The position numbers and the translations under genes are program-made. A stretch of DNA of 64,000 nt. Origin: Sapria himalayana (taxonomy: Eukaryota; Streptophyta; Magnoliopsida; Malpighiales; Rafflesiaceae). Every line of letters starts with the position of its first letter. Positions within the stretch are counted from its first letter, which is position 1. This document shows positions 1 to 64,000 of the stretch, one piece after another. The stretch spans positions 144,302 to 208,301 of the forward strand of contig JAREIK010000728.1 in the NCBI GenBank assembly GCA_029783825.1. Direction: 5' to 3'. The notes beneath the pieces are model-generated. The model was not told the DNA's origin and searched no databases. It saw nothing but the letters and a program-made list of their open reading frames with translations.

Positions 1-1720
1 ATATTAGTATTTCATTCTCTTTTTATTGCTTGATTATTTGTATGGATCATATGACTAAGATGAAAATGATAAAAAATATATTAATATACATATTAACCTA
101 TATGAACCATATAAAAGAACTTGATGGTTGGATCCACAAACATGTTTACATATTATGATACCAAATATGATAGTTACAGTGATGTTTTGAGTATAAACAT
201 GAATATTGTATTTAAAGATGATGTATTTTCTATTTTGTTTGCAATGGGTAACTGGCAAGGTGATCTATTGAATAGCAGCGGACTACCTTGATACTTAGAT
301 ATCAATTACTAATTAATCATATTTTATGATAACACAAAGAATTTAACTATATTAGATTGATAGAACTCATATGAATTTTATTTTTTTTATATTATCGAAG
401 ATAATACATATTCTATTTAATCATATCATTTATTTTTTTGTGGTTGTAAATATTATTTCAGATATTTGATTTAAATAATGATCAGATATCATAGAAGTAT
501 TTTTATGCTTGAAGGATTAGTAAGTTTCAAAAATGATTATTCAGGATACAGTGAAATAGTTGCTATTGGATTATGATTGTAATGATGACACCGAGAGATA
601 GTTATTAAAGACCCACCTAAGGCATGTCTAAAGTGTAGGTACTACGATGCCTTTATCGTAGTGCCTTGCCTGGGCAAAGGTGTGCCCATTTATGAAAGGT
701 ACAAAAAGGTGTGCCCATTTATGAAAGGTACAAAAAGGTGTGCCTTATTTGAGTCAAATTAGGAAATATGAAATTTATTTTTGAAAATTTTAAAAATTTT
801 TATGATAAAACAAATATATGTTAATTTGTTTTTACTTTCATCACTTGCATTGTATTAAGCTGTGTATATAATATTAATAATATGTTTAACATATATATAG
901 AACATGTTTATTTTTGTGTTATAGCTATTGATATAAAAATCAAATATTTAAAATACTAGTATTTTATTTTATTTTTTTTTATTGCTTGGTTGTCTATATG
1001 GATTCTATGATTAAGATGAAATGATAAAAAATATATTAAGATATATATCTACTTGAATGAACTAAGTAAATGAACTTGATGGTTAAATTTATGAAAAATA
1101 AACTAAAATATTTATATATTATGACACAAAGTATGATAGTTGTAATGATATATTGAGAGTATGAAAATGAATATTATATTTAAAGATGATATCTTTTCTA
1201 GTCTGTTTACAAGGGGTAACTGGCGAGGTGATATATTGAATAAGAGTGGATTATTTCGGTACTTAGATATCAATTACTAATTAATCATATCATATGATAA
1301 CATTAAGAATTTAAATATATTAGATTGATAAAAATTATATGATTTTTTATTATTATCTAAGATAATACATGTTCTACTTGAATATATCATTTGTGTTTTT
1401 ATGGTTGTTAATATTATTTTAGATATTAGATTTAAATTATGATCATATATTATAGAAGTAATTATATGCTTGAAGGGTTAGTATGATTCAAAAATGATTA
1501 TTTAGGATTCAATAAAATAGTTGCTGTTGGATAATGATTGTAATGATGACATTGAGACATAGTTATTAAAGGCTTGCCTAAGTCATGTCTTAAATGTAGG
1601 TGCTACAATGCCTTTATCGTAGAGCCTTGCTTGGGCAAAGGCATGCCCATTTGCGAAAGCCACAAAAAGGCATGCCTTATGGCAAAAACACTTAAGGCAA
1701 TTGGGTATAGAGAAGAATAA
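1..1720. repeat. Diverged tandem duplication, period about 960 bp
   Basis: Two diverged direct copies lie at about 1-780 and 955-1700. Anchors such as ATTGCTTG (24 and 981) and CCTTTATCGTAG (651 and 1611) are offset by 957-960 bp, and the order of matching blocks is kept between them. Copy one contains a 29-bp minisatellite of about 2.4 units at 676-745. No coding potential is recognised. Position suggests this may be the 5' part of the transposase relic that follows, but nothing in it proves that. Confidence 0.8.
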
Positions 1721-1729
1721 TATAAATAA

Positions 1730-2418
1730 AGATTATTAAGTTCCAAAATGAAAATAATGAGAATGTGAAAGTTACTAATAAAACGGTATCAAGGAGTATT
1801 TTTAACAATGATAGTAATGCGAGGGGTGGTGGTGGCAGTGGATTAAAGAGATCAAGACAAAAAAGAATCATGAATAATTCCTTTATTCATAATTCATAAA
1901 TAATTATTTAAAATAATAAAAATACACAATCTATTCTTAATAATGCTTAATAAAGAGATAATTGATATTTTATTTTGTAGATGGATGTATTATAAAAATA
2001 CACAATTTATTAATATTGCAATTTTATTTAATGTGATGAATTATACTAATTTTAGTCAATGCTCGAGGCAATTGGATAATATGCTTTGGGATATAAGAGA
2101 TTGAATTTTCATGATGTGAGAATAACTAATAAAAAAATCATCTCTTTCAAAGAATTTGATAAAGAATTAGTTCATAGAATGAAAATAAAATGAATATTCA
2201 ATTATGTTGGACGGATGGATTGATAGGCAAAATATATTTGTGAATTTTATGGTGAATTCTTCAAGAAGAATTATATTCATAAAATTTATTAATATTTCTT
2301 TTATGATCAAGATGAGAGAGAAATTATTTGAATTACTTGTTAGTCTGGTAGAAGAAGTTGGTAATGATAATATTGTTCAAGCCATAACAAATAATATTTA
2401 AAATTATGTGATGACGTG
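1730..2418 (+). pseudogene. DUF659-type hAT transposase relic, N-terminal part
   Basis: Plus-strand frames in this stretch resemble the N-terminal half of plant hAT-like transposases of the DUF659 type. The clearest block is 2204-2400, which reads DGWIDRQ, then NFMVNSS, then EKLFELLVSLVEEVGNDNIV, and then a degraded form of the family's TDNASNYV motif. Upstream, 1730-1870 reads a basic, glycine-rich stretch typical of the linker after the BED finger. Stops interrupt the frame. The reading breaks off at the NYV motif exactly where the GC-rich insertion at 2419 begins, and resumes after 3233. The family assignment is from recognised motif order; no search was run. Confidence 0.65.
2410..2418. 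repeat. Target-site duplication, left copy
   Basis: GATGACGTG here is repeated exactly at 3224-3232. If the first G is part of the inserted element's right end, the duplication is 8 bp (ATGACGTG), as expected for hAT elements. If not, it is 9 bp, as expected for Mutator-like elements. Confidence 0.85.
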
Positions 2419-3224
2419 CTGTGTTGCACGGATACGCCACTGGACTGTCGTGTCCACGTGTCCGACACGTGGACACAGCGACACGGTATGGACACGCGTC
2501 GGATGCGTGTCTGATACGCCATGTGGCGTATCGTTGACAAATTTCGTATCCGATACGCCACGTGGCGTATCAGACATCCAGTGGCCAACGTCGCCGCATG
2601 GGCGACGTTGGCCACTCGACACAGGCGGCAGGGGCGCGAATTGAGGGGGGGGGGGTAGGCAGGGGTTGGGTGTGAATTGAAGGGAGGGGCGGCGGGCGCG
2701 AATTGAAGGGAGGGGCGGCGGGCGCGAATTGAAGGGAGGGGCGGCGGGCGCGAATTGAGGCATGGGGCGAGTTGAGGCAGGGGGCGAGTTGAGGCAGGGG
2801 GCGAGTTGAGGCAGGGGGCGAGTTGAGGCAGGGGGCGAATTGTCGGGGGGGAGGCAGAGGGTGGGCGCGGGTTGAGGGTTGGGGGCAGGCTGGGGGCTAG
2901 AATAAAATAAAATATTTTAATAAAATAAAATATTTTTATTTTATAAAATAAAAAAATATATTTTTATATAATATAAGATAAATTTATAATTTTATTTTAT
3001 AAAATAAAAATATATATATTTATTTTATAATCTAAAATATTTTAATTTAATTTAATTTATTTTATAAAATACATAATATTTATAAAGAAAATAATTTTTA
3101 TTTTTAAGTTTATTTTTTTTATCATGCCGTATCCTATCCGTATCCTAATTTTTTAGAATTTGCCGTGTCTCCGTATCTTGCCGTGCCGTATCTCCGTGTT
3201 CGTGTCTGTGTCCGTGCTTCTTAG
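2419..3224. mobile_element. GC-rich non-autonomous DNA transposon (hAT-like), 806 bp
   Basis: The element is bounded by an exact 8-9 bp direct repeat and has imperfect inverted ends of the form CTnnGnnGCACGGAYAC. It has no transposase. The left third is very GC-rich and holds strong palindromes: 2451-2475 (12-bp arms, 1-base centre), 2552-2571 (a perfect 20-bp palindrome) and 2581-2615 (15-bp arms, 5-base loop). The middle holds two G-rich minisatellites, and the right part is almost pure A/T until the GC-rich right end. The hAT assignment rests on the 8-bp duplication and on both ends then starting with CT; a Mutator-like origin with a 9-bp duplication is the alternative. Confidence 0.8.
2675..2840. 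repeat. Two adjacent G-rich minisatellites
   Basis: A 26-bp unit (core GAAGGGAGGGGCGGCGGG) is repeated three times from 2675. A 17-bp unit (CGAGTTGAGGCAGGGGG) then repeats at 2768, 2785, 2802 and 2819. Runs of four or more G recur on one strand, so G-quadruplex formation is conceivable. The open frames that cross the array on both strands follow from repeat composition and are not taken as genes. Confidence 0.9.
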
Positions 3225-3232
3225 ATGACGTG

Positions 3233-3594
3233 TATTTAAAATTTCTTTTTTTTATTATTTATTTAAGTTAATATTATATATTGCTTCTATATTCATGAAT
3301 AACTTTAACTTATATAGAGATAATTGGAATTAAAAAGTTCACACGTGTATCAAACATTATGTGCTGCACATTATTTTGACTTGTTTGAAAATTTTAAAAA
3401 ACTATCACTAATTAAGAAGATAATAGAGCAAGTCATATCTATAAATGGTTATATTTATAATAGAGTGACATTACTTAACATGATGAGGTGATTTATTGAG
3501 CAAAAGAAGTTAAGATCCGCAAAGACTCGGTTTGCAATGATCTTTATCATCTTGAGATAGATATTTATTTGTTCAAATTTAACATAATTTAAAT
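3233..3594 (+). pseudogene. DUF659-type hAT transposase relic, middle part
   Basis: This continues the relic interrupted at 2419. Around 3355-3560 the plus strand reads blocks typical of the DUF659 to hAT middle region: a CAAHYFDL-like block (the family has CAAHCLDL), then INGYIYNRV, then RSAKTRFAMIF (the family has RPAVTRFATNF). Frameshifts and stops separate the blocks. The segment ends at the target duplication of the BED-finger hAT element (3587-3594) and resumes after 7182. Confidence 0.7.
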
Positions 3595-3860
3595 TAGAGG
3601 TGTCAAACGGGCCGGCCCGGCACGGCACGGCCCATTTTTCATGAGCACGATCGTGCTACCGTGCCGTGCCGGGCACGTCACGACATGGTTAGTATATAGG
3701 CGGGCACGGCACGGCTCGTAGGCACGGCAAGGCCGTGCCGTGCCGGGCCCGCTCGGGCACGCCTTGGCCATACAGGCCAGGCGGCACGGCCGGGCAGGCG
3801 GGAGCCGCAACGTGGGACCGGGTCAACCGGGGTCCGTGAGGCCTCACGGGCTAATGGCAG
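3595..3860. repeat. GC-rich subterminal repeat region, left end
   Basis: Dense alternation of GGCACGG and CCGTGCC motifs on both strands follows the terminal inverted repeat. Its reverse complement matches the right end of the element at 12584-13174 in order, including a GTGCCCGAGCGGGCC-type block and a CATGAAAAATGGGCC/CGTGAAAAACGGGCC block. Such subterminal motifs are normally where hAT transposases bind. The open frame at 3589-3810 is a by-product of the repeats. Confidence 0.85.
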
Positions 3861-4306
3861 ATTAGAATTTTTTTTATTGTAAATTTTTTGATTAAGTAAC
3901 CGTATAGAGTATTAGTAATAATTAAAAAATATAATTTTTTGTAAAAATTATAAAATTTAAAATTAAATAAAACAAACAAATATTAGAAAAAATTTTTTTT
4001 ATAAAATTCAATTAAGTTTAGCTTTTTTTATTATTATAATTTATTAATTATATATTAAAATTTAAAGTTATTAATTTTTAAAATAAAATTTAAATCGTAA
4101 AATAATAAATAAATACATTAAGTTAGTAAAAATTAAAATTAAAAAAAAATTAAACTACACAATTGAAAAATTATCAATCATGCTTTTGAAACCAATAGTC
4201 CGAACAAAACAAGTATAAGTTTCAACACAACGTATGGTACAAAGTACAAACAAAGTGTATAAATAAAATAAATAAAAAAACATCGAAAAAAAAGAGCAGA
4301 TGAGCA
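3861..4306. other. AT-rich non-coding 3' region of the hAT element
   Basis: This stretch lies between the left subterminal repeats and the 3' end of the transposase frame. It is strongly A/T-rich with homopolymer runs and no recognisable open frame. It would hold the 3' untranslated region and polyadenylation signals of the minus-strand transposase transcript. Confidence 0.6.
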
Positions 4307-6430
4307 TCAATCGTCAAGCGGCATATAATGAGAATCATCAGCCGCAATATCAAGATCAGTATCATATGGATCATCATCATCGGCAATCAGCTCCTCCGCC
4401 ATCGTAGTGGATGTGGATGTGACTGCAGTGTCTGTCACAGTCCCAGCTTCAGCACGATCACTGATGCTAAATCTCGATTCCTCCCAATCCTTCAAACATG
4501 CCAAGGCCTCAATCATATCTGGACGTAATCTCGATCTCCTATCCGAAATCACGTTCACTGCAATAGAAAAAGCAGACTCCGATGCTACGCTCGACTCCGG
4601 AGGAGTCAGTAGATCCTGTGCCATCCTAGATAGCACGAGATAGGTGGGCTCATATGATTTCCACCACTATAATAAATCAAGATTCTTATTATCTGAAGGT
4701 GATAGGATTGAGCAGTAATCGGTATCTAAGTACCGAGACAGCTCGCTCCTATGTGATGGTACACCCCTACGTTTCCCCCTCGCTAGGTTAATGGAATAAT
4801 CGTCATCTCCGAACAAGGTATCAGTGTCCGTAATCACAGTCTCACCATCACCACCACCATACCTAGTATCGTAGTATGTGAACAGGTCTGTCAACTTCTC
4901 GTAAATGAACCCTTCAGGTGGCTCTTCCAGGTTCATGCACGATGAAATGAAAGTCAGGGTGTTTTCAACCCCTTCCACCTTAGCCCTAGGGTCCATGCAT
5001 GCTGCGAGGCAATAAAGAGATGGAATGGTGGACCAGTACTTCAGGTACTTGGTCTCCATCTCTGCAACCATATGGCTAAGCGTCGGGTCTGCTCGATACT
5101 TCCTAAACATGCTACTAATGTTGCATATGCAACGGAGTGCAATGCAAGTGGTGGGCGTATAAACCGACGAACACATGTTCGTCGTGTCATAAAATATCTT
5201 CAGGAATTTCATAAATGAAATTTCTGAAGCCCAGTCAGTGTCGTCAATAATAAGTTCGCCACTCTTACTATTGACGTAGTCGGATATCACGTGTTCGTAT
5301 CCAACACATGATTCCAACATCAGGTACGTGTAATTCCAACGATGTCTCACATTTGATTGGAATTTCTTCTTCTTAAGATTCGCAGACAAATAGAGATTAC
5401 CAAACTCTTGTAGTCTGTGAGGAGTGCGAATATACTTGAGTGCATTGCGTATATTTTCCAACGCGGGGGAACAGACATTCATACCCGCTTGAACTATCAG
5501 GTTAATAACATGACACATGCATCTGACATGAAAGATCTCTCCTAATGGTGCGTCTCTAATATTCCTAACAAACATATTGATCGCTATTCCATTATTCGCA
5601 GCATTATCGAAAGTGACACTAAAAATTTTATTTTGAATTTTATATTCCCTAAATATTTTCATCATACACTCAAAAATGGCCGGGCCATCATGAGGATGAA
5701 GAATCTCATTGAATCCTAATATTTTTTTATTGATTGTCCAGTTAAAATCTACATAATGACTCGTGAGACATGCATAAGAAGAATCATCGTGACATGTCCA
5801 TATATCGGACGTCACGGACACCACTCTACTAAATGCCAAAAATTCCTTAATTATTTTTTGTTTTTCTAACTTATATATCTTTAGTATGTCACTCCTAGAT
5901 GTGGACCTAGGAATCCTACGATAGGATGGCTGAAAATAAGTCTGCATGATGCGCACTACCCTCGGATCTTCCGAAAATCTGATTGGAAGACCCATTAATG
6001 TGATGAGCCTGGTCATGCCGTCCCTACCCAACTCGCTGGAGTATACGAAGGGAGTAAACTTTGAGACTGAACTCGATCCAGTCTCAAAAAATGTAGTGTC
6101 AAGTTGGGTTTGCCTAAGATCTAAGGGTCCATGTTTTTTGGAGCATATTTCAGCATGCCTCTTGAGGTGCCCAGTCCCACATGTACTCTTGCATGTTAAA
6201 AATCTCATACAATATTTGCACTGTGTCATTTCAAGTTCCTCACCCCTAACATTTACTTGTGTTATGATTTTAAAATATGTCCAAACTACAGAAGTCCTCT
6301 TAGTTTTTTGTTTTTTAGAACTTTGGGTTGAGACGACAGGAGAAACCAAAGTTTCAGGAGCTACGGACGTCTGTGTAACACTAACATTTTCATTTTCCAA
6401 ATTTAAATATGTGTCAGGTGTATTTGTCAT
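4307..6430 (-). pseudogene. hAT transposase (BED finger, RNase H-like core, dimerisation domain), one in-frame stop
   Basis: This is the transposase of the surrounding element, which would cut and paste it through an RNase H-like DDE fold. The minus frame starts at 6430 and runs 707 codons to 4307. It is broken only by one TAG at 4667-4669 (codon 588) with no frame change. Residues 71-92 form a BED zinc finger (C71, C74, H88, H92). A VTSDIW block carries the expected first catalytic Asp, and SVTFDNAANN carries the second. The DUF4413-like segment includes a DPRAK motif. After the stop, PPESSVASESAFS and DRRSRLRPD are the hAT C-terminal dimerisation signature. The length fits plant hAT transposases. 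The stop removes about 120 residues, including the dimerisation domain, so the copy is probably inactive unless read through. Shorter frames on the opposite strand (4407-4643, 5946-6446) are shadows. Confidence 0.93.
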
Positions 6431-7174
6431 TTTTTATTTTTCGTAAGTTTTTCTAGAGAGAGAAGCTTTAGAGAGAGAGTACAAAAAAACGTAAAATATA
6501 TTACCCGGTAAAAGCAATGAGGTCAGTCACGTGCAAGGTGCACCGCAGGAAGTTCTGATGTTCAAAACTCAAGTTGAGTTTCACGAAAATCCAAGCCGAA
6601 ATCAAAATCACGAGGCCCGAGAGAGAGATGCACGGTTTATGTAAGAGAGAAAGTATTGAGAGGTTTTATGTTTTTGAAAAACATAAATGTTATAGGGCGG
6701 GGGGTAGAATTTATAGGCTAAAGAATGTTTTTTTTTATAAAAAAAGATATTTTTTATTATTTTTTTGAATTTTTTTAAGATTTTTAAGGGGCAGAATCAC
6801 GAGGACCGTTGGATTCTGCCCCCTAGCCGTTGGAGGTGAATCCAAGGGCTGAAAATTGGTGAAGTTTGAATTTTTTTTTTTTTGCCGTTGGAATTGCTCG
6901 GATCGGTTCTACTTGGGACTCGGGTATCGGCAGAAAAGACCACGGGTCGGGTCTGATTGGACCCTACCCGCAGTCTTTTTACCGGGGGGGCCAGGGGACG
7001 GTCGGACGGGTCACGACTCACGCCACGCCACACGTGACACGCTGCCAGTGCCACGCGTGCCTGCGTGAACCGGCACGGGATGGACCCGTGCCGGCGTGCC
7101 GTGCCAAGGCACGGGCCTGGGCACGGTTTAAGAACGTGTCGGGCCGGGCCGGCCCGGCACGTTTGACACCTCTA
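6431..7174. other. 5' region and right end of the hAT element
   Basis: A purine-rich stretch just upstream of the start codon is the likely transcript leader and promoter side on the minus strand. It includes a sequence of about 60 bp around 6780-6840 with short direct repeats of CCGTTGGA. From about 6930 the sequence becomes GC-rich and contains the block GGGTCGGGTC...GACCC that is also found, inverted, at 12905-12945 in the deletion derivative. It ends with the right terminal inverted repeat at 7174. Confidence 0.7.
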
Positions 7175-7182
7175 ATTAAAAT

Positions 7183-8344
7183 GGACAAAAGAAAAAATAT
7201 TTATAGCCAATATATTTTTCATGCCATATTTTTGGAATATTATAATATTTTGTTTGGATGTGTTAGACTCTCATGTATATGTTTTTTGCTTGGTAGATTG
7301 TGAAGAGACTTTTTATGGATTATATTTATGTTTTCATGAAAAAGGCAAAACAAATGATTATGAAAAACTTTAATGCGAGTGAAAATAAATATAAGTAAAC
7401 CATGGAAATCTCTGAATTGAGGTGTGATATTCAATTTTATTTTCTTTTGCATTTATTTAGATATTTTTTGAATTCAGAGTTTTATTATGATACAAAAGGA
7501 TTAATAGTTGATATCGATTCAAAGATTTTTGAAGATGTATGTAAATGTATAATGAGATTTATAAAATAGAGAAGTAAACAAGGAAGACTAAATCTTTTTG
7601 TACATGCATCATAGATATATTTTTGCTAATGAATTTGTCATTAGAATAAAAAAAACCAAATCTCTAAGTTAGTTATTTAGTTTTATTATAATATCATAAT
7701 TGTACTTGTACATGTATCATAGAGATATTTTTTGTAATGAGTTTACCATTAGAATAAAAACTAAATCTTCAGATAGTTATTCAGTTTAGTTAATTAATTC
7801 ATTTAAATTATTATATGTATTTTGATTAAAATATATAAAATATTCAATTGATAATTTATTTATTTTAATTGCAACTGAATGGTGAGATATGTTTGGATCT
7901 ATTATTATAATTTGTAAGTATACAAAAATTTATATTGCGGGTTCTTAACCCAACATGTAGTGTATTTAGTTGTAATAAAATTAGAATATCTTTGATAATA
8001 TAAATTATTAGAATAATTATATGAATTGAATATATTTATTATATTATTTAATATTATATATAATATAATCATGATTTTTTTAGATTTATAGCAATATGAG
8101 AAATATGTTAGAACATCAATGTTTGAATGATTTGATGTATATTAGTTACAACTGAGTCTTAATGAAAATTTCAATGAGCATAAAATCATTGATTCTATTT
8201 CTTTGAAAGATATAGATAATAACTATGAATGGTTGATGTACAAATGATAGTAAAGATGTTATAGAAGATGATTTGATATTTGAGAGTGATGATTTAACAT
8301 GAGGTGTTGTAAGAGCTAATGAAGCTGATGAGCTTAAGGTTTGT
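7183..8344 (+). pseudogene. DUF659-type hAT transposase relic, C-terminal part, copy 1
   Basis: This resumes the relic after the BED-finger hAT insertion. Recognisable blocks on the plus strand include FWNIIIFCLDVLDSHVYVF, then a FHEKGKTNDYEK-like stretch, then YFLNSEFYYDTKG (the family has a YFLNPEFFY motif), and near 8180-8330 a SISLKDIDNNYEWL block followed by an acidic tail as seen at hAT C-termini. Several frameshifts, stops and intron-like AT-rich spacers lie between blocks. The whole segment is repeated in diverged form in the next 1.1 kb (excluding an insertion). Confidence 0.7.
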
Positions 8345-10430
8345 ATTGTAGTGCTTGAATGTGTCGAACTCTCATTTATGTGTTTTTTGTTTGGTGGATG
8401 ATGAATAAAAGGTCTTCTATGGGCTAATTTATGTTGCCATGAAAAAAAAAATGAAGAAAGTGATTGTGAAAAGCTATAATGTGAGTGAAAATAAATATTA
8501 GGAAATAATGAAAATTGTTGAATTGAGGTGGGAGTTTCATTTTTATTGACTTTTGTATTTATCTAGATATTTTTTGAACTCATAATTTTATTTTGATACA
8601 AAAAGATTAGTAGTTAATATATATTCATAGATTTTTGAAGATGTATGTAAATGTATGTTGATATTGGTGAAAAAGAGAAGTGAACAAGATACAATTATAT
8701 CATAATTAGACTTGTACATATATTTTAGAATCATTTTTGGCAATGAGCTTTCCATTAGAATAAGAAAGATCAAATTTTTAGGTTAGTTATTTAGTTTAGT
8801 TGATTAATTTATTTAAATTATCATATATTTTTAATTAAAATATATAAAATATTTAATTAATAAATTATTTATATTAATTGCAGCTGAATGATGAGATATA
8901 TTTTGATCTAGTATTGTAAGTTTGTAAAAGTTTGCATTGTTGGTTTTCAATTTAATATGTAGCGTATCTGATTGTGAAAAGAATTAATGTATCTTTGATA
9001 ATATAAGTTATTAGAATAAGAATAATTACATGAATTAAATATATTTATTATATTATTTAATATAACATATAATATAATCATGATTTTTTTGATTCATAGC
9101 AAGATAAAAAATATATTAGAATAAAATTTTTAAAAGATGAAAGCGTAAGACAAGACGTTTTTTTGTGTTCGTGAGGCGAAACATAAGCCTTGAGGTGTTA
9201 AGGCGTATGTTTATCGAGCATCCTAATATATAATTAATTAATATTTTAATATATATAAAATAAAATAATATAAATAAAAAAATAAAAAATTAAAGCTTTT
9301 AAAAGTATTTTTAAGACGTCTATTGACTATAAATATAATTAATAAATTTTTTATAAATTATAATATATTAAAAATAAATTAAAATAGTATGAAATATTTT
9401 AATAAATATTTTATAATATATTAAATTTTAAATAATTGTATTATTATAAATTAAAAAATTAAAATATTTTTTTATTAATAAATAATATGAAATATTTTAT
9501 AATTAATATTATTTATTAATTTGATAATTTTATCAAATTATCAAAATAAAATATTGTTTTAAATTTTAATAAATTTCAAATTTAAATTTATTAAATTTTC
9601 TCTTTTTATTTTTTTTAATTTAATACTGTTTATTAATTTAATACTATTTATTAATTATTGTTAATATTAAAATATAAAAAATTTGATAATTTATTAAATA
9701 AATTAATTAATTTGTCTTTTGCCCGTCGCTCATGCCTATCACCCCTCTCTCTTGCTCTCATACTTGTCTCTCGCCCCTCTTCCCTTGCCATTGCCCCCTC
9801 TCCCCTCGCCCTCGCCTCTTTTCACTGCTCCACAGAAAGCTCGATGGAGCTCCAACGAGCTCCATCATGGAGCTCCATTAAGCTCGATATTTTTTTATGC
9901 CTTGAGGTGTTTCATAAATGCCTTGCCTCGAGGCACACATAATGGTGTTAAAAAAATACTTTTAAAAATACTTATTAGAACATCAATGTTTGAATAATTT
10001 GATGTATATACCGAGTCTTGATGAAAAGATTCAATGAGATTCAAACTTTTGATTCTATTTTTTTGAAAGATATAAATGATAATAATGAATAATTGATGTG
10101 AAAAATAAAAGATGAAGATGCTATAAAAGATAATTTAGTGTTTGAGAGTGATTATTTAACATAAAGTATTGCTGTAATATCTAGTGAAGATGACGAGCTT
10201 AAGGTCTACGCAAGAGCTACTAAAGTAAGTTCAAACAAAACATCAACACTAAAGTCATTATTTTCAAGTTCTAAATATACTAATATTCTTATTTTAATTG
10301 ATGAAGATGAAGAATTTATTAGGAGAGGAAGGTGAAGATAAGAGAGAGTTCAAGAGTAATGATGAAACAAATAAAAGTAATAATGATTTTATGAATTTAT
10401 TGTTTAAAGAAGGCCAATGAGTATTTATTT
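8345..10430 (+). pseudogene. DUF659-type hAT relic, C-terminal part, duplicated copy 2
   Basis: This is a diverged second copy of 7245-8344: ACTCTCAT at 7267 recurs at 8368, and the GAGCTTAAGGT end at about 8330 recurs at 10195. The copy is interrupted at 9122-9972 by an 851-bp insertion. Removing that insertion rejoins the ATTAGAACATCAATGTTTGA block present uninterrupted in copy 1. Beyond 10210 it continues into an acidic, lysine-rich tail with no counterpart in copy 1. No intact frame remains. Confidence 0.7.
9122..9972. mobile_element. Non-autonomous DNA transposon, 851 bp, 8-bp target duplication
   Basis: TATTAGAA at 9114-9121 is repeated exactly at 9973-9980, and the unduplicated target is visible in the neighbouring tandem copy near 8105-8125. 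The ends form short imperfect inverted repeats around a TTTTTAAAAG core. The block CCTTGAGGTGTT occurs near both ends in direct orientation (about 9190 and 9900). The interior is A/T-rich with a C-rich patch at 9720-9870. That patch gives open frames on the plus strand but no recognisable protein. The 8-bp duplication suggests a hAT-type transposase. Confidence 0.78.
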
Positions 10431-10820
10431 TATTTATCTTCTTGAACTTTCATTTTTTGTTATGAAATAACATATTAATGATATTTTATTTTTATTTTTG
10501 ATATTATATATTTAAAATTTGAATTTTAAAATTTATTTGTTAGATTGTTGAAATTCAATTATTTTGGTTTATAATTTTAAATAATAGTGATAGTAAAAAA
10601 TAGTAATAATATTTTATTTTATTGTTTAATATTATTTATTTGATTATATTTCATTAATAAATAAAAATTATTGATAGTTTTGTATGAAATATATAATTTT
10701 TATGTATTTTTATGCAGAGTGTATCTTACAATGAAAACTCACTTCTTAATTGTGTCTTGTACCCTATGCTCTAAAATGATTTTCTATCTCAATGTATCGT
10801 GTGTCTTAAATAATTATACA
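10431..10820. other. AT-rich stretch, nothing recognised
   Basis: No open frame, repeat or motif that I can support. It separates the transposase relic from the next GC-rich element. Confidence 0.5.
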
Positions 10821-11529
10821 TAGAGGATATTAAGGTCACTAGCATCAGAATTAAATACGACAATCCAAACCGTACTGCTGACACAGACTAATCGTGAATA
10901 TTAGACTCGACCCAGTCAGTCAAAGGTCTGATATGCAATGTATTCATTGTCCATAGCACATGACCTATTCCCCACATGCCAGAACCATCCACTGCCCACT
11001 GCAGGTGCATTTGTGCAGTGCTGTCTACAGCTGCATTGCACATGTAGGCCTGCACCGTTGAGTGCCACTGGGCATTGAACCAGTGGGCAAGTGGGCCTTT
11101 GGTCCTTGGCCACTGCCAAATGTCACTGCCCACAACATAACCAACTTCCATTGGGCACTGGCTTGGGCTGCTTAGCCAGTGGCAGACCCGTGCCGGTGCT
11201 GACTTGATCCATCATGATCTGGTCCGACCTGGTTCAATATGGTTTGGCCCGACATGTTTTGGCATGCTCGGTTCAGAAATGCATGCCATTGGGTCGTGTC
11301 GGGCTGACCTGCAATGTGGTCGTACTGGCTCGTCATGGCAAAAACACCCATTTTGTGCCTTGTCTGCTATGATTTGTTTGACTCCCCCAAGCCGACCAAC
11401 AATGTGGTCGTGCTGAAATGACATGGCATGGGCACGCATTTCGTGCCGTGTTCGACATGACATGATAACTTGACTGAGTCACCAAAAGTCAACTTATACC
11501 AACACGACATGACCTTTTTGATATCTCTA
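10821..11529. mobile_element. Diverged GC-rich hAT derivative, about 709 bp
   Basis: The left end TAGAGGATATTAAGGTC and the complement of the right end, TAGAGATATCAAAAAGGTC, are similar and resemble a degraded form of the TAGAGGTGTCAAA end. The interior is GC-richer than its surroundings, with many CATGCCAT and GTGCCACTG-like words, as in the other family members. I could not see a matching 8-bp target duplication (ATTATACA against AAATCATG). The boundaries are therefore tentative. Open frames inside reflect base composition. Confidence 0.55.
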
Positions 11530-12583
11530 AAATCATGCCATACGAGATTGTCTTAGGTCATAAGATAATTTTTTATAATATGTACATCATGTTTATGCTC
11601 TAAGGAATAATGAATCTTGGTGATTATTGTATAAATATTTTATTTTTGAAGATATGCATTCATTATATCTAATTGATATATAATATACTATGTGATACTA
11701 TAATAAAAAGTAACTTAGTTGTTAAGCAATTTTATTTTCATGTTTATGATTTCATTAATTTAGATGAAGAAGAAAACAAAAAAATAGTAAATGATATATA
11801 TCCATAATAGAAAATACAAAATAATGTGATTCACAAGTCGTTCAACACGATTAGCTACCTCCACAAGAAAAATACTTATGCGTTTAATGATTATAATCAA
11901 ATTAGAATATTCTTATTGTATGTGCAGCAATCTGGAAGAAAATCACTTAGAGAGAGAGAAACAGTCCGACGGAAGAGAATTTGCAGAGAGAAAATAATAA
12001 ACAAAAAATGATACCTGTTATTGTGATATTGCTATATTTCTAGTCTCTTATTATTATCTTTCCTGTGCTTACATGAAAATATTAAAACAGAAACATATTT
12101 GATTATACAAAACAGATAAATTAAAATAAATTATATACAATACTAAAAGTAATTATTTTGATCACAAAATAGAAAGTGTCTCAATAATCAATGTTATAAA
12201 TATATGTTAAATATTAAGCTATCAATCTAACTTTGAGGCATTAATCTATTTCTTTTGGTCTAATCTTTACAGTGCATGCTTATTTATGTCTTACTACTCA
12301 CTTATTTATTTGTTTTGGAATAGAATATCACATATGATTAGATATAATTGCTCTTAGTTTCTCAAATATAGTATGTAGACATCCTAGATGTCTAAGTGTC
12401 ATAGAAAGAGTTTTCAAGATTTCATAATTATCTAGTGAGGATAAGAAATTAAATTACATAATATCAAAATGAGAACAAAAAAATATTTGATATAAAGAGT
12501 TGAAAATAATTAAATGGTCAATTTATAACTTTTAGCTAGGTCAATTGATACCATAAGAATCCTATCTAGAATATATGTTTGAT
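11530..12583. other. AT-rich intergenic stretch, nothing recognised
   Basis: Both strands lack a long frame or a motif of a known family. Short frames such as 11826-12011 have no recognisable domain. Confidence 0.5.
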
Positions 12584-13174
12584 TAGAGGTGTCAAACGGG
12601 CCGGGCCGGCCCGGCCCGGCACGAGGCACGGCACGGTTCGGCCGTGCCTGGGCCGGCCCGGCACGATAAAAAAACATGCCCGGGCCCGTGCCGGGCCCGT
12701 CCGCACGAACCACGTGCCGGGCCGTGCCCGGCACGAGCCGTGCCGTGCCTGGCCAGGCACGACTCGTCGGCCCGCGTGCCTGAGTCGTGACTCGTGAGTC
12801 GCGACTCACGAGTCGCGAGTCGCGAGTCGCGAGTCACGAGTCACGACTCACGGTCACGACTCACTGAGTCGTGACTCGTGACCCAACCGGGCCCCGCCCC
12901 CAGTAAAAAGACCGCGGGTCGGGTCCAAACAGACCCGACCCGCCCCGCCCCCGCCTGCCCTGCCTTGCCGTGCGCCCGTGCCCGAGCGGGCCGGCACGGC
13001 ACGGCACGGCCTTGCCGTGCCCACGGGCCGTGCCGTGCCCGAATTTTAAAAACCGTGCCGTGCCGGGCACGGCACGGTACAGTGACCGTGCCGTGCCCGG
13101 CACGGCACGGCAGCACGGCTGGGCACGTGAAAAACGGGCCGTGCCGTGCTGGGCCGGCCCGTTTGACACCTCTA
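12584..13174 (+). mobile_element. Non-autonomous hAT deletion derivative, 591 bp, perfect target duplication
   Basis: The element starts TAGAGGTGTCAAACGGGCC and ends with its complement. It is flanked by perfect 8-bp copies of TGTTTGAT (12576-12583 and 13175-13182). Its left half corresponds to the complement of the right end of the 3595-7174 element, and its right half to the complement of that element's left end. It is thus an internally deleted relative lying in the opposite orientation, with the whole transposase gene missing. The perfect target duplication and well-kept ends suggest it is among the youngest insertions here. Open frames on both strands come from the CACGGCACGG repeats. 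Confidence 0.93.
12780..12882. repeat. GAGTC heptamer array with palindromes
   Basis: GAGTCGC/GAGTCAC units of 7 bp repeat about six times at roughly 12806-12850. They are flanked by inverted GACTC/GAGTC pairs, such as GACTCACTGAGTC near 12860. The array lies between the two element ends and can fold on itself. The related 3.58-kb element has only a short match (GTCACGACTCACG near 7010), so the array seems to have expanded in this derivative. Confidence 0.85.
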
Positions 13175-13182
13175 TGTTTGAT

Positions 13183-13749
13183 GTTTCTATTTAATATATA
13201 TCTTTAAATTATGATCATTAAGTCCCTGAATCATCATCTTACTCTTTTAAAGAGATTCATATTTTGTATCCAATGAGATGCTCACTCTATGCTTCTCTCT
13301 AAAGCATACTATCCTATGAGTTACTATTTTCCTCAAAATTAGTCATGTTAGTCATATCATGTGTAACATATGAGGAACAACAATCATTACTCCTCCATAG
13401 GAATAATTACTAGACAAGAAAATGAGCATATAACTATAATGTTTGAAAGTATATTCTCTTAGATCGAGTTCTCAAAGAAAGACTTATCCTCGAAGAATAT
13501 GGCTTCAAAACTCATAATAATTTTGTCTCTGGTGAAATTAACTTCTTTTCTGAGTATTTGTACTCAATGAAAATGTACTTGATGACACATGTTATCATTT
13601 TTTTTTCTGTTTGAAGAGAGAATATAAATAAAATAAGTATATTAAAAAATTTAGGTGAAAGATAAAAACTTCTCTTCATATGTCTCAAGTAACTATTTAG
13701 GACACTAAATATTACATAGTATATTATTCGAGTATGTTAATTTTCTAAA
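13183..13749. other. AT-rich stretch, possible upstream part of a copia relic
   Basis: No supported feature. The position just upstream of a copia integrase relic suggests decayed gag-pol sequence, but I cannot read a convincing gag motif. Confidence 0.35.
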
Positions 13750-14330
13750 GTCGTTGCTCAGCTTAAATTTTCAACTTTGGATAAGATTCTAGAGCTCAAG
13801 TATCAAAGGGATACTTTTTTTAACTATAAGATATGTTGATTAGGAAAGTTTATTGAAAATTACCATCCGATACATTAACAGGGTATTTTGGATATATTCA
13901 TTTTGATTTATTCATATATTTAGAGTTCTTCTAAAATGATACATATAATATAAAATATTTTATTATCTTTATTGATGATTATGTTAGATATATTTGATTG
14001 TCACACATGATGTTTTTAAAGAAAAATTAACTTGTATTTATGTCTATAAAATTTTATAAAATAGTAAAAATACAATTTAGTTGTAGTGTTTAAATGTTAA
14101 GAATTTATAATAGTTTAAAATATATTTATTAGTTTTTTTTTGAGCTTTGCATGATCTATTACATATCATATGTTGTCACTAATCTACATAATGAAATAAT
14201 CAAAAGAAAAAATTAATATTTGATTGAAATGATTATAATACTTTTATTTTATAAAAGTATTTTTTGATATTTTGAAAAGACTTTTTTACATTGGACTCGA
14301 GATTATTGAAGGTATTTATTTATGATTTTT
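13750..14330 (+). pseudogene. Ty1/copia integrase relic
   Basis: Around 13950-14230 the plus strand reads KYFIIFIDDYVRYI, then FYKIVKIQFSCSV, then YVVTNLHNEIIKRKN. In order these match the copia integrase core: the FIDDYSRY block with the first catalytic Asp, the KTQF block, and the degraded PSQNGVAERKN block with the catalytic Glu. Just upstream, weak matches to the GAG-pre-integrase to integrase junction are visible. At least five stops or frameshifts occur in 400 bp, so it is an old relic. No LTRs were recognised for it. Confidence 0.7.
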
Positions 14331-15755
14331 CTTCAGGTAGAGAGAAGATGATTGTTTGAGTTATTGTTTCTTCTCCATATACTATAATACTCAAAAGAGA
14401 TATATTTGTTGTTGACCAAAGACTAACAAATTTTTCTTCAGACATCATAGTGATATGATCATTATGTTATTTAGTTGTTTTAGCTCATAAAGTGACAAAT
14501 TAACCTATCTCCACTTCTTGCACATGATACTATCAGCACTTTTAATTTTGAGGAAAATTGTGATACATATCTGACATCAAATTATATCTTTGTTGGGGGT
14601 CTCAGTGGGGCGAGCTAAGATGATGATCCTAGCGTGAGTGTTACACAAGATGTCAGATATGTATCTCTCAATAAGTGGAGATAAAGGCTGACACTTAGTT
14701 ATCCAACCTTAAAGGTATATATTAGATGGACACGTCCACAACTTCTTCTAGGCGTCATCACTCGTTGGCCATTTTAGCTAATCCAATTTAGAGTAATGAC
14801 TTGATCCTTTAAATTCATCAACAAAAGAACCAAAGATGTTTTCTATTCTACCTCCATAATTACATGTACTTTTTTATTTTGTTATTATTTATTTTAGTTT
14901 TTATCCTCTTTTAATAATTACAAGATCTTTAATATTTTTCCAAGACTCGTAGTTATCCAAGATGATAAAATTTTAAGATTTTATAGATAGATCATGAAAA
15001 TGAGATATTTATGTAGTAATTATAAAATTTTACTATTTTAAGGAGTGTAATTATGTTGTGTATTTGTTGTGATTTTGTTATGCTATGTAATTTTATTAGA
15101 TAATATTTTAAAAGTTCGTTAACAAGAGGAATATCTCATCAACAAAGATCCACAAGTATATGCATATTAATAAATAATAAAGAAAATTTTTGTTAGATTT
15201 TAATCACGCATGGATTGTATGGCAGTTCGGTTATTCAATATCGAAAAAACATATTTTTAATAAAATGAATATTCGGACTATGAGATAATATTAAATCTAT
15301 AGATTTATTCATTTAATTTATGTGATGTATAATTAAATTAACTTGAATTATATTGTATCTAGACACAAAATAAAAGTTAATGTGTTTTGTGACGACTCAT
15401 TGCTTAAACGACATACAATGTGGCTGTCATTATTGAGTTTATCCTAATGATGATTATCTCATTGTTGTTTTCTTAGTACATTATTATTGAGATAATAAAT
15501 TATTTTTGTTTGAGAGTTATTCATAATTTTATATTTTTTAGATAATTTTATCAATTATTTTGTATGCATATTCTTATTTTTTGGTCTCAAATATCATAAA
15601 GACTATGTGTTGATGTATTTTATAAGTATTTATATTTTTAACTTTGTAAATATTATATTTAAATAATTAACGTGTGTTTTTCTCAAATTTTATAGGTGAG
15701 AATCATATGAATTAAATAACTCACAAAAATTGTCATTATCTTGTGCATTGCAAGA
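14331..15755. other. AT-rich stretch with one perfect inverted repeat pair
   Basis: The only structure I can support is a 17-bp inverted repeat, GATACATATCTGACATC at about 14562-14578 and its complement at about 14653-14669. It encloses a GC-richer segment of about 75 bp (GGGGGTCTCAGTGGGGCGAG). No gene is seen. This may be the remnant of a small transposon. Confidence 0.5.
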
Positions 15756-16122
15756 TATGAGGTAGAACATGATTTAGTTGTGACTAGCATGACACATCAT
15801 GATTTAGAGTTGTGCTTGAACATGCTGTGGGTTGGCCCATGACATGAATTGAGCTATGCCGGGCAAAAGTTTTTGGTATGGGAGGCTCGACATGGCCATA
15901 TACAGGTTACTTTCGGCCTTGATTGTCAAAAATGCTTGCTTGAACTTGACCAAGGCTAGCCTGGCCTGAGCGAGGCTAGCCTAGAATGAACCAGACTGGG
16001 CACACTTGAATCGGCCAATTCTGATCTGACTTTGTATGACTCGACTCGACTCAGCACGTGCATGATTAGCATGATTCAACCAAAAGGTGTGCCAACATGC
16101 CATGCTAATTGTTAAATTTCTA
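15756..16122. mobile_element. Strongly diverged GC-rich hAT derivative
   Basis: This GC-richer island shares ordered words with the element at 19499-20024: CAAAAGTTTTTGG, a CTTGACC...GGCTAGCCTGGCC block, and AGAATGAACCAGAC matching GGAATGAACTAGCAC. The ends are badly degraded (TAGAAATTTAACAATT on the complement of the right end), and no target duplication can be seen. The boundaries are approximate. Confidence 0.5.
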
Positions 16123-16289
16123 CACATTCAATATATTTACAAATAGGTGGATACTTCTTTTATCAAATGTATAATTCTTCAAGATTTAGAAGTTGAATTT
16201 TTTGAAAGACTATGAGAAATTGAATCTCCATTTAAATGATGATGTTGAAATTAAAGATATGGATAATGAATGATGTTTGAAGATGAAAA

Positions 16290-18065
16290 AATATTTTAAT
16301 TAATCATGTATTTTTATGTAATTTGTTATTCAATATTTTTATGTAATTTTTATGTAATTAAAAAATTATTTTAATTAATAATGTATTTAATTAACATTTA
16401 TTATTCAGGTTGACAAATATTTATAAAATAATATAAAAATTATAACAATGATAATTGCACAATAGTTAATGAGTAATTAGTGAGCTCATGAATATTGAGT
16501 TGATTTTTGTGAGAATGTTAAATAGAAAAAAATTATGTGAATGTTAGAAAGAAATTTTGCCAGAAATCATTTCAAATATTGAAAAAAATATATTTGGACA
16601 ATTGATACTTTTTAGAATGTGTATTTCCTCATCATTAAATGAATCTTGAGTTTATTAGTATTTTTATCAAGATCAATTTTGTTTGGGAACACCTACATGT
16701 AATTAATCATAAAATTTTCAATAGAATGAGAAATTAATTTCTAGTTATATTAGAGTGAAATATTTTTATCATTTTTCATTGTTTATTTATAATAAATAAA
16801 ACAATTTCTTAAACAATCAGAGTTAGCATGATTGATTTTTTAAAATAATGTGGAAGTGGGATTGAATGATGAAATTTTCTAGTATATATGTGTGAATTTG
16901 ATAACCAAATATATCAGTTTCAAAACTATATGAAATAAGATCATCACAATAATACTAGGAAAGTGCTTTTTATGGATATTTTTTTTTTGAAATTTGTGTC
17001 CTTAGGTGTGGAGGTAGCAACATATTGGGGAAGCCCCAATCTTATAGGAAGATTGAGGCTTCCCCAATCTTTATTATAATATGACTATCAATAAATTAAA
17101 TATACTAATTTAATATGACCATCAAGATTTATAAAGATTTAAAATAATCTTTCTATATGAATGTCTTTTCATATAAGAAGATAATTATTGTATCAAATAT
17201 GCTAATTTAACATTCTTTAGGGATTGAGAAATTTCAATAAATTTAATATGACTATCAAGATTTATAATATAATTTTTTTGAAAATTTCAATAAATCAAAT
17301 TTCATATATATAATAACACTGAAGCTAAAAATGAGGATCAATGTTATTTCAAAATAGAAAGAAATATTTTTTATTAATTATGTATTTTTTACATAATTTG
17401 TTATTCAATATTAATTAAGTCTTTTTTATACAATTAAAAATATTCATTGTTCAATGTAATAACATATTTGAAAAATATAAATAAAAATTATAGTATTATA
17501 ACTACACAAATTATACAATGGTTTATGAATAATTAGTGGTCTTGTGATTTTTGTAAGATGTTAGAAAAAATTGGTAAGAATGTTGAAAAAATTATGTGAT
17601 GACGTGAGAAATTGTCTTATTTCATTTTGATCATTTGAAAAAAAAAGTTTGGATAATTTAAATTTTTTAGTATTAGTAAAGTATATTTCTTCATTTGAAG
17701 AGTTTGTTCTTTTGTGCGATGATAATTGACTTCATCCAATCTTGGTGGGTCTTGGAGGGTTTGGAGACTAATTAGACACTGTCTAATTTTTTGGGATAAA
17801 ATAATTTAGATATTTATCTCCCTTATACTTGTTTATCATCATAATGAATAACATAATGACTTGAACAATGATGGTCAGCATGATTGATTTTTTTCAAATA
17901 ATGTTGAAGTGGAATTGAGGAAACAAGGATGATACTTTTTTCCTAGTATATACATGTAAATATGGTTAAACAAGTCTCTTAGTTTTGAAACTATTTGAAA
18001 TAAGATCATCACAACACAATGAAGTTGCTTTTGATGGGTACTTTTTTTCTTTGACACATATGTTT
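16290..18065. repeat. Diverged tandem duplication, period about 1065-1075 bp
   Basis: Copy 1 spans about 16290-17000 and copy 2 about 17365-18062. Matching anchors include ATTTGTTATTCAAT (16321 and 17396), GCATGATTGATTTTTT (about 16829 and 17878), and GAAATAAGATCATCACAA (about 16931 and 17997). Each copy carries its own small insertions. The gap between copies holds a short near-duplicate GGGGAAGCCCCAATCTTATAGG / GATTGAGGCTTCCCC inverted pair at 17018-17075. No coding function is seen. Confidence 0.8.
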
Positions 18066-19062
18066 AAAATTTGATTTTCGGCGTCCAAATGAAATTCTTT
18101 TCTAATATAGGTGGAGAGATGTCAATTTGGTTGTTATATCAAAATTATTGGAAAATTCATGTTACCTCTATTAATATGCTGATTGGAAATTAGTCATCTT
18201 AGCTACTGTTGATGAGGAAGGTGGTGGTGGTGGTGGCAGCATCAATGGTGGTGGCAGAAAAAACATGATGGTTGCTGATTTCCAAGCCATATAAATAGAA
18301 CTGCTCAATAAAAAGTCATCATAAATAACATACAAATAATTCACTTATATAATGGACAAATTGATTGGGGCAGCTCATTGCTCACATCAATATTGCAATA
18401 AAACAAGGATGGTGAACTAACTTGCTTGTGTTGCTGTTGGAACATCAATATACAATACAAAAAAGGTATAGAGCACCTTTAAATCTGAGCTAGCTTCTGC
18501 GCAAGCTCTATGATACAAATGTAACTACCAGGTGCAATAAAATACAATATAAAATATCATCATATTTAAATGACAATATTTGATGTGTTTTTTTTTGTTT
18601 ACTCAATTTGTTTAAATTCTACAATTTATGTCTTCTTATCTATCCTTTTTTTTTTCCTACAAATTAATATTCAAATATTTTTCATCCCTGGGGGCTTTTG
18701 TATTATCTTGTTGGTAAATATGTAATGAATGAGACATGAATCAATGTGGAAGTATAATATATATTTTTGGAAACTAATGTGTAGTAATGAAAGGAGCTAA
18801 TGCTTAGGTGATCAATAGTGTTGTAGGGTGAGTGATGAGGGTTCCTTTTCTTTTGAAACGGCCAATTATTTGTGTAATTTTACTTGTAACTATTTCTTCT
18901 CAATCCCCTAGCTTTGATGATATACATTACATGTTACTTGTTAGAAGGCTTTCTCCTTTGTCTTGGATGCATTGCATATTGTTTTGAAATGATTATGTTA
19001 CTGCTGATGGTCTTTTGTTATTTTTTTTTAACTTACATTCTAGATTAATGAAATGGGTGCAG
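18066..19062. other. AT-rich region upstream of the PPOX-like exons
   Basis: I looked here for exons coding the missing N-terminal FAD-binding half of protoporphyrinogen oxidase and found none. A GGT/GGC-rich low-complexity run at 18222-18258 is the only notable feature. If the upstream exons exist they lie farther away or were lost. Confidence 0.5.
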
Positions 19063-21176
19063 GTGTTTATGCAGGCGATCCATCAAAATTAAGCATGAAG
19101 GCAGCTTTTGGAAAGTTTTGGAAACTAGAGCAAAGTGGTGGATGTATCATTGGTGGAGTTCTCAAAGCATTCCGACAGAAAAGCAGAACTCTGAATCCAG
19201 TTGTACACCCGTAATGAAACTTGTATATGTGCTATGCTTTATTAGGCATATCTATATAAATTGGAGCCTGTCTAATTCCTAAATATAATTGTTTTATAGC
19301 TGCTGTCCAAAACTGAAAGGTCAAACTGTTGGTTCTTTCAAGAATGGGCTTTTCACGTTACCTAAGTCAATTGCAACCAGGTACCCCCATCCCTCCTCTT
19401 GACAGAACTTTTTAAGAGTGTACTTCTGCCTGTCCTGTCATGTCCTGTCTTCTGTCAACACTTGATTTTGTTGAAGTGGCTTTTTTTAGGGGACATTTAG
19501 AGGTGTCAACTATACCAGGCACTCCAGGCACAACACAAAGCATGGCATGATTCAGCTGTGTGGCATAACATGATTCAGGCACGAAATGTTTCAGCTGTGC
19601 CTGGCATGGCACGATTCAGCTGTGCCTGGCATGGCACAATTCAGCTGTGCCTGGCATGACACGGTCCAAATCAGAGCTGTACCTGGCAAGACTCGGTCCA
19701 AATCAGAGCTATGCCTGGCCCGCGGCATGGCTAGGGCAATGCCAGGCCAAAGTTTTTGGCAATGGAAGTGTGGGATGGCATGATGGTCTGTGTGGACTGG
19801 TTTTGGCCTGGCTGGCCAAACAAGCTAGCTTAGTCTTGACCCAGGCTCTGCCTGGCCCTGACCCATGTCCGGCCTGGCCCTGACCCAGGTCTGGAATGAA
19901 CTAGCACAACCCCGCACGACCCAGGTAAAAGGGATGTCAATGGACCGTGCCAGGCAGGGCATGATGGCCTGGATGGGCCTAAAAAATGAGCTTTGCCTGC
20001 ATGGATTGGCCCTTTTGACACCTAGGTCCTTTGGATTTAAATTTTAGCAGGCTTTGTTAAATTTTGACAGCCTGGGTAGCATTGTTAAGCTATGCTGGAA
20101 GCTTGTGAACATCATTAAATTGGAGGATGGAAGATACATGCTTACCTACGACACACCAGATGGATTGGTTTCTCTACTTAGCAGAAGTGTGGTTTTAGCT
20201 GTTCCATCTCATGTAGCAAGCAGCCTATTGCATCCTCTATCTGTATGTATCATTCTGACAGTCTGTTCGATCTTAGCTTTCATCACAGCACATACTGCTT
20301 TGCAAGGATGTGCTTTTGCTTAAGTCGGTGTTTTTGATAGAACTTCCTAGCAGCAGGATGTAGTGGAATGGAGGAAGTTGATTTTGCATAAATTATGTTT
20401 TCTCCTGTTAGGAGCGAGAAATGTGAAACTGTTTTTTTTTTCATCATACACATTCACAGGCAATTGCTGCAGATTATCTATCAAAAATTAATTATCCGCC
20501 AGTGGCAGTGGTATCCCTTTCATACCCAGAAGGGGCAATTCGGGCTGCAAGCTTAATAGAGAACAAACTCAAGGGATTTGGTCAGTTGCATCCTAGCAAC
20601 CAAGGGGTGGAAACATTGGGTAAATGATGCTGCAACGTCATGGATTATCTCATGAATTGCCCCAGAGTAAAAAGAAATAACTTGTTCGTTCTCAGGAACC
20701 ATATACAGCTCCTCACTGTTTCCTAATCGAGCACCAGCAGGGAAGATACTTCTCTCCAGCTTTATTGGTGGGGCCACAAACCCTGGCATTTTGTCCAAGG
20801 CATGCATCTCTTTCAAACTTAGATTTGCATTGCCTCACCTTGACAGAGCATGTTAGAAATTGCCTAATGTGAGCTTGCTTGAATACAGAGTGCAAGCGAG
20901 CTAGTGGAGGTGGTGGATAGCGATTTGAAAAAAATGCTGATAAATCCAAAAGCAGAGGAACCACTGGTGCTTGGAGTGAAGTTTTGGCCGCAAGCTATTC
21001 CACAGTTAGAAATTGGTCATTTTCACACTATAGATTCCATAAAACGTGCTCTGAGGGACAGAGGATTGCTAGGGCTGTTTCTTGGGGGCAATTATATACA
21101 TGGTGTGGCTCTGAACCACTGTGTTGAAGGTGCTGATGCTATGGCAAACCAAGTAGCTCATTTCTTGTCTCTTTAA
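19063..21176 (+). CDS. PPOX1: Protoporphyrinogen oxidase (plastid type), 3' half only: six exons
   Basis: The six exons read the C-terminal half of plastid-type protoporphyrinogen oxidase, the FAD enzyme that makes protoporphyrin IX for chlorophyll and haem. Exons: 19063-19210 (GVYAGDPSKLSMKAAFGK), 19300-19380 (KGQTVGSF), 20071-20242 (PSHVASSLLHPLS), 20460-20619 (GFGQLHPSNQGVETLG), 20696-20799 (TIYSSSLFPNRAP, GGATNPG) and 20889-21176 (WPQAIPQ, GLFLGGNYIHGVAL, stop at 21174). Phases agree across all five introns, and exon boundaries fall where I expect them in plant PPOX1 genes. Four introns are GT-AG; the last reads AAG/GC...AG, a GC donor. The GNY and GVAL motifs near the end are the family's conserved FAD-contact region. 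The intron after exon 2 holds a hAT derivative. No frameshift or stop lies inside the exons, but the exons for the N-terminal dinucleotide-binding half were not found. It may be a truncated copy or have very distant 5' exons. Confidence 0.88.
19499..20024. mobile_element. GC-rich hAT derivative inside a PPOX intron, about 526 bp
   Basis: The left end AGAGGTGTCAAC and the right end TTTTGACACCTA are the family's inverted terminal sequence. The interior is a GC-rich array of GTGCCTGGCATGGCA-like words. Flanks GGACATTT (19491-19498) and GGTCCTTT (20025-20032) agree at six of eight positions, a plausible aged target duplication. It lies wholly within the intron between exons 2 and 3 of the PPOX-like gene and does not touch a splice site. 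Open frames in it are compositional. Confidence 0.78.
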
Positions 21177-21502
21177 CTTTTCTCGTCTCTCTTAGCATAA
21201 AATTATTGTTAAAACTATTGGCTTTGACACTTGGTTAAGAAAAATGTAGTGAATTTTCTTTTTAAAAAATAAAATTTTTCATTGCACTATGCAGTCATTT
21301 ATTTTTTCATTGGAGAACTATTGTTCAATGCTATTTTGAAATTAATAATGATCAACTATGCCTTTTTATGCATGTTTATGGTAATGTTCATATTAGTATG
21401 GGCCATAATCTTTTTGTTTCTCTCTATTGCTAGCTCTCCATCTTTCCCAAAACATAATGTTCCAATGGGTTTACATTGGAATATTATGTTGTGGCATAAC
21501 AA
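21177..21502. other. 3' flank of the PPOX-like gene
   Basis: A/T-rich sequence after the stop codon, with several possible AATAAA-like signals (for example near 21268). No gene is seen. The frame at 21282-21710 runs into the purine array and has no recognisable domain. Confidence 0.5.
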
Positions 21503-21690
21503 GTCGAGAGGGAGAGAGAGAGGGAAGGAGGGAGGGAGGGAGGAAGAGAGAGAGGGAGAGGGAGGGATGAGAGAGAGAGAAAGAGAGGGAGAGGGAGGGA
21601 GAGGAGAGAGGGAGAGTGAGGAAGGCAGAGAAAATGGAAGCAAGAGGATGGGGAGGGAGAGATGGGATAGAGAAAGTGGCAATGCTGTGA
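21503..21690. repeat. Purine-rich GA/GGGA low-complexity array
   Basis: Almost all bases on the plus strand are G or A, arranged as GAGAGG, GGAGGGAGG and AGAGAG words. The Glu/Arg/Gly frame on the plus strand and the Ser/Leu/Pro frame on the minus strand are translations of the repeat and are not genes. Confidence 0.95.
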
Positions 21691-22839
21691 TGGGGAGTTT
21701 TTTTTTTTAATAATTATGGCATCACATAAAAGATAATTTGGATGTCTTGTTGAGTGTTATCAATGTATTTTTTAAAATTTTCTTACCATTCATCCCAATT
21801 TTATATACTTGGAAAAATGAAACAATAAGTTTTCAAAAAAAATAATTGTTTTTTTTTTCTGGCTGGTAATGTGTATGGTGAGTGGACTGGGGAGCAAATT
21901 TGGGTTTTCCATTTACACCATACCAAAATATAAATATTTTATGTTTTAATTATATTTTTTATAAAATACTAAGAAGTGAGTTTTTTTTTTTGTAATTTTT
22001 TCAAATAGATTGCCTAAGCATAAAATTCACTATATAAAATGTTTGTATAACTTTCGTGGTACAATTCTTTCCTGGAACAAAATTTTCCATTTTTCTTTCA
22101 TGAAAAATGGTTCAATTGTAGAAATTACATGTAGCTACTTCTAATGTTTTCATTTGGTAATTTCTCATGTTTACCCTAGACATCATCCACCCATAAGTGA
22201 ATCACATGTTTGTTCAAAATGAAATCATATTTCAGGTTGCCACGTGAATACTCTCCTACAAAAACTATTAAATATGATATTTCGTATAGATAAACATAAA
22301 ATTCCATGAAATGAAAATTATCCTAAACCTAAAAAAATTTCTTTTAAAAACCTATTAAAATTCTAAAAAATATCTCTAAACTTTTTTTAAATAAAATTGC
22401 AAGTGAATGAGAAAAAAAAAAAAGAAAAAATTATACTAAAGGCATCAAAACGAAACTATTTAAGAAAAACTCACCCGTTAAAAAATTTTAAGAAAGTGTT
22501 ATAAAACGAAAAATATAGTCTTTGGTGCTCTTAAAATTTTCATTACGAATTTGCCTCTATCCAAAGTAACGTTACTTGAAATTTTTTTTCTAATAGGATA
22601 AAATAAAATATGGGTTGTATATTGTGATTTGTGTTTTGGTACACTAATCATAAAATATTTGATTTTGGTGCTTCAAACTTTTCAAAATTAAAAAAAAATA
22701 TTTCAAAATCTAAAATAATTATATTTTAGTCATTTAAATTCATAAACTCGATTTTGCCCTTGAAATTTGAAAAATAAAAAAAAATAAAATTTAATTAAAT
22801 CAGAAATTGATGTTAGAAAATGAGAAACTGAATAATTTT
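21691..22839. other. AT-rich intergenic stretch, nothing recognised
   Basis: No coding frame, terminal repeat or known motif could be supported. Confidence 0.5.
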
Positions 22840-22844
22840 GAAAA

Positions 22845-22925
22845 ATAGACAACAGAGGGATTCGAACTCATGTACTCTACCTACAAAAACCATAACATAC
22901 TACTTAGTCACATGATTTTGATCAC
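22845..22925 (-). repeat. tRNA-related B-box motif, possible SINE fragment
   Basis: The minus strand reads GAGTTCGAATCCCTC, a perfect match to the tRNA B-box/T-arm sequence. About 50 bases upstream on that strand lies GTGACTAAGTAGTA, only loosely A-box-like. No cloverleaf can be drawn, so it is not a tRNA gene. A SINE fragment or other tRNA-derived repeat is the best guess. Confidence 0.3.
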
Positions 22926-23049
22926 CATAATGACAAATCAAAATATTTATATATGCATAGAAAATAAATATTACACATATATAAGTATACATAAATATAT
23001 CTAGATATATAAAAAAATATATAAATTGACAAAAATATAATTTAAGACT

Positions 23050-23823
23050 AAGAGGCTATTTGATAACGCACTTAAATTTTTCAATGGTTTGAAATTTTAA
23101 GTGTATTTGATAAAAAATATTGAGAGCTGAAAATTTAAAATTATAACTGAAATTTTATTGAAAATTTTAAGTAGGTAGAGACATACGTAATGTTAAAGGC
23201 TAGAAATTTTCAACAAAATTTTTTTAAAAAATTTACCAATTTATCTTTTTTTTTTCATTTCTTTTTCATTTTCTCATTCATGCTACAGTTTAATTTGTGA
23301 ATCTGTCTTCTCCTCCTCCTTTCTCCACCATCACAAACCCTAGCCCTAACCCTCTTTCATGATTAATTTGAGAGAGGAAATATCAAATCAACTAGTTGTT
23401 TATTAATTTTTATTTTTATATTAAAATTTTGAATAATTTTAAAGAGTTTACATTGTATTGGTTATTTTTTAAAACAATTTTATTTCTTTTTTAGATTTAT
23501 AATTTTGTTATGGATATATTTTTAGAGATTTTATTTTTTTTTTAATAATTAATAATTATATTGAAAAAAAAAATTTATTAAAAATTCTATTTATGTTGGA
23601 TAATATGCAATACAATGATAATAAGGGTAAATATGTAAAATACATCATTTTTAGCATTCAACATTTATAATTATCAAACAATATATTTATATTCAGCATT
23701 CAATTAATAATAATTTATCAAATAATTTTTCAATACAAATTCAACACTTATAAAATTCAGCTTTAATTTTTCAGCACTTATTTTTCAACAATTAATTTTT
23801 GCAGTTTTATCAAATGAGCCCTA
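23050..23823. mobile_element. MITE-like element with TTTGATAA ends
   Basis: The left end reads AGAGGCTATTTGATAA and the complement of the right end TAGGGCTCATTTGATAA, giving short inverted ends. The interior has further inverted material: AATTTTTCA-type words on both sides. No clear target duplication is seen. A run around 23334-23352 resembles telomere-box sequence (AAACCCTAG, CCCTAACCC). It carries no protein. Confidence 0.5.
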
Positions 23824-23869
23824 AATAGTTAAGATAAGATATGATTAATTATGATAATGATAATATATA

Positions 23870-24721
23870 TTCATGCATAAATATATACTATTGTATATCT
23901 ATATACACATCAATAAATATATATTTACATGTATATACATGGTAGTAGGTATGTCAATATATAATATATACATACTTAGACACCCACACACACGCGCACA
24001 CACACGCACACAACACAACACACACACACACACATCAATATAAAAAGTGTATTTCTATATAGATATTTTTAGTATTATATATAATCACATGTATGCTATA
24101 ATATATATGTATGTACTTAAAATAAAATACACACACACACATGCATATATATGTTTAAATATTATCTATATGTTGATATGTATGTATGCTTAAATGATTG
24201 CATATGCATATCCAATTGTATATATACATGTACCAACATATATACTACTATACATTTATGTACATATCAGTATGAATGTATTTATATGTATATACATAGT
24301 AGTAAGTATGCCTATATATATGCATCCTAATTAGACATTGTTGTAAATATATATAGACACATCAGTCTTAAAGTGTACACACACATGACATATTTAGTGT
24401 TGTATATAAATACTTGTATGTATGTACAATATGTATGTGTACTATATATGTATGACTATATATATTTATTGACACATATCTACTTGTGTGTGTGTGTGTG
24501 TTATATATATATATATCACAATATGTACGCCTATACATACTTATATACTACTATCTACATATAGATATGTATGTCTGTATAAATTATTATATATGCATAT
24601 AATTTACTATATATACATGCACATACATGTATACTATTGTGCATTTATATATACATCAATATATATATATATACGTATGTATGTATTTACATGTATATAC
24701 ATAATAGTAAGTATACCTATT
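23870..24721. repeat. Cryptic TATATACATG / CA-repeat array
   Basis: A long patchwork of TATATA, CATGTATATAC and CACACA words, including CACACA runs at 23981-24033 and 24131-24141 and a GTGTGT run at 24486-24500. Similar sequence recurs at 27030-27530, 33430-34300, 58160-58640 and 59225-60000. Translated frames rich in Tyr, Ile and Cys are artefacts of the repeats. Confidence 0.85.
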
Positions 24722-26850
24722 TACTACAAGAAAAGACAAAATTAGAAACGCCCCATTTCATTTCTAATTTCATCGCTAAAGTTGAATAGTGGCGGATATA
24801 AAAACAAAACGAATCCATTTCTATATTGCTCGTCTCTAAATTTTAGAAACCGATTACGTAATGGCATATCTATAAATAGCGATAGATATTTTCCATCACA
24901 AAATTTAGTGATAACAGATAGATCTTGGATTCTATCACTACTTTTGATATGTAAAAATTAGAAACATATAATCCATTTTTAAATCAGCGACAGATCATCA
25001 AAGAAACGCAAGAATCCATTTCTATTTAGAAATGAATTTAGAAATATAATTTTCCATCTATTGTCTCCAATAGGAATAAATTATATTTGTGTAGTTTTTG
25101 TATGTTGTATACTATATATAATTATATACATAAACTATATGACCCGCAACCAAATAAGCACATCTATATTTTATTCATCAAATAACATTCATATAACATC
25201 CACCATAGAATAAAATATCATATAACAAACATAAATGTCCATAAATTTGAAAATATAATTTATAGAGTAATTAAAAAAGATTAACACAAAACAAAAGCCA
25301 TAATTTCGGATGAAAAACATACGTTACAAAAAATTAATAACATATCACAAAAAACTAAGTCATTCTCTTGGTGAGTATTATCCTTTGGAGATCTAGGTGG
25401 ATTCTCTTCAGAATGATGAAAAATAGATGATGTCTCTACCAACTTGCACATAAATTTCACCATCTTCAAAATCTTCTGTTGTATATCTTTCCCTCTTTTA
25501 ATTCTTTCCACATCTTTTTTAATCTTTTCTCCTCTCTTTTCAATCTTTTAGCCTCTCTTTTTTTTAATTCTTTGAATTTTTTTTGCATCTCCTCATATTT
25601 TCATTGCAATGTATCATGGATATCCTGCATCTCCTCCTGCAACCTCTCATCAAACATGTTATTGTAATTGGAAGATGATGATGAAGAACTCCAAATAGAA
25701 CTTGAATAAAATATAGATGCATGGGTACTAAGACCATACACTCACCATTTTTTCCGCTCCACTCTGACAGCCTGAAGATAAATATGTACAACATCAATCT
25801 ATTGCGCCTCTGTAGAAGGATCTATTAATTGAGAAGTAATTGCCACCATATTTTCTATAGCTTCCTATAATTATTAAAATACAACATAACTCATCAATTA
25901 CTATATTAAATAAAATTATATACTAGCACAAGAAACTGTCCTCTCACTACTACAAATATTTTAAAAATAAAGTTAGTAATTATATTTATCGAGTTAATAA
26001 AAAATAAATCTTTAGTAATGGTAAAAAATATACTTGAGTTTATATTTTATTTATAATTAATGCCAAATAATCAATATTATAAAATTTATAAGTACAAATG
26101 AGAAATTCACATTTATATCATTTGAATGCTTGCCTACAAATGATCCACCATTTTTCTTGAAGCATTCACTTGAATACCTCAAAAGGTGTCAGAGGATGTC
26201 CCAACTCAGCCTCTTGAATGTAAATATTAGTTACTATTAAGGTACATCATTCATTATTACACATATATTATCCTTTGGATTATAAAAATTTAAACAATAA
26301 AAAAAATAAAAGACAAGTATACCAGATCTACCAAAATGTTGGCATGTTGCCTTTAAACCTCCAATATGTTTTGAATGTCCTGATTCTTCACCTGCTTTTT
26401 CTGATAAATTATTGTGTAAGGCCACTTGGGACAAGGCCTTGAACTCCTTGCTATTCTAGTATTTTTACCATTTTATCCAAATACTAAGTGGGGACACTAT
26501 TAATCTTTGCATCTTTACCATAATTTTTTCTCCATTTGCCAAGCTTATCATTATATCTCACACTTATCATATATTTCTATGTATCTTTCACCGATACCAC
26601 CAAAGTATTATTGTTTTTGAATTTTTTCCGAAAAAACCAAATAAAAAATAATACATTATAATGCATACTATACCAAATTGAAAAATAAGTAAATGGATGA
26701 AAGATGAACCTCAATTTTTTTTCCAATATAATTTTTTCATACTTAGGGGCACCTTTCTCTACTTTATATTCTCCATAACTAATTTCTCCTTAAATATCTT
26801 CTTGATTGTATGAGAATCAGAAGGAATAAACCTGTAGGTATCATACAATT
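24722..26850 (-). mobile_element. CACTA (En/Spm) transposon relic, 3' portion
   Basis: At 24722 the sequence TACTACAAGAAAA is a one-base variant of the CACTACAAGAAAA end of plant CACTA elements. It is followed by about 350 bp of repeated subterminal words (AATCCATTTCTA, GAAACG, GCGATAGAT). Going inward on the minus strand, 25500-25720 reads a coiled-coil tail (MFDERLQEEMQDIHDTLQ, then Lys/Arg/Glu-rich). The block at 26340-26440 reads LSEKAGEESGHSKHIGG, and about 26700-26820 reads TIKKIFKEKLVMENIK. These match in order the plant transposase (Ptta/En/Spm, Transposase_24) region. Many stops are present. I did not find the other terminus, so the upper limit is where readable similarity ends. Confidence 0.65.
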
Positions 26851-27029
26851 ATCACACACATATACATATAAACAAAATACACATTTTTTGTTGTTACTAA
26901 ATTAAAATTTATTTTTAATATTATAAATGATAATGTTAAATATGTAGCAATCATATGTTGTTATTATTATAAAATACTATTTTTAATATGATAAATGATA
27001 ATGTTCAATAAGTTAAAATCTTCACATAC
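26851..27029. other. AT-rich flank, CACTA right limit not visible
   Basis: No terminal repeat complementary to the left CACTA end was seen here or in the following microsatellite region. Confidence 0.4.
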
Positions 27030-27320
27030 ATATGCATTTATATGCTTATACTATTATCTATATGTAGATATTTATATATACAAACTTAGATACTACTATT
27101 TACACACACACACACACACACACAATAATCTAAATAAGTATTTATATATATAGACATATTTAATGTTTTATATATTCATGTATACTATAGTTTATGTATA
27201 CAAAACTGTATATGCCTATATATACATGTATATTACTATATATTTATATATACAACACTACATGTAAATATATAATAGCATGCATGGCTACACACACACA
27301 CACACACAGATAGATAGATT

Positions 27321-27357
<37 letters not shown>

Positions 27358-27411
27358 AATATATGATTATATATTATTGTGTATTGTTATGTGCATGTGT
27401 GTGTGTGTGTG

Positions 27412-27456
<45 letters not shown>

Positions 27457-27535
27457 CAAGATACTCACGGACACACATATACAATAATAAATATGCTTTT
27501 AAGTATACATATACTTTATAGGCATATTTACTATA
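27030..27535. repeat. CA/TG/TA microsatellite cluster
   Basis: CA runs at about 27104-27123 and 27291-27308, a TA run at 27328-27352, and TG runs at 27395-27411 and 27420-27453 alternate with TATACATG-type words of the same family as 23870-24721. Confidence 0.9.
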
Positions 27536-29239
27536 CATAATAGCATGAAGGTGAACAATTAATTAAGAGTAATGAAGGGTTAATTGACTACAAAATTAAT
27601 CATACAAAATTCATTATTGTGCATCATAACATCATTTTCTACTCACTTGTTAGTCAATTTGTGTCAAAATGAATACTTAGTTATATTTTGTCAACCTTTA
27701 CTCCATAATGAAATTTAATCATTTTAATTTGCTTTCACTTCAAGATGATGAATTTGTGGCCAAGAAATTATGTTCTGCATTATCATATTTATCTAACTCC
27801 ACTTGTTGATGCAATTAAAGTGTTTCAAAGAATAATGTATAGTAAATATGGAACTGAGTGTTCTTAATCATTTGGATCTACACATGAGTTATCTCAGAAA
27901 GATAATGATATTATGGGGGTTAGCCAAATATTCTCTAGTAAAAATAATTTTTATGATGCTATTTACTTAATATCCATTTTTTGGAAGATTCAAAAATATA
28001 TTTAAGTAAAGTTATAATAATCTACAATTATGATAACTTTACTTAAATATTGTTAGTATATATTGTTATTATATATTTTTCATAATCTTTACAAGCATTC
28101 TTTGGAGTATGTTATTGTACATGTGCTTGTTGTTCAACCTACTAGGTCAGTTTTCTTATTAATAATATTATTCAATAAACTTCTAATTATTCATCATGAC
28201 AAACATGTAACAATTTTATAAGACTTCATAATCTGCAATTATCCTATTACTTTTGATGTGTAAACACATTGTTGTAACAAATCTGGGATGTATTGTGGAG
28301 TTAATTCATTTAGATGATTGATAGTATATATTGTTATTATCCTATTACTTTAGATGATTGTTAGTATATATTGTTATGCATTTTCTATATCTATTCAAAT
28401 TTTTACAGTATTGTTAGGCTATTATTGCTATCGATTCATCATATCTGAGTGGCCCTTATGGTGGGGCTCTTTTCACTTCCATAACATATCATGTTAATAT
28501 TTATATATTTTCTTTAACATTGGGGTGACCCTTATTATATATTTTCTTTTCTCTTCCATAACATAACATATCATGCTAATATTTATATATGAGTGGTCCT
28601 TATTGGATAATTATGAAGATTGATTTTGATTTTTAGAAAATTTAATGAAAATTATTACTGATAGAGTTGTTGTCATTATATTTGACAGATACCCAACTTT
28701 TTTCCTTGTTGTTCCATAATTATTTGTTATGAAAAATCATGTTTATTATTATTACCTCTAAAAAAAATAAATTTAGTAGTATTTAGAGTAAACACAATAC
28801 TAAAAGGGATAAAGTGGAAGAAAACTACTCAAAACTATTTTGATATAATTGAATCATGATTATAATGTATGTTTGGTAGAACTAAGAAGATTCAATGAAA
28901 CTATACCAATTTAGGCCGAATCAAATAAACTTGAACATTGTGCAATATCTATGTTCCCAATGAAAATATGTGTTAAAATGACAACTAATCTTATGGAGTC
29001 TTCAATGCTTAGATTCATGTTGAACATCACCATTCAACATGTAGTAATCCAATGTAGCACACAACAAAGTTAGGTGCTATGTTGATTAAGTAAAATCAAA
29101 TTCACTCGTTTGGAAGAAAATCAATAACGCTAAAACTAAAGAACAAGTAACATCTAACATTGTTAAATGTCAGTTATTACTAGTGTCTTAGTTATTACCA
29201 ATGCAAAAATATTAAACTTAGGATATTAATAAAAGTTGA
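27536..29239. other. AT-rich stretch, nothing recognised
   Basis: I could not support a gene or repeat. A short sequence (ATTGTTAGTATATATTGTTATTATCC-like) occurs two or three times between 28050 and 28370. The end of this stretch may hold the decayed start of the RTE element. Confidence 0.45.
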
Positions 29240-29745
29240 AGTTGAAAGGTTAGAAATCTACAAGATTGATGGTTATAAGCTCTGCTATATGTTGACAAGA
29301 AGACAGATATAATTGATATTGGAATACTTATGGATGAAGATTTAAAAGATAATGTTGTAGAAGTCTAGAGAACTAGTGATATACTTATAAAAATCAAAAT
29401 AATAATCAATAAAGAGATCCTAAACGTAATAAGTGTTTGAGCTCCACAAATAGGACCCAGTAAAAAAATAAATAAAAATTCTTGGGAAGATGCAAATGGA
29501 TCATTATAAGGTGTACCAAGAGAAGAAATGATTATAATTGCTAGAGACTTAAATGGGCATGCAAGAGTAAATAATAAGAGTTATGAGAAACATCATCAAT
29601 GATATGAGTTTGGAGAAAGAAATGGAATGAAGAGACCAATTTTAGATTTTGCTTAAACTTATTGTCTTCTTATAGCTAATACCTACTTTAGGAAGAGAGA
29701 GAAATACATGGTGACCTTTAAAAGTAATTCTAATTGGAGTTAAAT
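29240..29745 (+). pseudogene. RTE-clade LINE relic, endonuclease part
   Basis: The plus strand reads the AP-endonuclease half of a plant RTE-type LINE. In order: a GYKLCYMLTRR block, VISAPQIGPS-like (family SAYAPQVG), an ARDLNGHAR block (family GGDLNGHVG), YEFGERN, ILDFA, IANTYFRKRE and VTFKSNSNW. Stops and small shifts occur every 30-60 codons. The reading stops at SNW exactly at a hAT insertion and continues after it as SQINFFLIRRD. This is an old, inactive copy. Confidence 0.78.
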
Positions 29746-30393
29746 TGGAGGTGTCAAATGGGTTGCCCCAGGCATGGTTCGTGCTATGCTAGGCTAACAT
29801 GAGCCATGCCTTATGCCAAAATAGGCATGACCCATGTGCCTGGTCCAGTGGCATGGTAAACTGACCTGGGTGACCACCCAATAGGGGTCTCGCCAGGTGT
29901 GATGGATGCAATAGTATTTTTTAAACAGTTAGACTCGACTCCAACCCCATGCCCAAGATAGATGGGGGGGGATGTGTGAGGAGTTAAAAATTAGACTGCC
30001 CCTTCCCATTGTGTGGTCTAATTATTTTTTGCATCATGCGAAAGAATCCCATTCCCATCAATCATGCATGATGGGCGCATTAAATTTTTTTTTAAACAGT
30101 TAGACTCCGACCCCATGCCCAAGATGGGGTGGGGTAAAAAATTAGACTGCCCCTTCACACAACACAGTCTAATTATTTTAAAAGATTAGCCATGTGGTCG
30201 ATGGGATTTTTTTGCATCACGTGAAAGAATCTCATTCCCATCGGTCCGACATAAGTGTGCAGCACTACCATGCCACCATGCCATGCTAGGTTGATGGACC
30301 GAGCCACCATGCCATGCTAGGCCAATAGACCGAGCCACCATGCCATGCCTCTATAAACTAGGCCGTGCTGGTATGACCCATTTGACACTTCTA
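29746..30393. mobile_element. GC-rich hAT derivative inside the RTE LINE, 648 bp
   Basis: The ends are TGGAGGTGTCAAATGGG and, on the complement of the right side, TAGAAGTGTCAAATGGG. Flanks AGTTAAAT (29738-29745) and AGTCAAAT (30394-30401) form a 7-of-8 target duplication. Excision in silico restores a continuous LINE frame (SNW then SQINFF), which confirms the boundaries. Inside, a segment containing CCCCATGCCCAAGATGG and the word ATTAGACTGCCCCTTC is present twice (about 29945-30010 and 30110-30160), an internal duplication of roughly 165 bp. Confidence 0.9.
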
Positions 30394-32060
30394 AGTCAAA
30401 TAAACTTTTTTCTCATTAGGAGAGATAATAAAATATTATGAAAAGACTTTAAAGTAATACAATGTGAGAGTCTAATCACTCAAAATATATTAGTCTTAAT
30501 TGATCTACATCTTGGAAAGTACAATCAAAGAGAGACTTCATATAAGTGTCTAAAAAGTGGTGGAACCCTAAACAAGAAATGATAAGTATTTTAAGGAAAA
30601 AGTTACATAACAAAGTTAATTGGTCTTTGAATGTAGATACAAATACTATGTGAAATGAAGTAACAAAATGTATAAAAAAGAGAATCTAAAGAGAATATAG
30701 GTATGTATAAAGGAAATATTTACTCGCATAGAGAAACCGAGTGGTGGAGACCCGAGTTTGAACAAATTATAAAGGAGAAACAAAATTATTTTAAAGAAAC
30801 AGAGAAAAACAAAAATAAATATACTATGAAGTTGTATAAGGAGGAAAAAAGAAAGTTAAAAGAGTGGTGAGTGAAATATAGTTTAAGGCATATGTTGAGT
30901 TGTATGAAAATAAAAAATTTAAAAAGGTAGAAATGATATTTATCATTAGCATGAGAGAGAATAGCGAGATAAAGTATATTAAAAATGAATATAATCAAAT
31001 CATAATAAAATATGAAGAAGTCAAAGATTTGGAAAATATATTTTCATAATCTTTTAAATAAGTTCATAAATTTAAATTTGAATATCAAGGGTCGTAATGG
31101 ACTAAACAACTTGAGATATATAAGAAAGATAAATCCATAGAGGTTTGAGAAGCTCTAAAGAAATTGAATACACAAAAAATTCCTAGGGCCTGATGATATC
31201 TTTATTGAAGTTTGGAGAGTCATGAGAGAGAAAGACATGATATGACTAGTTAGATATTTTAATAAGATCATGATGACCAAAAAGATACCAAATGGATAAA
31301 GACAAAATATTATAATTTTTATTTATAAGAATATGAGAGATATCTAAGATTATAATAACTAATATGGTATTACATTTATTAATCATACTATGAATCTTTG
31401 AGAAAAAGTAATTAACCATAAACTAAGATGAGAAACAGGGATTTCAGAGAATCAATTTGGATTTATGCTAGGTAGGTCTACTATGGAGGCTATCTACTTA
31501 GTAATGCAATTAATTAAAAAATATGAAGAAATAAGAATGTCTTATGCATGATATTTATTGATTTAGATAAAAAATTTGATAGCCCCAAGAGACTTAATTT
31601 GATGGGTATTATGCAAGAAATGAGTTTTAAATATCTATATCGAATTAATCAAAGATATCTTTGAGGGAATGATATCTAAAGTTAGATTGGTCTAAGGTAT
31701 CAATTAAGAGTTTCAAATATGATTAGACATCCCTTAGTGTATATTATCTGCAAATGATATATTCTTGGTTGATGAGACTAAAAAAAGTTATATAGGAAAC
31801 AAACAAATTTGAGGGTTTCACTTGAGTCTAAGGGGTTTAGAATTAGTCATATTAAGATGAAGTATGTAAAATGTGAGTCTAATTATATGTAGAGTGATAA
31901 TAATACTGTAATAAAGATAGGAAATTAAGAAGTATAAAATATTGATAATTTCAAGTATATAGACACTATTTTAAATAAAAATGGTGAGATTAATAAGAAT
32001 GTATCACATTTACATATGATAAAGGTTAGATGGACCAAATGGACAGATATAATATTGAGT
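30394..32060 (+). pseudogene. RTE-clade LINE relic, reverse transcriptase part
   Basis: This continues the endonuclease part after the hAT derivative. It begins SQINFFLIRRD, then shows a decayed linker. The reverse transcriptase core follows at about 31180-31800: a weak PDD-like block near 31188, ENQFGFMLGRSTMEAI (family NQFGFMPGRSTMEAI), a LIDLEK-like YLLI*IKN region, VPR-like APRDLI, and a degraded FADD region near 31745-31775. The C-terminal SKGF and NFKYI blocks and VRWTKWTD complete the order. More than twenty stops are present, and no poly(A) tail or target duplication was identified. Confidence 0.75.
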
Positions 32061-32585
32061 GATCAAGAAATAATATATTCAATTGTTTTTTTTCTCATTC
32101 CTTCAAAGAGATTAAGGATGATCGATCTAGATTTCTCAGGTACTTATTTCAAGGCAAGTAGAATTTTCAAAGGAATCCCATGTTAATATTACTTTATTCT
32201 AATCTCTCATGGGGATAAGGCAGATCAAGGGTGAGCTGATGAATTGGAAGTAAAAATTAATTCATTTAATTCTAGTCACTTTTCGAGATCAGATAGATTA
32301 AGAGGGAGCTTATGTATTGCAAGTAGAAGTTATGATTTTTACTTCAGCCACTTCAAGGGATCTGCTAGATTTAGGAGGAACTTATGGTTCAGAAGGAAAA
32401 GAAGAGTCTCGAGAAATAAATAAATAAAATCAAATTTTTAGGAAAAGTTAAATTTTCAAAAAGTTATTTCTCGTGTGAGGAACAAGTATTAGTTTTGGGA
32501 TTCTCAGGGTTGAACTCTCTATGATAGTTTTAAAATTTAAATCAAGGACTTGTCTCGGTCTGTCCAAATAGGGAAGAGGAGGAGA
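32061..32585. other. Spacer with imperfect tandem repeats of about 72 bp
   Basis: Between about 32215 and 32400 a unit containing GCAGATCAAGGGTGAGCT / ATAGATTAAGAGGGAGCT / GCTAGATTTAGGAGGAACT recurs two and a half times. No coding frame is recognised. Confidence 0.6.
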
Positions 32586-33430
32586 TTGTGAGGTATGTTC
32601 AAATTAGATAGATTAGATTGATTTTGTTTTGATTTAAATTTAGATATTTTTGTTTGGTCTTATTTTAAAAATTAATTTAATTTAAATGAGAGTGTGAGTG
32701 GTCTCATTTAAAGTGAGTGCTATTAACAATTAAAATATAACATTATTTTTTTTTTGTATTAAAACATTTTTGAAAAAGAAAATAACATTGAAGAGTAAGG
32801 AATCATGCACATGATGGGTTTATCGGGGGCATGTGCATGTTCTCAAAAAGAAGGGAAAAATTCATTATTTTTGGGAAGGAAAAATAATATAGCTACCAAT
32901 CATGTATGACTACCATGGTGTGCTTGTCAGCATGGATGGCATGGAGGCCATGGCAAACATGGCTTCCATGGTAGACACAATTGCCATGGCATGGCTACTA
33001 GCATGGCTGGTCATGTGTGGGTGGTGGTGCACATGACTGTGTAGGATTGAGTGGGCGACTGGTGTGCGTGAAAAGATAAAAAGATAGCCCATAAAATGGG
33101 CTGTTAGATTTTTATGCAGAAATGGGGCTATCCCCTTCCCCCTTTGATTCCGTAAGTTTTTTTTTTTTTAAAAAAACCTTATTGAAGATTTTTCCCAAAA
33201 ACCATCTTTAACGTTTGAATAGGACAACCCTATTTTGGGAGTAGGCTACCCCTATGTGTGATAGGATACTCTTCTTCTAATCTTCTTCCGTCTATGAGGG
33301 CTTACTTGATATTCATGCGGTATTCATGTAGTGTTCTTGCGGAAGACAATATTATGTTGGAAACACAAATGGATGCTCAGGTGTTTAGATTCCAATTTAA
33401 CTGTAAAGTGTGAGCTTGCAACTATTATAA
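32586..33430. repeat. Possible LTR remnant
   Basis: The purine run AGGGAAGAGGAGGAGAT immediately before TGTGAGG at about 32587 resembles a polypurine tract followed by an LTR start. The following 800 bp is non-coding, with a CATGG-rich palindromic patch at 32915-33015. I could not find a second copy or a matching internal region in the window, so this is only a candidate. Confidence 0.3.
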
Positions 33431-33806
33431 TTTGGGTTGTTAATTAGGTTTGATATTGTTTGTATATGAATGTATATATATAGTCTATCATTTTAGGCAT
33501 ATTTTATATATGAATATATATATATATATATATATATTGTAACATTCCAAGACCATTCTTGATTTTGGGATGCATCTCAGTTGGTCTTAAACAACTTATT
33601 GATAAATACATGTTTATGATTGTTTGTGTGTGTGGGTATCATGTGCTGTATATATTGTAACAATTTACCTAGTGCATGACGCACACACTTTTAGACAATA
33701 GTATATATGTAGATACTATATTTATATACAATTATTGACACATTAAAATAGTATTGGTATAAATAGCATACATACACATTAAAATAGTAATATATTTGTA
33801 TATACA

Positions 33807-33838
<32 letters not shown>

Positions 33839-34304
33839 TTATATATATATATACTATTATATATATATATATCATGCATATACACACACTATTTATTTAC
33901 ATGTATATATTCCCTTTCATTGATATGTCTAGATAGATGTGTATATATACATATATTTATTATATAATGTAATTATGTGTTTACACACATGCAAATTTAC
34001 ATATCAAGATAGGTGAACATATATACTACACATATATACTATATTGAAAATATAATATATCTAGATAGATGTGCATATATATGTTTATATATAATAGTAT
34101 ATGTATATGGCAATATATGTATATATGCTTCCATATATGTATGTGACAATATATGTGTATGGCCATATAAGTATATAATATTTTTATATACATACATCTA
34201 TATATACACCATCTATATACATGTATATACTATTAGGGGTTATCTTGGAATCTTCTATACATACCATCTTTATACATGTGTACATACATCCAAATAGTTG
34301 GTTC
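33431..34304. repeat. TA/TG microsatellite-rich array flanking the copia element
   Basis: It contains TA runs (33515-33537), a TG run (33818-33838) and TATATACATGTATATAC words. The part from about 33905 onward resembles in order the sequence at 58170-58330 on the other side of the copia element (TTGATATxTCTAGA, GTAATxxTATGTxTT, ATTTCAAGA-GGTGA, ATATATCTAGAT). The first ~110 bp of the left LTR seem to be replaced by this array. Confidence 0.8.
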
Positions 34305-35460
34305 AAATATAGTAAAATACCTCATCCACATTGAAAAATCCTTGTTCCAAAATCTCATGCATCTACAACTATCCATAAAAGTAGGCCCTCATGGAAACTA
34401 AGAGGGAGATGAGTGTGCAAGGGTGCTGGCACATAGTCGAGTCTCTTGGAAACCCTAGCCATCTCTTTCTATTTTAAATGGATGGTCTTCATTTCATTAA
34501 ATAAATATTTCTTGAGTCTTAAATATAAATTATAAGCCCAAGAATTAGTTTCAGGCTCATTCTAATGTGCATGATCATGTAGCTTGACATAATATTGATA
34601 GTGGTCTCAAAACTCATTTTGAGCTTATGGATTAATAGCTTAGGTCTCATAAGGCATATGACCACCCTAATTATATGAATACCAATAGTCAGATATAATC
34701 TAATTCATACTAAATATTACAGTTTATTTGTCTCATGATATCCTAACTGAACATACGACATGGAATAAATCAACACTATAAAGTTCAATTATGTAATTTC
34801 GTGATCTCCATGTGAACTTATAATACAAATAATATTAATATTCTTATTAATTAATTTGAGCACGACTAGGCAATTTTAGTCTCACATGTTGAGGAGCTCA
34901 TGGATATCTTTATAAAAAGAGGGCCAAACCCCTTTCATCCACTTGTGTCTCGCTACATGATTTCTTTCATGTCTAACTATAACTTTTATTACCACCCTAT
35001 TATAAATAATGTTAAATTATGTGAAAACATAAAGCTCCTAAAGTAGAGACCTATGGTGGTGCTAGGTCAAAAGATAAAAAAGATATTACATACATGTGAC
35101 TTAATCCATGTAGTATTCTTATGATGAGTTGGTCAAGTATAACATTCACTAATATATACTTATGAGTTGACTTATTATCACATATCCATGATCAGTAGAA
35201 CATGATCATCAATGATACTCTATACTAATCTTAATTCATTATTTCTCCATCAATAATAAATGATCATGGATAATTTAGAATAGCATTCTATGTCAAGTTC
35301 AGAGTTCTACTATCAAGTCATATATTTAATGACCAAGAGTGAAATCAACTATTCATGTAGTAAATTACCAAATTAGAAATGCGAGATGATATTGAAAATG
35401 CACTTTTATTATTGAAATCTAAAAGTATTAACAATGACACCATTATTATAGGGCATATCA
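34305..35460 (-). repeat. Copia 3' LTR (truncated at its outer end)
   Basis: Aligns in order with 57000-58150. Shared blocks include GGAAACTAAGAGGGAGAT / GAAACTAAGATGGAGAT, AACCCTAGCCATCTCT / GCTATATCCATCTCT, TCATTTTGAGC, TAATTATATGAAT, GACTTATTATCACATAT / GACTTAATAGCACATAT and the inner end GGCATATCA. Divergence is high, so the insertion is old. Confidence 0.88.
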
Positions 35461-36320
35461 ATAATAATATTCTACTTACACTAGGGCCAATCTGACATGT
35501 ATCTAATACCTTCTGACTTGTGACTTTATTAGTCTGGATTGGAGTTTAGTCGGTGTATCTATAATGTTATCATTAGTAGATACCCTACATATCTTGATAT
35601 CTCATCTCTCAAGAATTTCTCGGATGAGATGAAAACATCTAAGTATGTGTTTGGATCTTTGATGTGATCTAGGTTCCTTGTCCTAAGCTATAGCCCCATT
35701 ATTTTTACAAAACAAGGCCACAAGGTTGGAGATACTAGGAACCACTCCAAGTCTAATGATGAACTTCTTGATCAAAATAACCTTCTTAGATATGTCCAAT
35801 GCAACTAAATACTCAACCTCTATACTATAATCAACTATGGTGTCTTACTTTGAATAAATATAGCTAATAGTACACCAATTCAAACAAAACACAAGACTAT
35901 GATTTTTAATCAACTTTGTTAGGATGGAAGCTAGTATTAGTGTCATCATTTGCAATTAACTCAACTTGTCCTTCATGAAGTATAAATATATCTTTAGATC
36001 TTCTTAAGTATTTAAGAATATTCTTAATTACTAACTAATGGCATTCATCAGAATCTGACTGGTATCTACTAGTCATACTTAATGGATTTGACACATCCTA
36101 TTGAGTACACAATATATCATATATGTTAGATCCAATAATAAAGAAATTTGATATCTTACTCATGTAGTCTCACTCATTTGGCATTATTGAGCATTGAGCC
36201 TTTCTTAGACTAATTCCATGACATAGGCAATGATCCTCTTTTGGAGTTTTCATATTGACCCTATTTAATACATTACACACACACACACACACACACACAC
36301 TATCACTTAAGCCAATTATT
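35461..36320 (-). pseudogene. Copia RNase H and end of reverse transcriptase
   Basis: On the minus strand, about 35600-35770 reads LGVVPSISN, NNGAIA, EPRSHQRSKHILR and FHLIREIL. These are the C-terminal RNase H/target end of Tork-like copia polyproteins, including the DNNGAIA block and the HIxRRYHLIR block. Upstream (36150-36260) it reads NRVNMKTPKED and CHGIS, matching the family's RFNMENSKRG and PMSHGISLS. Stops are frequent. At 36277-36300 the coding sequence has been invaded by a (CA)12 expansion. The break at 36314-36320 is the target duplication of the foldback element. Confidence 0.82.
36276..36300. repeat. (CA)12 microsatellite within copia coding sequence
   Basis: A pure CA run lies between the copia GLS block and the NRVNM block, where intact relatives have only a few codons. 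It therefore looks like a local expansion within former coding sequence. Confidence 0.85.
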
Positions 36321-36539
36321 GTAATAATTGTGCACCCCACTTGACCTCAATCCTTAGGTACTTTCATGAGTGTTAACCAATTTCCCAACCCCCCACTCGG
36401 CATATCTATATTGTCCACTTTGCCCCTTAGAGCATACCATTTTTACACGCATCCTACATGTTGCTTCTCTTAGAATTTGAATTCGTGACCTCTAGTCAAC
36501 ATAGTTCCAAATGCTAGCACCTGAGTACTAGTTGACCTA

Positions 36540-36766
36540 CTTGGCTCAACTAGTACTAAGGTGGTAGGATTTAAAACTATATTGACTAGAGGTCACAAGT
36601 TAAAATCCTAGGAGATGTAATATCCGAGACATGTGTAAAACCATGTGGTATAATTGAAAAAGTAGACAATATCAATATGCTTGATGGAGAGGCAAAGAAA
36701 CCAGTTAACACACATGGTGCATTCTATGGATTGATGTCGAGTGGGGCCCATGTTTGTTATATATAA
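36540..36766 (+). repeat. Foldback arm with A-box and B-box-like motifs
   Basis: Reading outward from the module centre, TGGCTCAACTAG (36542-36553) resembles a tRNA A box. About 55 bases on, AAGTTAAAATCCTAGG is a decayed B box. The equivalent right arm of the next module keeps GTTCAAATCC (37173-37182), a full match to the GWTCRANNC consensus. The left arms carry the same pair on the minus strand (for example ATTCAAATCC near 37910-37920). This suggests that the arms derive from a tRNA-related, Pol III type sequence placed head to head. Confidence 0.5.
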
Positions 36767-37991
36767 ATGCATTTATATGTAACAAATGGTTCAACTAATA
36801 TTTTGTTGTAGGAATGAAAGGACTTGGGTTCAAGTCCTAGAGACATGACATACATGGCATGTGTAAAATTTTAAGCCCTGATAGGCAAAGTGATATGTAA
36901 CAAACATGGGCCTCACTTGACCTCGGTCTCAAGGTGATCTTAGGAGTTTTAATTGGTTGCCTGACCATCCATCGAGCATGTCGATATTATTCACTTTGCC
37001 CCTTAAAGCGCATGGTTTTATACATGACCAGTATGTCGTATTCCTATGATTTGAACTCGAGGCCTCTAGTCTATATAATATCAAATCCTAACACTCGAGT
37101 ACTAGCTAACCTATTGGGCTCAACTAGTACTTAGTTGCTAGGATTTTAGACTATATAGACAAAAGATCTCAAGTTCAAATCCTAGGGAAACAATATATTG
37201 GGTATGTGAAAAACCATGCACTCTAAGGGGTAAAGTGAACAACTAAATTTAAATACATAATTTAAATTCAGAGTTCTAATTAGATATATATTATAAAAAA
37301 AATAGCATGCCCCACTTGACCTTAGTCCCTGTGTAGCCCTTGAGTGTTAATCAATTTTCCAATCCCTATCAGACATATCAATTTTGTCTACTTTGTTCAT
37401 TAGGGTGCATGATTTTATACATGCCCTACATGTTGCATCTCCTAAGATTTGAACTTGAGAACTTCAATCTATTTAGTTCCAAATTTTAGCACATGAGTAC
37501 CAGTTGAACTAGGTAGGTCAACTAGTACTTTGGTGCTAGGATCTGTAACTATAGAGTGGAAGCTCAAATCCTAAGGAATGTGACATGAGATGCATGGGAA
37601 TAAGTCTTGACCCATGTATAAAATTGTGTGCCATAATAGGCAAAGAAAACAATATGAGTATGCCCAATGAATGGCTAGGAAATCTATTAACACTTAGGGA
37701 CTTTCACCATGGTCGAGTGGGGCTCATAATTGTTACATATAAATGCATTATATATGTAACAAATGTGAGCCTTACCCGACCTCAGTCCATGAGCGGCCTC
37801 GTGAGTGTTAACTAGCTGCTTGGCCCCCCACCAGGTACCATACATATTGATATTATCCACTTTGCCCATTATATTATGGTTTTACACATGCCCCACATAT
37901 TACATCTCATAGGATTTGAATTCATGACCTCTAGTCAATATAGTTTCAAATCTTAACACCTGAGTACTGGTTGACCACCAGTCATAAGGCC

Positions 37992-38008
37992 TCTTGGGGG
38001 TTGAGGTC
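37992..38008. repeat. L1 target-site duplication, left copy
   Basis: TCTTGGGGGTTGAGGTC here matches TCTCGGGGGTTGAGATC at 52278-52294 in 15 of 17 positions. It belongs to the foldback arm that the LINE entered. Confidence 0.9.
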
Positions 38009-38159
38009 ATAAAATTGATTATCTATTAACTCTCTCCCCTCTCTCCTCCCCAAAATCTCCTCAAAATCACAAGGTTTTTCTTCAATTTTCTCCAAATTTC
38101 TGTAACTTAGAATTTTTGTAACTAAGAATTTTTGTGTGATTTATTTTTAATAAACAAAG
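38009..38159 (+). promoter_or_regulatory. L1 5' untranslated region
   Basis: A pyrimidine-rich stretch (CTCTCTCCCCTCTCTCCTCC) precedes the first ATG. It begins directly after the target duplication, so the 5' end is probably complete. Plant L1 internal promoters lie in this position; no specific element can be named. Confidence 0.55.
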
Positions 38160-40707
38160 ATGGGTTTTAAGGGACTGCCCGACACTTTTCGTGATAAAAA
38201 AATAAGCAAAACCCTAAGAAGTGCCGAAAACTCTCTCGAGTCTCAGGTGCCCGTGTCGTCGAAATCACCGACACCAAATTTCCTGGATGAATTTAAAAAT
38301 AAAATCCAAAGGAGAAGGCGTGTTGTCTACTCAAAATATGATTCAGAAGCCATTGAATACTTGATTGATGATGGGAATAGCCAAAAAATCATCTACGGTA
38401 AGATTTCAGCCTCCCTGATTGAATTCCTCTCTGAAAATCTTCACGAAAACAAAATTTCTTTCGATATTTATGTGAAATTTCATATTTATGTAAATTTTAA
38501 TGGAGTTTTGAATGTTTTAAATGATATTACGGAGGAAAACAAAATGGGAAAGCATGAAAATATCATCCTAAAGGCTGATAAAGATGATAATGAGCATTCT
38601 GTAAGAGGTATTTCAAAAAAATCTCATGAAATCTCAACTTCTGTAATGAATGGGAAATCTATTGTTAATACAAACATTAATAGAAATTCAAATGATTTTA
38701 ATGATATTTTGGAGGAAAATAAGGAAATCACAAATTATTTTGTGCATCCCAACTCTTTGCCGAGTTGCTCTCTGCACATGAACTATATTGATTCGGGTAT
38801 GCCAAGTGATAATAATGGTGATTTTCAAAAAATTGGTGTTTCAAATGATATCCCAAATAAAACTAATGAGATTCCAAATACTTTAAATGCTTATTTGTAG
38901 GAACATTCTTCGCGAAATGGTGTTTTTCTTAATGATAATGGTTTTCAAAGAGTTTCAAATAACACCCGGGATGGGAACAGCCATAATCTTTTCTGGCCGA
39001 TTACTAATGGAGGTAGAAATGAGCATACGGGCAAAGGTATGTCTCCTCACCTTGGATATGAAGATGGTATAGGTGTTGCTATAAACCACTTCTCTCTTCG
39101 ATTGATTCAAATTTATCGCTTGCATGTAATGATATATGGGGGAAACTAAATATCCCAAGTGAAATTATTGGGTCTCTGTAGTAATAGTGATAGAACTGGA
39201 GCCGTTGTCACTGACTCTCATAATTCTAGTACCTCAAACTTCTGTTCGAGTGATAACAATGTGGCCCCCAATGATAATCTGCTTGATTTAAACTCCTCAC
39301 TAAAGGATGACAGTCTTAATGAGGACTATGTCTCACCTTCTGTGGGTGTAGCTAATGGCATATAAAGCAATGAGGCCCACCCTGAACATAATAATAAATA
39401 TGATATAAGCTTGGTATAAGTCAGAAACTTGAACAATGTGGATGCTGTTAATGGCATGAGAAATATTGATACCTCTGTGTACAGTTGAGCAATCATGTAA
39501 TAACCTCTATAGAAACTAGAAATCTGAATGATAGAGGAAGAAATAAGGTTATTAAAAATTTTCAAGCCCTGCCAATGGGCAAGGACCTAAAGGAATGGAG
39601 ACCCATAGGCCCTATAATACATTATAAAAATATTGTTAAACATCAGAATGATAGCGATAATAGGAAAGGCACTTTCCCCAAAATATATGAGAAAAACAAG
39701 ACACCCTAGAGCAGTCTTTTTGCTGAAAATAGATTTCTGGCCAACACTACAAAACTATCCTACCTCCCCCTAAACTTCCTGGTAACACATTCTTCGAAGG
39801 ACAGGACCTACTCAATGGTATTGGACATTGAAAAAATTATTTGGTGTGATACTTTGTGGCCTGAAATCCTAGATATCTATTACTAAAAAGATTTATTGAA
39901 GAATAGTGAAAAATAATTCCACAAGTTATTCGGCATCAAAGTAGTTGGATGATTTTCAAATTTAATAATTCGGAGAAGATGGAGGATGCCCTCAATGCTA
40001 GCCCATTCCTAGTTTTTAGTCGGCCACTATATGTCAAACCCCTCCTAGTTGGTTTTCACTACGGGTTAAAAGAAATGACTAAAATTCCAATTTGGGTTAA
40101 ATTTCCTAATTTCTCGATTCACCTCTAGAACGTAATGGGATTGAGTAAAGTGATAAGCTATCTTGGCCAGTCTTTACATATGGACAAATTGATGTCAAAT
40201 ATCTCAAAAATAGCATTCGCTAGAGTGCTTGTAGAGATTGATTTGAATGGTGAATTAATGGATGAAATCTATTTGAACTTCCTGGATAGATCTAAAATCC
40301 GTCAACCAGTTATCTATGAAAACCTTCCCCCGTATTGTAAACTTTGTTCTTTATTTGGACATTCGGTAAATAACTGCTATGTCAAGAATAAAAACCAGGA
40401 GCTGGAAGAGGGAGATCCCCCAACAAGCCCGATAGCTTCAAATTGCTCGGTAGGGGCAGTGGAAAGAGATCCCCCCTTGGTGGAAGGCAAATGTCTGATT
40501 GAAGATGTACCAGAGGAGGAGGCTCTAAAGTCAAAGACCAAGGAAAAACAAAATGATGACGAAGATCAAGGTTTCACCATGGTCAAAGCAAGGAGAAGAA
40601 ATAAACTCCCAGGCAATGCAAGGGAGGGGCCTTCTTTAAACCTAAAAAACAAGGGAAGAATCAAAGAAGGAGAACTAGGGGACTCTGCCCCATATGGTCC
40701 AGCATAG
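38160..40707 (+). pseudogene. L1 ORF1 protein (DUF4283-like region, CCHC zinc knuckle), broken
   Basis: ORF1 would coat the LINE RNA. An open segment of 246 codons starts at ATG 38160. After a stop at 38898-38900 it continues through shifted frames, with a Ser/Asn-rich linker (39160-39360). Matches to the DUF4283 region follow at about 39720-40130. The open frame 40135-40707 reads IAFARVLVEIDLNGELMDEI (a typical DUF4283 C-terminal block). It then reads PPYCKLCSLFGHSVNNC, a CX2CX4HX4C knuckle at 40336-40377. The tail is Lys/Glu-rich with FTMVKARRR, typical of plant L1 ORF1. At least three stops or shifts disrupt it. Confidence 0.85.
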
Positions 40708-41727
40708 AGTGGTTCCAGTGGTCCTCAACCATTTAAAAAAGATTGTTTGTTGTGTTGTTTTTTTAGATGGAGGTTTTTCGTATGGAGCTTTGGAGGGTTG
40801 CCTAGGAAGAGAACTACACTTTCCTGTTTATATTTTCTAAGGGTTATTTTGGGATAGGCGGGGGCACCCTAGGTATGGTTTCTTTGTGGCGGATGATTTC
40901 AAATTTCAAAGGCAACAATGCATCCAGTGGAGGAAACAAGCTTGCTCCTTGCTGCCTATTTTTTAAAACTATAATCTGGAAACAGATTACTCATATGAAT
41001 GAATGCATGATAAGTCCTCAAGGTTTTAAAATAGCATTATACTTGGCAGAATATACATGAGTAGGTTCCCCCTATATTGTAATAGAATGTATTTAGAAGA
41101 TACTTATTATCTGGTAAATCTGGGAAATGCCCCTAATGTTTGAAACTGTAATGGAGCCACGCCAAAGAAATTATCGAGTATGAGCACAGATGTCGGAGCC
41201 TTTGAGACAAATATTGTAGAGCATATGCTTAAATGTATGTTATGTTTTGGAATCTCAAAAAAAAGAAACTTCCTAGATGCAATGTGCCAAAAATTTATGC
41301 ACTCGGATAGGGTTTTATCTCCTGGATGCTTTCCAAGTCAATTTTGAATGGGGAAATGGCTCACGTATGGTTGCTGAATATATTTATATGCATGATATCT
41401 ATGATTGTGTTGGGGCCCTCTTGGGTTTCTTCGTGTATTTAAAGGTGGGTTATATTCTGTATTCGAAAGAGTACTATGTTCTATCCAGGAGCTATGAAAA
41501 GATGGGATTTTCTTGTATATCTCACTCATGGAATGTATTAAATGAGAATGAGGTAAGAGAGGTATGTTGGGGTACACTATTTTCTGAGCTTTATGCAACA
41601 CTTTGTAAGGCTATATTTGTATGCATGGACATATCTGGAGATTATCTATTCAATGCATGCTACATGGAATGCTATGTAACCATTAAGCAAATTAAGAAGG
41701 TTATGGTAGATGGAAAACTATTTTAAC
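40708..41727 (+). other. L1 inter-ORF region with an unassigned open frame
   Basis: About 1 kb lies between the end of ORF1 and the ORF2 start. It contains an open frame of 149 codons (41277-41726), rich in Tyr, Cys and Phe, for which I recognise no domain. Plant L1 elements often have a shorter spacer, so this could be element sequence, a captured fragment or chance. Confidence 0.4.
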
Positions 41728-42082
41728 ATGAAGATCATGAGTTAGAACATAAGGGGCTTCAACTACCCTATAAAACACAAAGAGATCCTTATACTTTTCA
41801 CTGCATATCAAATTGATATCTTTGCTATCATTGAGGCCAAACTAAACTGTGAAAAGGTTGTCAGCTCATGAAAACAAAGTTCAAGAAGTTTAGCTCTCTT
41901 GATAATTTTTCCCACCATAAGAATGACATAATCTTAATTCTGTGGGATAGTCAAACCACAAAGATAGAAATTCTTTTTTGCAATCCTCAACACGTTCATC
42001 TACATGTTTAAGACATAGAAATAGGAATAAATTTTAGATTGTTAGTCATATATGAACAACATTCTATCACTAGTAGAAGATC
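41728..42082 (+). pseudogene. L1 ORF2, endonuclease N-terminal part
   Basis: ORF2 opens at ATG 41728. The first residues (MKIMS, stop, NIRGFNYPIKH) match the plant L1 endonuclease start MKIxSWNVRGL with Trp replaced by a stop. A FAIIEAKLN block follows, carrying the expected catalytic Glu of the AP-endonuclease fold. The reading ends at the gypsy insertion (target duplication 42078-42082) and continues at 48106. Confidence 0.82.
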
Positions 42083-42904
42083 TGATGCGGGAGCATTCGA
42101 AACTACTAACCAATCCTTTAAGTCCTGAGTAGATTCCTTCGGCAAAACATACACTATTGATGCTTATTCAAGTCAATACTAACTTCGGTTACAATTTGCT
42201 TTGATGGGTTAAGGAAAGATGATCCCAATATTAAAATTCGTTGCTGATCGATGCTATATCAAAAGGGAGTTATTCAGGTTAATTTCCGTGGTGATTCAAT
42301 GTTCTTTGGAAGTGGATATTTGCTGGTTAATATTGGCGGACGAATTTCGAAGGCTGAAGAGCAAATTCCTATTTCCCTTTTTTTTTTATTTTTTTGTTTT
42401 TTTTGTTTTTTTGTTTTTTTGTTTTTTTATTTTTTTATTTTTTTTTTATTTTTTTTTTTATTTTTTCTGAGTCTAATCTCTATATAAGGAGACATATTCT
42501 CATTTGTAAGGGTCATTGTTTTTGAATGAATAAAAGTTCTTCTTTGTGAGTTGAATTATTATCTTGATTCTTTATCTAATGTCATTGGTGGTGAATCAAA
42601 CAGTTCTTTATCCTTGGTAAGTGGAATTTTTTTTAAGCCTTGGTGGTGAACTGCATTTATTTCGAATTACAAAATCCCCACAAACACAGTGCCTCATCCA
42701 ATTCCTCCTAGAATCGCTCACTCCACAGAGCTTATTCAGGGATACTATAAATACGAAAGTTGTAGATCTACGAGTCCTTGATATGTGGCTTTTGGAATCG
42801 GGTCAATCCGACATGTGTTGAAAAAGTTACCATTTTTTTCAAAATCATGCAATCCTAAAAATTTTAAATTTTCTACTTGGAGTCACTCGCCCACGCACGC
42901 ATCA
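42083..42904 (+). repeat. Gypsy 5' LTR
   Basis: 822 bp, TG...CA. It aligns throughout with 47334-48105. The segment at about 42378-42470 is a T-rich tract (TTTTTTG and TTTTTTA units) that is much shorter in the 3' LTR. A TATATAAGG box at 42481-42489, followed by a TTGTAAGGG stretch, is the likely promoter. Confidence 0.94.
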
Positions 42905-42907
42905 AGT

Positions 42908-42920
42908 TGGTATCAGAGCT
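42908..42920 (+). promoter_or_regulatory. Primer-binding site for initiator tRNA-Met
   Basis: TGGTATCAGAGCT, three bases after the 5' LTR, is complementary to the 3' end of plant initiator methionine tRNA and would prime minus-strand DNA synthesis. Confidence 0.93.
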
Positions 42921-42973
42921 CAAGGTTGAACTTATCTTGAGTGATTCCTCTATGTTGTTATTTTTTACTTATC

Positions 42974-43950
42974 ATGGATGAAGGATAAGTTCCACGAGGT
43001 TTGACTTTGGAGCAAGTGCACAACCTAAGGCGAGATCATGCTATAGAGAATCTCCAAAGGCAAATAGAGCAAATTCTCAATCTCTTAGAGAACCCGGCGA
43101 GACAAGAGCAACCAGTAAGGCGTCCCTATGTTCAGCCACACCATGATGATTTAAATTCGTATCACAATTCTAAATGATGATTTTGATTTCACTGAAGGCA
43201 ACTTTAGTGCCTCTGAGCACCGAGTTCGAATAAGAAGAAGACACCATGAGAATGACCGTGAGATTAAAATAGATGTACCTGAATTCGAGGGAAGTCTCAA
43301 TCCTGACAACTTTATCGATTAGCTCCATGCCATTGAACGAGTTTTTGATTTCAAGTCCTACTCAGATGAGAAGAGGTATAAAATCACTGTTTTGAAACTT
43401 ACTAAATATGCTTCTCTATGGTGAGAGAATTTAAAGCATCGGCAGGCTAGAGAAGGGAAAAATCGAATCAACTCTTGGGATAAACTTAAGAAACTCATGA
43501 AAAAGATGTTCTTGCCCGATACCTATAAGTAAGATCTGTTTCTCAATTTGAATTCCGTGTGACAATGAGGGATGAGTATTGAAGAATATATTCGTGAGTT
43601 CAAACAACTCATAATGAGATGCGAAGTTCCAGAAGTTCCCGAGCAAACCATCGCTCGATTCCTTGGTGGCATGAATCAGAAAATTGCTGATTTGGTTGAA
43701 CATCAGCATTATTTGTCCTTTGAAGATGTTTGCAAGCTAGCAATGAAGGTTGAGAAATAACTAAAGAGAAGCAAGAGGTTTTCTTCCAAAACCTCCTCGA
43801 ATGGGACTTCCTATTTTAGGGATGCTTCCTCAAACAAATATGAAAGTATTTTGTCAAAAGCTAAGGATAAAGAGAAGTTGGTGGAACCCATCAAAGAGAC
43901 CAGCATGAAAGTTGATGGTGACACAAGGAAATGTTTTAAGTGTCATGTCT
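42974..43950 (+). pseudogene. Gypsy gag (capsid and degraded zinc knuckle)
   Basis: Begins at ATG 42974 with MDEG then a stop. A coiled N-terminus (LTLEQVHNLRRDHAIENLQR) leads into the retrotransposon gag domain: VPEFEGSLNPDNFI, LHAIERVF, LKLTKYASLW and MSIEEYIREFKQLIMRCEVP (43572 on). The knuckle reads CFKCHVYG and is then shifted, with FQANYPSW continuing in another frame, so the CCHC box is broken. Several internal stops are present. Confidence 0.85.
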
Positions 43951-46900
43951 ATGGGAATTTCAAGCTAATTATCCATCTTGGAGAGTTATAAATCTTCAAG
44001 AAATTAAGAAGATCGATTTGGAACTTCAAGAGGCCAGCGATGAATATGACCCGAATGATTCTAAAGCTGAAGAATTCGAGAATATTGTTGAAAAGGCTGA
44101 TGATGGCGAGTTGTTAGTGATACGGACAGCATTACATGCTGAGATATCTTCTGAAGAGAAAGAGCAAAGGGAGAACATCTTCCACACCCATTGTACTATT
44201 TACAAGAAGGTGTGTACGATGATTATCGATGGAGAAAGTTGTACCAATGTCACCTTGACAACCATGATTGAAAAACTGAAGCTACCAACATCGAAACATC
44301 CTCAACCTTACAAGCTTCAGTGGCTTAGGAAAGGAAGTGATGTGAAGGTAACCAAACGAGCATTTATATCATTTTCTATTGGGAAGAATTATCGAGATGA
44401 AGTTTTGTGCGATGTTATTCCCATGGATGCTTGTCACTTGTTGTTAGGTAGACCTTGGCAATATGATAGAAAGGTTGTACACGATGGGCATAAAAACACA
44501 TACTCTTTTTACAAGGAACGAAAATGCATTACTCTTGAATCTTTGAGACTGAGCATGATACATCAAAATCAACCTGGAGAGGGAAACACTAGTAAGGAAA
44601 ATCTTTTCTTGAGTGAAACACAGGTTGGAGCCATTACCAAATAGAAAAATATATTTGCTTTGCTTATGGTAGAGAAAATGAGTGATAAAGAGATACCTAT
44701 ACATCTGAAAATGCATTCATTGTTAAAAGACTTTAAGGATGTGTTCCCCGAAGAATTGACATCTGGATTACCTCCAATAAGAGGTATTGAGCACCAAATT
44801 GACTTGATGCCCGGTGTCTCTCTACCTAACAAAGTAGTATATATATGCAACCCGGAGGAAACAAAGGAGTTGCAAAGACAAGTCAATGAACTTATCAATA
44901 AGGGATATGTTCGAGAAAGTATGAGCACATGTTCTATTCCAGCTCTACTCGTACCAAACAAGGATGAAACATTCAGAATGTGTGTCGATAGTCGAGACAT
45001 CAACAACATCACTATTAAGTATAGGTATCCTATACCTAGACTTGATGATATGCTTGATGAATTATATGGTTCTACTATGTTTTCAAAGATAGATTTGTAA
45101 AGTGACTATCACTAGATCCGAATGCGGGAAGGAGATGAGTGGAAAATTGCCTTCAAGACTAAGGTGGGTTTATATGAATGGGTGGTTATGCCATTTGGAC
45201 TTCTAATGCTTCAAGTACTTTCATGAGCCTTATGAATGAGGTTCTTCATTCCTTTGTTGATCAGTTTGTTGTTGTATACTTTGACGATATCCTTGTTTAT
45301 AGTCGAAGCGAGGAGGAACATATTTCTCATTTGAAACAGGTCTTTAATTCCTTGAGAGAATAGAAGCTTTATGCCAAAATGGAGAAGTATGAGTCCTCTT
45401 CCAGCATTATATTCCTTGTATATGTGGTTTCGAAAGATGGAATTTCCGTTGATCAATTGAAGGTATATGCAATGAAAACCTAGCCAGTTCCGAAATCCAT
45501 CACTGATGTAAAGAGTTTCCATGGCCTTGCTTCTTTCTATCATTGTCTTGTGAAAAATTTCAGTACAATCATGACCTTATCACTGAATGCATGAGGAAGG
45601 GTTCTTTTGAATGGACAAGAGCTGCTCATAATGTTTTTGAACTCATCAAATAGAAGCTATGTGCGTCCCTCGTTCTTGCCCTTCCTAATTATGATAAAGT
45701 ATTTGAAGTTGAATGCGATACAAGTGAAGTTGGCATTGGAGCTGTTCTAGTTCAAGAACAAAGGCCATTGGCATATTTCAGTGAAAAGTTAACTAATTCG
45801 AAGAATAACTACTCAACTTATGATAAGGAGTTATACGCCATTGTAAGAGCTCTTGATCATTGGAGTCATTATTTGAGGCCTAAATAGTTTGTACTACATT
45901 CTGATCATGAGGCTTTGAAGTTTATTAGTAGCCAACGCAAGCTCAAATCAAGGCATGCCAAAAAGGTAGAATTTCTTGAATCCTTTTCTTTCATTTCGAA
46001 GTATAAACCTGGCCATACTAATGTTATTGTGGATGCTTTATCAAGAAGATACTCTATGCTTGTTGTTCTTGATTCTAGAATTCTTGGTTTTTAATCCATG
46101 AAAGAACTATATTCTGAAGACCCGTAGGTCTCTACTATTATCTATAGTTGCAAACATGGAATTCAAGGTACATATTTTGTCCAAAATGGTTTTATTTTCA
46201 AGGGAAATCGATTATGTGTGCCGAAGAGTTCATTTAGAGAATCGTTGATCCGAGAAGCACATGGTGGAGGTTTGGCTTGTCACTTCGGCGTGAACAAAAC
46301 TCGTGAAATCCTTCAAGTGCACTTTTATTGGCCAAAGATGAGTAGAGACATACGTGCTGTCATCTTGAGGTGTGCAACTTGTTAAAGAACAAAGAGTCAT
46401 TTTCATCAAGGACTATATACTCCCGTTCTAGTACCATTACAGCCTTGGGAAGATGTGAGCATGGATTTTATTGTGGCTCTTCCAAGAACTCACATGGGAA
46501 AAGATGCCATTATAGTGGTTATTGATTGGTTTTTTAAAATGGCTCATTTTATTCCATGTCACAAGATGAATGATGCATCTCATGTGGCTAATCTTTATTT
46601 CATAAAGATCATTCACCGTTATGGAATACCGAGGACCATTGTATCTATTCGTGATTCTAAGTTTTTAAGTTTTTTCTGGAAAATCTTATGGAGAATGCTC
46701 GGGACCAGACTTCTATTCAGCACCACTTGTCATCCTCAAACTGATGGCCAAACGGAGGTAACCAATCGCACTCTCACTATGTTGCTTCAAGGAATGGTTA
46801 ATAAATCTCTAAAAGATTGAGATTTAAAGCTTGCACATGCTCAGTTCGCTTATAATCGATCACAAAGTTATACTAGTGGTCAGTCACCTTTCAAAGCTAT

Positions 46901-47333
46901 GTATGGAATCAATCCGCTCACACCGATTAATTTAATTCCTATTCCATCTAATTCACAAGTGAACTTTGATGGCAAATAGAGCTGAATTAATGAAAAAACT
47001 CCTTAAGCAGATTCGAAGCAAGATTGAGAAGGCTAACGAGTTTTATAATAAGAAAGCTAATAAACATCGGAGGAATGCTCATTTCCAGCCAGGTGATCTT
47101 GTGCGGTTACACTTAAGGAAGGAAAGATTTCCTTCTCAGCAAAAGAACAAGCTTATGCCTAGAGCTGACTGTCCATTTGAAATTCTTGAGAGAATAGGCA
47201 AAAATACTTACAATATTGATCTTCCTAGAGAATATGGAGTTTCGGAAACTTTTAATGTTGGTGATCTTTCTCCTTACTTGGAGGATGAAGACTTACTAGA
47301 TTTGAGGACAAATCTCAAGCAACCTGGGTATAA
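43951..47333 (+). pseudogene. Gypsy pol: protease, reverse transcriptase, RNase H, integrase
   Basis: Protease region at 44160-44500 carries MIIDGESCTNVT and CHLLLGRPW. Reverse transcriptase at about 44730-45370 includes GLPPIRGIEHQIDL, MCVDSRDINNITIKYRYPIP and the active site YFDD (45277-45288). RNase H at 45690-46060 shows [12 protein letters not shown] and HSDHEALKFI. Integrase at 46230-47290 has an HHCC region (REAHGGGLACHFG), [10 protein letters not shown] with the first Asp, [11 protein letters not shown], and [10 protein letters not shown] with the Glu. The tail (FQPGDLVRLHLRKERFP, NVGDLSPY) contacts chromatin in relatives; no chromodomain was seen. Frames are broken at about 45099, 45361, 45480, 46096, 46383 and 46818. 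Confidence 0.9.
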
Positions 47334-48105
47334 TGATGCGAAAGCATTTGAGACTACTAATCAATCCTTAAGTCTTGAGCAGATTTCTTCGGCAAAACAT
47401 ACACTATCGGTATTTATTCATGTCAAAACTAATTTCGGTTACAATTTGCTTCGATGGGTTAAGGAAAGATGATCCCAATATTAAAATTTGTTACTAGTCG
47501 ATGCTATATCAAAATAAAGTTATTCAGAATAATTTCTATCATGATTCAATGTTCTTTGAAAGTTGATATTTGCTGGTTATTATTGGTGGACGAACTTCGA
47601 AGGCCGAAGATAAGACTCCTATTTCCTATTTTTTTTAGTTTTTATTTTTTTTTTATTTTTTCTGAGTCTTATCTCTATATAAGGAGACATATTCTCATTT
47701 GTAAGGGTCATTGTTTTTGAATGAATGAAAGTTTCTTTTTGTGAGTTGAATTATTATCTCGATTCTTTATCCAACATCGTTGGTGGTGAATCAAATAGTT
47801 TTTTATCCTTGGTAGGTGGAATTTCTTTTAAGCCTTGATGGTGAATTACATTTATCTCAAATTACAAATATCCCCACAAACACAGTGCCTCGTCCAATTC
47901 CTTTCAGAATCACTCACTCCATAGAGCTAATTTGAAGGGATACTATAAATAGGAAAGTTGTATATCTATGAGTCCTTGATCTGTGGCTTTTGGAATTGTG
48001 TCAATCCGACATATATTGAGAAAGTTATGCCTATTTTCTTTGAAATCATGCAATCCTAAAAATTTTAATTTTTCTGCTCGGAGTCACTCGCCCACGCATG
48101 CATCA
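47334..48105 (+). repeat. Gypsy 3' LTR
   Basis: 772 bp, TG...CA, the counterpart of 42083-42904. It starts right after the end of the integrase frame. Only a poor polypurine tract is visible before it. The TATATAAGG box recurs at about 47676. Confidence 0.93.
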
Positions 48106-50288
48106 AGATTCCTCTGGGAAAACTCACTGGAAAAAGGAAAATCACAAGCCCTTCCGTGGGCTATTATTGGGTATCTTAACTCCCCACTTTCTAGATCATA
48201 TAGAATAGGTGGGAGAATTGTGACTAATTATGAGTGTTAAGCTACACTTGAATGCATATCCTCCTTAAATCTAGATGCTTTGCTCTCCTCAAAAATTTAT
48301 TTCACCTGAACAAATGGAAGAGTCTCTAGCAAACTCGACAGAGCAATGGTAAATAGTGAGTGGGAAAACTTGTAGTTGGACAATCTTGTAAGATTCCTTG
48401 CCCCATGGACCTTCTCAGACTATTGCTCAATGCTAATGACTACTAAAGTTGGAGAAAAAGAAAGGAAAATACCTTTCAAATTCTGTAACATGTGGACCTC
48501 TCACAAGCAGTTCACACCCACATTACTTGAAGTATAGAAATAAATATTCAAGGGTCAAATATGTTCCAAATAACTACAAAGCTGAAAAATCTAAAGGAAC
48601 CCCTAAAGAAGCTGAACGAGAAACATATTGCACACATTAGTGCAAGGGTATCCTACTCTAGAGATGCTGTCCATAATTTTCAAAAAGAAATTCTGAAGTG
48701 CCCAGATCAGGCTCTTAAAGATAAGGAGTTATCCCTCAAAACCAAAATGAGGAAATTGGAGGAAGCCGAGTTATCTTTCCTTAGGCAAAAGGCTAAGATA
48801 AACTATCTCAAACAAAATGATAGGTGCACAAAGTTTTTCCATGCACTTATGAACTCCATGACACGAAAATGCAGAATAGTAACTATTATTGGAAAAGATG
48901 GAAACTACACCACATTAAAGGAGGAGATAGCAGTTGCTTTTGTCAAATATTTTAAAAATATTGTAGGCACATCGTATGACACTGACAGTGTTAACACTGC
49001 AATCCTTGCTGATGGCAAGACTCACGATCAATGTGACCAGGAATTACTATCTTTTTCTTTCACATCTGAAGAAATTAAGAATGCCCTTTTTACTATGGGA
49101 AATTCTAAATCACCAAGCTTAGATGGTTATACAGTGGAGTTCTACAAATCTTCATGGAACCATATTAGAGGTGATGTAGTAAAAGTAATTAACAGCTTCT
49201 TTCACTCCGGAAGAATGCTATATCAAATTAATCATGCATATATTGCATTGATACCTAAATCCTCTCATGCCTCGACTGTCAAAGATTATAGTCCAATATC
49301 ATGCTGTAATATAATTTATAAAATTATTGCTAAACCTTTTGCATCAAGGTTGAAATTAGTGTTGGGTGGTATAATTAACCCAGCACGAAGAGCCTATATA
49401 AAAGGAAGATTAATTTATGATAATTTTCTTCTGGTGCAAGAGCTGATTAGACGTTATGCAAGGAAAATAATCTTTCCTAGATATTTCTTTAAAATAGACA
49501 TCCAAAAAACCTTTGATATAGTTAGCAGGGATTTCTTGAAACAAGTGTTGACTAAATTTTCCAGAATTTTTCATCAAAATTGTGTATGAATGCATTAGTT
49601 CCTCGTCATATTCAATTTCTATAAACTGATAGGTACATGGATTTTTCAAAGGTAAAAGAAGATTAGACAAGGGGATCCTATATCCTCCTATCTATTCGCC
49701 TTGTGCATGGAATACCTCTCTAGACAGCTTAATTCTGCAATATCATCAGAATATTTTTCATTTCATTCTGGTTGTGCCCCATTAAAGATATCCCATTTGG
49801 TATATGCGGATGATCTGATCATTTTTACTAGAGGCAACCTTGCATTTATTTATATTATTCTGGATGTGTTGAAAAAAATTTCAGCTACTTCGAGTCTTCA
49901 CATAAACTCTTCCAAATCGAATATCTTTTTTGGATGAGTAAGTAATGATCTAAAAGGAAAAATCCTAGAAACCCCTGGATATAATGAAGGCAATCTTCCT
50001 TTTGTATTCCTTTGGGTTCCTTTATCATCTAGTCATTTAATATCTTCATAACTTTCTATATTATTAATGAAGATTACAATATCTTCAATCGTCATCCATC
50101 AATGGGCAGGGAAACTACTATCTATAGCTGGAAGATTAGAATTGCTATGCACAGTCATACAATGCATTAAAGGATACTGGTTCTTAGTATCCTTTCTGCC
50201 AAATTATATTATAAATGCCATTGATAGTGCATGTAGAATATTTTTATGGGATGCACCCAAAAGCAAAAGATACAAGCCTAAAGTCTAA
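48106..50288 (+). pseudogene. L1 ORF2, endonuclease end and reverse transcriptase
   Basis: Resumes the endonuclease: LPWAIIGYLNSPL (family LPWxxxGDFN), YRIGGRIVTNYE, TNGRV and SKLDRAMVNSEW, followed by an FSD-type motif. From 48561 a 342-codon open segment reads FLRQKAKINYLKQNDRCTKF, SPSLDGYTVEFYKSSW, YIALIPKSSH, and FFKIDIQKTFD. A frameshift follows at about 49585. The segment 49701-49937 then carries the reverse transcriptase active site YADD (49803-49814) in HLVYADDLIIF. It continues to RLELLCTVIQ and CRIFLWDAPKSKRYKPKV, where the Harbinger-like insertion begins. Confidence 0.9.
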
Positions 50289-51408
50289 GAGAAACTCCAT
50301 TGGGAGTTGCCAAATAGGGGTGCCAAATATCATTTTGGCACCTTGAATATTATTTTGGCACCTCAAATTTTTTTTGCTCTGATGGTAGGTGCCATAATGA
50401 GATGCAAACTTAATACTTTAATATATTTTTATTATAAATTATCATTTAAATTCCAATTTAAGACATATTAAATAATGACTAAAAAATAAAACCCTGCTTT
50501 TTCATAACTTCCATCTTCAAGTTATTCCAATATGTTACAGAAATTTAGTCTATGCTAGTAGTATCAGTTTCCAAAATTTTCATCTCATTTTGTATTTGAA
50601 TTTCTTGCACATTTTTTTCTTCAATTTCTAACTGTTCACGATGTTGCTCCAATGTTATCTCCTATTGAGCATAAATTTTTTCATGTCGCTCAATTTTTTG
50701 TCGTTCTATTCCCATTCTTTCATTCCAGTGATAATAATCTAGTGATCTTTCAACATTAATTTGTTTATTTTTGTTTTTATGTTTTTTCTTTGAAGCTTTT
50801 TTGCCCAATGGCCTATTGAGGTTGAGAGAGGATGATGGTTTAGTGCTGTCCCCTAAACATGGAGTTGAATAGCTGGATTCAACATGAGTTGATTCATCAT
50901 GACTACCAGTTGAATGAGTTTTTGCTCTCTTATTGCTGGTCAAATTATCATTCTATTTCCACTCCAATTTCAATATATTCCAACAATGCTCGTATTGAAA
51001 TGGTTTTCCAATTATCTTAGCAAATATTTCTTTCGCTTCATCAAACTAAACCAATTTGAAATAATTCAACAAATTATTAATATATCAAATCTCGCAAGTG
51101 TCTAAATTAAAAGTATAAATCTTACATTATTTTGCTCGGTATGTCCAGTAGCATTCCATTCAATTTTATAAAATAAATTACAATATATCCGTTGGATAGA
51201 TACGTTGATATGTACAATAAACTAACCGCTATTTTGCATATTCTATTTTCTCTCTCCAAGGTTGCCATTTATGGCACCCCAATTTCATGTATGTCATTTT
51301 GGCAACCCAGATGTCATCCTCGTTGGAGCTAAAAAAATAATATTTTAGGTATCATTTTGGCAGTTACGGAGATGGCACCCCATATAGTAACATCGATTAG
51401 AGTTGCTC
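50289..51408 (-). mobile_element. PIF/Harbinger-like element with a decayed ORF1
   Basis: The inverted ends are GAGAAACTCCATTGGGAGTT and, on the complement of the right side, GAGCAACTCTAATCGATGTT. The flanks are TAA (50286-50288) and AAA, close to the 3-bp TWA duplication of PIF/Harbinger elements. Removing the insert rejoins L1 ORF2 (KPKV then KWRNVCMP). On the minus strand at 50662-51040 is a protein relic: DEAKEIFAKIIGKPFQYEHC, WNILKLEWK, a stop, then RPLGKKASKKK and a charged coiled tail. This resembles the SANT/NAM-associated ORF1 partner of plant Harbinger transposons. The DDE transposase itself is absent, so it is non-autonomous. Confidence 0.78.
50662..51045 (-). pseudogene. Harbinger ORF1-like (NAM-associated / SANT-type) protein relic
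   Basis: An open segment of 93 codons (50943-50662) is preceded in the same frame, across one stop, by DEAKEIFAKIIGKPFQYEHC. The KPFxxxHCW block, the Pro/Ser-rich linker and the RPLGKKASKKK-type block followed by a Glu/Arg-rich helix are the usual order in plant NAM-associated domain proteins. In Harbinger elements this partner carries the transposase to DNA and into the nucleus. The Myb/SANT N-terminus is missing. Confidence 0.7.
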
Positions 51409-52230
51409 AAATGGAGAAATGTATGTATGCCCATTTCCCTAGGAGGTTTCAACATCCTAAACACCTCTCTATGGAACAAAACATCTTTTATGAAAACCCT
51501 TTGGAGGATCAATCGGAAAAAAGATTTATTTTGGAATAAGTGGGTTCGCCACTTTTATATTAACTCTCAAAATTTATGGGACTATCGGGCTGCTAAAGAA
51601 GACCCCCCATTTAGGAAGTCCCTAACTTCGGTTAGGGATATCTTAATATCAAAAACTAAATCAAAGGATCAAGCAAATATATTATTGAATAAATGGGGGG
51701 ACGGTGAGAAAATTATTACGGATGCATATAAATTTCTAAGTTGATTTAGTAGACAAGAGGAAAAAAGCTAGACAAAAATCATATGGGGGAAAAATCATGT
51801 TCCCAAACATGCTGTACATTTATGGATTGCTAACCATGGAAAATTAACCACAAAAGACCAACTATTTTCAACTCCCAAAAGCATAAATTGTGAATTCTGT
51901 CCATCCACAGAATCCATGGGCCACTTGTTATTTGGATGTAGGAACACAAAAAGTATTTGGAGCACACTGAATAGTTTGATGGGGCTAACACTTAAAATTG
52001 ATTCCTTACCATCAATTCTTGAAGAGATGGCAGCAAGCTATATAGCAGACATGTCAAAGAACAATATATGCAAAGGAATTCTTGCAGCCACCGTATATCA
52101 AATACGGAGAGAAAGAAATAGAAGATATTTTGGGGGAAAGTCACACTATGCATATTTTTTAATTAGGAAAATCAAAATAGATATTCATATTATTTTTAGC
52201 AAATATTATAATAGTTTGAATCATCTCTAG
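51409..52230 (+). pseudogene. L1 ORF2, C-terminal part with zf-RVT domain
   Basis: After the Harbinger-like insert the frame resumes KWRNVCMPISLGGFNI (family VCxPKxxGGLGI), then SLWNKTSFMKTLWRINRKKD and FWNKWVRHFYI. A stop at 51742-51744 is followed by the zf-RVT domain: HVPKHAVHLWIANHGKLTTK, CEFCPSTESMGHLLFGCRNT and KSIWSTL. ORF2 ends at about 52230, 40 bases before the A-run. Confidence 0.88.
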
Positions 52231-52277
52231 GGTTGTACAGAATTTTTGATATTAAATTTTATTACTTATCAAAAAAA

Positions 52278-52294
52278 TCTCGGGGGTTGAGATC
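52278..52294. repeat. L1 target-site duplication, right copy
   Basis: Directly follows the LINE's A-run and matches 37992-38008 at 15 of 17 positions. The foldback arm continues after it as GAGTGGTGCCCACAATTGTT. Confidence 0.9.
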
Positions 52295-52316
52295 GAGTGG
52301 TGCCCACAATTGTTAT

Positions 52317-53160
52317 AATTCTTCTTTTATTTGTCTCCATATATCTTAATCCTCAGAATATAGGTGGTCTCACCAAAATCATTTAGTAAGAAACAAATAC
52401 CTACCCAAAACTTGATATTCTACATATCTAAGATATCATTTCCTATGAAAAGATGTCATCACCATTAACCAATAAAAAAACTATTGTGCTCCCACTAACC
52501 TTCTTGTAAACATATGGTTCATCTTCGATTTTGAAAAAACTAATTACATTTTAATTGTTTCATAAAATGAAGATTCCAAATATGAGATGCTTGCTTCAAT
52601 CTATAAATGGATAATTAAAGCTTGTATACCTTTCCAACATTCTTAGAATTGATAAATCACTTTGATTGTGTCGAGTACATATCCTTAAGCAATTTTCCAT
52701 TAAGGAATGATTTTTTGTCATCTATTTTCCATATTTCATACTTATAGTACATACCTATGGATAAAAGGATCCTACTAGACTTGAACTTAATAATTGGTGA
52801 AAAACATGAATCATAGTCAATACTATATGCTTACTTGAAACATTTTCGACCAATCCTACCTTAAATATATTCATATTAACATGCTGGTATTCTTTTTGAA
52901 GGTCTACATGCACCATATAGTATTTAGACTATTAGATGGATCAATCAAGATACAAACTTCATTATCATATATGGATTGTATCTCATATTTTATGGCTTCT
53001 ATCCATCTATTGGAATCTAGTCTAGATATGGCCTAATGGTAGGATTTGAACTCATCATAATCCATGAAAATGTCATCATGGTTATTAGTTATAAGAAATC
53101 CATAACTTTTGGGATTTTGAAGTATCCCACCATACCTTCTTAGTTCTTGTGTTACTTGCA
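52317..53160 (-). pseudogene. Copia reverse transcriptase
   Basis: On the minus strand, from about 53040 downward: a degraded WxEAMKSE start (EAIKYEIQSIYDNEVCILID), WCM*TFKKNT, and EDEPYVYKKVSGS-like residues split over two frames. A mutated active-site region (family YVDD; only GDDI-like residues remain) and GNDI follow, and then GETTYILRIKIYGD. The frame runs into the foldback element at 52323 and continues at 36313. There are many stops. Confidence 0.8.
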
Positions 53161-54270
53161 TAGGTTAACATCTTGTGAATCCTATTGAGTTTCTATAATT
53201 GGTTTAATACTTCTTTGTGGTTCTTGAATTTCTTCAAGTTGAACTTTACTCTCACAAGTTTTTTCGAACATGTGCTTTCTTTCCAAAATGATAGTATTTT
53301 GAACAATAAATACTTTGTTCTCGAAACTATTGTTGTAGTACCCTTTTGTTTCTATAGGATACTCAACTAAAAGACATTTATCTATTTTGGATGCTAATTT
53401 TTTAGAGAATTGATGATTCACATAAACTTCATAGTCCCAAAACTTTTACAAAGATAAACTAGGAAGCTTCTCACTCCATATCTCATATGATGCCTTTTGA
53501 ACTAATTTAGATGGAATGCAGTTAAGTATGAATGTAAAAGTTTATAAGATATAATCCCATAATGATATTTAAAGAACTGATTGACTCATCATTGATCAAA
53601 CTATATCTAATAAGATTCAATCTTTCCATTTAGAAATCCCATTCCATTAAGATAATCTTGGTGGAGTCAATCACGAAGCTATTCTATAATCTTTATGATA
53701 GTCATCAAATTATTGGCTCATGTATTCACCATCTTGATCAGTTCAAAATACTTTAAGAGTTTTACTAAGTTGGTTTTATATGTCATATAGATATAACCAT
53801 ATCTGATATATATATATATATATATAACTATATCTACTATAATAATCTACAAAGGCAATGAAGTATTAATAGCCTCGTATGAAAATATAACTTAATGGCC
53901 CACATATATCATTAAGTATAAGGCCTAATAAGTCATTACTTTCACTATGACCTATAAAAGGAGTCATTATTTTTTTGAGTAAACAAGATTCACATATCTT
54001 ATAAAATTTAAAATCATAAAGATGTAAAAACCTATCATCATGGAGCTTGGAAATATGCCTCTCATTTGAATTTGTCAAGGTTTAGGATATAGAAACTATT
54101 TGTTAAGTGAATATTTCTATAAAAGGTATTACCATAGGAAATAGAGAAAATATTATTATTAATAATAAAAGAGAATCCAATAAAGCCAAAACAATAAATG
54201 AAAATAATATCCATATTCATAGCTAAAGCAGTAGCTCTTGATCCATTTCTTGCTCAAAGGTCTACCCCAC
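53161..54270 (-). pseudogene. Copia GAG-pre-integrase and integrase
   Basis: At 54078-53866 the minus strand reads ERHISKLHDDRFLHLYDF, CESCLLKKIMTPFIGHSE, LLGLILNDICGPLS, the pre-integrase to integrase junction with the CxxC of the zinc-binding part. Decayed integrase follows, including an insertion of TA dinucleotides at 53807-53825. At 53421-53182 it reads FSKKLASKIDKCLLVEYPIE and TKGYYNN, the family's SDKLxxKSDKCFFVGYPKET region after the integrase. Upstream (54100-54240) a GNTFYRNIHLTNSFYIL block is also copia-like. The protease and zinc knuckle seem to be deleted. Confidence 0.85.
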
Positions 54271-54900
54271 CTTAAGCATCCCTTGTAGCTCAAAAATTAT
54301 TTTCTCTATGTTATGCATATTATAGTTCATTACATAACCATCATATGCATTTGGTATGGATTAGAGAATGATATTGATATCTAACTCTTGGTTAATTATT
54401 AGACCAAGCTTCTCAAGTTGATCTAAGAAGCCCTTCAATTTTAAGAAACGAGGGCTAACTGAGTTGTTTGCAATTATTTTGCTAGAAAGTAACACCTTGA
54501 TGGTGACAAACATTTCAATGTGGGCATGCTTTTAGAACATTTTCATGGGATGGCCTATCATGAAAAATGCTTATATATTAATCATTTGTTTCTGAAGCTT
54601 AGATTCCATGGTGGCAAGCATGAGGCATGTAACATTGATTGAATTATTTTTGTTCTTGTTATAAATATGCTTTTGATCCATAGAGGTATTTATTGTATAT
54701 TCTTCAGGGAAAGGTTCATCTAGGACATACTTTTTTTCTTGCATGAGAATGATTCTCAAGTTTCTATGATAGTCAAGGAAGTTAGCCCCATTAAGTTTGT
54801 CCTTCTCAAGATTGATTGTAGTGATAAAACTAGCATATTGTTCGTTACCATTATCTACAAGGCATATGCAAAATAATTTATTATTTCAATAATTAAATAA
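54271..54900 (-). pseudogene. Copia gag
   Basis: From about 54840 downward the minus strand reads EKDKLNGANFLDYHRNLRII, then MQEKKYVLDEPFPEE, the start of copia gag proteins of the UBN2 type. Later blocks include PRFLKLKGFLDQLEKLGL and PNAYDGYVMNYNMHN (family QSLPxSYDxFVMNYNM). Stops and shifts are present. No zinc knuckle is seen before the frame decays. Confidence 0.82.
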
Positions 54901-56879
54901 AAAATGCATAAATAACTTTCACTAAATATTACCAAATAGTTAACTCTCTTGTATTAATTAGGCAATTTAAATACTTGAGACTTTAGTGGGCCAAGACCCA
55001 TATTTCAAAAAACTCAATGTTAGTTTTGGCTTACCACCCAAAGTATGGTTATTAGGTAGGTAATTATTTACATATTGTATCTTATCCAATACTCGAAATC
55101 CCATGGGACTTGACACTTACATGTCATATGAAAAATCTCGTTAATGCCCTAGGTCTAAAATTATTTTAACAACCTTGTTAAGTTCACCAAACTCATACAT
55201 ATGTATATCACCACTATCTAGAATGTCTTTCTAAGATGGATTACATACCTTGCTTTGGCATGGCATATGTAGTCATTCAAAGTCTTGACAAGTGTAGAAT
55301 TATGAAAGGCATTTTATGATTCTATTTCTAGTGAGGGATTTAATTTATGTTTTAATTCTACCTCATCATCATTTGAATAATTATACCTATTTATCCATCA
55401 TACCATACATATCATCACACACACACACACACACACATTTTATACCATTATATATATTTAATGGTATAAAGTAAACATGTCTTAGTATGGTCCAAAACTA
55501 GATTAATCTTCATAAACCAATATGAAGATCAAAGGTCAATCCTAGGTAGACATCCCCATCTCTATAGATTTACGAAGAATATGCCAAATGGTCCCTACCA
55601 TGGAGTCAGGGTATGAGAAGGATGCATTCTTTTCCACATCTTAATATTTAGCTTAATGTCCATTCTTGAGCATCTATTTATCTTTATAACTTGAAGGTTG
55701 TATTTAAATAATATACCTCAAAATTATTAATAAATAAATATATAAAAATGACACACGGGTCATATTTAAATTACATAGCCCAAAATACTTTAAAATTAAA
55801 TTGACATTTAAATCAAATGTCCAGAATGGCCTAAGGGTCGTGCTATGAACCATGCATATTTTTTTTACAAATGCACAATAACTATGTCAATAATTATTGT
55901 GTAGTTCATTAAATATGAACTCACCATTAATAATAAATAATAATAATAATAAATAGGTTATTATACAAACATAATTAAATATCTTATTAATCAATTAATG
56001 CACCCTAAACCATTATTATTAATAATTCTTGTATAGTTCACTAAACACAAATTTATCATTAATAATTATAAATAATAATAGTTATGATATATGTATCATA
56101 ATACATAAATAATGAAATATCTTATCTATTCAATAGATACACTCTAAAACTATTATTATTAATATTATTAAAAATTATTGGGTAGTTTATTAAACATAAA
56201 TTGACCATCAATAATAAATAAATAATAATAGCTAGGGCATATGTATCCTAATACACAAATAATTAAATATCTCATTTATTCAATTGATACACCCTGAAAT
56301 GGTTATAATTAATATTATTAATAATTCATGTGTAATTCATTAAACATAAATTCATTATTAATAATATATAATAATAGTTAGGATCTGTGTATCGTAATAC
56401 ATAAATAATTTAATATCTCATTTATTAAATTGATACATCCTAAAATCATTATTATTAACATTATTACATAATATTGGTATGATGAAATTTTTCTAGGGGT
56501 CTAGGGGTAGTGCCAATGCCCCTGAAGTTTTTTTATATAAGGACATTTCATCTATGCCAAAATTCTATTACTTTATGTATAAACTTTCTCCATCGCAACT
56601 GTCAACTATTGAAAACAATGCCTACAAACTAAACACAAGATCATGTTAATTAGATTAACATTTCTTCATCGAATACCATTGTCCTTCATGATTCTAGAAT
56701 TTAAATATTTTTTACATAATCATATATGTTTGTATGCATCAATTTTACATAAAGACAACCTTTAATGAACAATACAAATCATACACATTCTTAACACATA
56801 AACATGTGATCTTGAATACTAGAAACATATCAATATGCAATTAAAAACAAGGAATCATATCAATTGGGGTTACAAGTCA
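54901..56879 (-). other. Copia leader region with a tandem-repeat block
   Basis: About 2 kb between gag and the primer-binding site, non-coding. At about 55860-56480 a unit of roughly 140-150 bp repeats about four times. CACCCT-like words recur at 56001, about 56139, 56290 and 56436, each followed by TTATTATTAATAATT- and AACATAAATT-type words. A CA run lies at 55417-55437. It may have been a long 5' leader or contain an unrecognised insertion. Confidence 0.65.
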
Positions 56880-56890
56880 CTCTGATACCA
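56880..56890 (-). promoter_or_regulatory. Copia primer-binding site (initiator tRNA-Met)
   Basis: The minus strand reads TGGTATCAGAG one base after the LTR end (ACTCCAACA), the usual tRNA-iMet primer site. This fixes the orientation of the element. Confidence 0.9.
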
Positions 56891-56891
56891 T

Positions 56892-58150
56892 TGTTGGAGT
56901 TTTTCTTAAGGAAATTAAGGATACATGTACAACGGAACAACAAAAATCACTTTTAATCCCAACCAAGAATCTATGTGATTCGATCATATGATTGAGAAAT
57001 TGAAAATTACCTTATTTGCATTGAAAAAAAGGTCTGCTCCATAGCCTCGTGTATGTTTCTAAGCCTCCATTCCAAATAAGAAGGCATAGCATGGTCATTC
57101 CACCTTCTACATGCATCACATGAACAAACTCTCCTAGAAACTAAGATGGAGATAAATGTACTATCACTTGGTTGAGTCTTTTGGAAGCTATATCCATCTC
57201 TCTCTATTTAAAATGGTTGATGATCTTCATTTTCAATAAATGAAGATTCCTTGGTCTTAAATACTAATTTTAATCCAAATGATTAGTTTTCACCCCATTC
57301 TATGTATGTGATCTTCTAAGTTCACCTAATATTGGCAATGAACTCAAAAATCATTTTGAGCCCATATATTAAAAGTTTTCTCTAGCAAGATATTATGACT
57401 ACCCAAATTATATGAATTTTATTAGTCCAACATAACCTAATTTATAATAAATTTCATAGTCCATTTATCTCATTGTATCTTAATTGAATACAAGACACGT
57501 ACTAAGTATCCTCTTGTAAAGTTCAATCAGGCAATTTCTCAATCTTCACATGATCTGATAATAAAAATAATATTAATGCCATTATTAATTCATTTGAGCA
57601 TGACCATTCATTTCTAGTCCCATATATCAAGGGGCCCGTGGATATTTTTCTAAAAAGAGGAACAAACCCTTTTCATCTACTCATATCCCTCTACAAGATT
57701 TGTTCTATATCCAACTATAACATGCATTACCACCCTATTACAAATTGATGTTGAATTGTGTCAAAACATAAAGCTCGTCAAGTAGAGATTTATGGTAGTG
57801 CTATGACAAAGGATAGAAAGAAGATATTACTATGATGAGAAATAAGTATGACTTATAATTCATGTAGTATTCTCATGGTGGGCCAGTCCAGTACAAATGT
57901 ACAATGTTCACTAATATGTACTTATGAGTTGACTTAATAGCACATATCATGATCAGTATAACATGATCATTAATCTTATTCATGCTAATATTAGTTCATT
58001 ATTTCTTCATCAATATTGAATGACCCGAGCAATTTAGAATAATATTCCATGGCAAGTCTAAGATTATACTATCAAGTCACACACTTGATGACCATGAGTG
58101 GAACAACTATTCATGCAATTAATTAATAATCATTGCCCTATGGCATATCA
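56892..58150 (-). repeat. Copia 5' LTR
   Basis: 1259 bp on the minus strand, from TGATATGCC (ending at 58150) to CTCCAACA (56892), so TG...CA. It aligns with 34305-35460 from about 57000 onward. Confidence 0.85.
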
Positions 58151-58650
58151 CTAACATTTACCTTTTTTATTGATATTTCTAGACATATACATATGTATAA
58201 TACATATATATGCATAATATGTAATGTAATCCTATGTTTGCAAACAAGCATTTATACATTTCAAGAAAGGTGAGTATATATACTATATACATATATAGTA
58301 TACATAGTATATCTAGATTGGCATGTATACATACATGTTTATATATTGCAACATATATATATATATATACTATCTATATGTATATACTTCCATATATGTA
58401 TACACTTATACATACTTATGCACTCACATAAATTTTCATACAAAAACATATTTACTATGTATATATATGTATATATTATTGTGCATACTTTATATTATTA
58501 TATATGTACATTCTTCTCAAATGTTCATGATGGCTATATATATTGTATACTATAGTGTATATATAAATGGATATATATCATTGTGCATAGACACAACACA
58601 TATGTATATACAAGTATATTCTTCTCATATGTTCACACAATTTGTTTGAA
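58151..58650. repeat. TATATACATG-type repeat, copia right flank
   Basis: Similar in word order to 33905-34300 on the left side of the copia element, and part of the same cryptic repeat family as 23870-24721. Tyr- and Ile-rich frames here are artefacts. Confidence 0.75.
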
Positions 58651-59224
58651 TATCTATTTAATAATCTTTTTTTTATGAATATGTTATCATTGATAATATG
58701 TGAATGTCATATTGTGTGATGTTCAAATTCAATGTTGTATGTGATTTGTAATTTTGATTTTTCATTTGTATTTGTGTTATTATATTTAATGGTGCCATGT
58801 TAAAATTGCATCACATGTATATAGATCACATTATAAAATTGATTTGCAATTGTATGATATGTTTGTCAATAATAATAATTTTGGTGAAATTTTTGATATG
58901 TAATTGTATAAAATGTAAGTCAATATTGCATGTTATGATATTCAAAAGAAAATATTAGTTTCACATTTTAGTTTTTTTTTTGAAAATATTTTTGTCATAT
59001 GTATTGTTAAAATAATAAAAAGTAAACACAATAATGAATTTTAATGAAATTCAATTTATTGGTCATGTATTTTATCCTAAACCTTTATTAACAATATCAA
59101 TTCAACAATTCAACAATTCAAAAATAGATATTGGTAACAAAATATGAAAAAATTCACTGACAATCACACATTTATTAATAAGAAAATGTGTTTTTAACAA
59201 AAAATTTTAAAAGAATTTTTTTTA
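58651..59224. other. AT-rich stretch, nothing recognised
   Basis: No coding frame, terminal repeat or motif could be supported. Confidence 0.5.
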
Positions 59225-59413
59225 AATGATTGCATATACATGCATACATACATACATACATACATATATATATATACACTACAATACATATGAATACCTA
59301 TATATTATTCCATTGAAAACAACACACACACACACAAACACACACACACAAACACACACAAACACACACACACAAACACACACAAACACACACACACACA
59401 CATACATACATAC

Positions 59414-59469
<56 letters not shown>

Positions 59470-60000
59470 AAATAAAAATGTATATATTTATTGCTATAAA
59501 ACTTCATATTAATTATATATTCTATTGTATATGTGTGTAATACTATAGACATATAAGTGTATATATATACACTACTATACATATAATTATATATATTAAA
59601 GTGCATTGAAAATAATTATGATATGTAAAGGTATATTTGTCTATATTATTCTTATAAGTCAATAAATATAAATATTTTCATGCAATATATGTCTATACAT
59701 ACATATATTTATATTGCTATCTATATGTGTCTATATATCCTATCATATATGTGTCCATATATATACATATCAAATATATACTTGACACACACACACACAC
59801 ACACACCTATATGTACATATATACCATATATAGATAGATAGATATATACCATATAAATGTGTGTGTGTGTGTGTGTGTGTGTCCATTTATACCATATATA
59901 TGCATATATATCATATATATGGATCTACATGTATATATGTATATATGGTATATATGTATAGACACACACACACACACAAAATTATATATAAATTCCATGA
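59225..60000. repeat. Compound CA / CAAA / TA microsatellites
   Basis: CATA tetramers at 59241-59262 and 59400-59412, CA runs broken by CAAACA at 59321-59402, a TA run at 59418-59466, CA runs at 59785-59806 and 59963-59978, and a TG run at 59858-59881. The 104-codon and 102-codon frames are repeat translations. Confidence 0.95.
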
Positions 60001-60790
60001 CATAATATCACAAACTCCTAGTAGACTAGTAATTCATCATAATCTCATGAATCCACATCCTTTTTTAGAAAATATATTTTAGTGATTTTGAGGGATGGGA
60101 GCCAAACTTTTTGTGTTGGTAGTAGGAGAGAAGAGAAGAGAGAGAGGCGGTGATTAGTGTTTCTTCATGGAAGGGAGTTTTTGTTGTTTTCGTTTAAATT
60201 ATATTTTTAATGGATGCAAAGCACCCATGCCACATGTAATAAAAATTGGGCAAGTTTACAAATGATATTCGGCTAGTATTTTATTTCTTCCAATTGAAGG
60301 AGAAAGTTTTGAGAGTGTTAAGAAGTAACTTCATAATGACGAATTTGAGTCCCAAAACATAAATATTTTTTGTTTTGAAACCCTTTTTCTTAACTTTTTT
60401 TTAATACATGATCGTTTTTCATAAATATTTCATTTTATGGGACTAATTAGCATAATTTTACCAAAAAAATATGTTCCATTTCTAAAAAGATATGCTAATT
60501 AGTGCTTGGAGAAACTCTGATTCTTCTTGGCTGCTTCAGGAAAAGTTATGTTTTGATGTCTTAAAATAAAAAATTTAAAAATTTGAACCATTTTTTAAAC
60601 ATTATAAAAAGTAACCCTGAACAAAAAATATTAATATTTGGGTTCAAATTTTACATGTAATTACGAAATTCCCTTAGCATATAAAAAAAAACTTACCTAT
60701 TCTTTAAAACAATGTTCAAAAATGTATTTTTGAAATGTGATAAGTCTATTTGAGAAATACTATTCATGAACAAAAAACATTTTCAAAAAA

Positions 60791-60838
<48 letters not shown>

Positions 60839-60843
60839 CATCA
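60001..60843. other. AT-rich stretch ending in a (TA)n run
   Basis: No gene recognised. A TA microsatellite lies at 60794-60833, immediately upstream of the copia LTR that follows. Confidence 0.7.
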
Positions 60844-61152
60844 TGTTATAAATAGGCCACCCCCTATCAAAGTATTATTCGCTTTAGCTTTAGTCCATAT
60901 CGGTTTGTCCCTCTGGACTTTAGACTCAAAAGGCACCTCAATGGTTTAAGGGTATGCCACACTTATTTATATAAATAGGTCAGTGTATTAGTGTTAGTAT
61001 GGTTGCATCTGGTTCAAATGACTAGTAGTTACCGAAGGATTGAGTGACATCCATGCCTTACAATAAATTCATTCTTCCTTCTTTGCACTATCATTCATTA
61101 TAACCTCATTTATCCCATTCCAAACCATTGATGTTTTCTTTCATTTATAACA
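60844..61152 (+). repeat. Copia 5' LTR, about 309 bp
   Basis: Starts TGTTATAAATAGGCCACC and ends TTATAACA, with a TATAAATAGG box at 60970-60979. The sequence after it (TGTTATTAGCATGATGCTC) resembles the TGTTATCAGCACGATGCTC primer-site region known from this copia group. The right LTR is outside the window, so the limits cannot be cross-checked. Confidence 0.7.
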
Positions 61153-62059
61153 TGTTATTAGCATGATGCTCTAAATTAGTTTGATTATCCGATTAGTCAT
61201 TTGTCTTCGTTCCCATTGACTACTCTCAAAATTGCTGATGATGCCCATAAGGATGTATCGTCACTTTAGATAATATCAACTCTAAATTCACTATGTTTTT
61301 TTTTTGTTTGTCGGTCTTTTCCTATCACTCATGGAAATGACAGGCTTTTCTCAAGTGTCAATGACGAATGATCAAGGCAACCATGAAATTACAAGTATTT
61401 TATTTAGAGGGCCTAGTTTTACCGCATAAAATAAAGCTTGGTGGTTAATAGGTTTCTTCTAGTTTGATTTAAATAGAGACTGTGTTTCAAACAAGTTGGT
61501 CCACTTGTTTCTTTTTTTCTTAAGTCGAACATTGTTGGCCATAAGTTCATGCATGTTTTTCTTTATTAATTTTTTGCATATATACTTGAACATGCAACAT
61601 GTGGCATATGGAATCATGGATATGTTAATGGAAATACTAGTGCATGTAGGCCTCAATGATCATATTCATCCATATATGCATATCATTCTAGATGCATTTG
61701 TGTATGTCTTTGTAGTTGTTTATTTAGTCCCTTTATTAAATTTACACAATTGTACACATGTATAGTGTGACCAAATAAAATACATAAACAAATGAGTATT
61801 TTGTTTCAATTAGTTATCCAAAAGTTCATATTCAAGAAATCCTTAGAAGTGCTAATTTTCCAATCTATGGAAACATGACATAAGGACCATTTAGCTACAT
61901 TTTTGGGTGTGGGCTGGTGAGAGAGATGCATAGATCTTACATAGTATTTGGGTGCATGCATATGATAAACCATATGAAAATTTTATGCTTTCAATGATGC
62001 TGCTTACTTGTATTTTTTGCAATGTTAACTATTTCTAACAATAATTAGGCATCCTTCTC
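61153..62059 (+). other. Region between copia LTR and pol, gag not recognisable
   Basis: In an intact element this would hold gag, protease and integrase, but it is only 0.9 kb long. The 89-codon open frame (61496-61765) is hydrophobic and matches nothing I know. A large deletion or replacement is likely. Confidence 0.5.
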
Positions 62060-63880
62060 TTATGCTTAAAAATATAAATGATAAATTATTGAGACCCCTA
62101 TAGAAGATTCAAGAAATGTTATAACTAGTGCATCTAAACCAATCAGATCTAAAGATTCTTTCCGATGAAAAAGAAAATCTAATAAGTTGCTTACTCTTCT
62201 AGAGTTCTGATAAAATTACTCTTGAAAATTCTATTATAATATATTTAGCTCTCATTGAGCCAAACACATTATAAGAGTTTAAGGAAACAAGTACAAGAGT
62301 AGTAGTAACTAACCAATTATCTCTAATGAATAAAGAGATCTTTATAGATTATATGAATCAAGGAGAAATATGAGATCGTAGAACTTTCATTGTCAATAAT
62401 GTTTTTTTTTCCAAGTAGATATAGGTATCATGCATAATAACAATGATCAAGAGCCACAAACTATAAATGAATATCAAAATTGACATGATTGATAAAAATG
62501 GAAAGAAGCAATTTAGGTAGAACTGAATTGTTTAGCTAAAAGAGATATATTTGGACCAATAGTTCCAACACCTAAAAATGATAAGCCTATTAGATATATA
62601 TGGATCTATGTATGAAAAAGAAATGAACATAATGAAATTGTATGATATATAGCTCACCATGTTGCACAAGGTATTTTATAAAGACCCTTGTATGGACACA
62701 AAATTTTTAAAGGATTAATTGATTGTGACATATGCATGAAAATTCCTAAAGGATTTATAGTGTCTGAAGCAAAATTTTCAAAGTCACGTGGTATGTATTT
62801 AATAAAGTTGCAATGATCTTTGTATGGACACAAAAAATTTGGTCGAATGTGTTATAATAGTTTAAGTACATACTAATTGAGAGAAGGATATGTAAATAAT
62901 TCAATTTTCCCATATGTATTTATTAATAAAATAGAAGTCAATTTGATAATTATAACAGTATATGTGGATGATTTGAATCCAATATGACACTTGGAAGGGC
63001 TCCTAGAAACTAATAATTATTTAAAGAAAGAATTTGAAATGAAAAATCTAGATAAGACTATTTGTTGTATCCGCCTGTAGAACGAATATTTTTAAATGAT
63101 ATTTTTGTCCATCTGGTTAACTCCCCTATGAATGTAAGATTACTTGAAGTGGATAAATATCTATTTCATCCTAAAGAAGAGAATGAGAAACTCATTGGTC
63201 AAGAAGTACCATACTTAGTTCAATTAGAGTACTAATGTATCTTACAAATTCTACAAGGCTAGTCATAGCATTTTCATTGAACTTACTTAAATGATATAGA
63301 TCAGTGCCTACTCTTAGGCAATGGAATAAAGTAAAATAATTATTGAGATGCATGAGGGTCTTTTATTATAAAATATCAAAACTAAAATTACTTGGTTATG
63401 TTGATGCCTAATACCTTTCAGATCCTCATAAGCTTGATCACAAATAGGATATGTAGTTACTTGTAGCAATATTGCTATCTTTTGGAGATCTATTAAGCAA
63501 ACTATGGAAGCAACATTCTCCAATCATTCAGAGTTATTAATAATACATGAGGAGTGCATGTAGTTAAGATCCATGATTCAACATATTTGTGACTCTAGTG
63601 GTCTTTCTCCTATTTCAAATACCACAACAATATTATATAAAGATAATGCCACTTATATTACACAACTCAAAGGTGGATACATCAAAGGAGACCTAACTAA
63701 TCATATTTCTCCAAAGTTTTTCACATGCATGAGCTTCATACAATGGTGAGATTAATATACAACAAATCAGGTTTAGTGATAATTTTGTAGATTTATTCAC
63801 TAAGGCATTACATGTTGCGACCTTCAAGAAATTTGTATGCCAAATTAGAATGAGAAGGCTTAAAGATCTCCAAAGTGAGT
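62060..63880 (+). pseudogene. Copia reverse transcriptase and RNase H relic
   Basis: Plus-strand blocks in copia order: KWKEAI near 62500, LAKRDIFGPIVPTP, KPIRYIWIYV, KRNEHNEIV, HHVAQG, REGYVNNSIFPYVFI, then the active site YVDD at 62961-62972 within ITVYVDDLNP. After it come KEFEMKNLDKT, QIGYVV, LRSMIQHI, YKDNATYITQLKGGYIKGDL and NHISPKFF. Stops and shifts are frequent. A short duplicated segment (CTTTGTATGGACACAAAA, at about 62680-62705 and 62818-62840) lies inside. Confidence 0.83.
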
Positions 63881-64000
63881 TATTATGACATCATTGGAGT
63901 CTTGAATACTAAAGATATATTGTATTTTTTTCCCTCAATAAGCTTTTGTCTCATTGGGTTTTTTTCAAAGTACATGTACCCTTTTTCCTTCACTAGGTTT

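What the first reader, a model, noticed from the sequence alone, without database searches (positions are those of the whole stretch)
34305..58150. Four-level nested transposon stack with readable order of insertion
Copia (minus strand) was entered by a foldback element, the foldback by an L1 LINE, and the LINE by a gypsy and a Harbinger-like element. Each level has a target duplication: AATTATT/AATTCTT, a 15-of-17-bp match, AGATC/AGATT, TAA/AAA. Removing each insert restores the next sequence: copia KRRIGLS, the foldback arm, L1 endonuclease, L1 KPKV-KWRNVC. This gives a relative chronology from sequence alone.
Basis: partly seen in the sequence, partly recalled or inferred. Interest (0 to 1): 0.75.

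Follow-up and report, generated by a model that had tools for sequence, protein, structure and literature searches.

The report
Nested transposons in a plant genome
Five mobile DNA elements of a plant genome sit one inside another, and relatives elsewhere in the same genome that lack the inserts confirm who jumped into whom; it is an unusually clear example of a well-known pattern.

Summary
A minus-strand Ty1/copia element (about 34.39-58.16 kb) was entered by a foldback array (36321-52316), that by an L1 LINE (38009-52277), and the L1 by a Ty3/gypsy (42083-48105) and a PIF/Harbinger-like element (50289-51408). L1-in-foldback rests on a 15/17 duplication (0 of 200,000 random pairs as good) and a 3' end shared with a paralog. 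LTR divergence fits: copia K2P 0.279, gypsy 0.127. Caveats: gypsy and Harbinger are not ordered by nesting; copia's outer left end and own duplication are unresolved; in both LTR families same-element LTRs are no closer than other copies; most relatives read Ser, not Lys, at the Harbinger site. Ordinary in kind. Least ordinary is the foldback: about 225-bp arms, mostly in alternating orientation.

The parts
34388..35467 (-). Copia left LTR (3' LTR of a minus-strand element); outer left end not resolved (reader: 34305)
   Evidence: Homology to the right LTR over 34388-35367, 77.1% of 966 sites; inner end about 35427-35467 aligned to the right LTR end
35468..36313 (-). Copia interior, downstream part (after the foldback site in copia sense)
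   Evidence: Its 35900-36313 stretch follows the upstream part directly in 27 of 29 other copies
36314..36320 (.). Target duplication of the foldback, left copy AATTATT
36321..38008 (.). Foldback array, left part: arms 36320-36539(-), 36542-36767(+), weak 36788-36893(+), 36892-37113(-), 37117-37243(+, short), 37298-37511(-), 37514-37743(+), 37750-37977(-), then a shortened last arm
   Evidence: Scan with a profile made from the window's own arms, self-comparison, hairpin fold of the first unit z = -12.6
37992..38008 (.). Target duplication of the L1, left copy TCTTGGGGGTTGAGGTC (foldback sequence)
38009..52277 (+). L1 LINE, about 7.1 kb without its inserts (arithmetic); DUF4283 and weak zinc-knuckle pieces, reverse transcriptase, zf-RVT, short A-tail
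   Evidence: Pfam on pieces; 3' end shared with paralog C1468, 5' homology to paralogs from 38026 and 38037 on; the exact 5' end is set by the duplication
42078..42082 (.). Target duplication of gypsy, left copy AGATC
   Evidence: one copy at the uninterrupted site of paralog L040
42083..48105 (+). Ty3/gypsy element; LTRs 42083-42904 and 47334-48105, ends TGATGCG...CGCATCA; weak gag, strong RNase H, integrase zinc-binding and Tf2-type SH3 pieces in order
48106..48110 (.). Target duplication of gypsy, right copy AGATT
50286..50288 (.). Target duplication of the Harbinger-like element, left copy TAA
50289..51408 (.). PIF/Harbinger-like element, internally deleted; several relatives are about 640-720 bp longer in the middle; minus-strand frame 50665-50952 weakly like NAM-associated domains
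   Evidence: Many genome copies start at or near query base 1 and end at base 1120; 88-90% identical over the left part, 71-91% over the right part; weak Pfam match
51409..51411 (.). Target duplication of the Harbinger-like element, right copy AAA
52278..52294 (.). Target duplication of the L1, right copy TCTCGGGGGTTGAGATC
52295..52316 (.). Foldback array, right tail, ends ...TGTTAT (inverse of the left end GTAAT...)
   Evidence: Aligned with the arm tails
52317..52323 (.). Target duplication of the foldback, right copy AATTCTT
52317..56891 (-). Copia interior, upstream part: weak gag-pre-integrase piece, integrase SH3 piece, reverse transcriptase up to the foldback site
   Evidence: Pfam on pieces; relatives; relative L021 matches RVT_2 across the site
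56892..58156 (-). Copia right LTR (5' LTR), beside a primer-binding-site-like GATACCA (recalled motif)

Best explanation
The stretch is a record of five independent transpositions into one spot of a plant genome. A copia retrotransposon inserted first (its neighbourhood today is TA-rich). A non-coding foldback array then inserted, with a 7-bp duplication, inside the copia reverse-transcriptase gene. An L1 inserted, presumably by target-primed reverse transcription, near the right end of the foldback with a 17-bp duplication. A gypsy element (5-bp duplication) and an internally deleted PIF/Harbinger-like element (3-bp duplication) then each entered the L1. Shown: containment, ends (except copia's outer left end), duplications, uninterrupted relatives for three junctions, LTR divergence. 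Inferred: the enzymes that did each step, that the foldback moved as one unit, and any calendar age.
For: Copia flanks adjacent in 27 of 29 other copies, spacing constant to within 9 bp (4 to 13 bp shorter than in the window, which has a CA repeat there); at 90% identity these 29 fall into 16 groups, 14 of which show it. RVT_2 covers the site in copy L021. L1 flanks adjacent at the gypsy site in 19 of 19 other copies (17 groups), 17 of 19 within 3 bp of the spacing expected with one AGATC; at the Harbinger site in 19 of 19 (16 groups), all within 1 bp of the spacing expected with one triplet. L1 3' end shared with paralog C1468, which by eye has a flanking duplication of its own. 15/17 duplication. 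Gypsy ends TGATGCG/CGCATCA. Copia LTRs more diverged than gypsy LTRs.
Against: No duplication found for copia itself; its outer left end is decayed. In both LTR families the window's LTR pair is no closer than different copies, so pairing is not shown by a tree (support 21 for the copia pair; a presumed pair of another element, C3544, does not pair either). Two of 29 copia copies gave no downstream match (L015, L036). L1 in foldback was not tested on an uninterrupted relative of the array. The L1 endonuclease and the gypsy reverse transcriptase gave no Pfam match.
Confidence: 0.95

Rival explanations
1. Part of the stack comes from assembly error or later rearrangement (inversion, ectopic exchange between copies) rather than from successive insertions.
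For: The families are repetitive (393 copia and 1595 copia-LTR candidates at first look), so misjoins are possible; the two copia LTRs are no closer to each other than to other copies.
Against: Each of the four inner junction pairs carries a target duplication, and relatives show three of the sites uninterrupted with constant spacing. A misjoin would not be expected to produce this.
Confidence: 0.03
2. The foldback is not one transposon but several palindromic MITE-like units that piled up at one site by repeated self-insertion, or a short satellite-like array.
For: Eight loci hold 3 to 12 arm matches each, mostly in alternating orientation: 38 of 45 neighbouring pairs alternate, 32 of 38 without the window's own locus. 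Of the 7 other loci none showed a clear short target duplication around its array; some of these arrays are cut short.
Against: In the window the array as a whole is bounded by inverted ends and one 7-bp duplication in copia. I saw no short duplications between inner units by eye; not tested formally.
Confidence: 0.3
3. The copia at the bottom is two copies, with its flanking LTRs from different insertions, so its LTR divergence does not date the insertion.
For: Right LTR is closer to C4657 (K 0.224) than to the left LTR (K 0.299); near-star tree; no copia duplication found.
Against: Same orientation, with one interior of copia order between them; the presumed LTR pair of another element of this family also fails to pair (C3544a/b K 0.320), as an old burst would give; C4657 has a short branch (0.053).
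Confidence: 0.1

Closest known systems
Nested LTR retrotransposons of plants (PMC6911290, outline and abstract read; PMC7251063, passages read)
   Same: Younger elements inside older ones; relative age read from containment; LTR divergence as a check.
   Different: Those studies treat LTR-in-LTR pairs; here five elements of five types form four levels.
Foldback transposons: Tetris of Drosophila virilis (PMC4079207, passages read), Tm1 of root-knot nematodes (PMC3169594, passages read); plant FARE and Tnr8 (seen only as references there)
   Same: Long inverted repeats with internal repeats, variable copy structure; no coding capacity noticed here.
   Different: Tetris and Tm1 have tandem subrepeats inside each terminal repeat and mostly 8-10 bp duplications; here whole arms mostly alternate in orientation and the one clear duplication fits 7 bp best.
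Plant L1 LINE, Ty3/gypsy with Tf2-type SH3 domain, PIF/Harbinger MITE-like derivatives
   Same: Domains, ends and duplication lengths.
   Different: Nothing notable; the Harbinger copy lacks about 640-720 bp present in several relatives.

Membership tests
Nested insertion stack | Inner element bounded by its own ends and a duplication of the outer element's sequence | tested here: met
   Four of four inner junction pairs; the gypsy and Harbinger duplications are weak by themselves
Nested insertion stack | Outer element continuous without the insert in relatives | tested here: met
   27 of 29, 19 of 19, 19 of 19; for L1 in foldback only the arm alignment
Ty1/copia | RVT_2 reverse transcriptase, integrase upstream of it, LTRs | tested here: met
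   RVT_2 E 8e-70 in uninterrupted relative L021; SH3_retrovirus E 3e-6 upstream in the window; LTRs. RVT_2 was not tested on the window's own pieces
Ty1/copia | 5-bp duplication around the element | tested here: inconclusive
   Outer left end not resolved
Ty3/gypsy | gag, reverse transcriptase, RNase H, integrase in gypsy order, LTRs, 5-bp duplication | tested here: met
   RNase H E 7e-26, Integrase_H2C2 E 5e-17, SH3_Tf2-1 E 1e-19; gag E 1e-4 just under its cut-off, rve E 0.03; LTRs; AGATC/AGATT. The piece 44645-45097 gave no Pfam match
L1 LINE | ORF1 with RNA-binding knuckle, RVT_1, A-tail, long variable duplication | tested here: met
   DUF4283 E 1e-10, zinc knuckle only E 6e-4, RVT_1 E 2e-9 and 2e-13, zf-RVT E 8e-11
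L1 LINE | Apurinic-type endonuclease domain | tested here: inconclusive
   No Pfam match in window pieces or in paralog L040
PIF/Harbinger | TWA triplet duplication and terminal inverted repeats (recalled definition) | tested here: met
   TAA/AAA; GAGAAACTCC and, inverted, GAGCAACTCT by eye; many copies share these ends
PIF/Harbinger | DDE transposase or Myb-like ORF | tested here: inconclusive
   Only a NAM-associated match at E 0.013, below the curated cut-off
Foldback element | Long, internally repetitive inverted repeats able to form hairpins | tested here: met
Foldback element | Mutator-like 8-10 bp duplication | tested here: inconclusive
   7 bp fits the ends best in the window; 9 bp is possible only with unequal ends (by eye); not seen in 7 other loci

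The most novel reading that the evidence does not exclude
The foldback family is a transposon type of its own in which about 225-bp arms multiply in alternating orientation (head to head, tail to tail), so that arrays of about 3 to 12 arms arise, for instance by hairpin-primed copying, and jump as one unit of variable length with a 7-bp duplication.
Probability: 0.15. Interest if true: 0.45.

Novelty: new member of a known kind. Interest (0 to 1): 0.22.

Why it matters
A stack whose junctions are checked against uninterrupted relatives of the same genome is a good test object: it orders elements of five types at one place without any clock (except gypsy against Harbinger), and shows where the clock (LTR divergence) agrees and where it is weak. 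It tells nothing new about transposition as such. The foldback family might repay study, because a multimer of alternating arms moving as one is not the usual picture.

Tried and rejected
tRNA origin of the foldback arms (A- and B-box-like motifs): ARAGORN found no tRNA in 36000-38200, Rfam listed no tRNA (E up to 5 in the region; E up to 1 in L002-L008), and the consensus of 41 full arms from 8 loci scored no better than shuffles (193 of 500 as good); rejected.

Rfam miRNA matches (MIR7533, MIR7526 and others) lie far below their gathering scores and would follow from any long hairpin; rejected.

A 9-bp, Mutator-like duplication for the foldback needs unequal element ends; 7 bp with GTAA-type ends fits better (by eye). 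Not excluded: other copies show no clear short duplication.

Copia outer left end: local alignment of the outer part to the right LTR is weak (2 of 200 shuffles as good); left open.

Pairing of LTRs by tree: no power, near-star phylogeny (10 rows, 8 of them from other places, out of 40 scored and 1595 first-look candidates).

Paper searches were read as listings; passages or outline of four papers were read. One search listed nothing. None listed a family of alternating foldback arms, but only titles and abstract starts were seen and the library is open-access only.

I mended: the lower arm number (3, not 4), the Harbinger length difference (640-720 bp, not one value), the 9-bp test (inconclusive, not failed), the wording on L1 ends and on Pfam strength.

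Full report
What was checked. The window lies in an unnamed 2.06-Gb genome in 18,497 contigs, a plant by its element families (my inference). I read the region directly, compared it with itself, tested pieces against Pfam and searched the genome with one flank of three junctions and with pieces of the elements. These searches score only the best 40 candidates each, so copy numbers are lower bounds.

Level 1, copia. Two LTRs in the same orientation, 34388-35367 and 57131-58125 in their clearly alignable core, are 77.1% identical over 966 sites, K2P 0.279, SE 0.021. The right LTR runs about 56892-58156, next to a primer-binding-site-like GATACCA (motif recalled). The inner end of the left LTR lies at about 35467 after an extra stretch of some 60 bp. 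The outer left end and the copia's own duplication are not resolved: the outer alignment is weak, 2 of 200 shuffles as good. The interior reads on the minus strand with a weak gag-pre-integrase piece (E 0.041) and an integrase SH3 piece (E 3e-6) upstream of the reverse transcriptase; piece 54574-54885 gave no match.

Level 2, foldback in copia. The foldback lies inside the reverse-transcriptase gene. Of 29 other copia copies fetched with one flank, 27 have the other flank adjacent and two (L015, L036) gave no downstream match. The spacing in the 27 is constant, 4 to 13 bp shorter than in the window, which has a CA repeat in that flank. Three of the 27 (L016, L017, L019) carry an interruption of their own further on. 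The 29 are not independent: at 90% identity they form 16 groups, 14 of which show the site uninterrupted. I printed the site of 12: six read K-[RK]-[IL]-I-G-L-S, five depart by one or more residues, one showed no such reading. In relative L021 a single open frame with RVT_2 (E 8e-70, residues 51-295) covers it. Relatives L011 and L020 read, on the window's plus strand, CCAATTATTCTTTT; the window has AATTATT before and AATTCTT after the insert, and the insert's ends are GTAAT... and ...GTTAT, so a 7-bp duplication fits best (by eye).

The foldback itself. It is an array of arms of about 225 bp, head to head and tail to tail. A profile of the window's arms finds 3 to 12 arm matches in each of the eight loci that cut out; 38 of 45 neighbouring pairs alternate, 32 of 38 without the window's own locus. 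The first unit folds into a hairpin far beyond shuffles (z -12.6, 0 of 100 as good). The genome search gave 220 matches from 40 scored of 462 first-look candidates. The last arm in the window is shortened. I noticed no transposase, so the enzyme is unknown.

Level 3, L1 in foldback. The foldback sequence TCTTGGGGGTTGAGGTC (37992-38008) returns as TCTCGGGGGTTGAGATC (52278-52294), 15 of 17; none of 200,000 random pairs from the region match as well. The L1 ends at 52277 in ...CTTATCAAAAAAA, at the same place as paralog C1468, which by eye has a flanking duplication of its own; the other paralog fetched, C3431, departs at 52033. At the 5' side homology to the two paralogs starts at 38026 and 38037; the exact start 38009 is set by the duplication. 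After the L1 the sequence goes on as the tail of a foldback arm. Pieces carry DUF4283 (E 1e-10), a weak zinc knuckle (E 6e-4), RVT_1 (E 2e-9 and 2e-13) and zf-RVT (E 8e-11). Without its inserts it is about 7.1 kb (arithmetic).

Level 4, gypsy in L1. LTRs 42083-42904 and 47334-48105, 88.5% identical over 766 sites, K2P 0.127, SE 0.014, with ends TGATGCG...CGCATCA and duplication AGATC/AGATT. In 19 of 19 other L1 copies (17 groups at 90%) the two flanks follow each other; 17 have the spacing expected with one AGATC to within 3 bp, L041 and L046 are short by 54 and 143 bp.

Level 4, Harbinger-like in L1. Element 50289-51408 between TAA and AAA. In 19 of 19 other L1 copies (16 groups) the flanks follow each other with spacing within 1 bp of that expected with one triplet; the triplet is TCA in 15, and once each TCG, TTA, ACC, AAA. 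Many genome copies start at or near the same base and end at the same base; several have about 640-720 bp more in the middle than the window copy. Because both sit in the L1 apart from each other, nesting does not order Harbinger against gypsy.

Chronology. It is a soft test: a study of fifteen plant species found the order reversed in 1042 of 4126 nested pairs (PMC7251063, passages). Moreover the window's LTR pairs are not closer than LTRs of different copies: for copia the left LTR is the seventh row against the right one, itself included, and the tree of 10 LTRs is nearly a star; for gypsy the partner LTR is the tenth row, itself included. This fits old bursts in both families. With the often used rate of 1.3e-8 per site and year (recalled, not from a call) the values would be about 11 and 5 million years; the rate for this plant is unknown.

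Verdict. The pattern is well known in plants. What is least ordinary is the alternating-arm foldback, which I could not place in a superfamily.

Noticed in passing
4667-6433 (-): Uninterrupted 588-residue frame of a hAT-like transposase (hAT-like RNase-H fold E 3.5e-11, weak BED finger), perhaps a younger DNA transposon.
   Followed up: partly
56014-56472: Tandem repeat of about 150 bp, 3.1 copies, between copia's right LTR and its coding part; not clear whether it is copia leader or a later insert.
   Followed up: partly
L003, both sides of the array 1260-2210: The foldback array there is flanked by a direct repeat of about 65-75 bp, far longer than any usual target duplication (0 of 200 shuffles as good).
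   Followed up: partly
182-681 and 1150-1642: Direct repeat 83-86% identical at a spacing of about 965 bp, possibly LTRs of a small element.
   Followed up: no
22949-24722, 27035-27492, 33472-34180, 58335-59509: TA- and CA-rich degenerate microsatellite, on both sides of the copia.
   Followed up: no
7339-9090: Repeated blocks at a spacing of about 1.0-1.1 kb.
   Followed up: no
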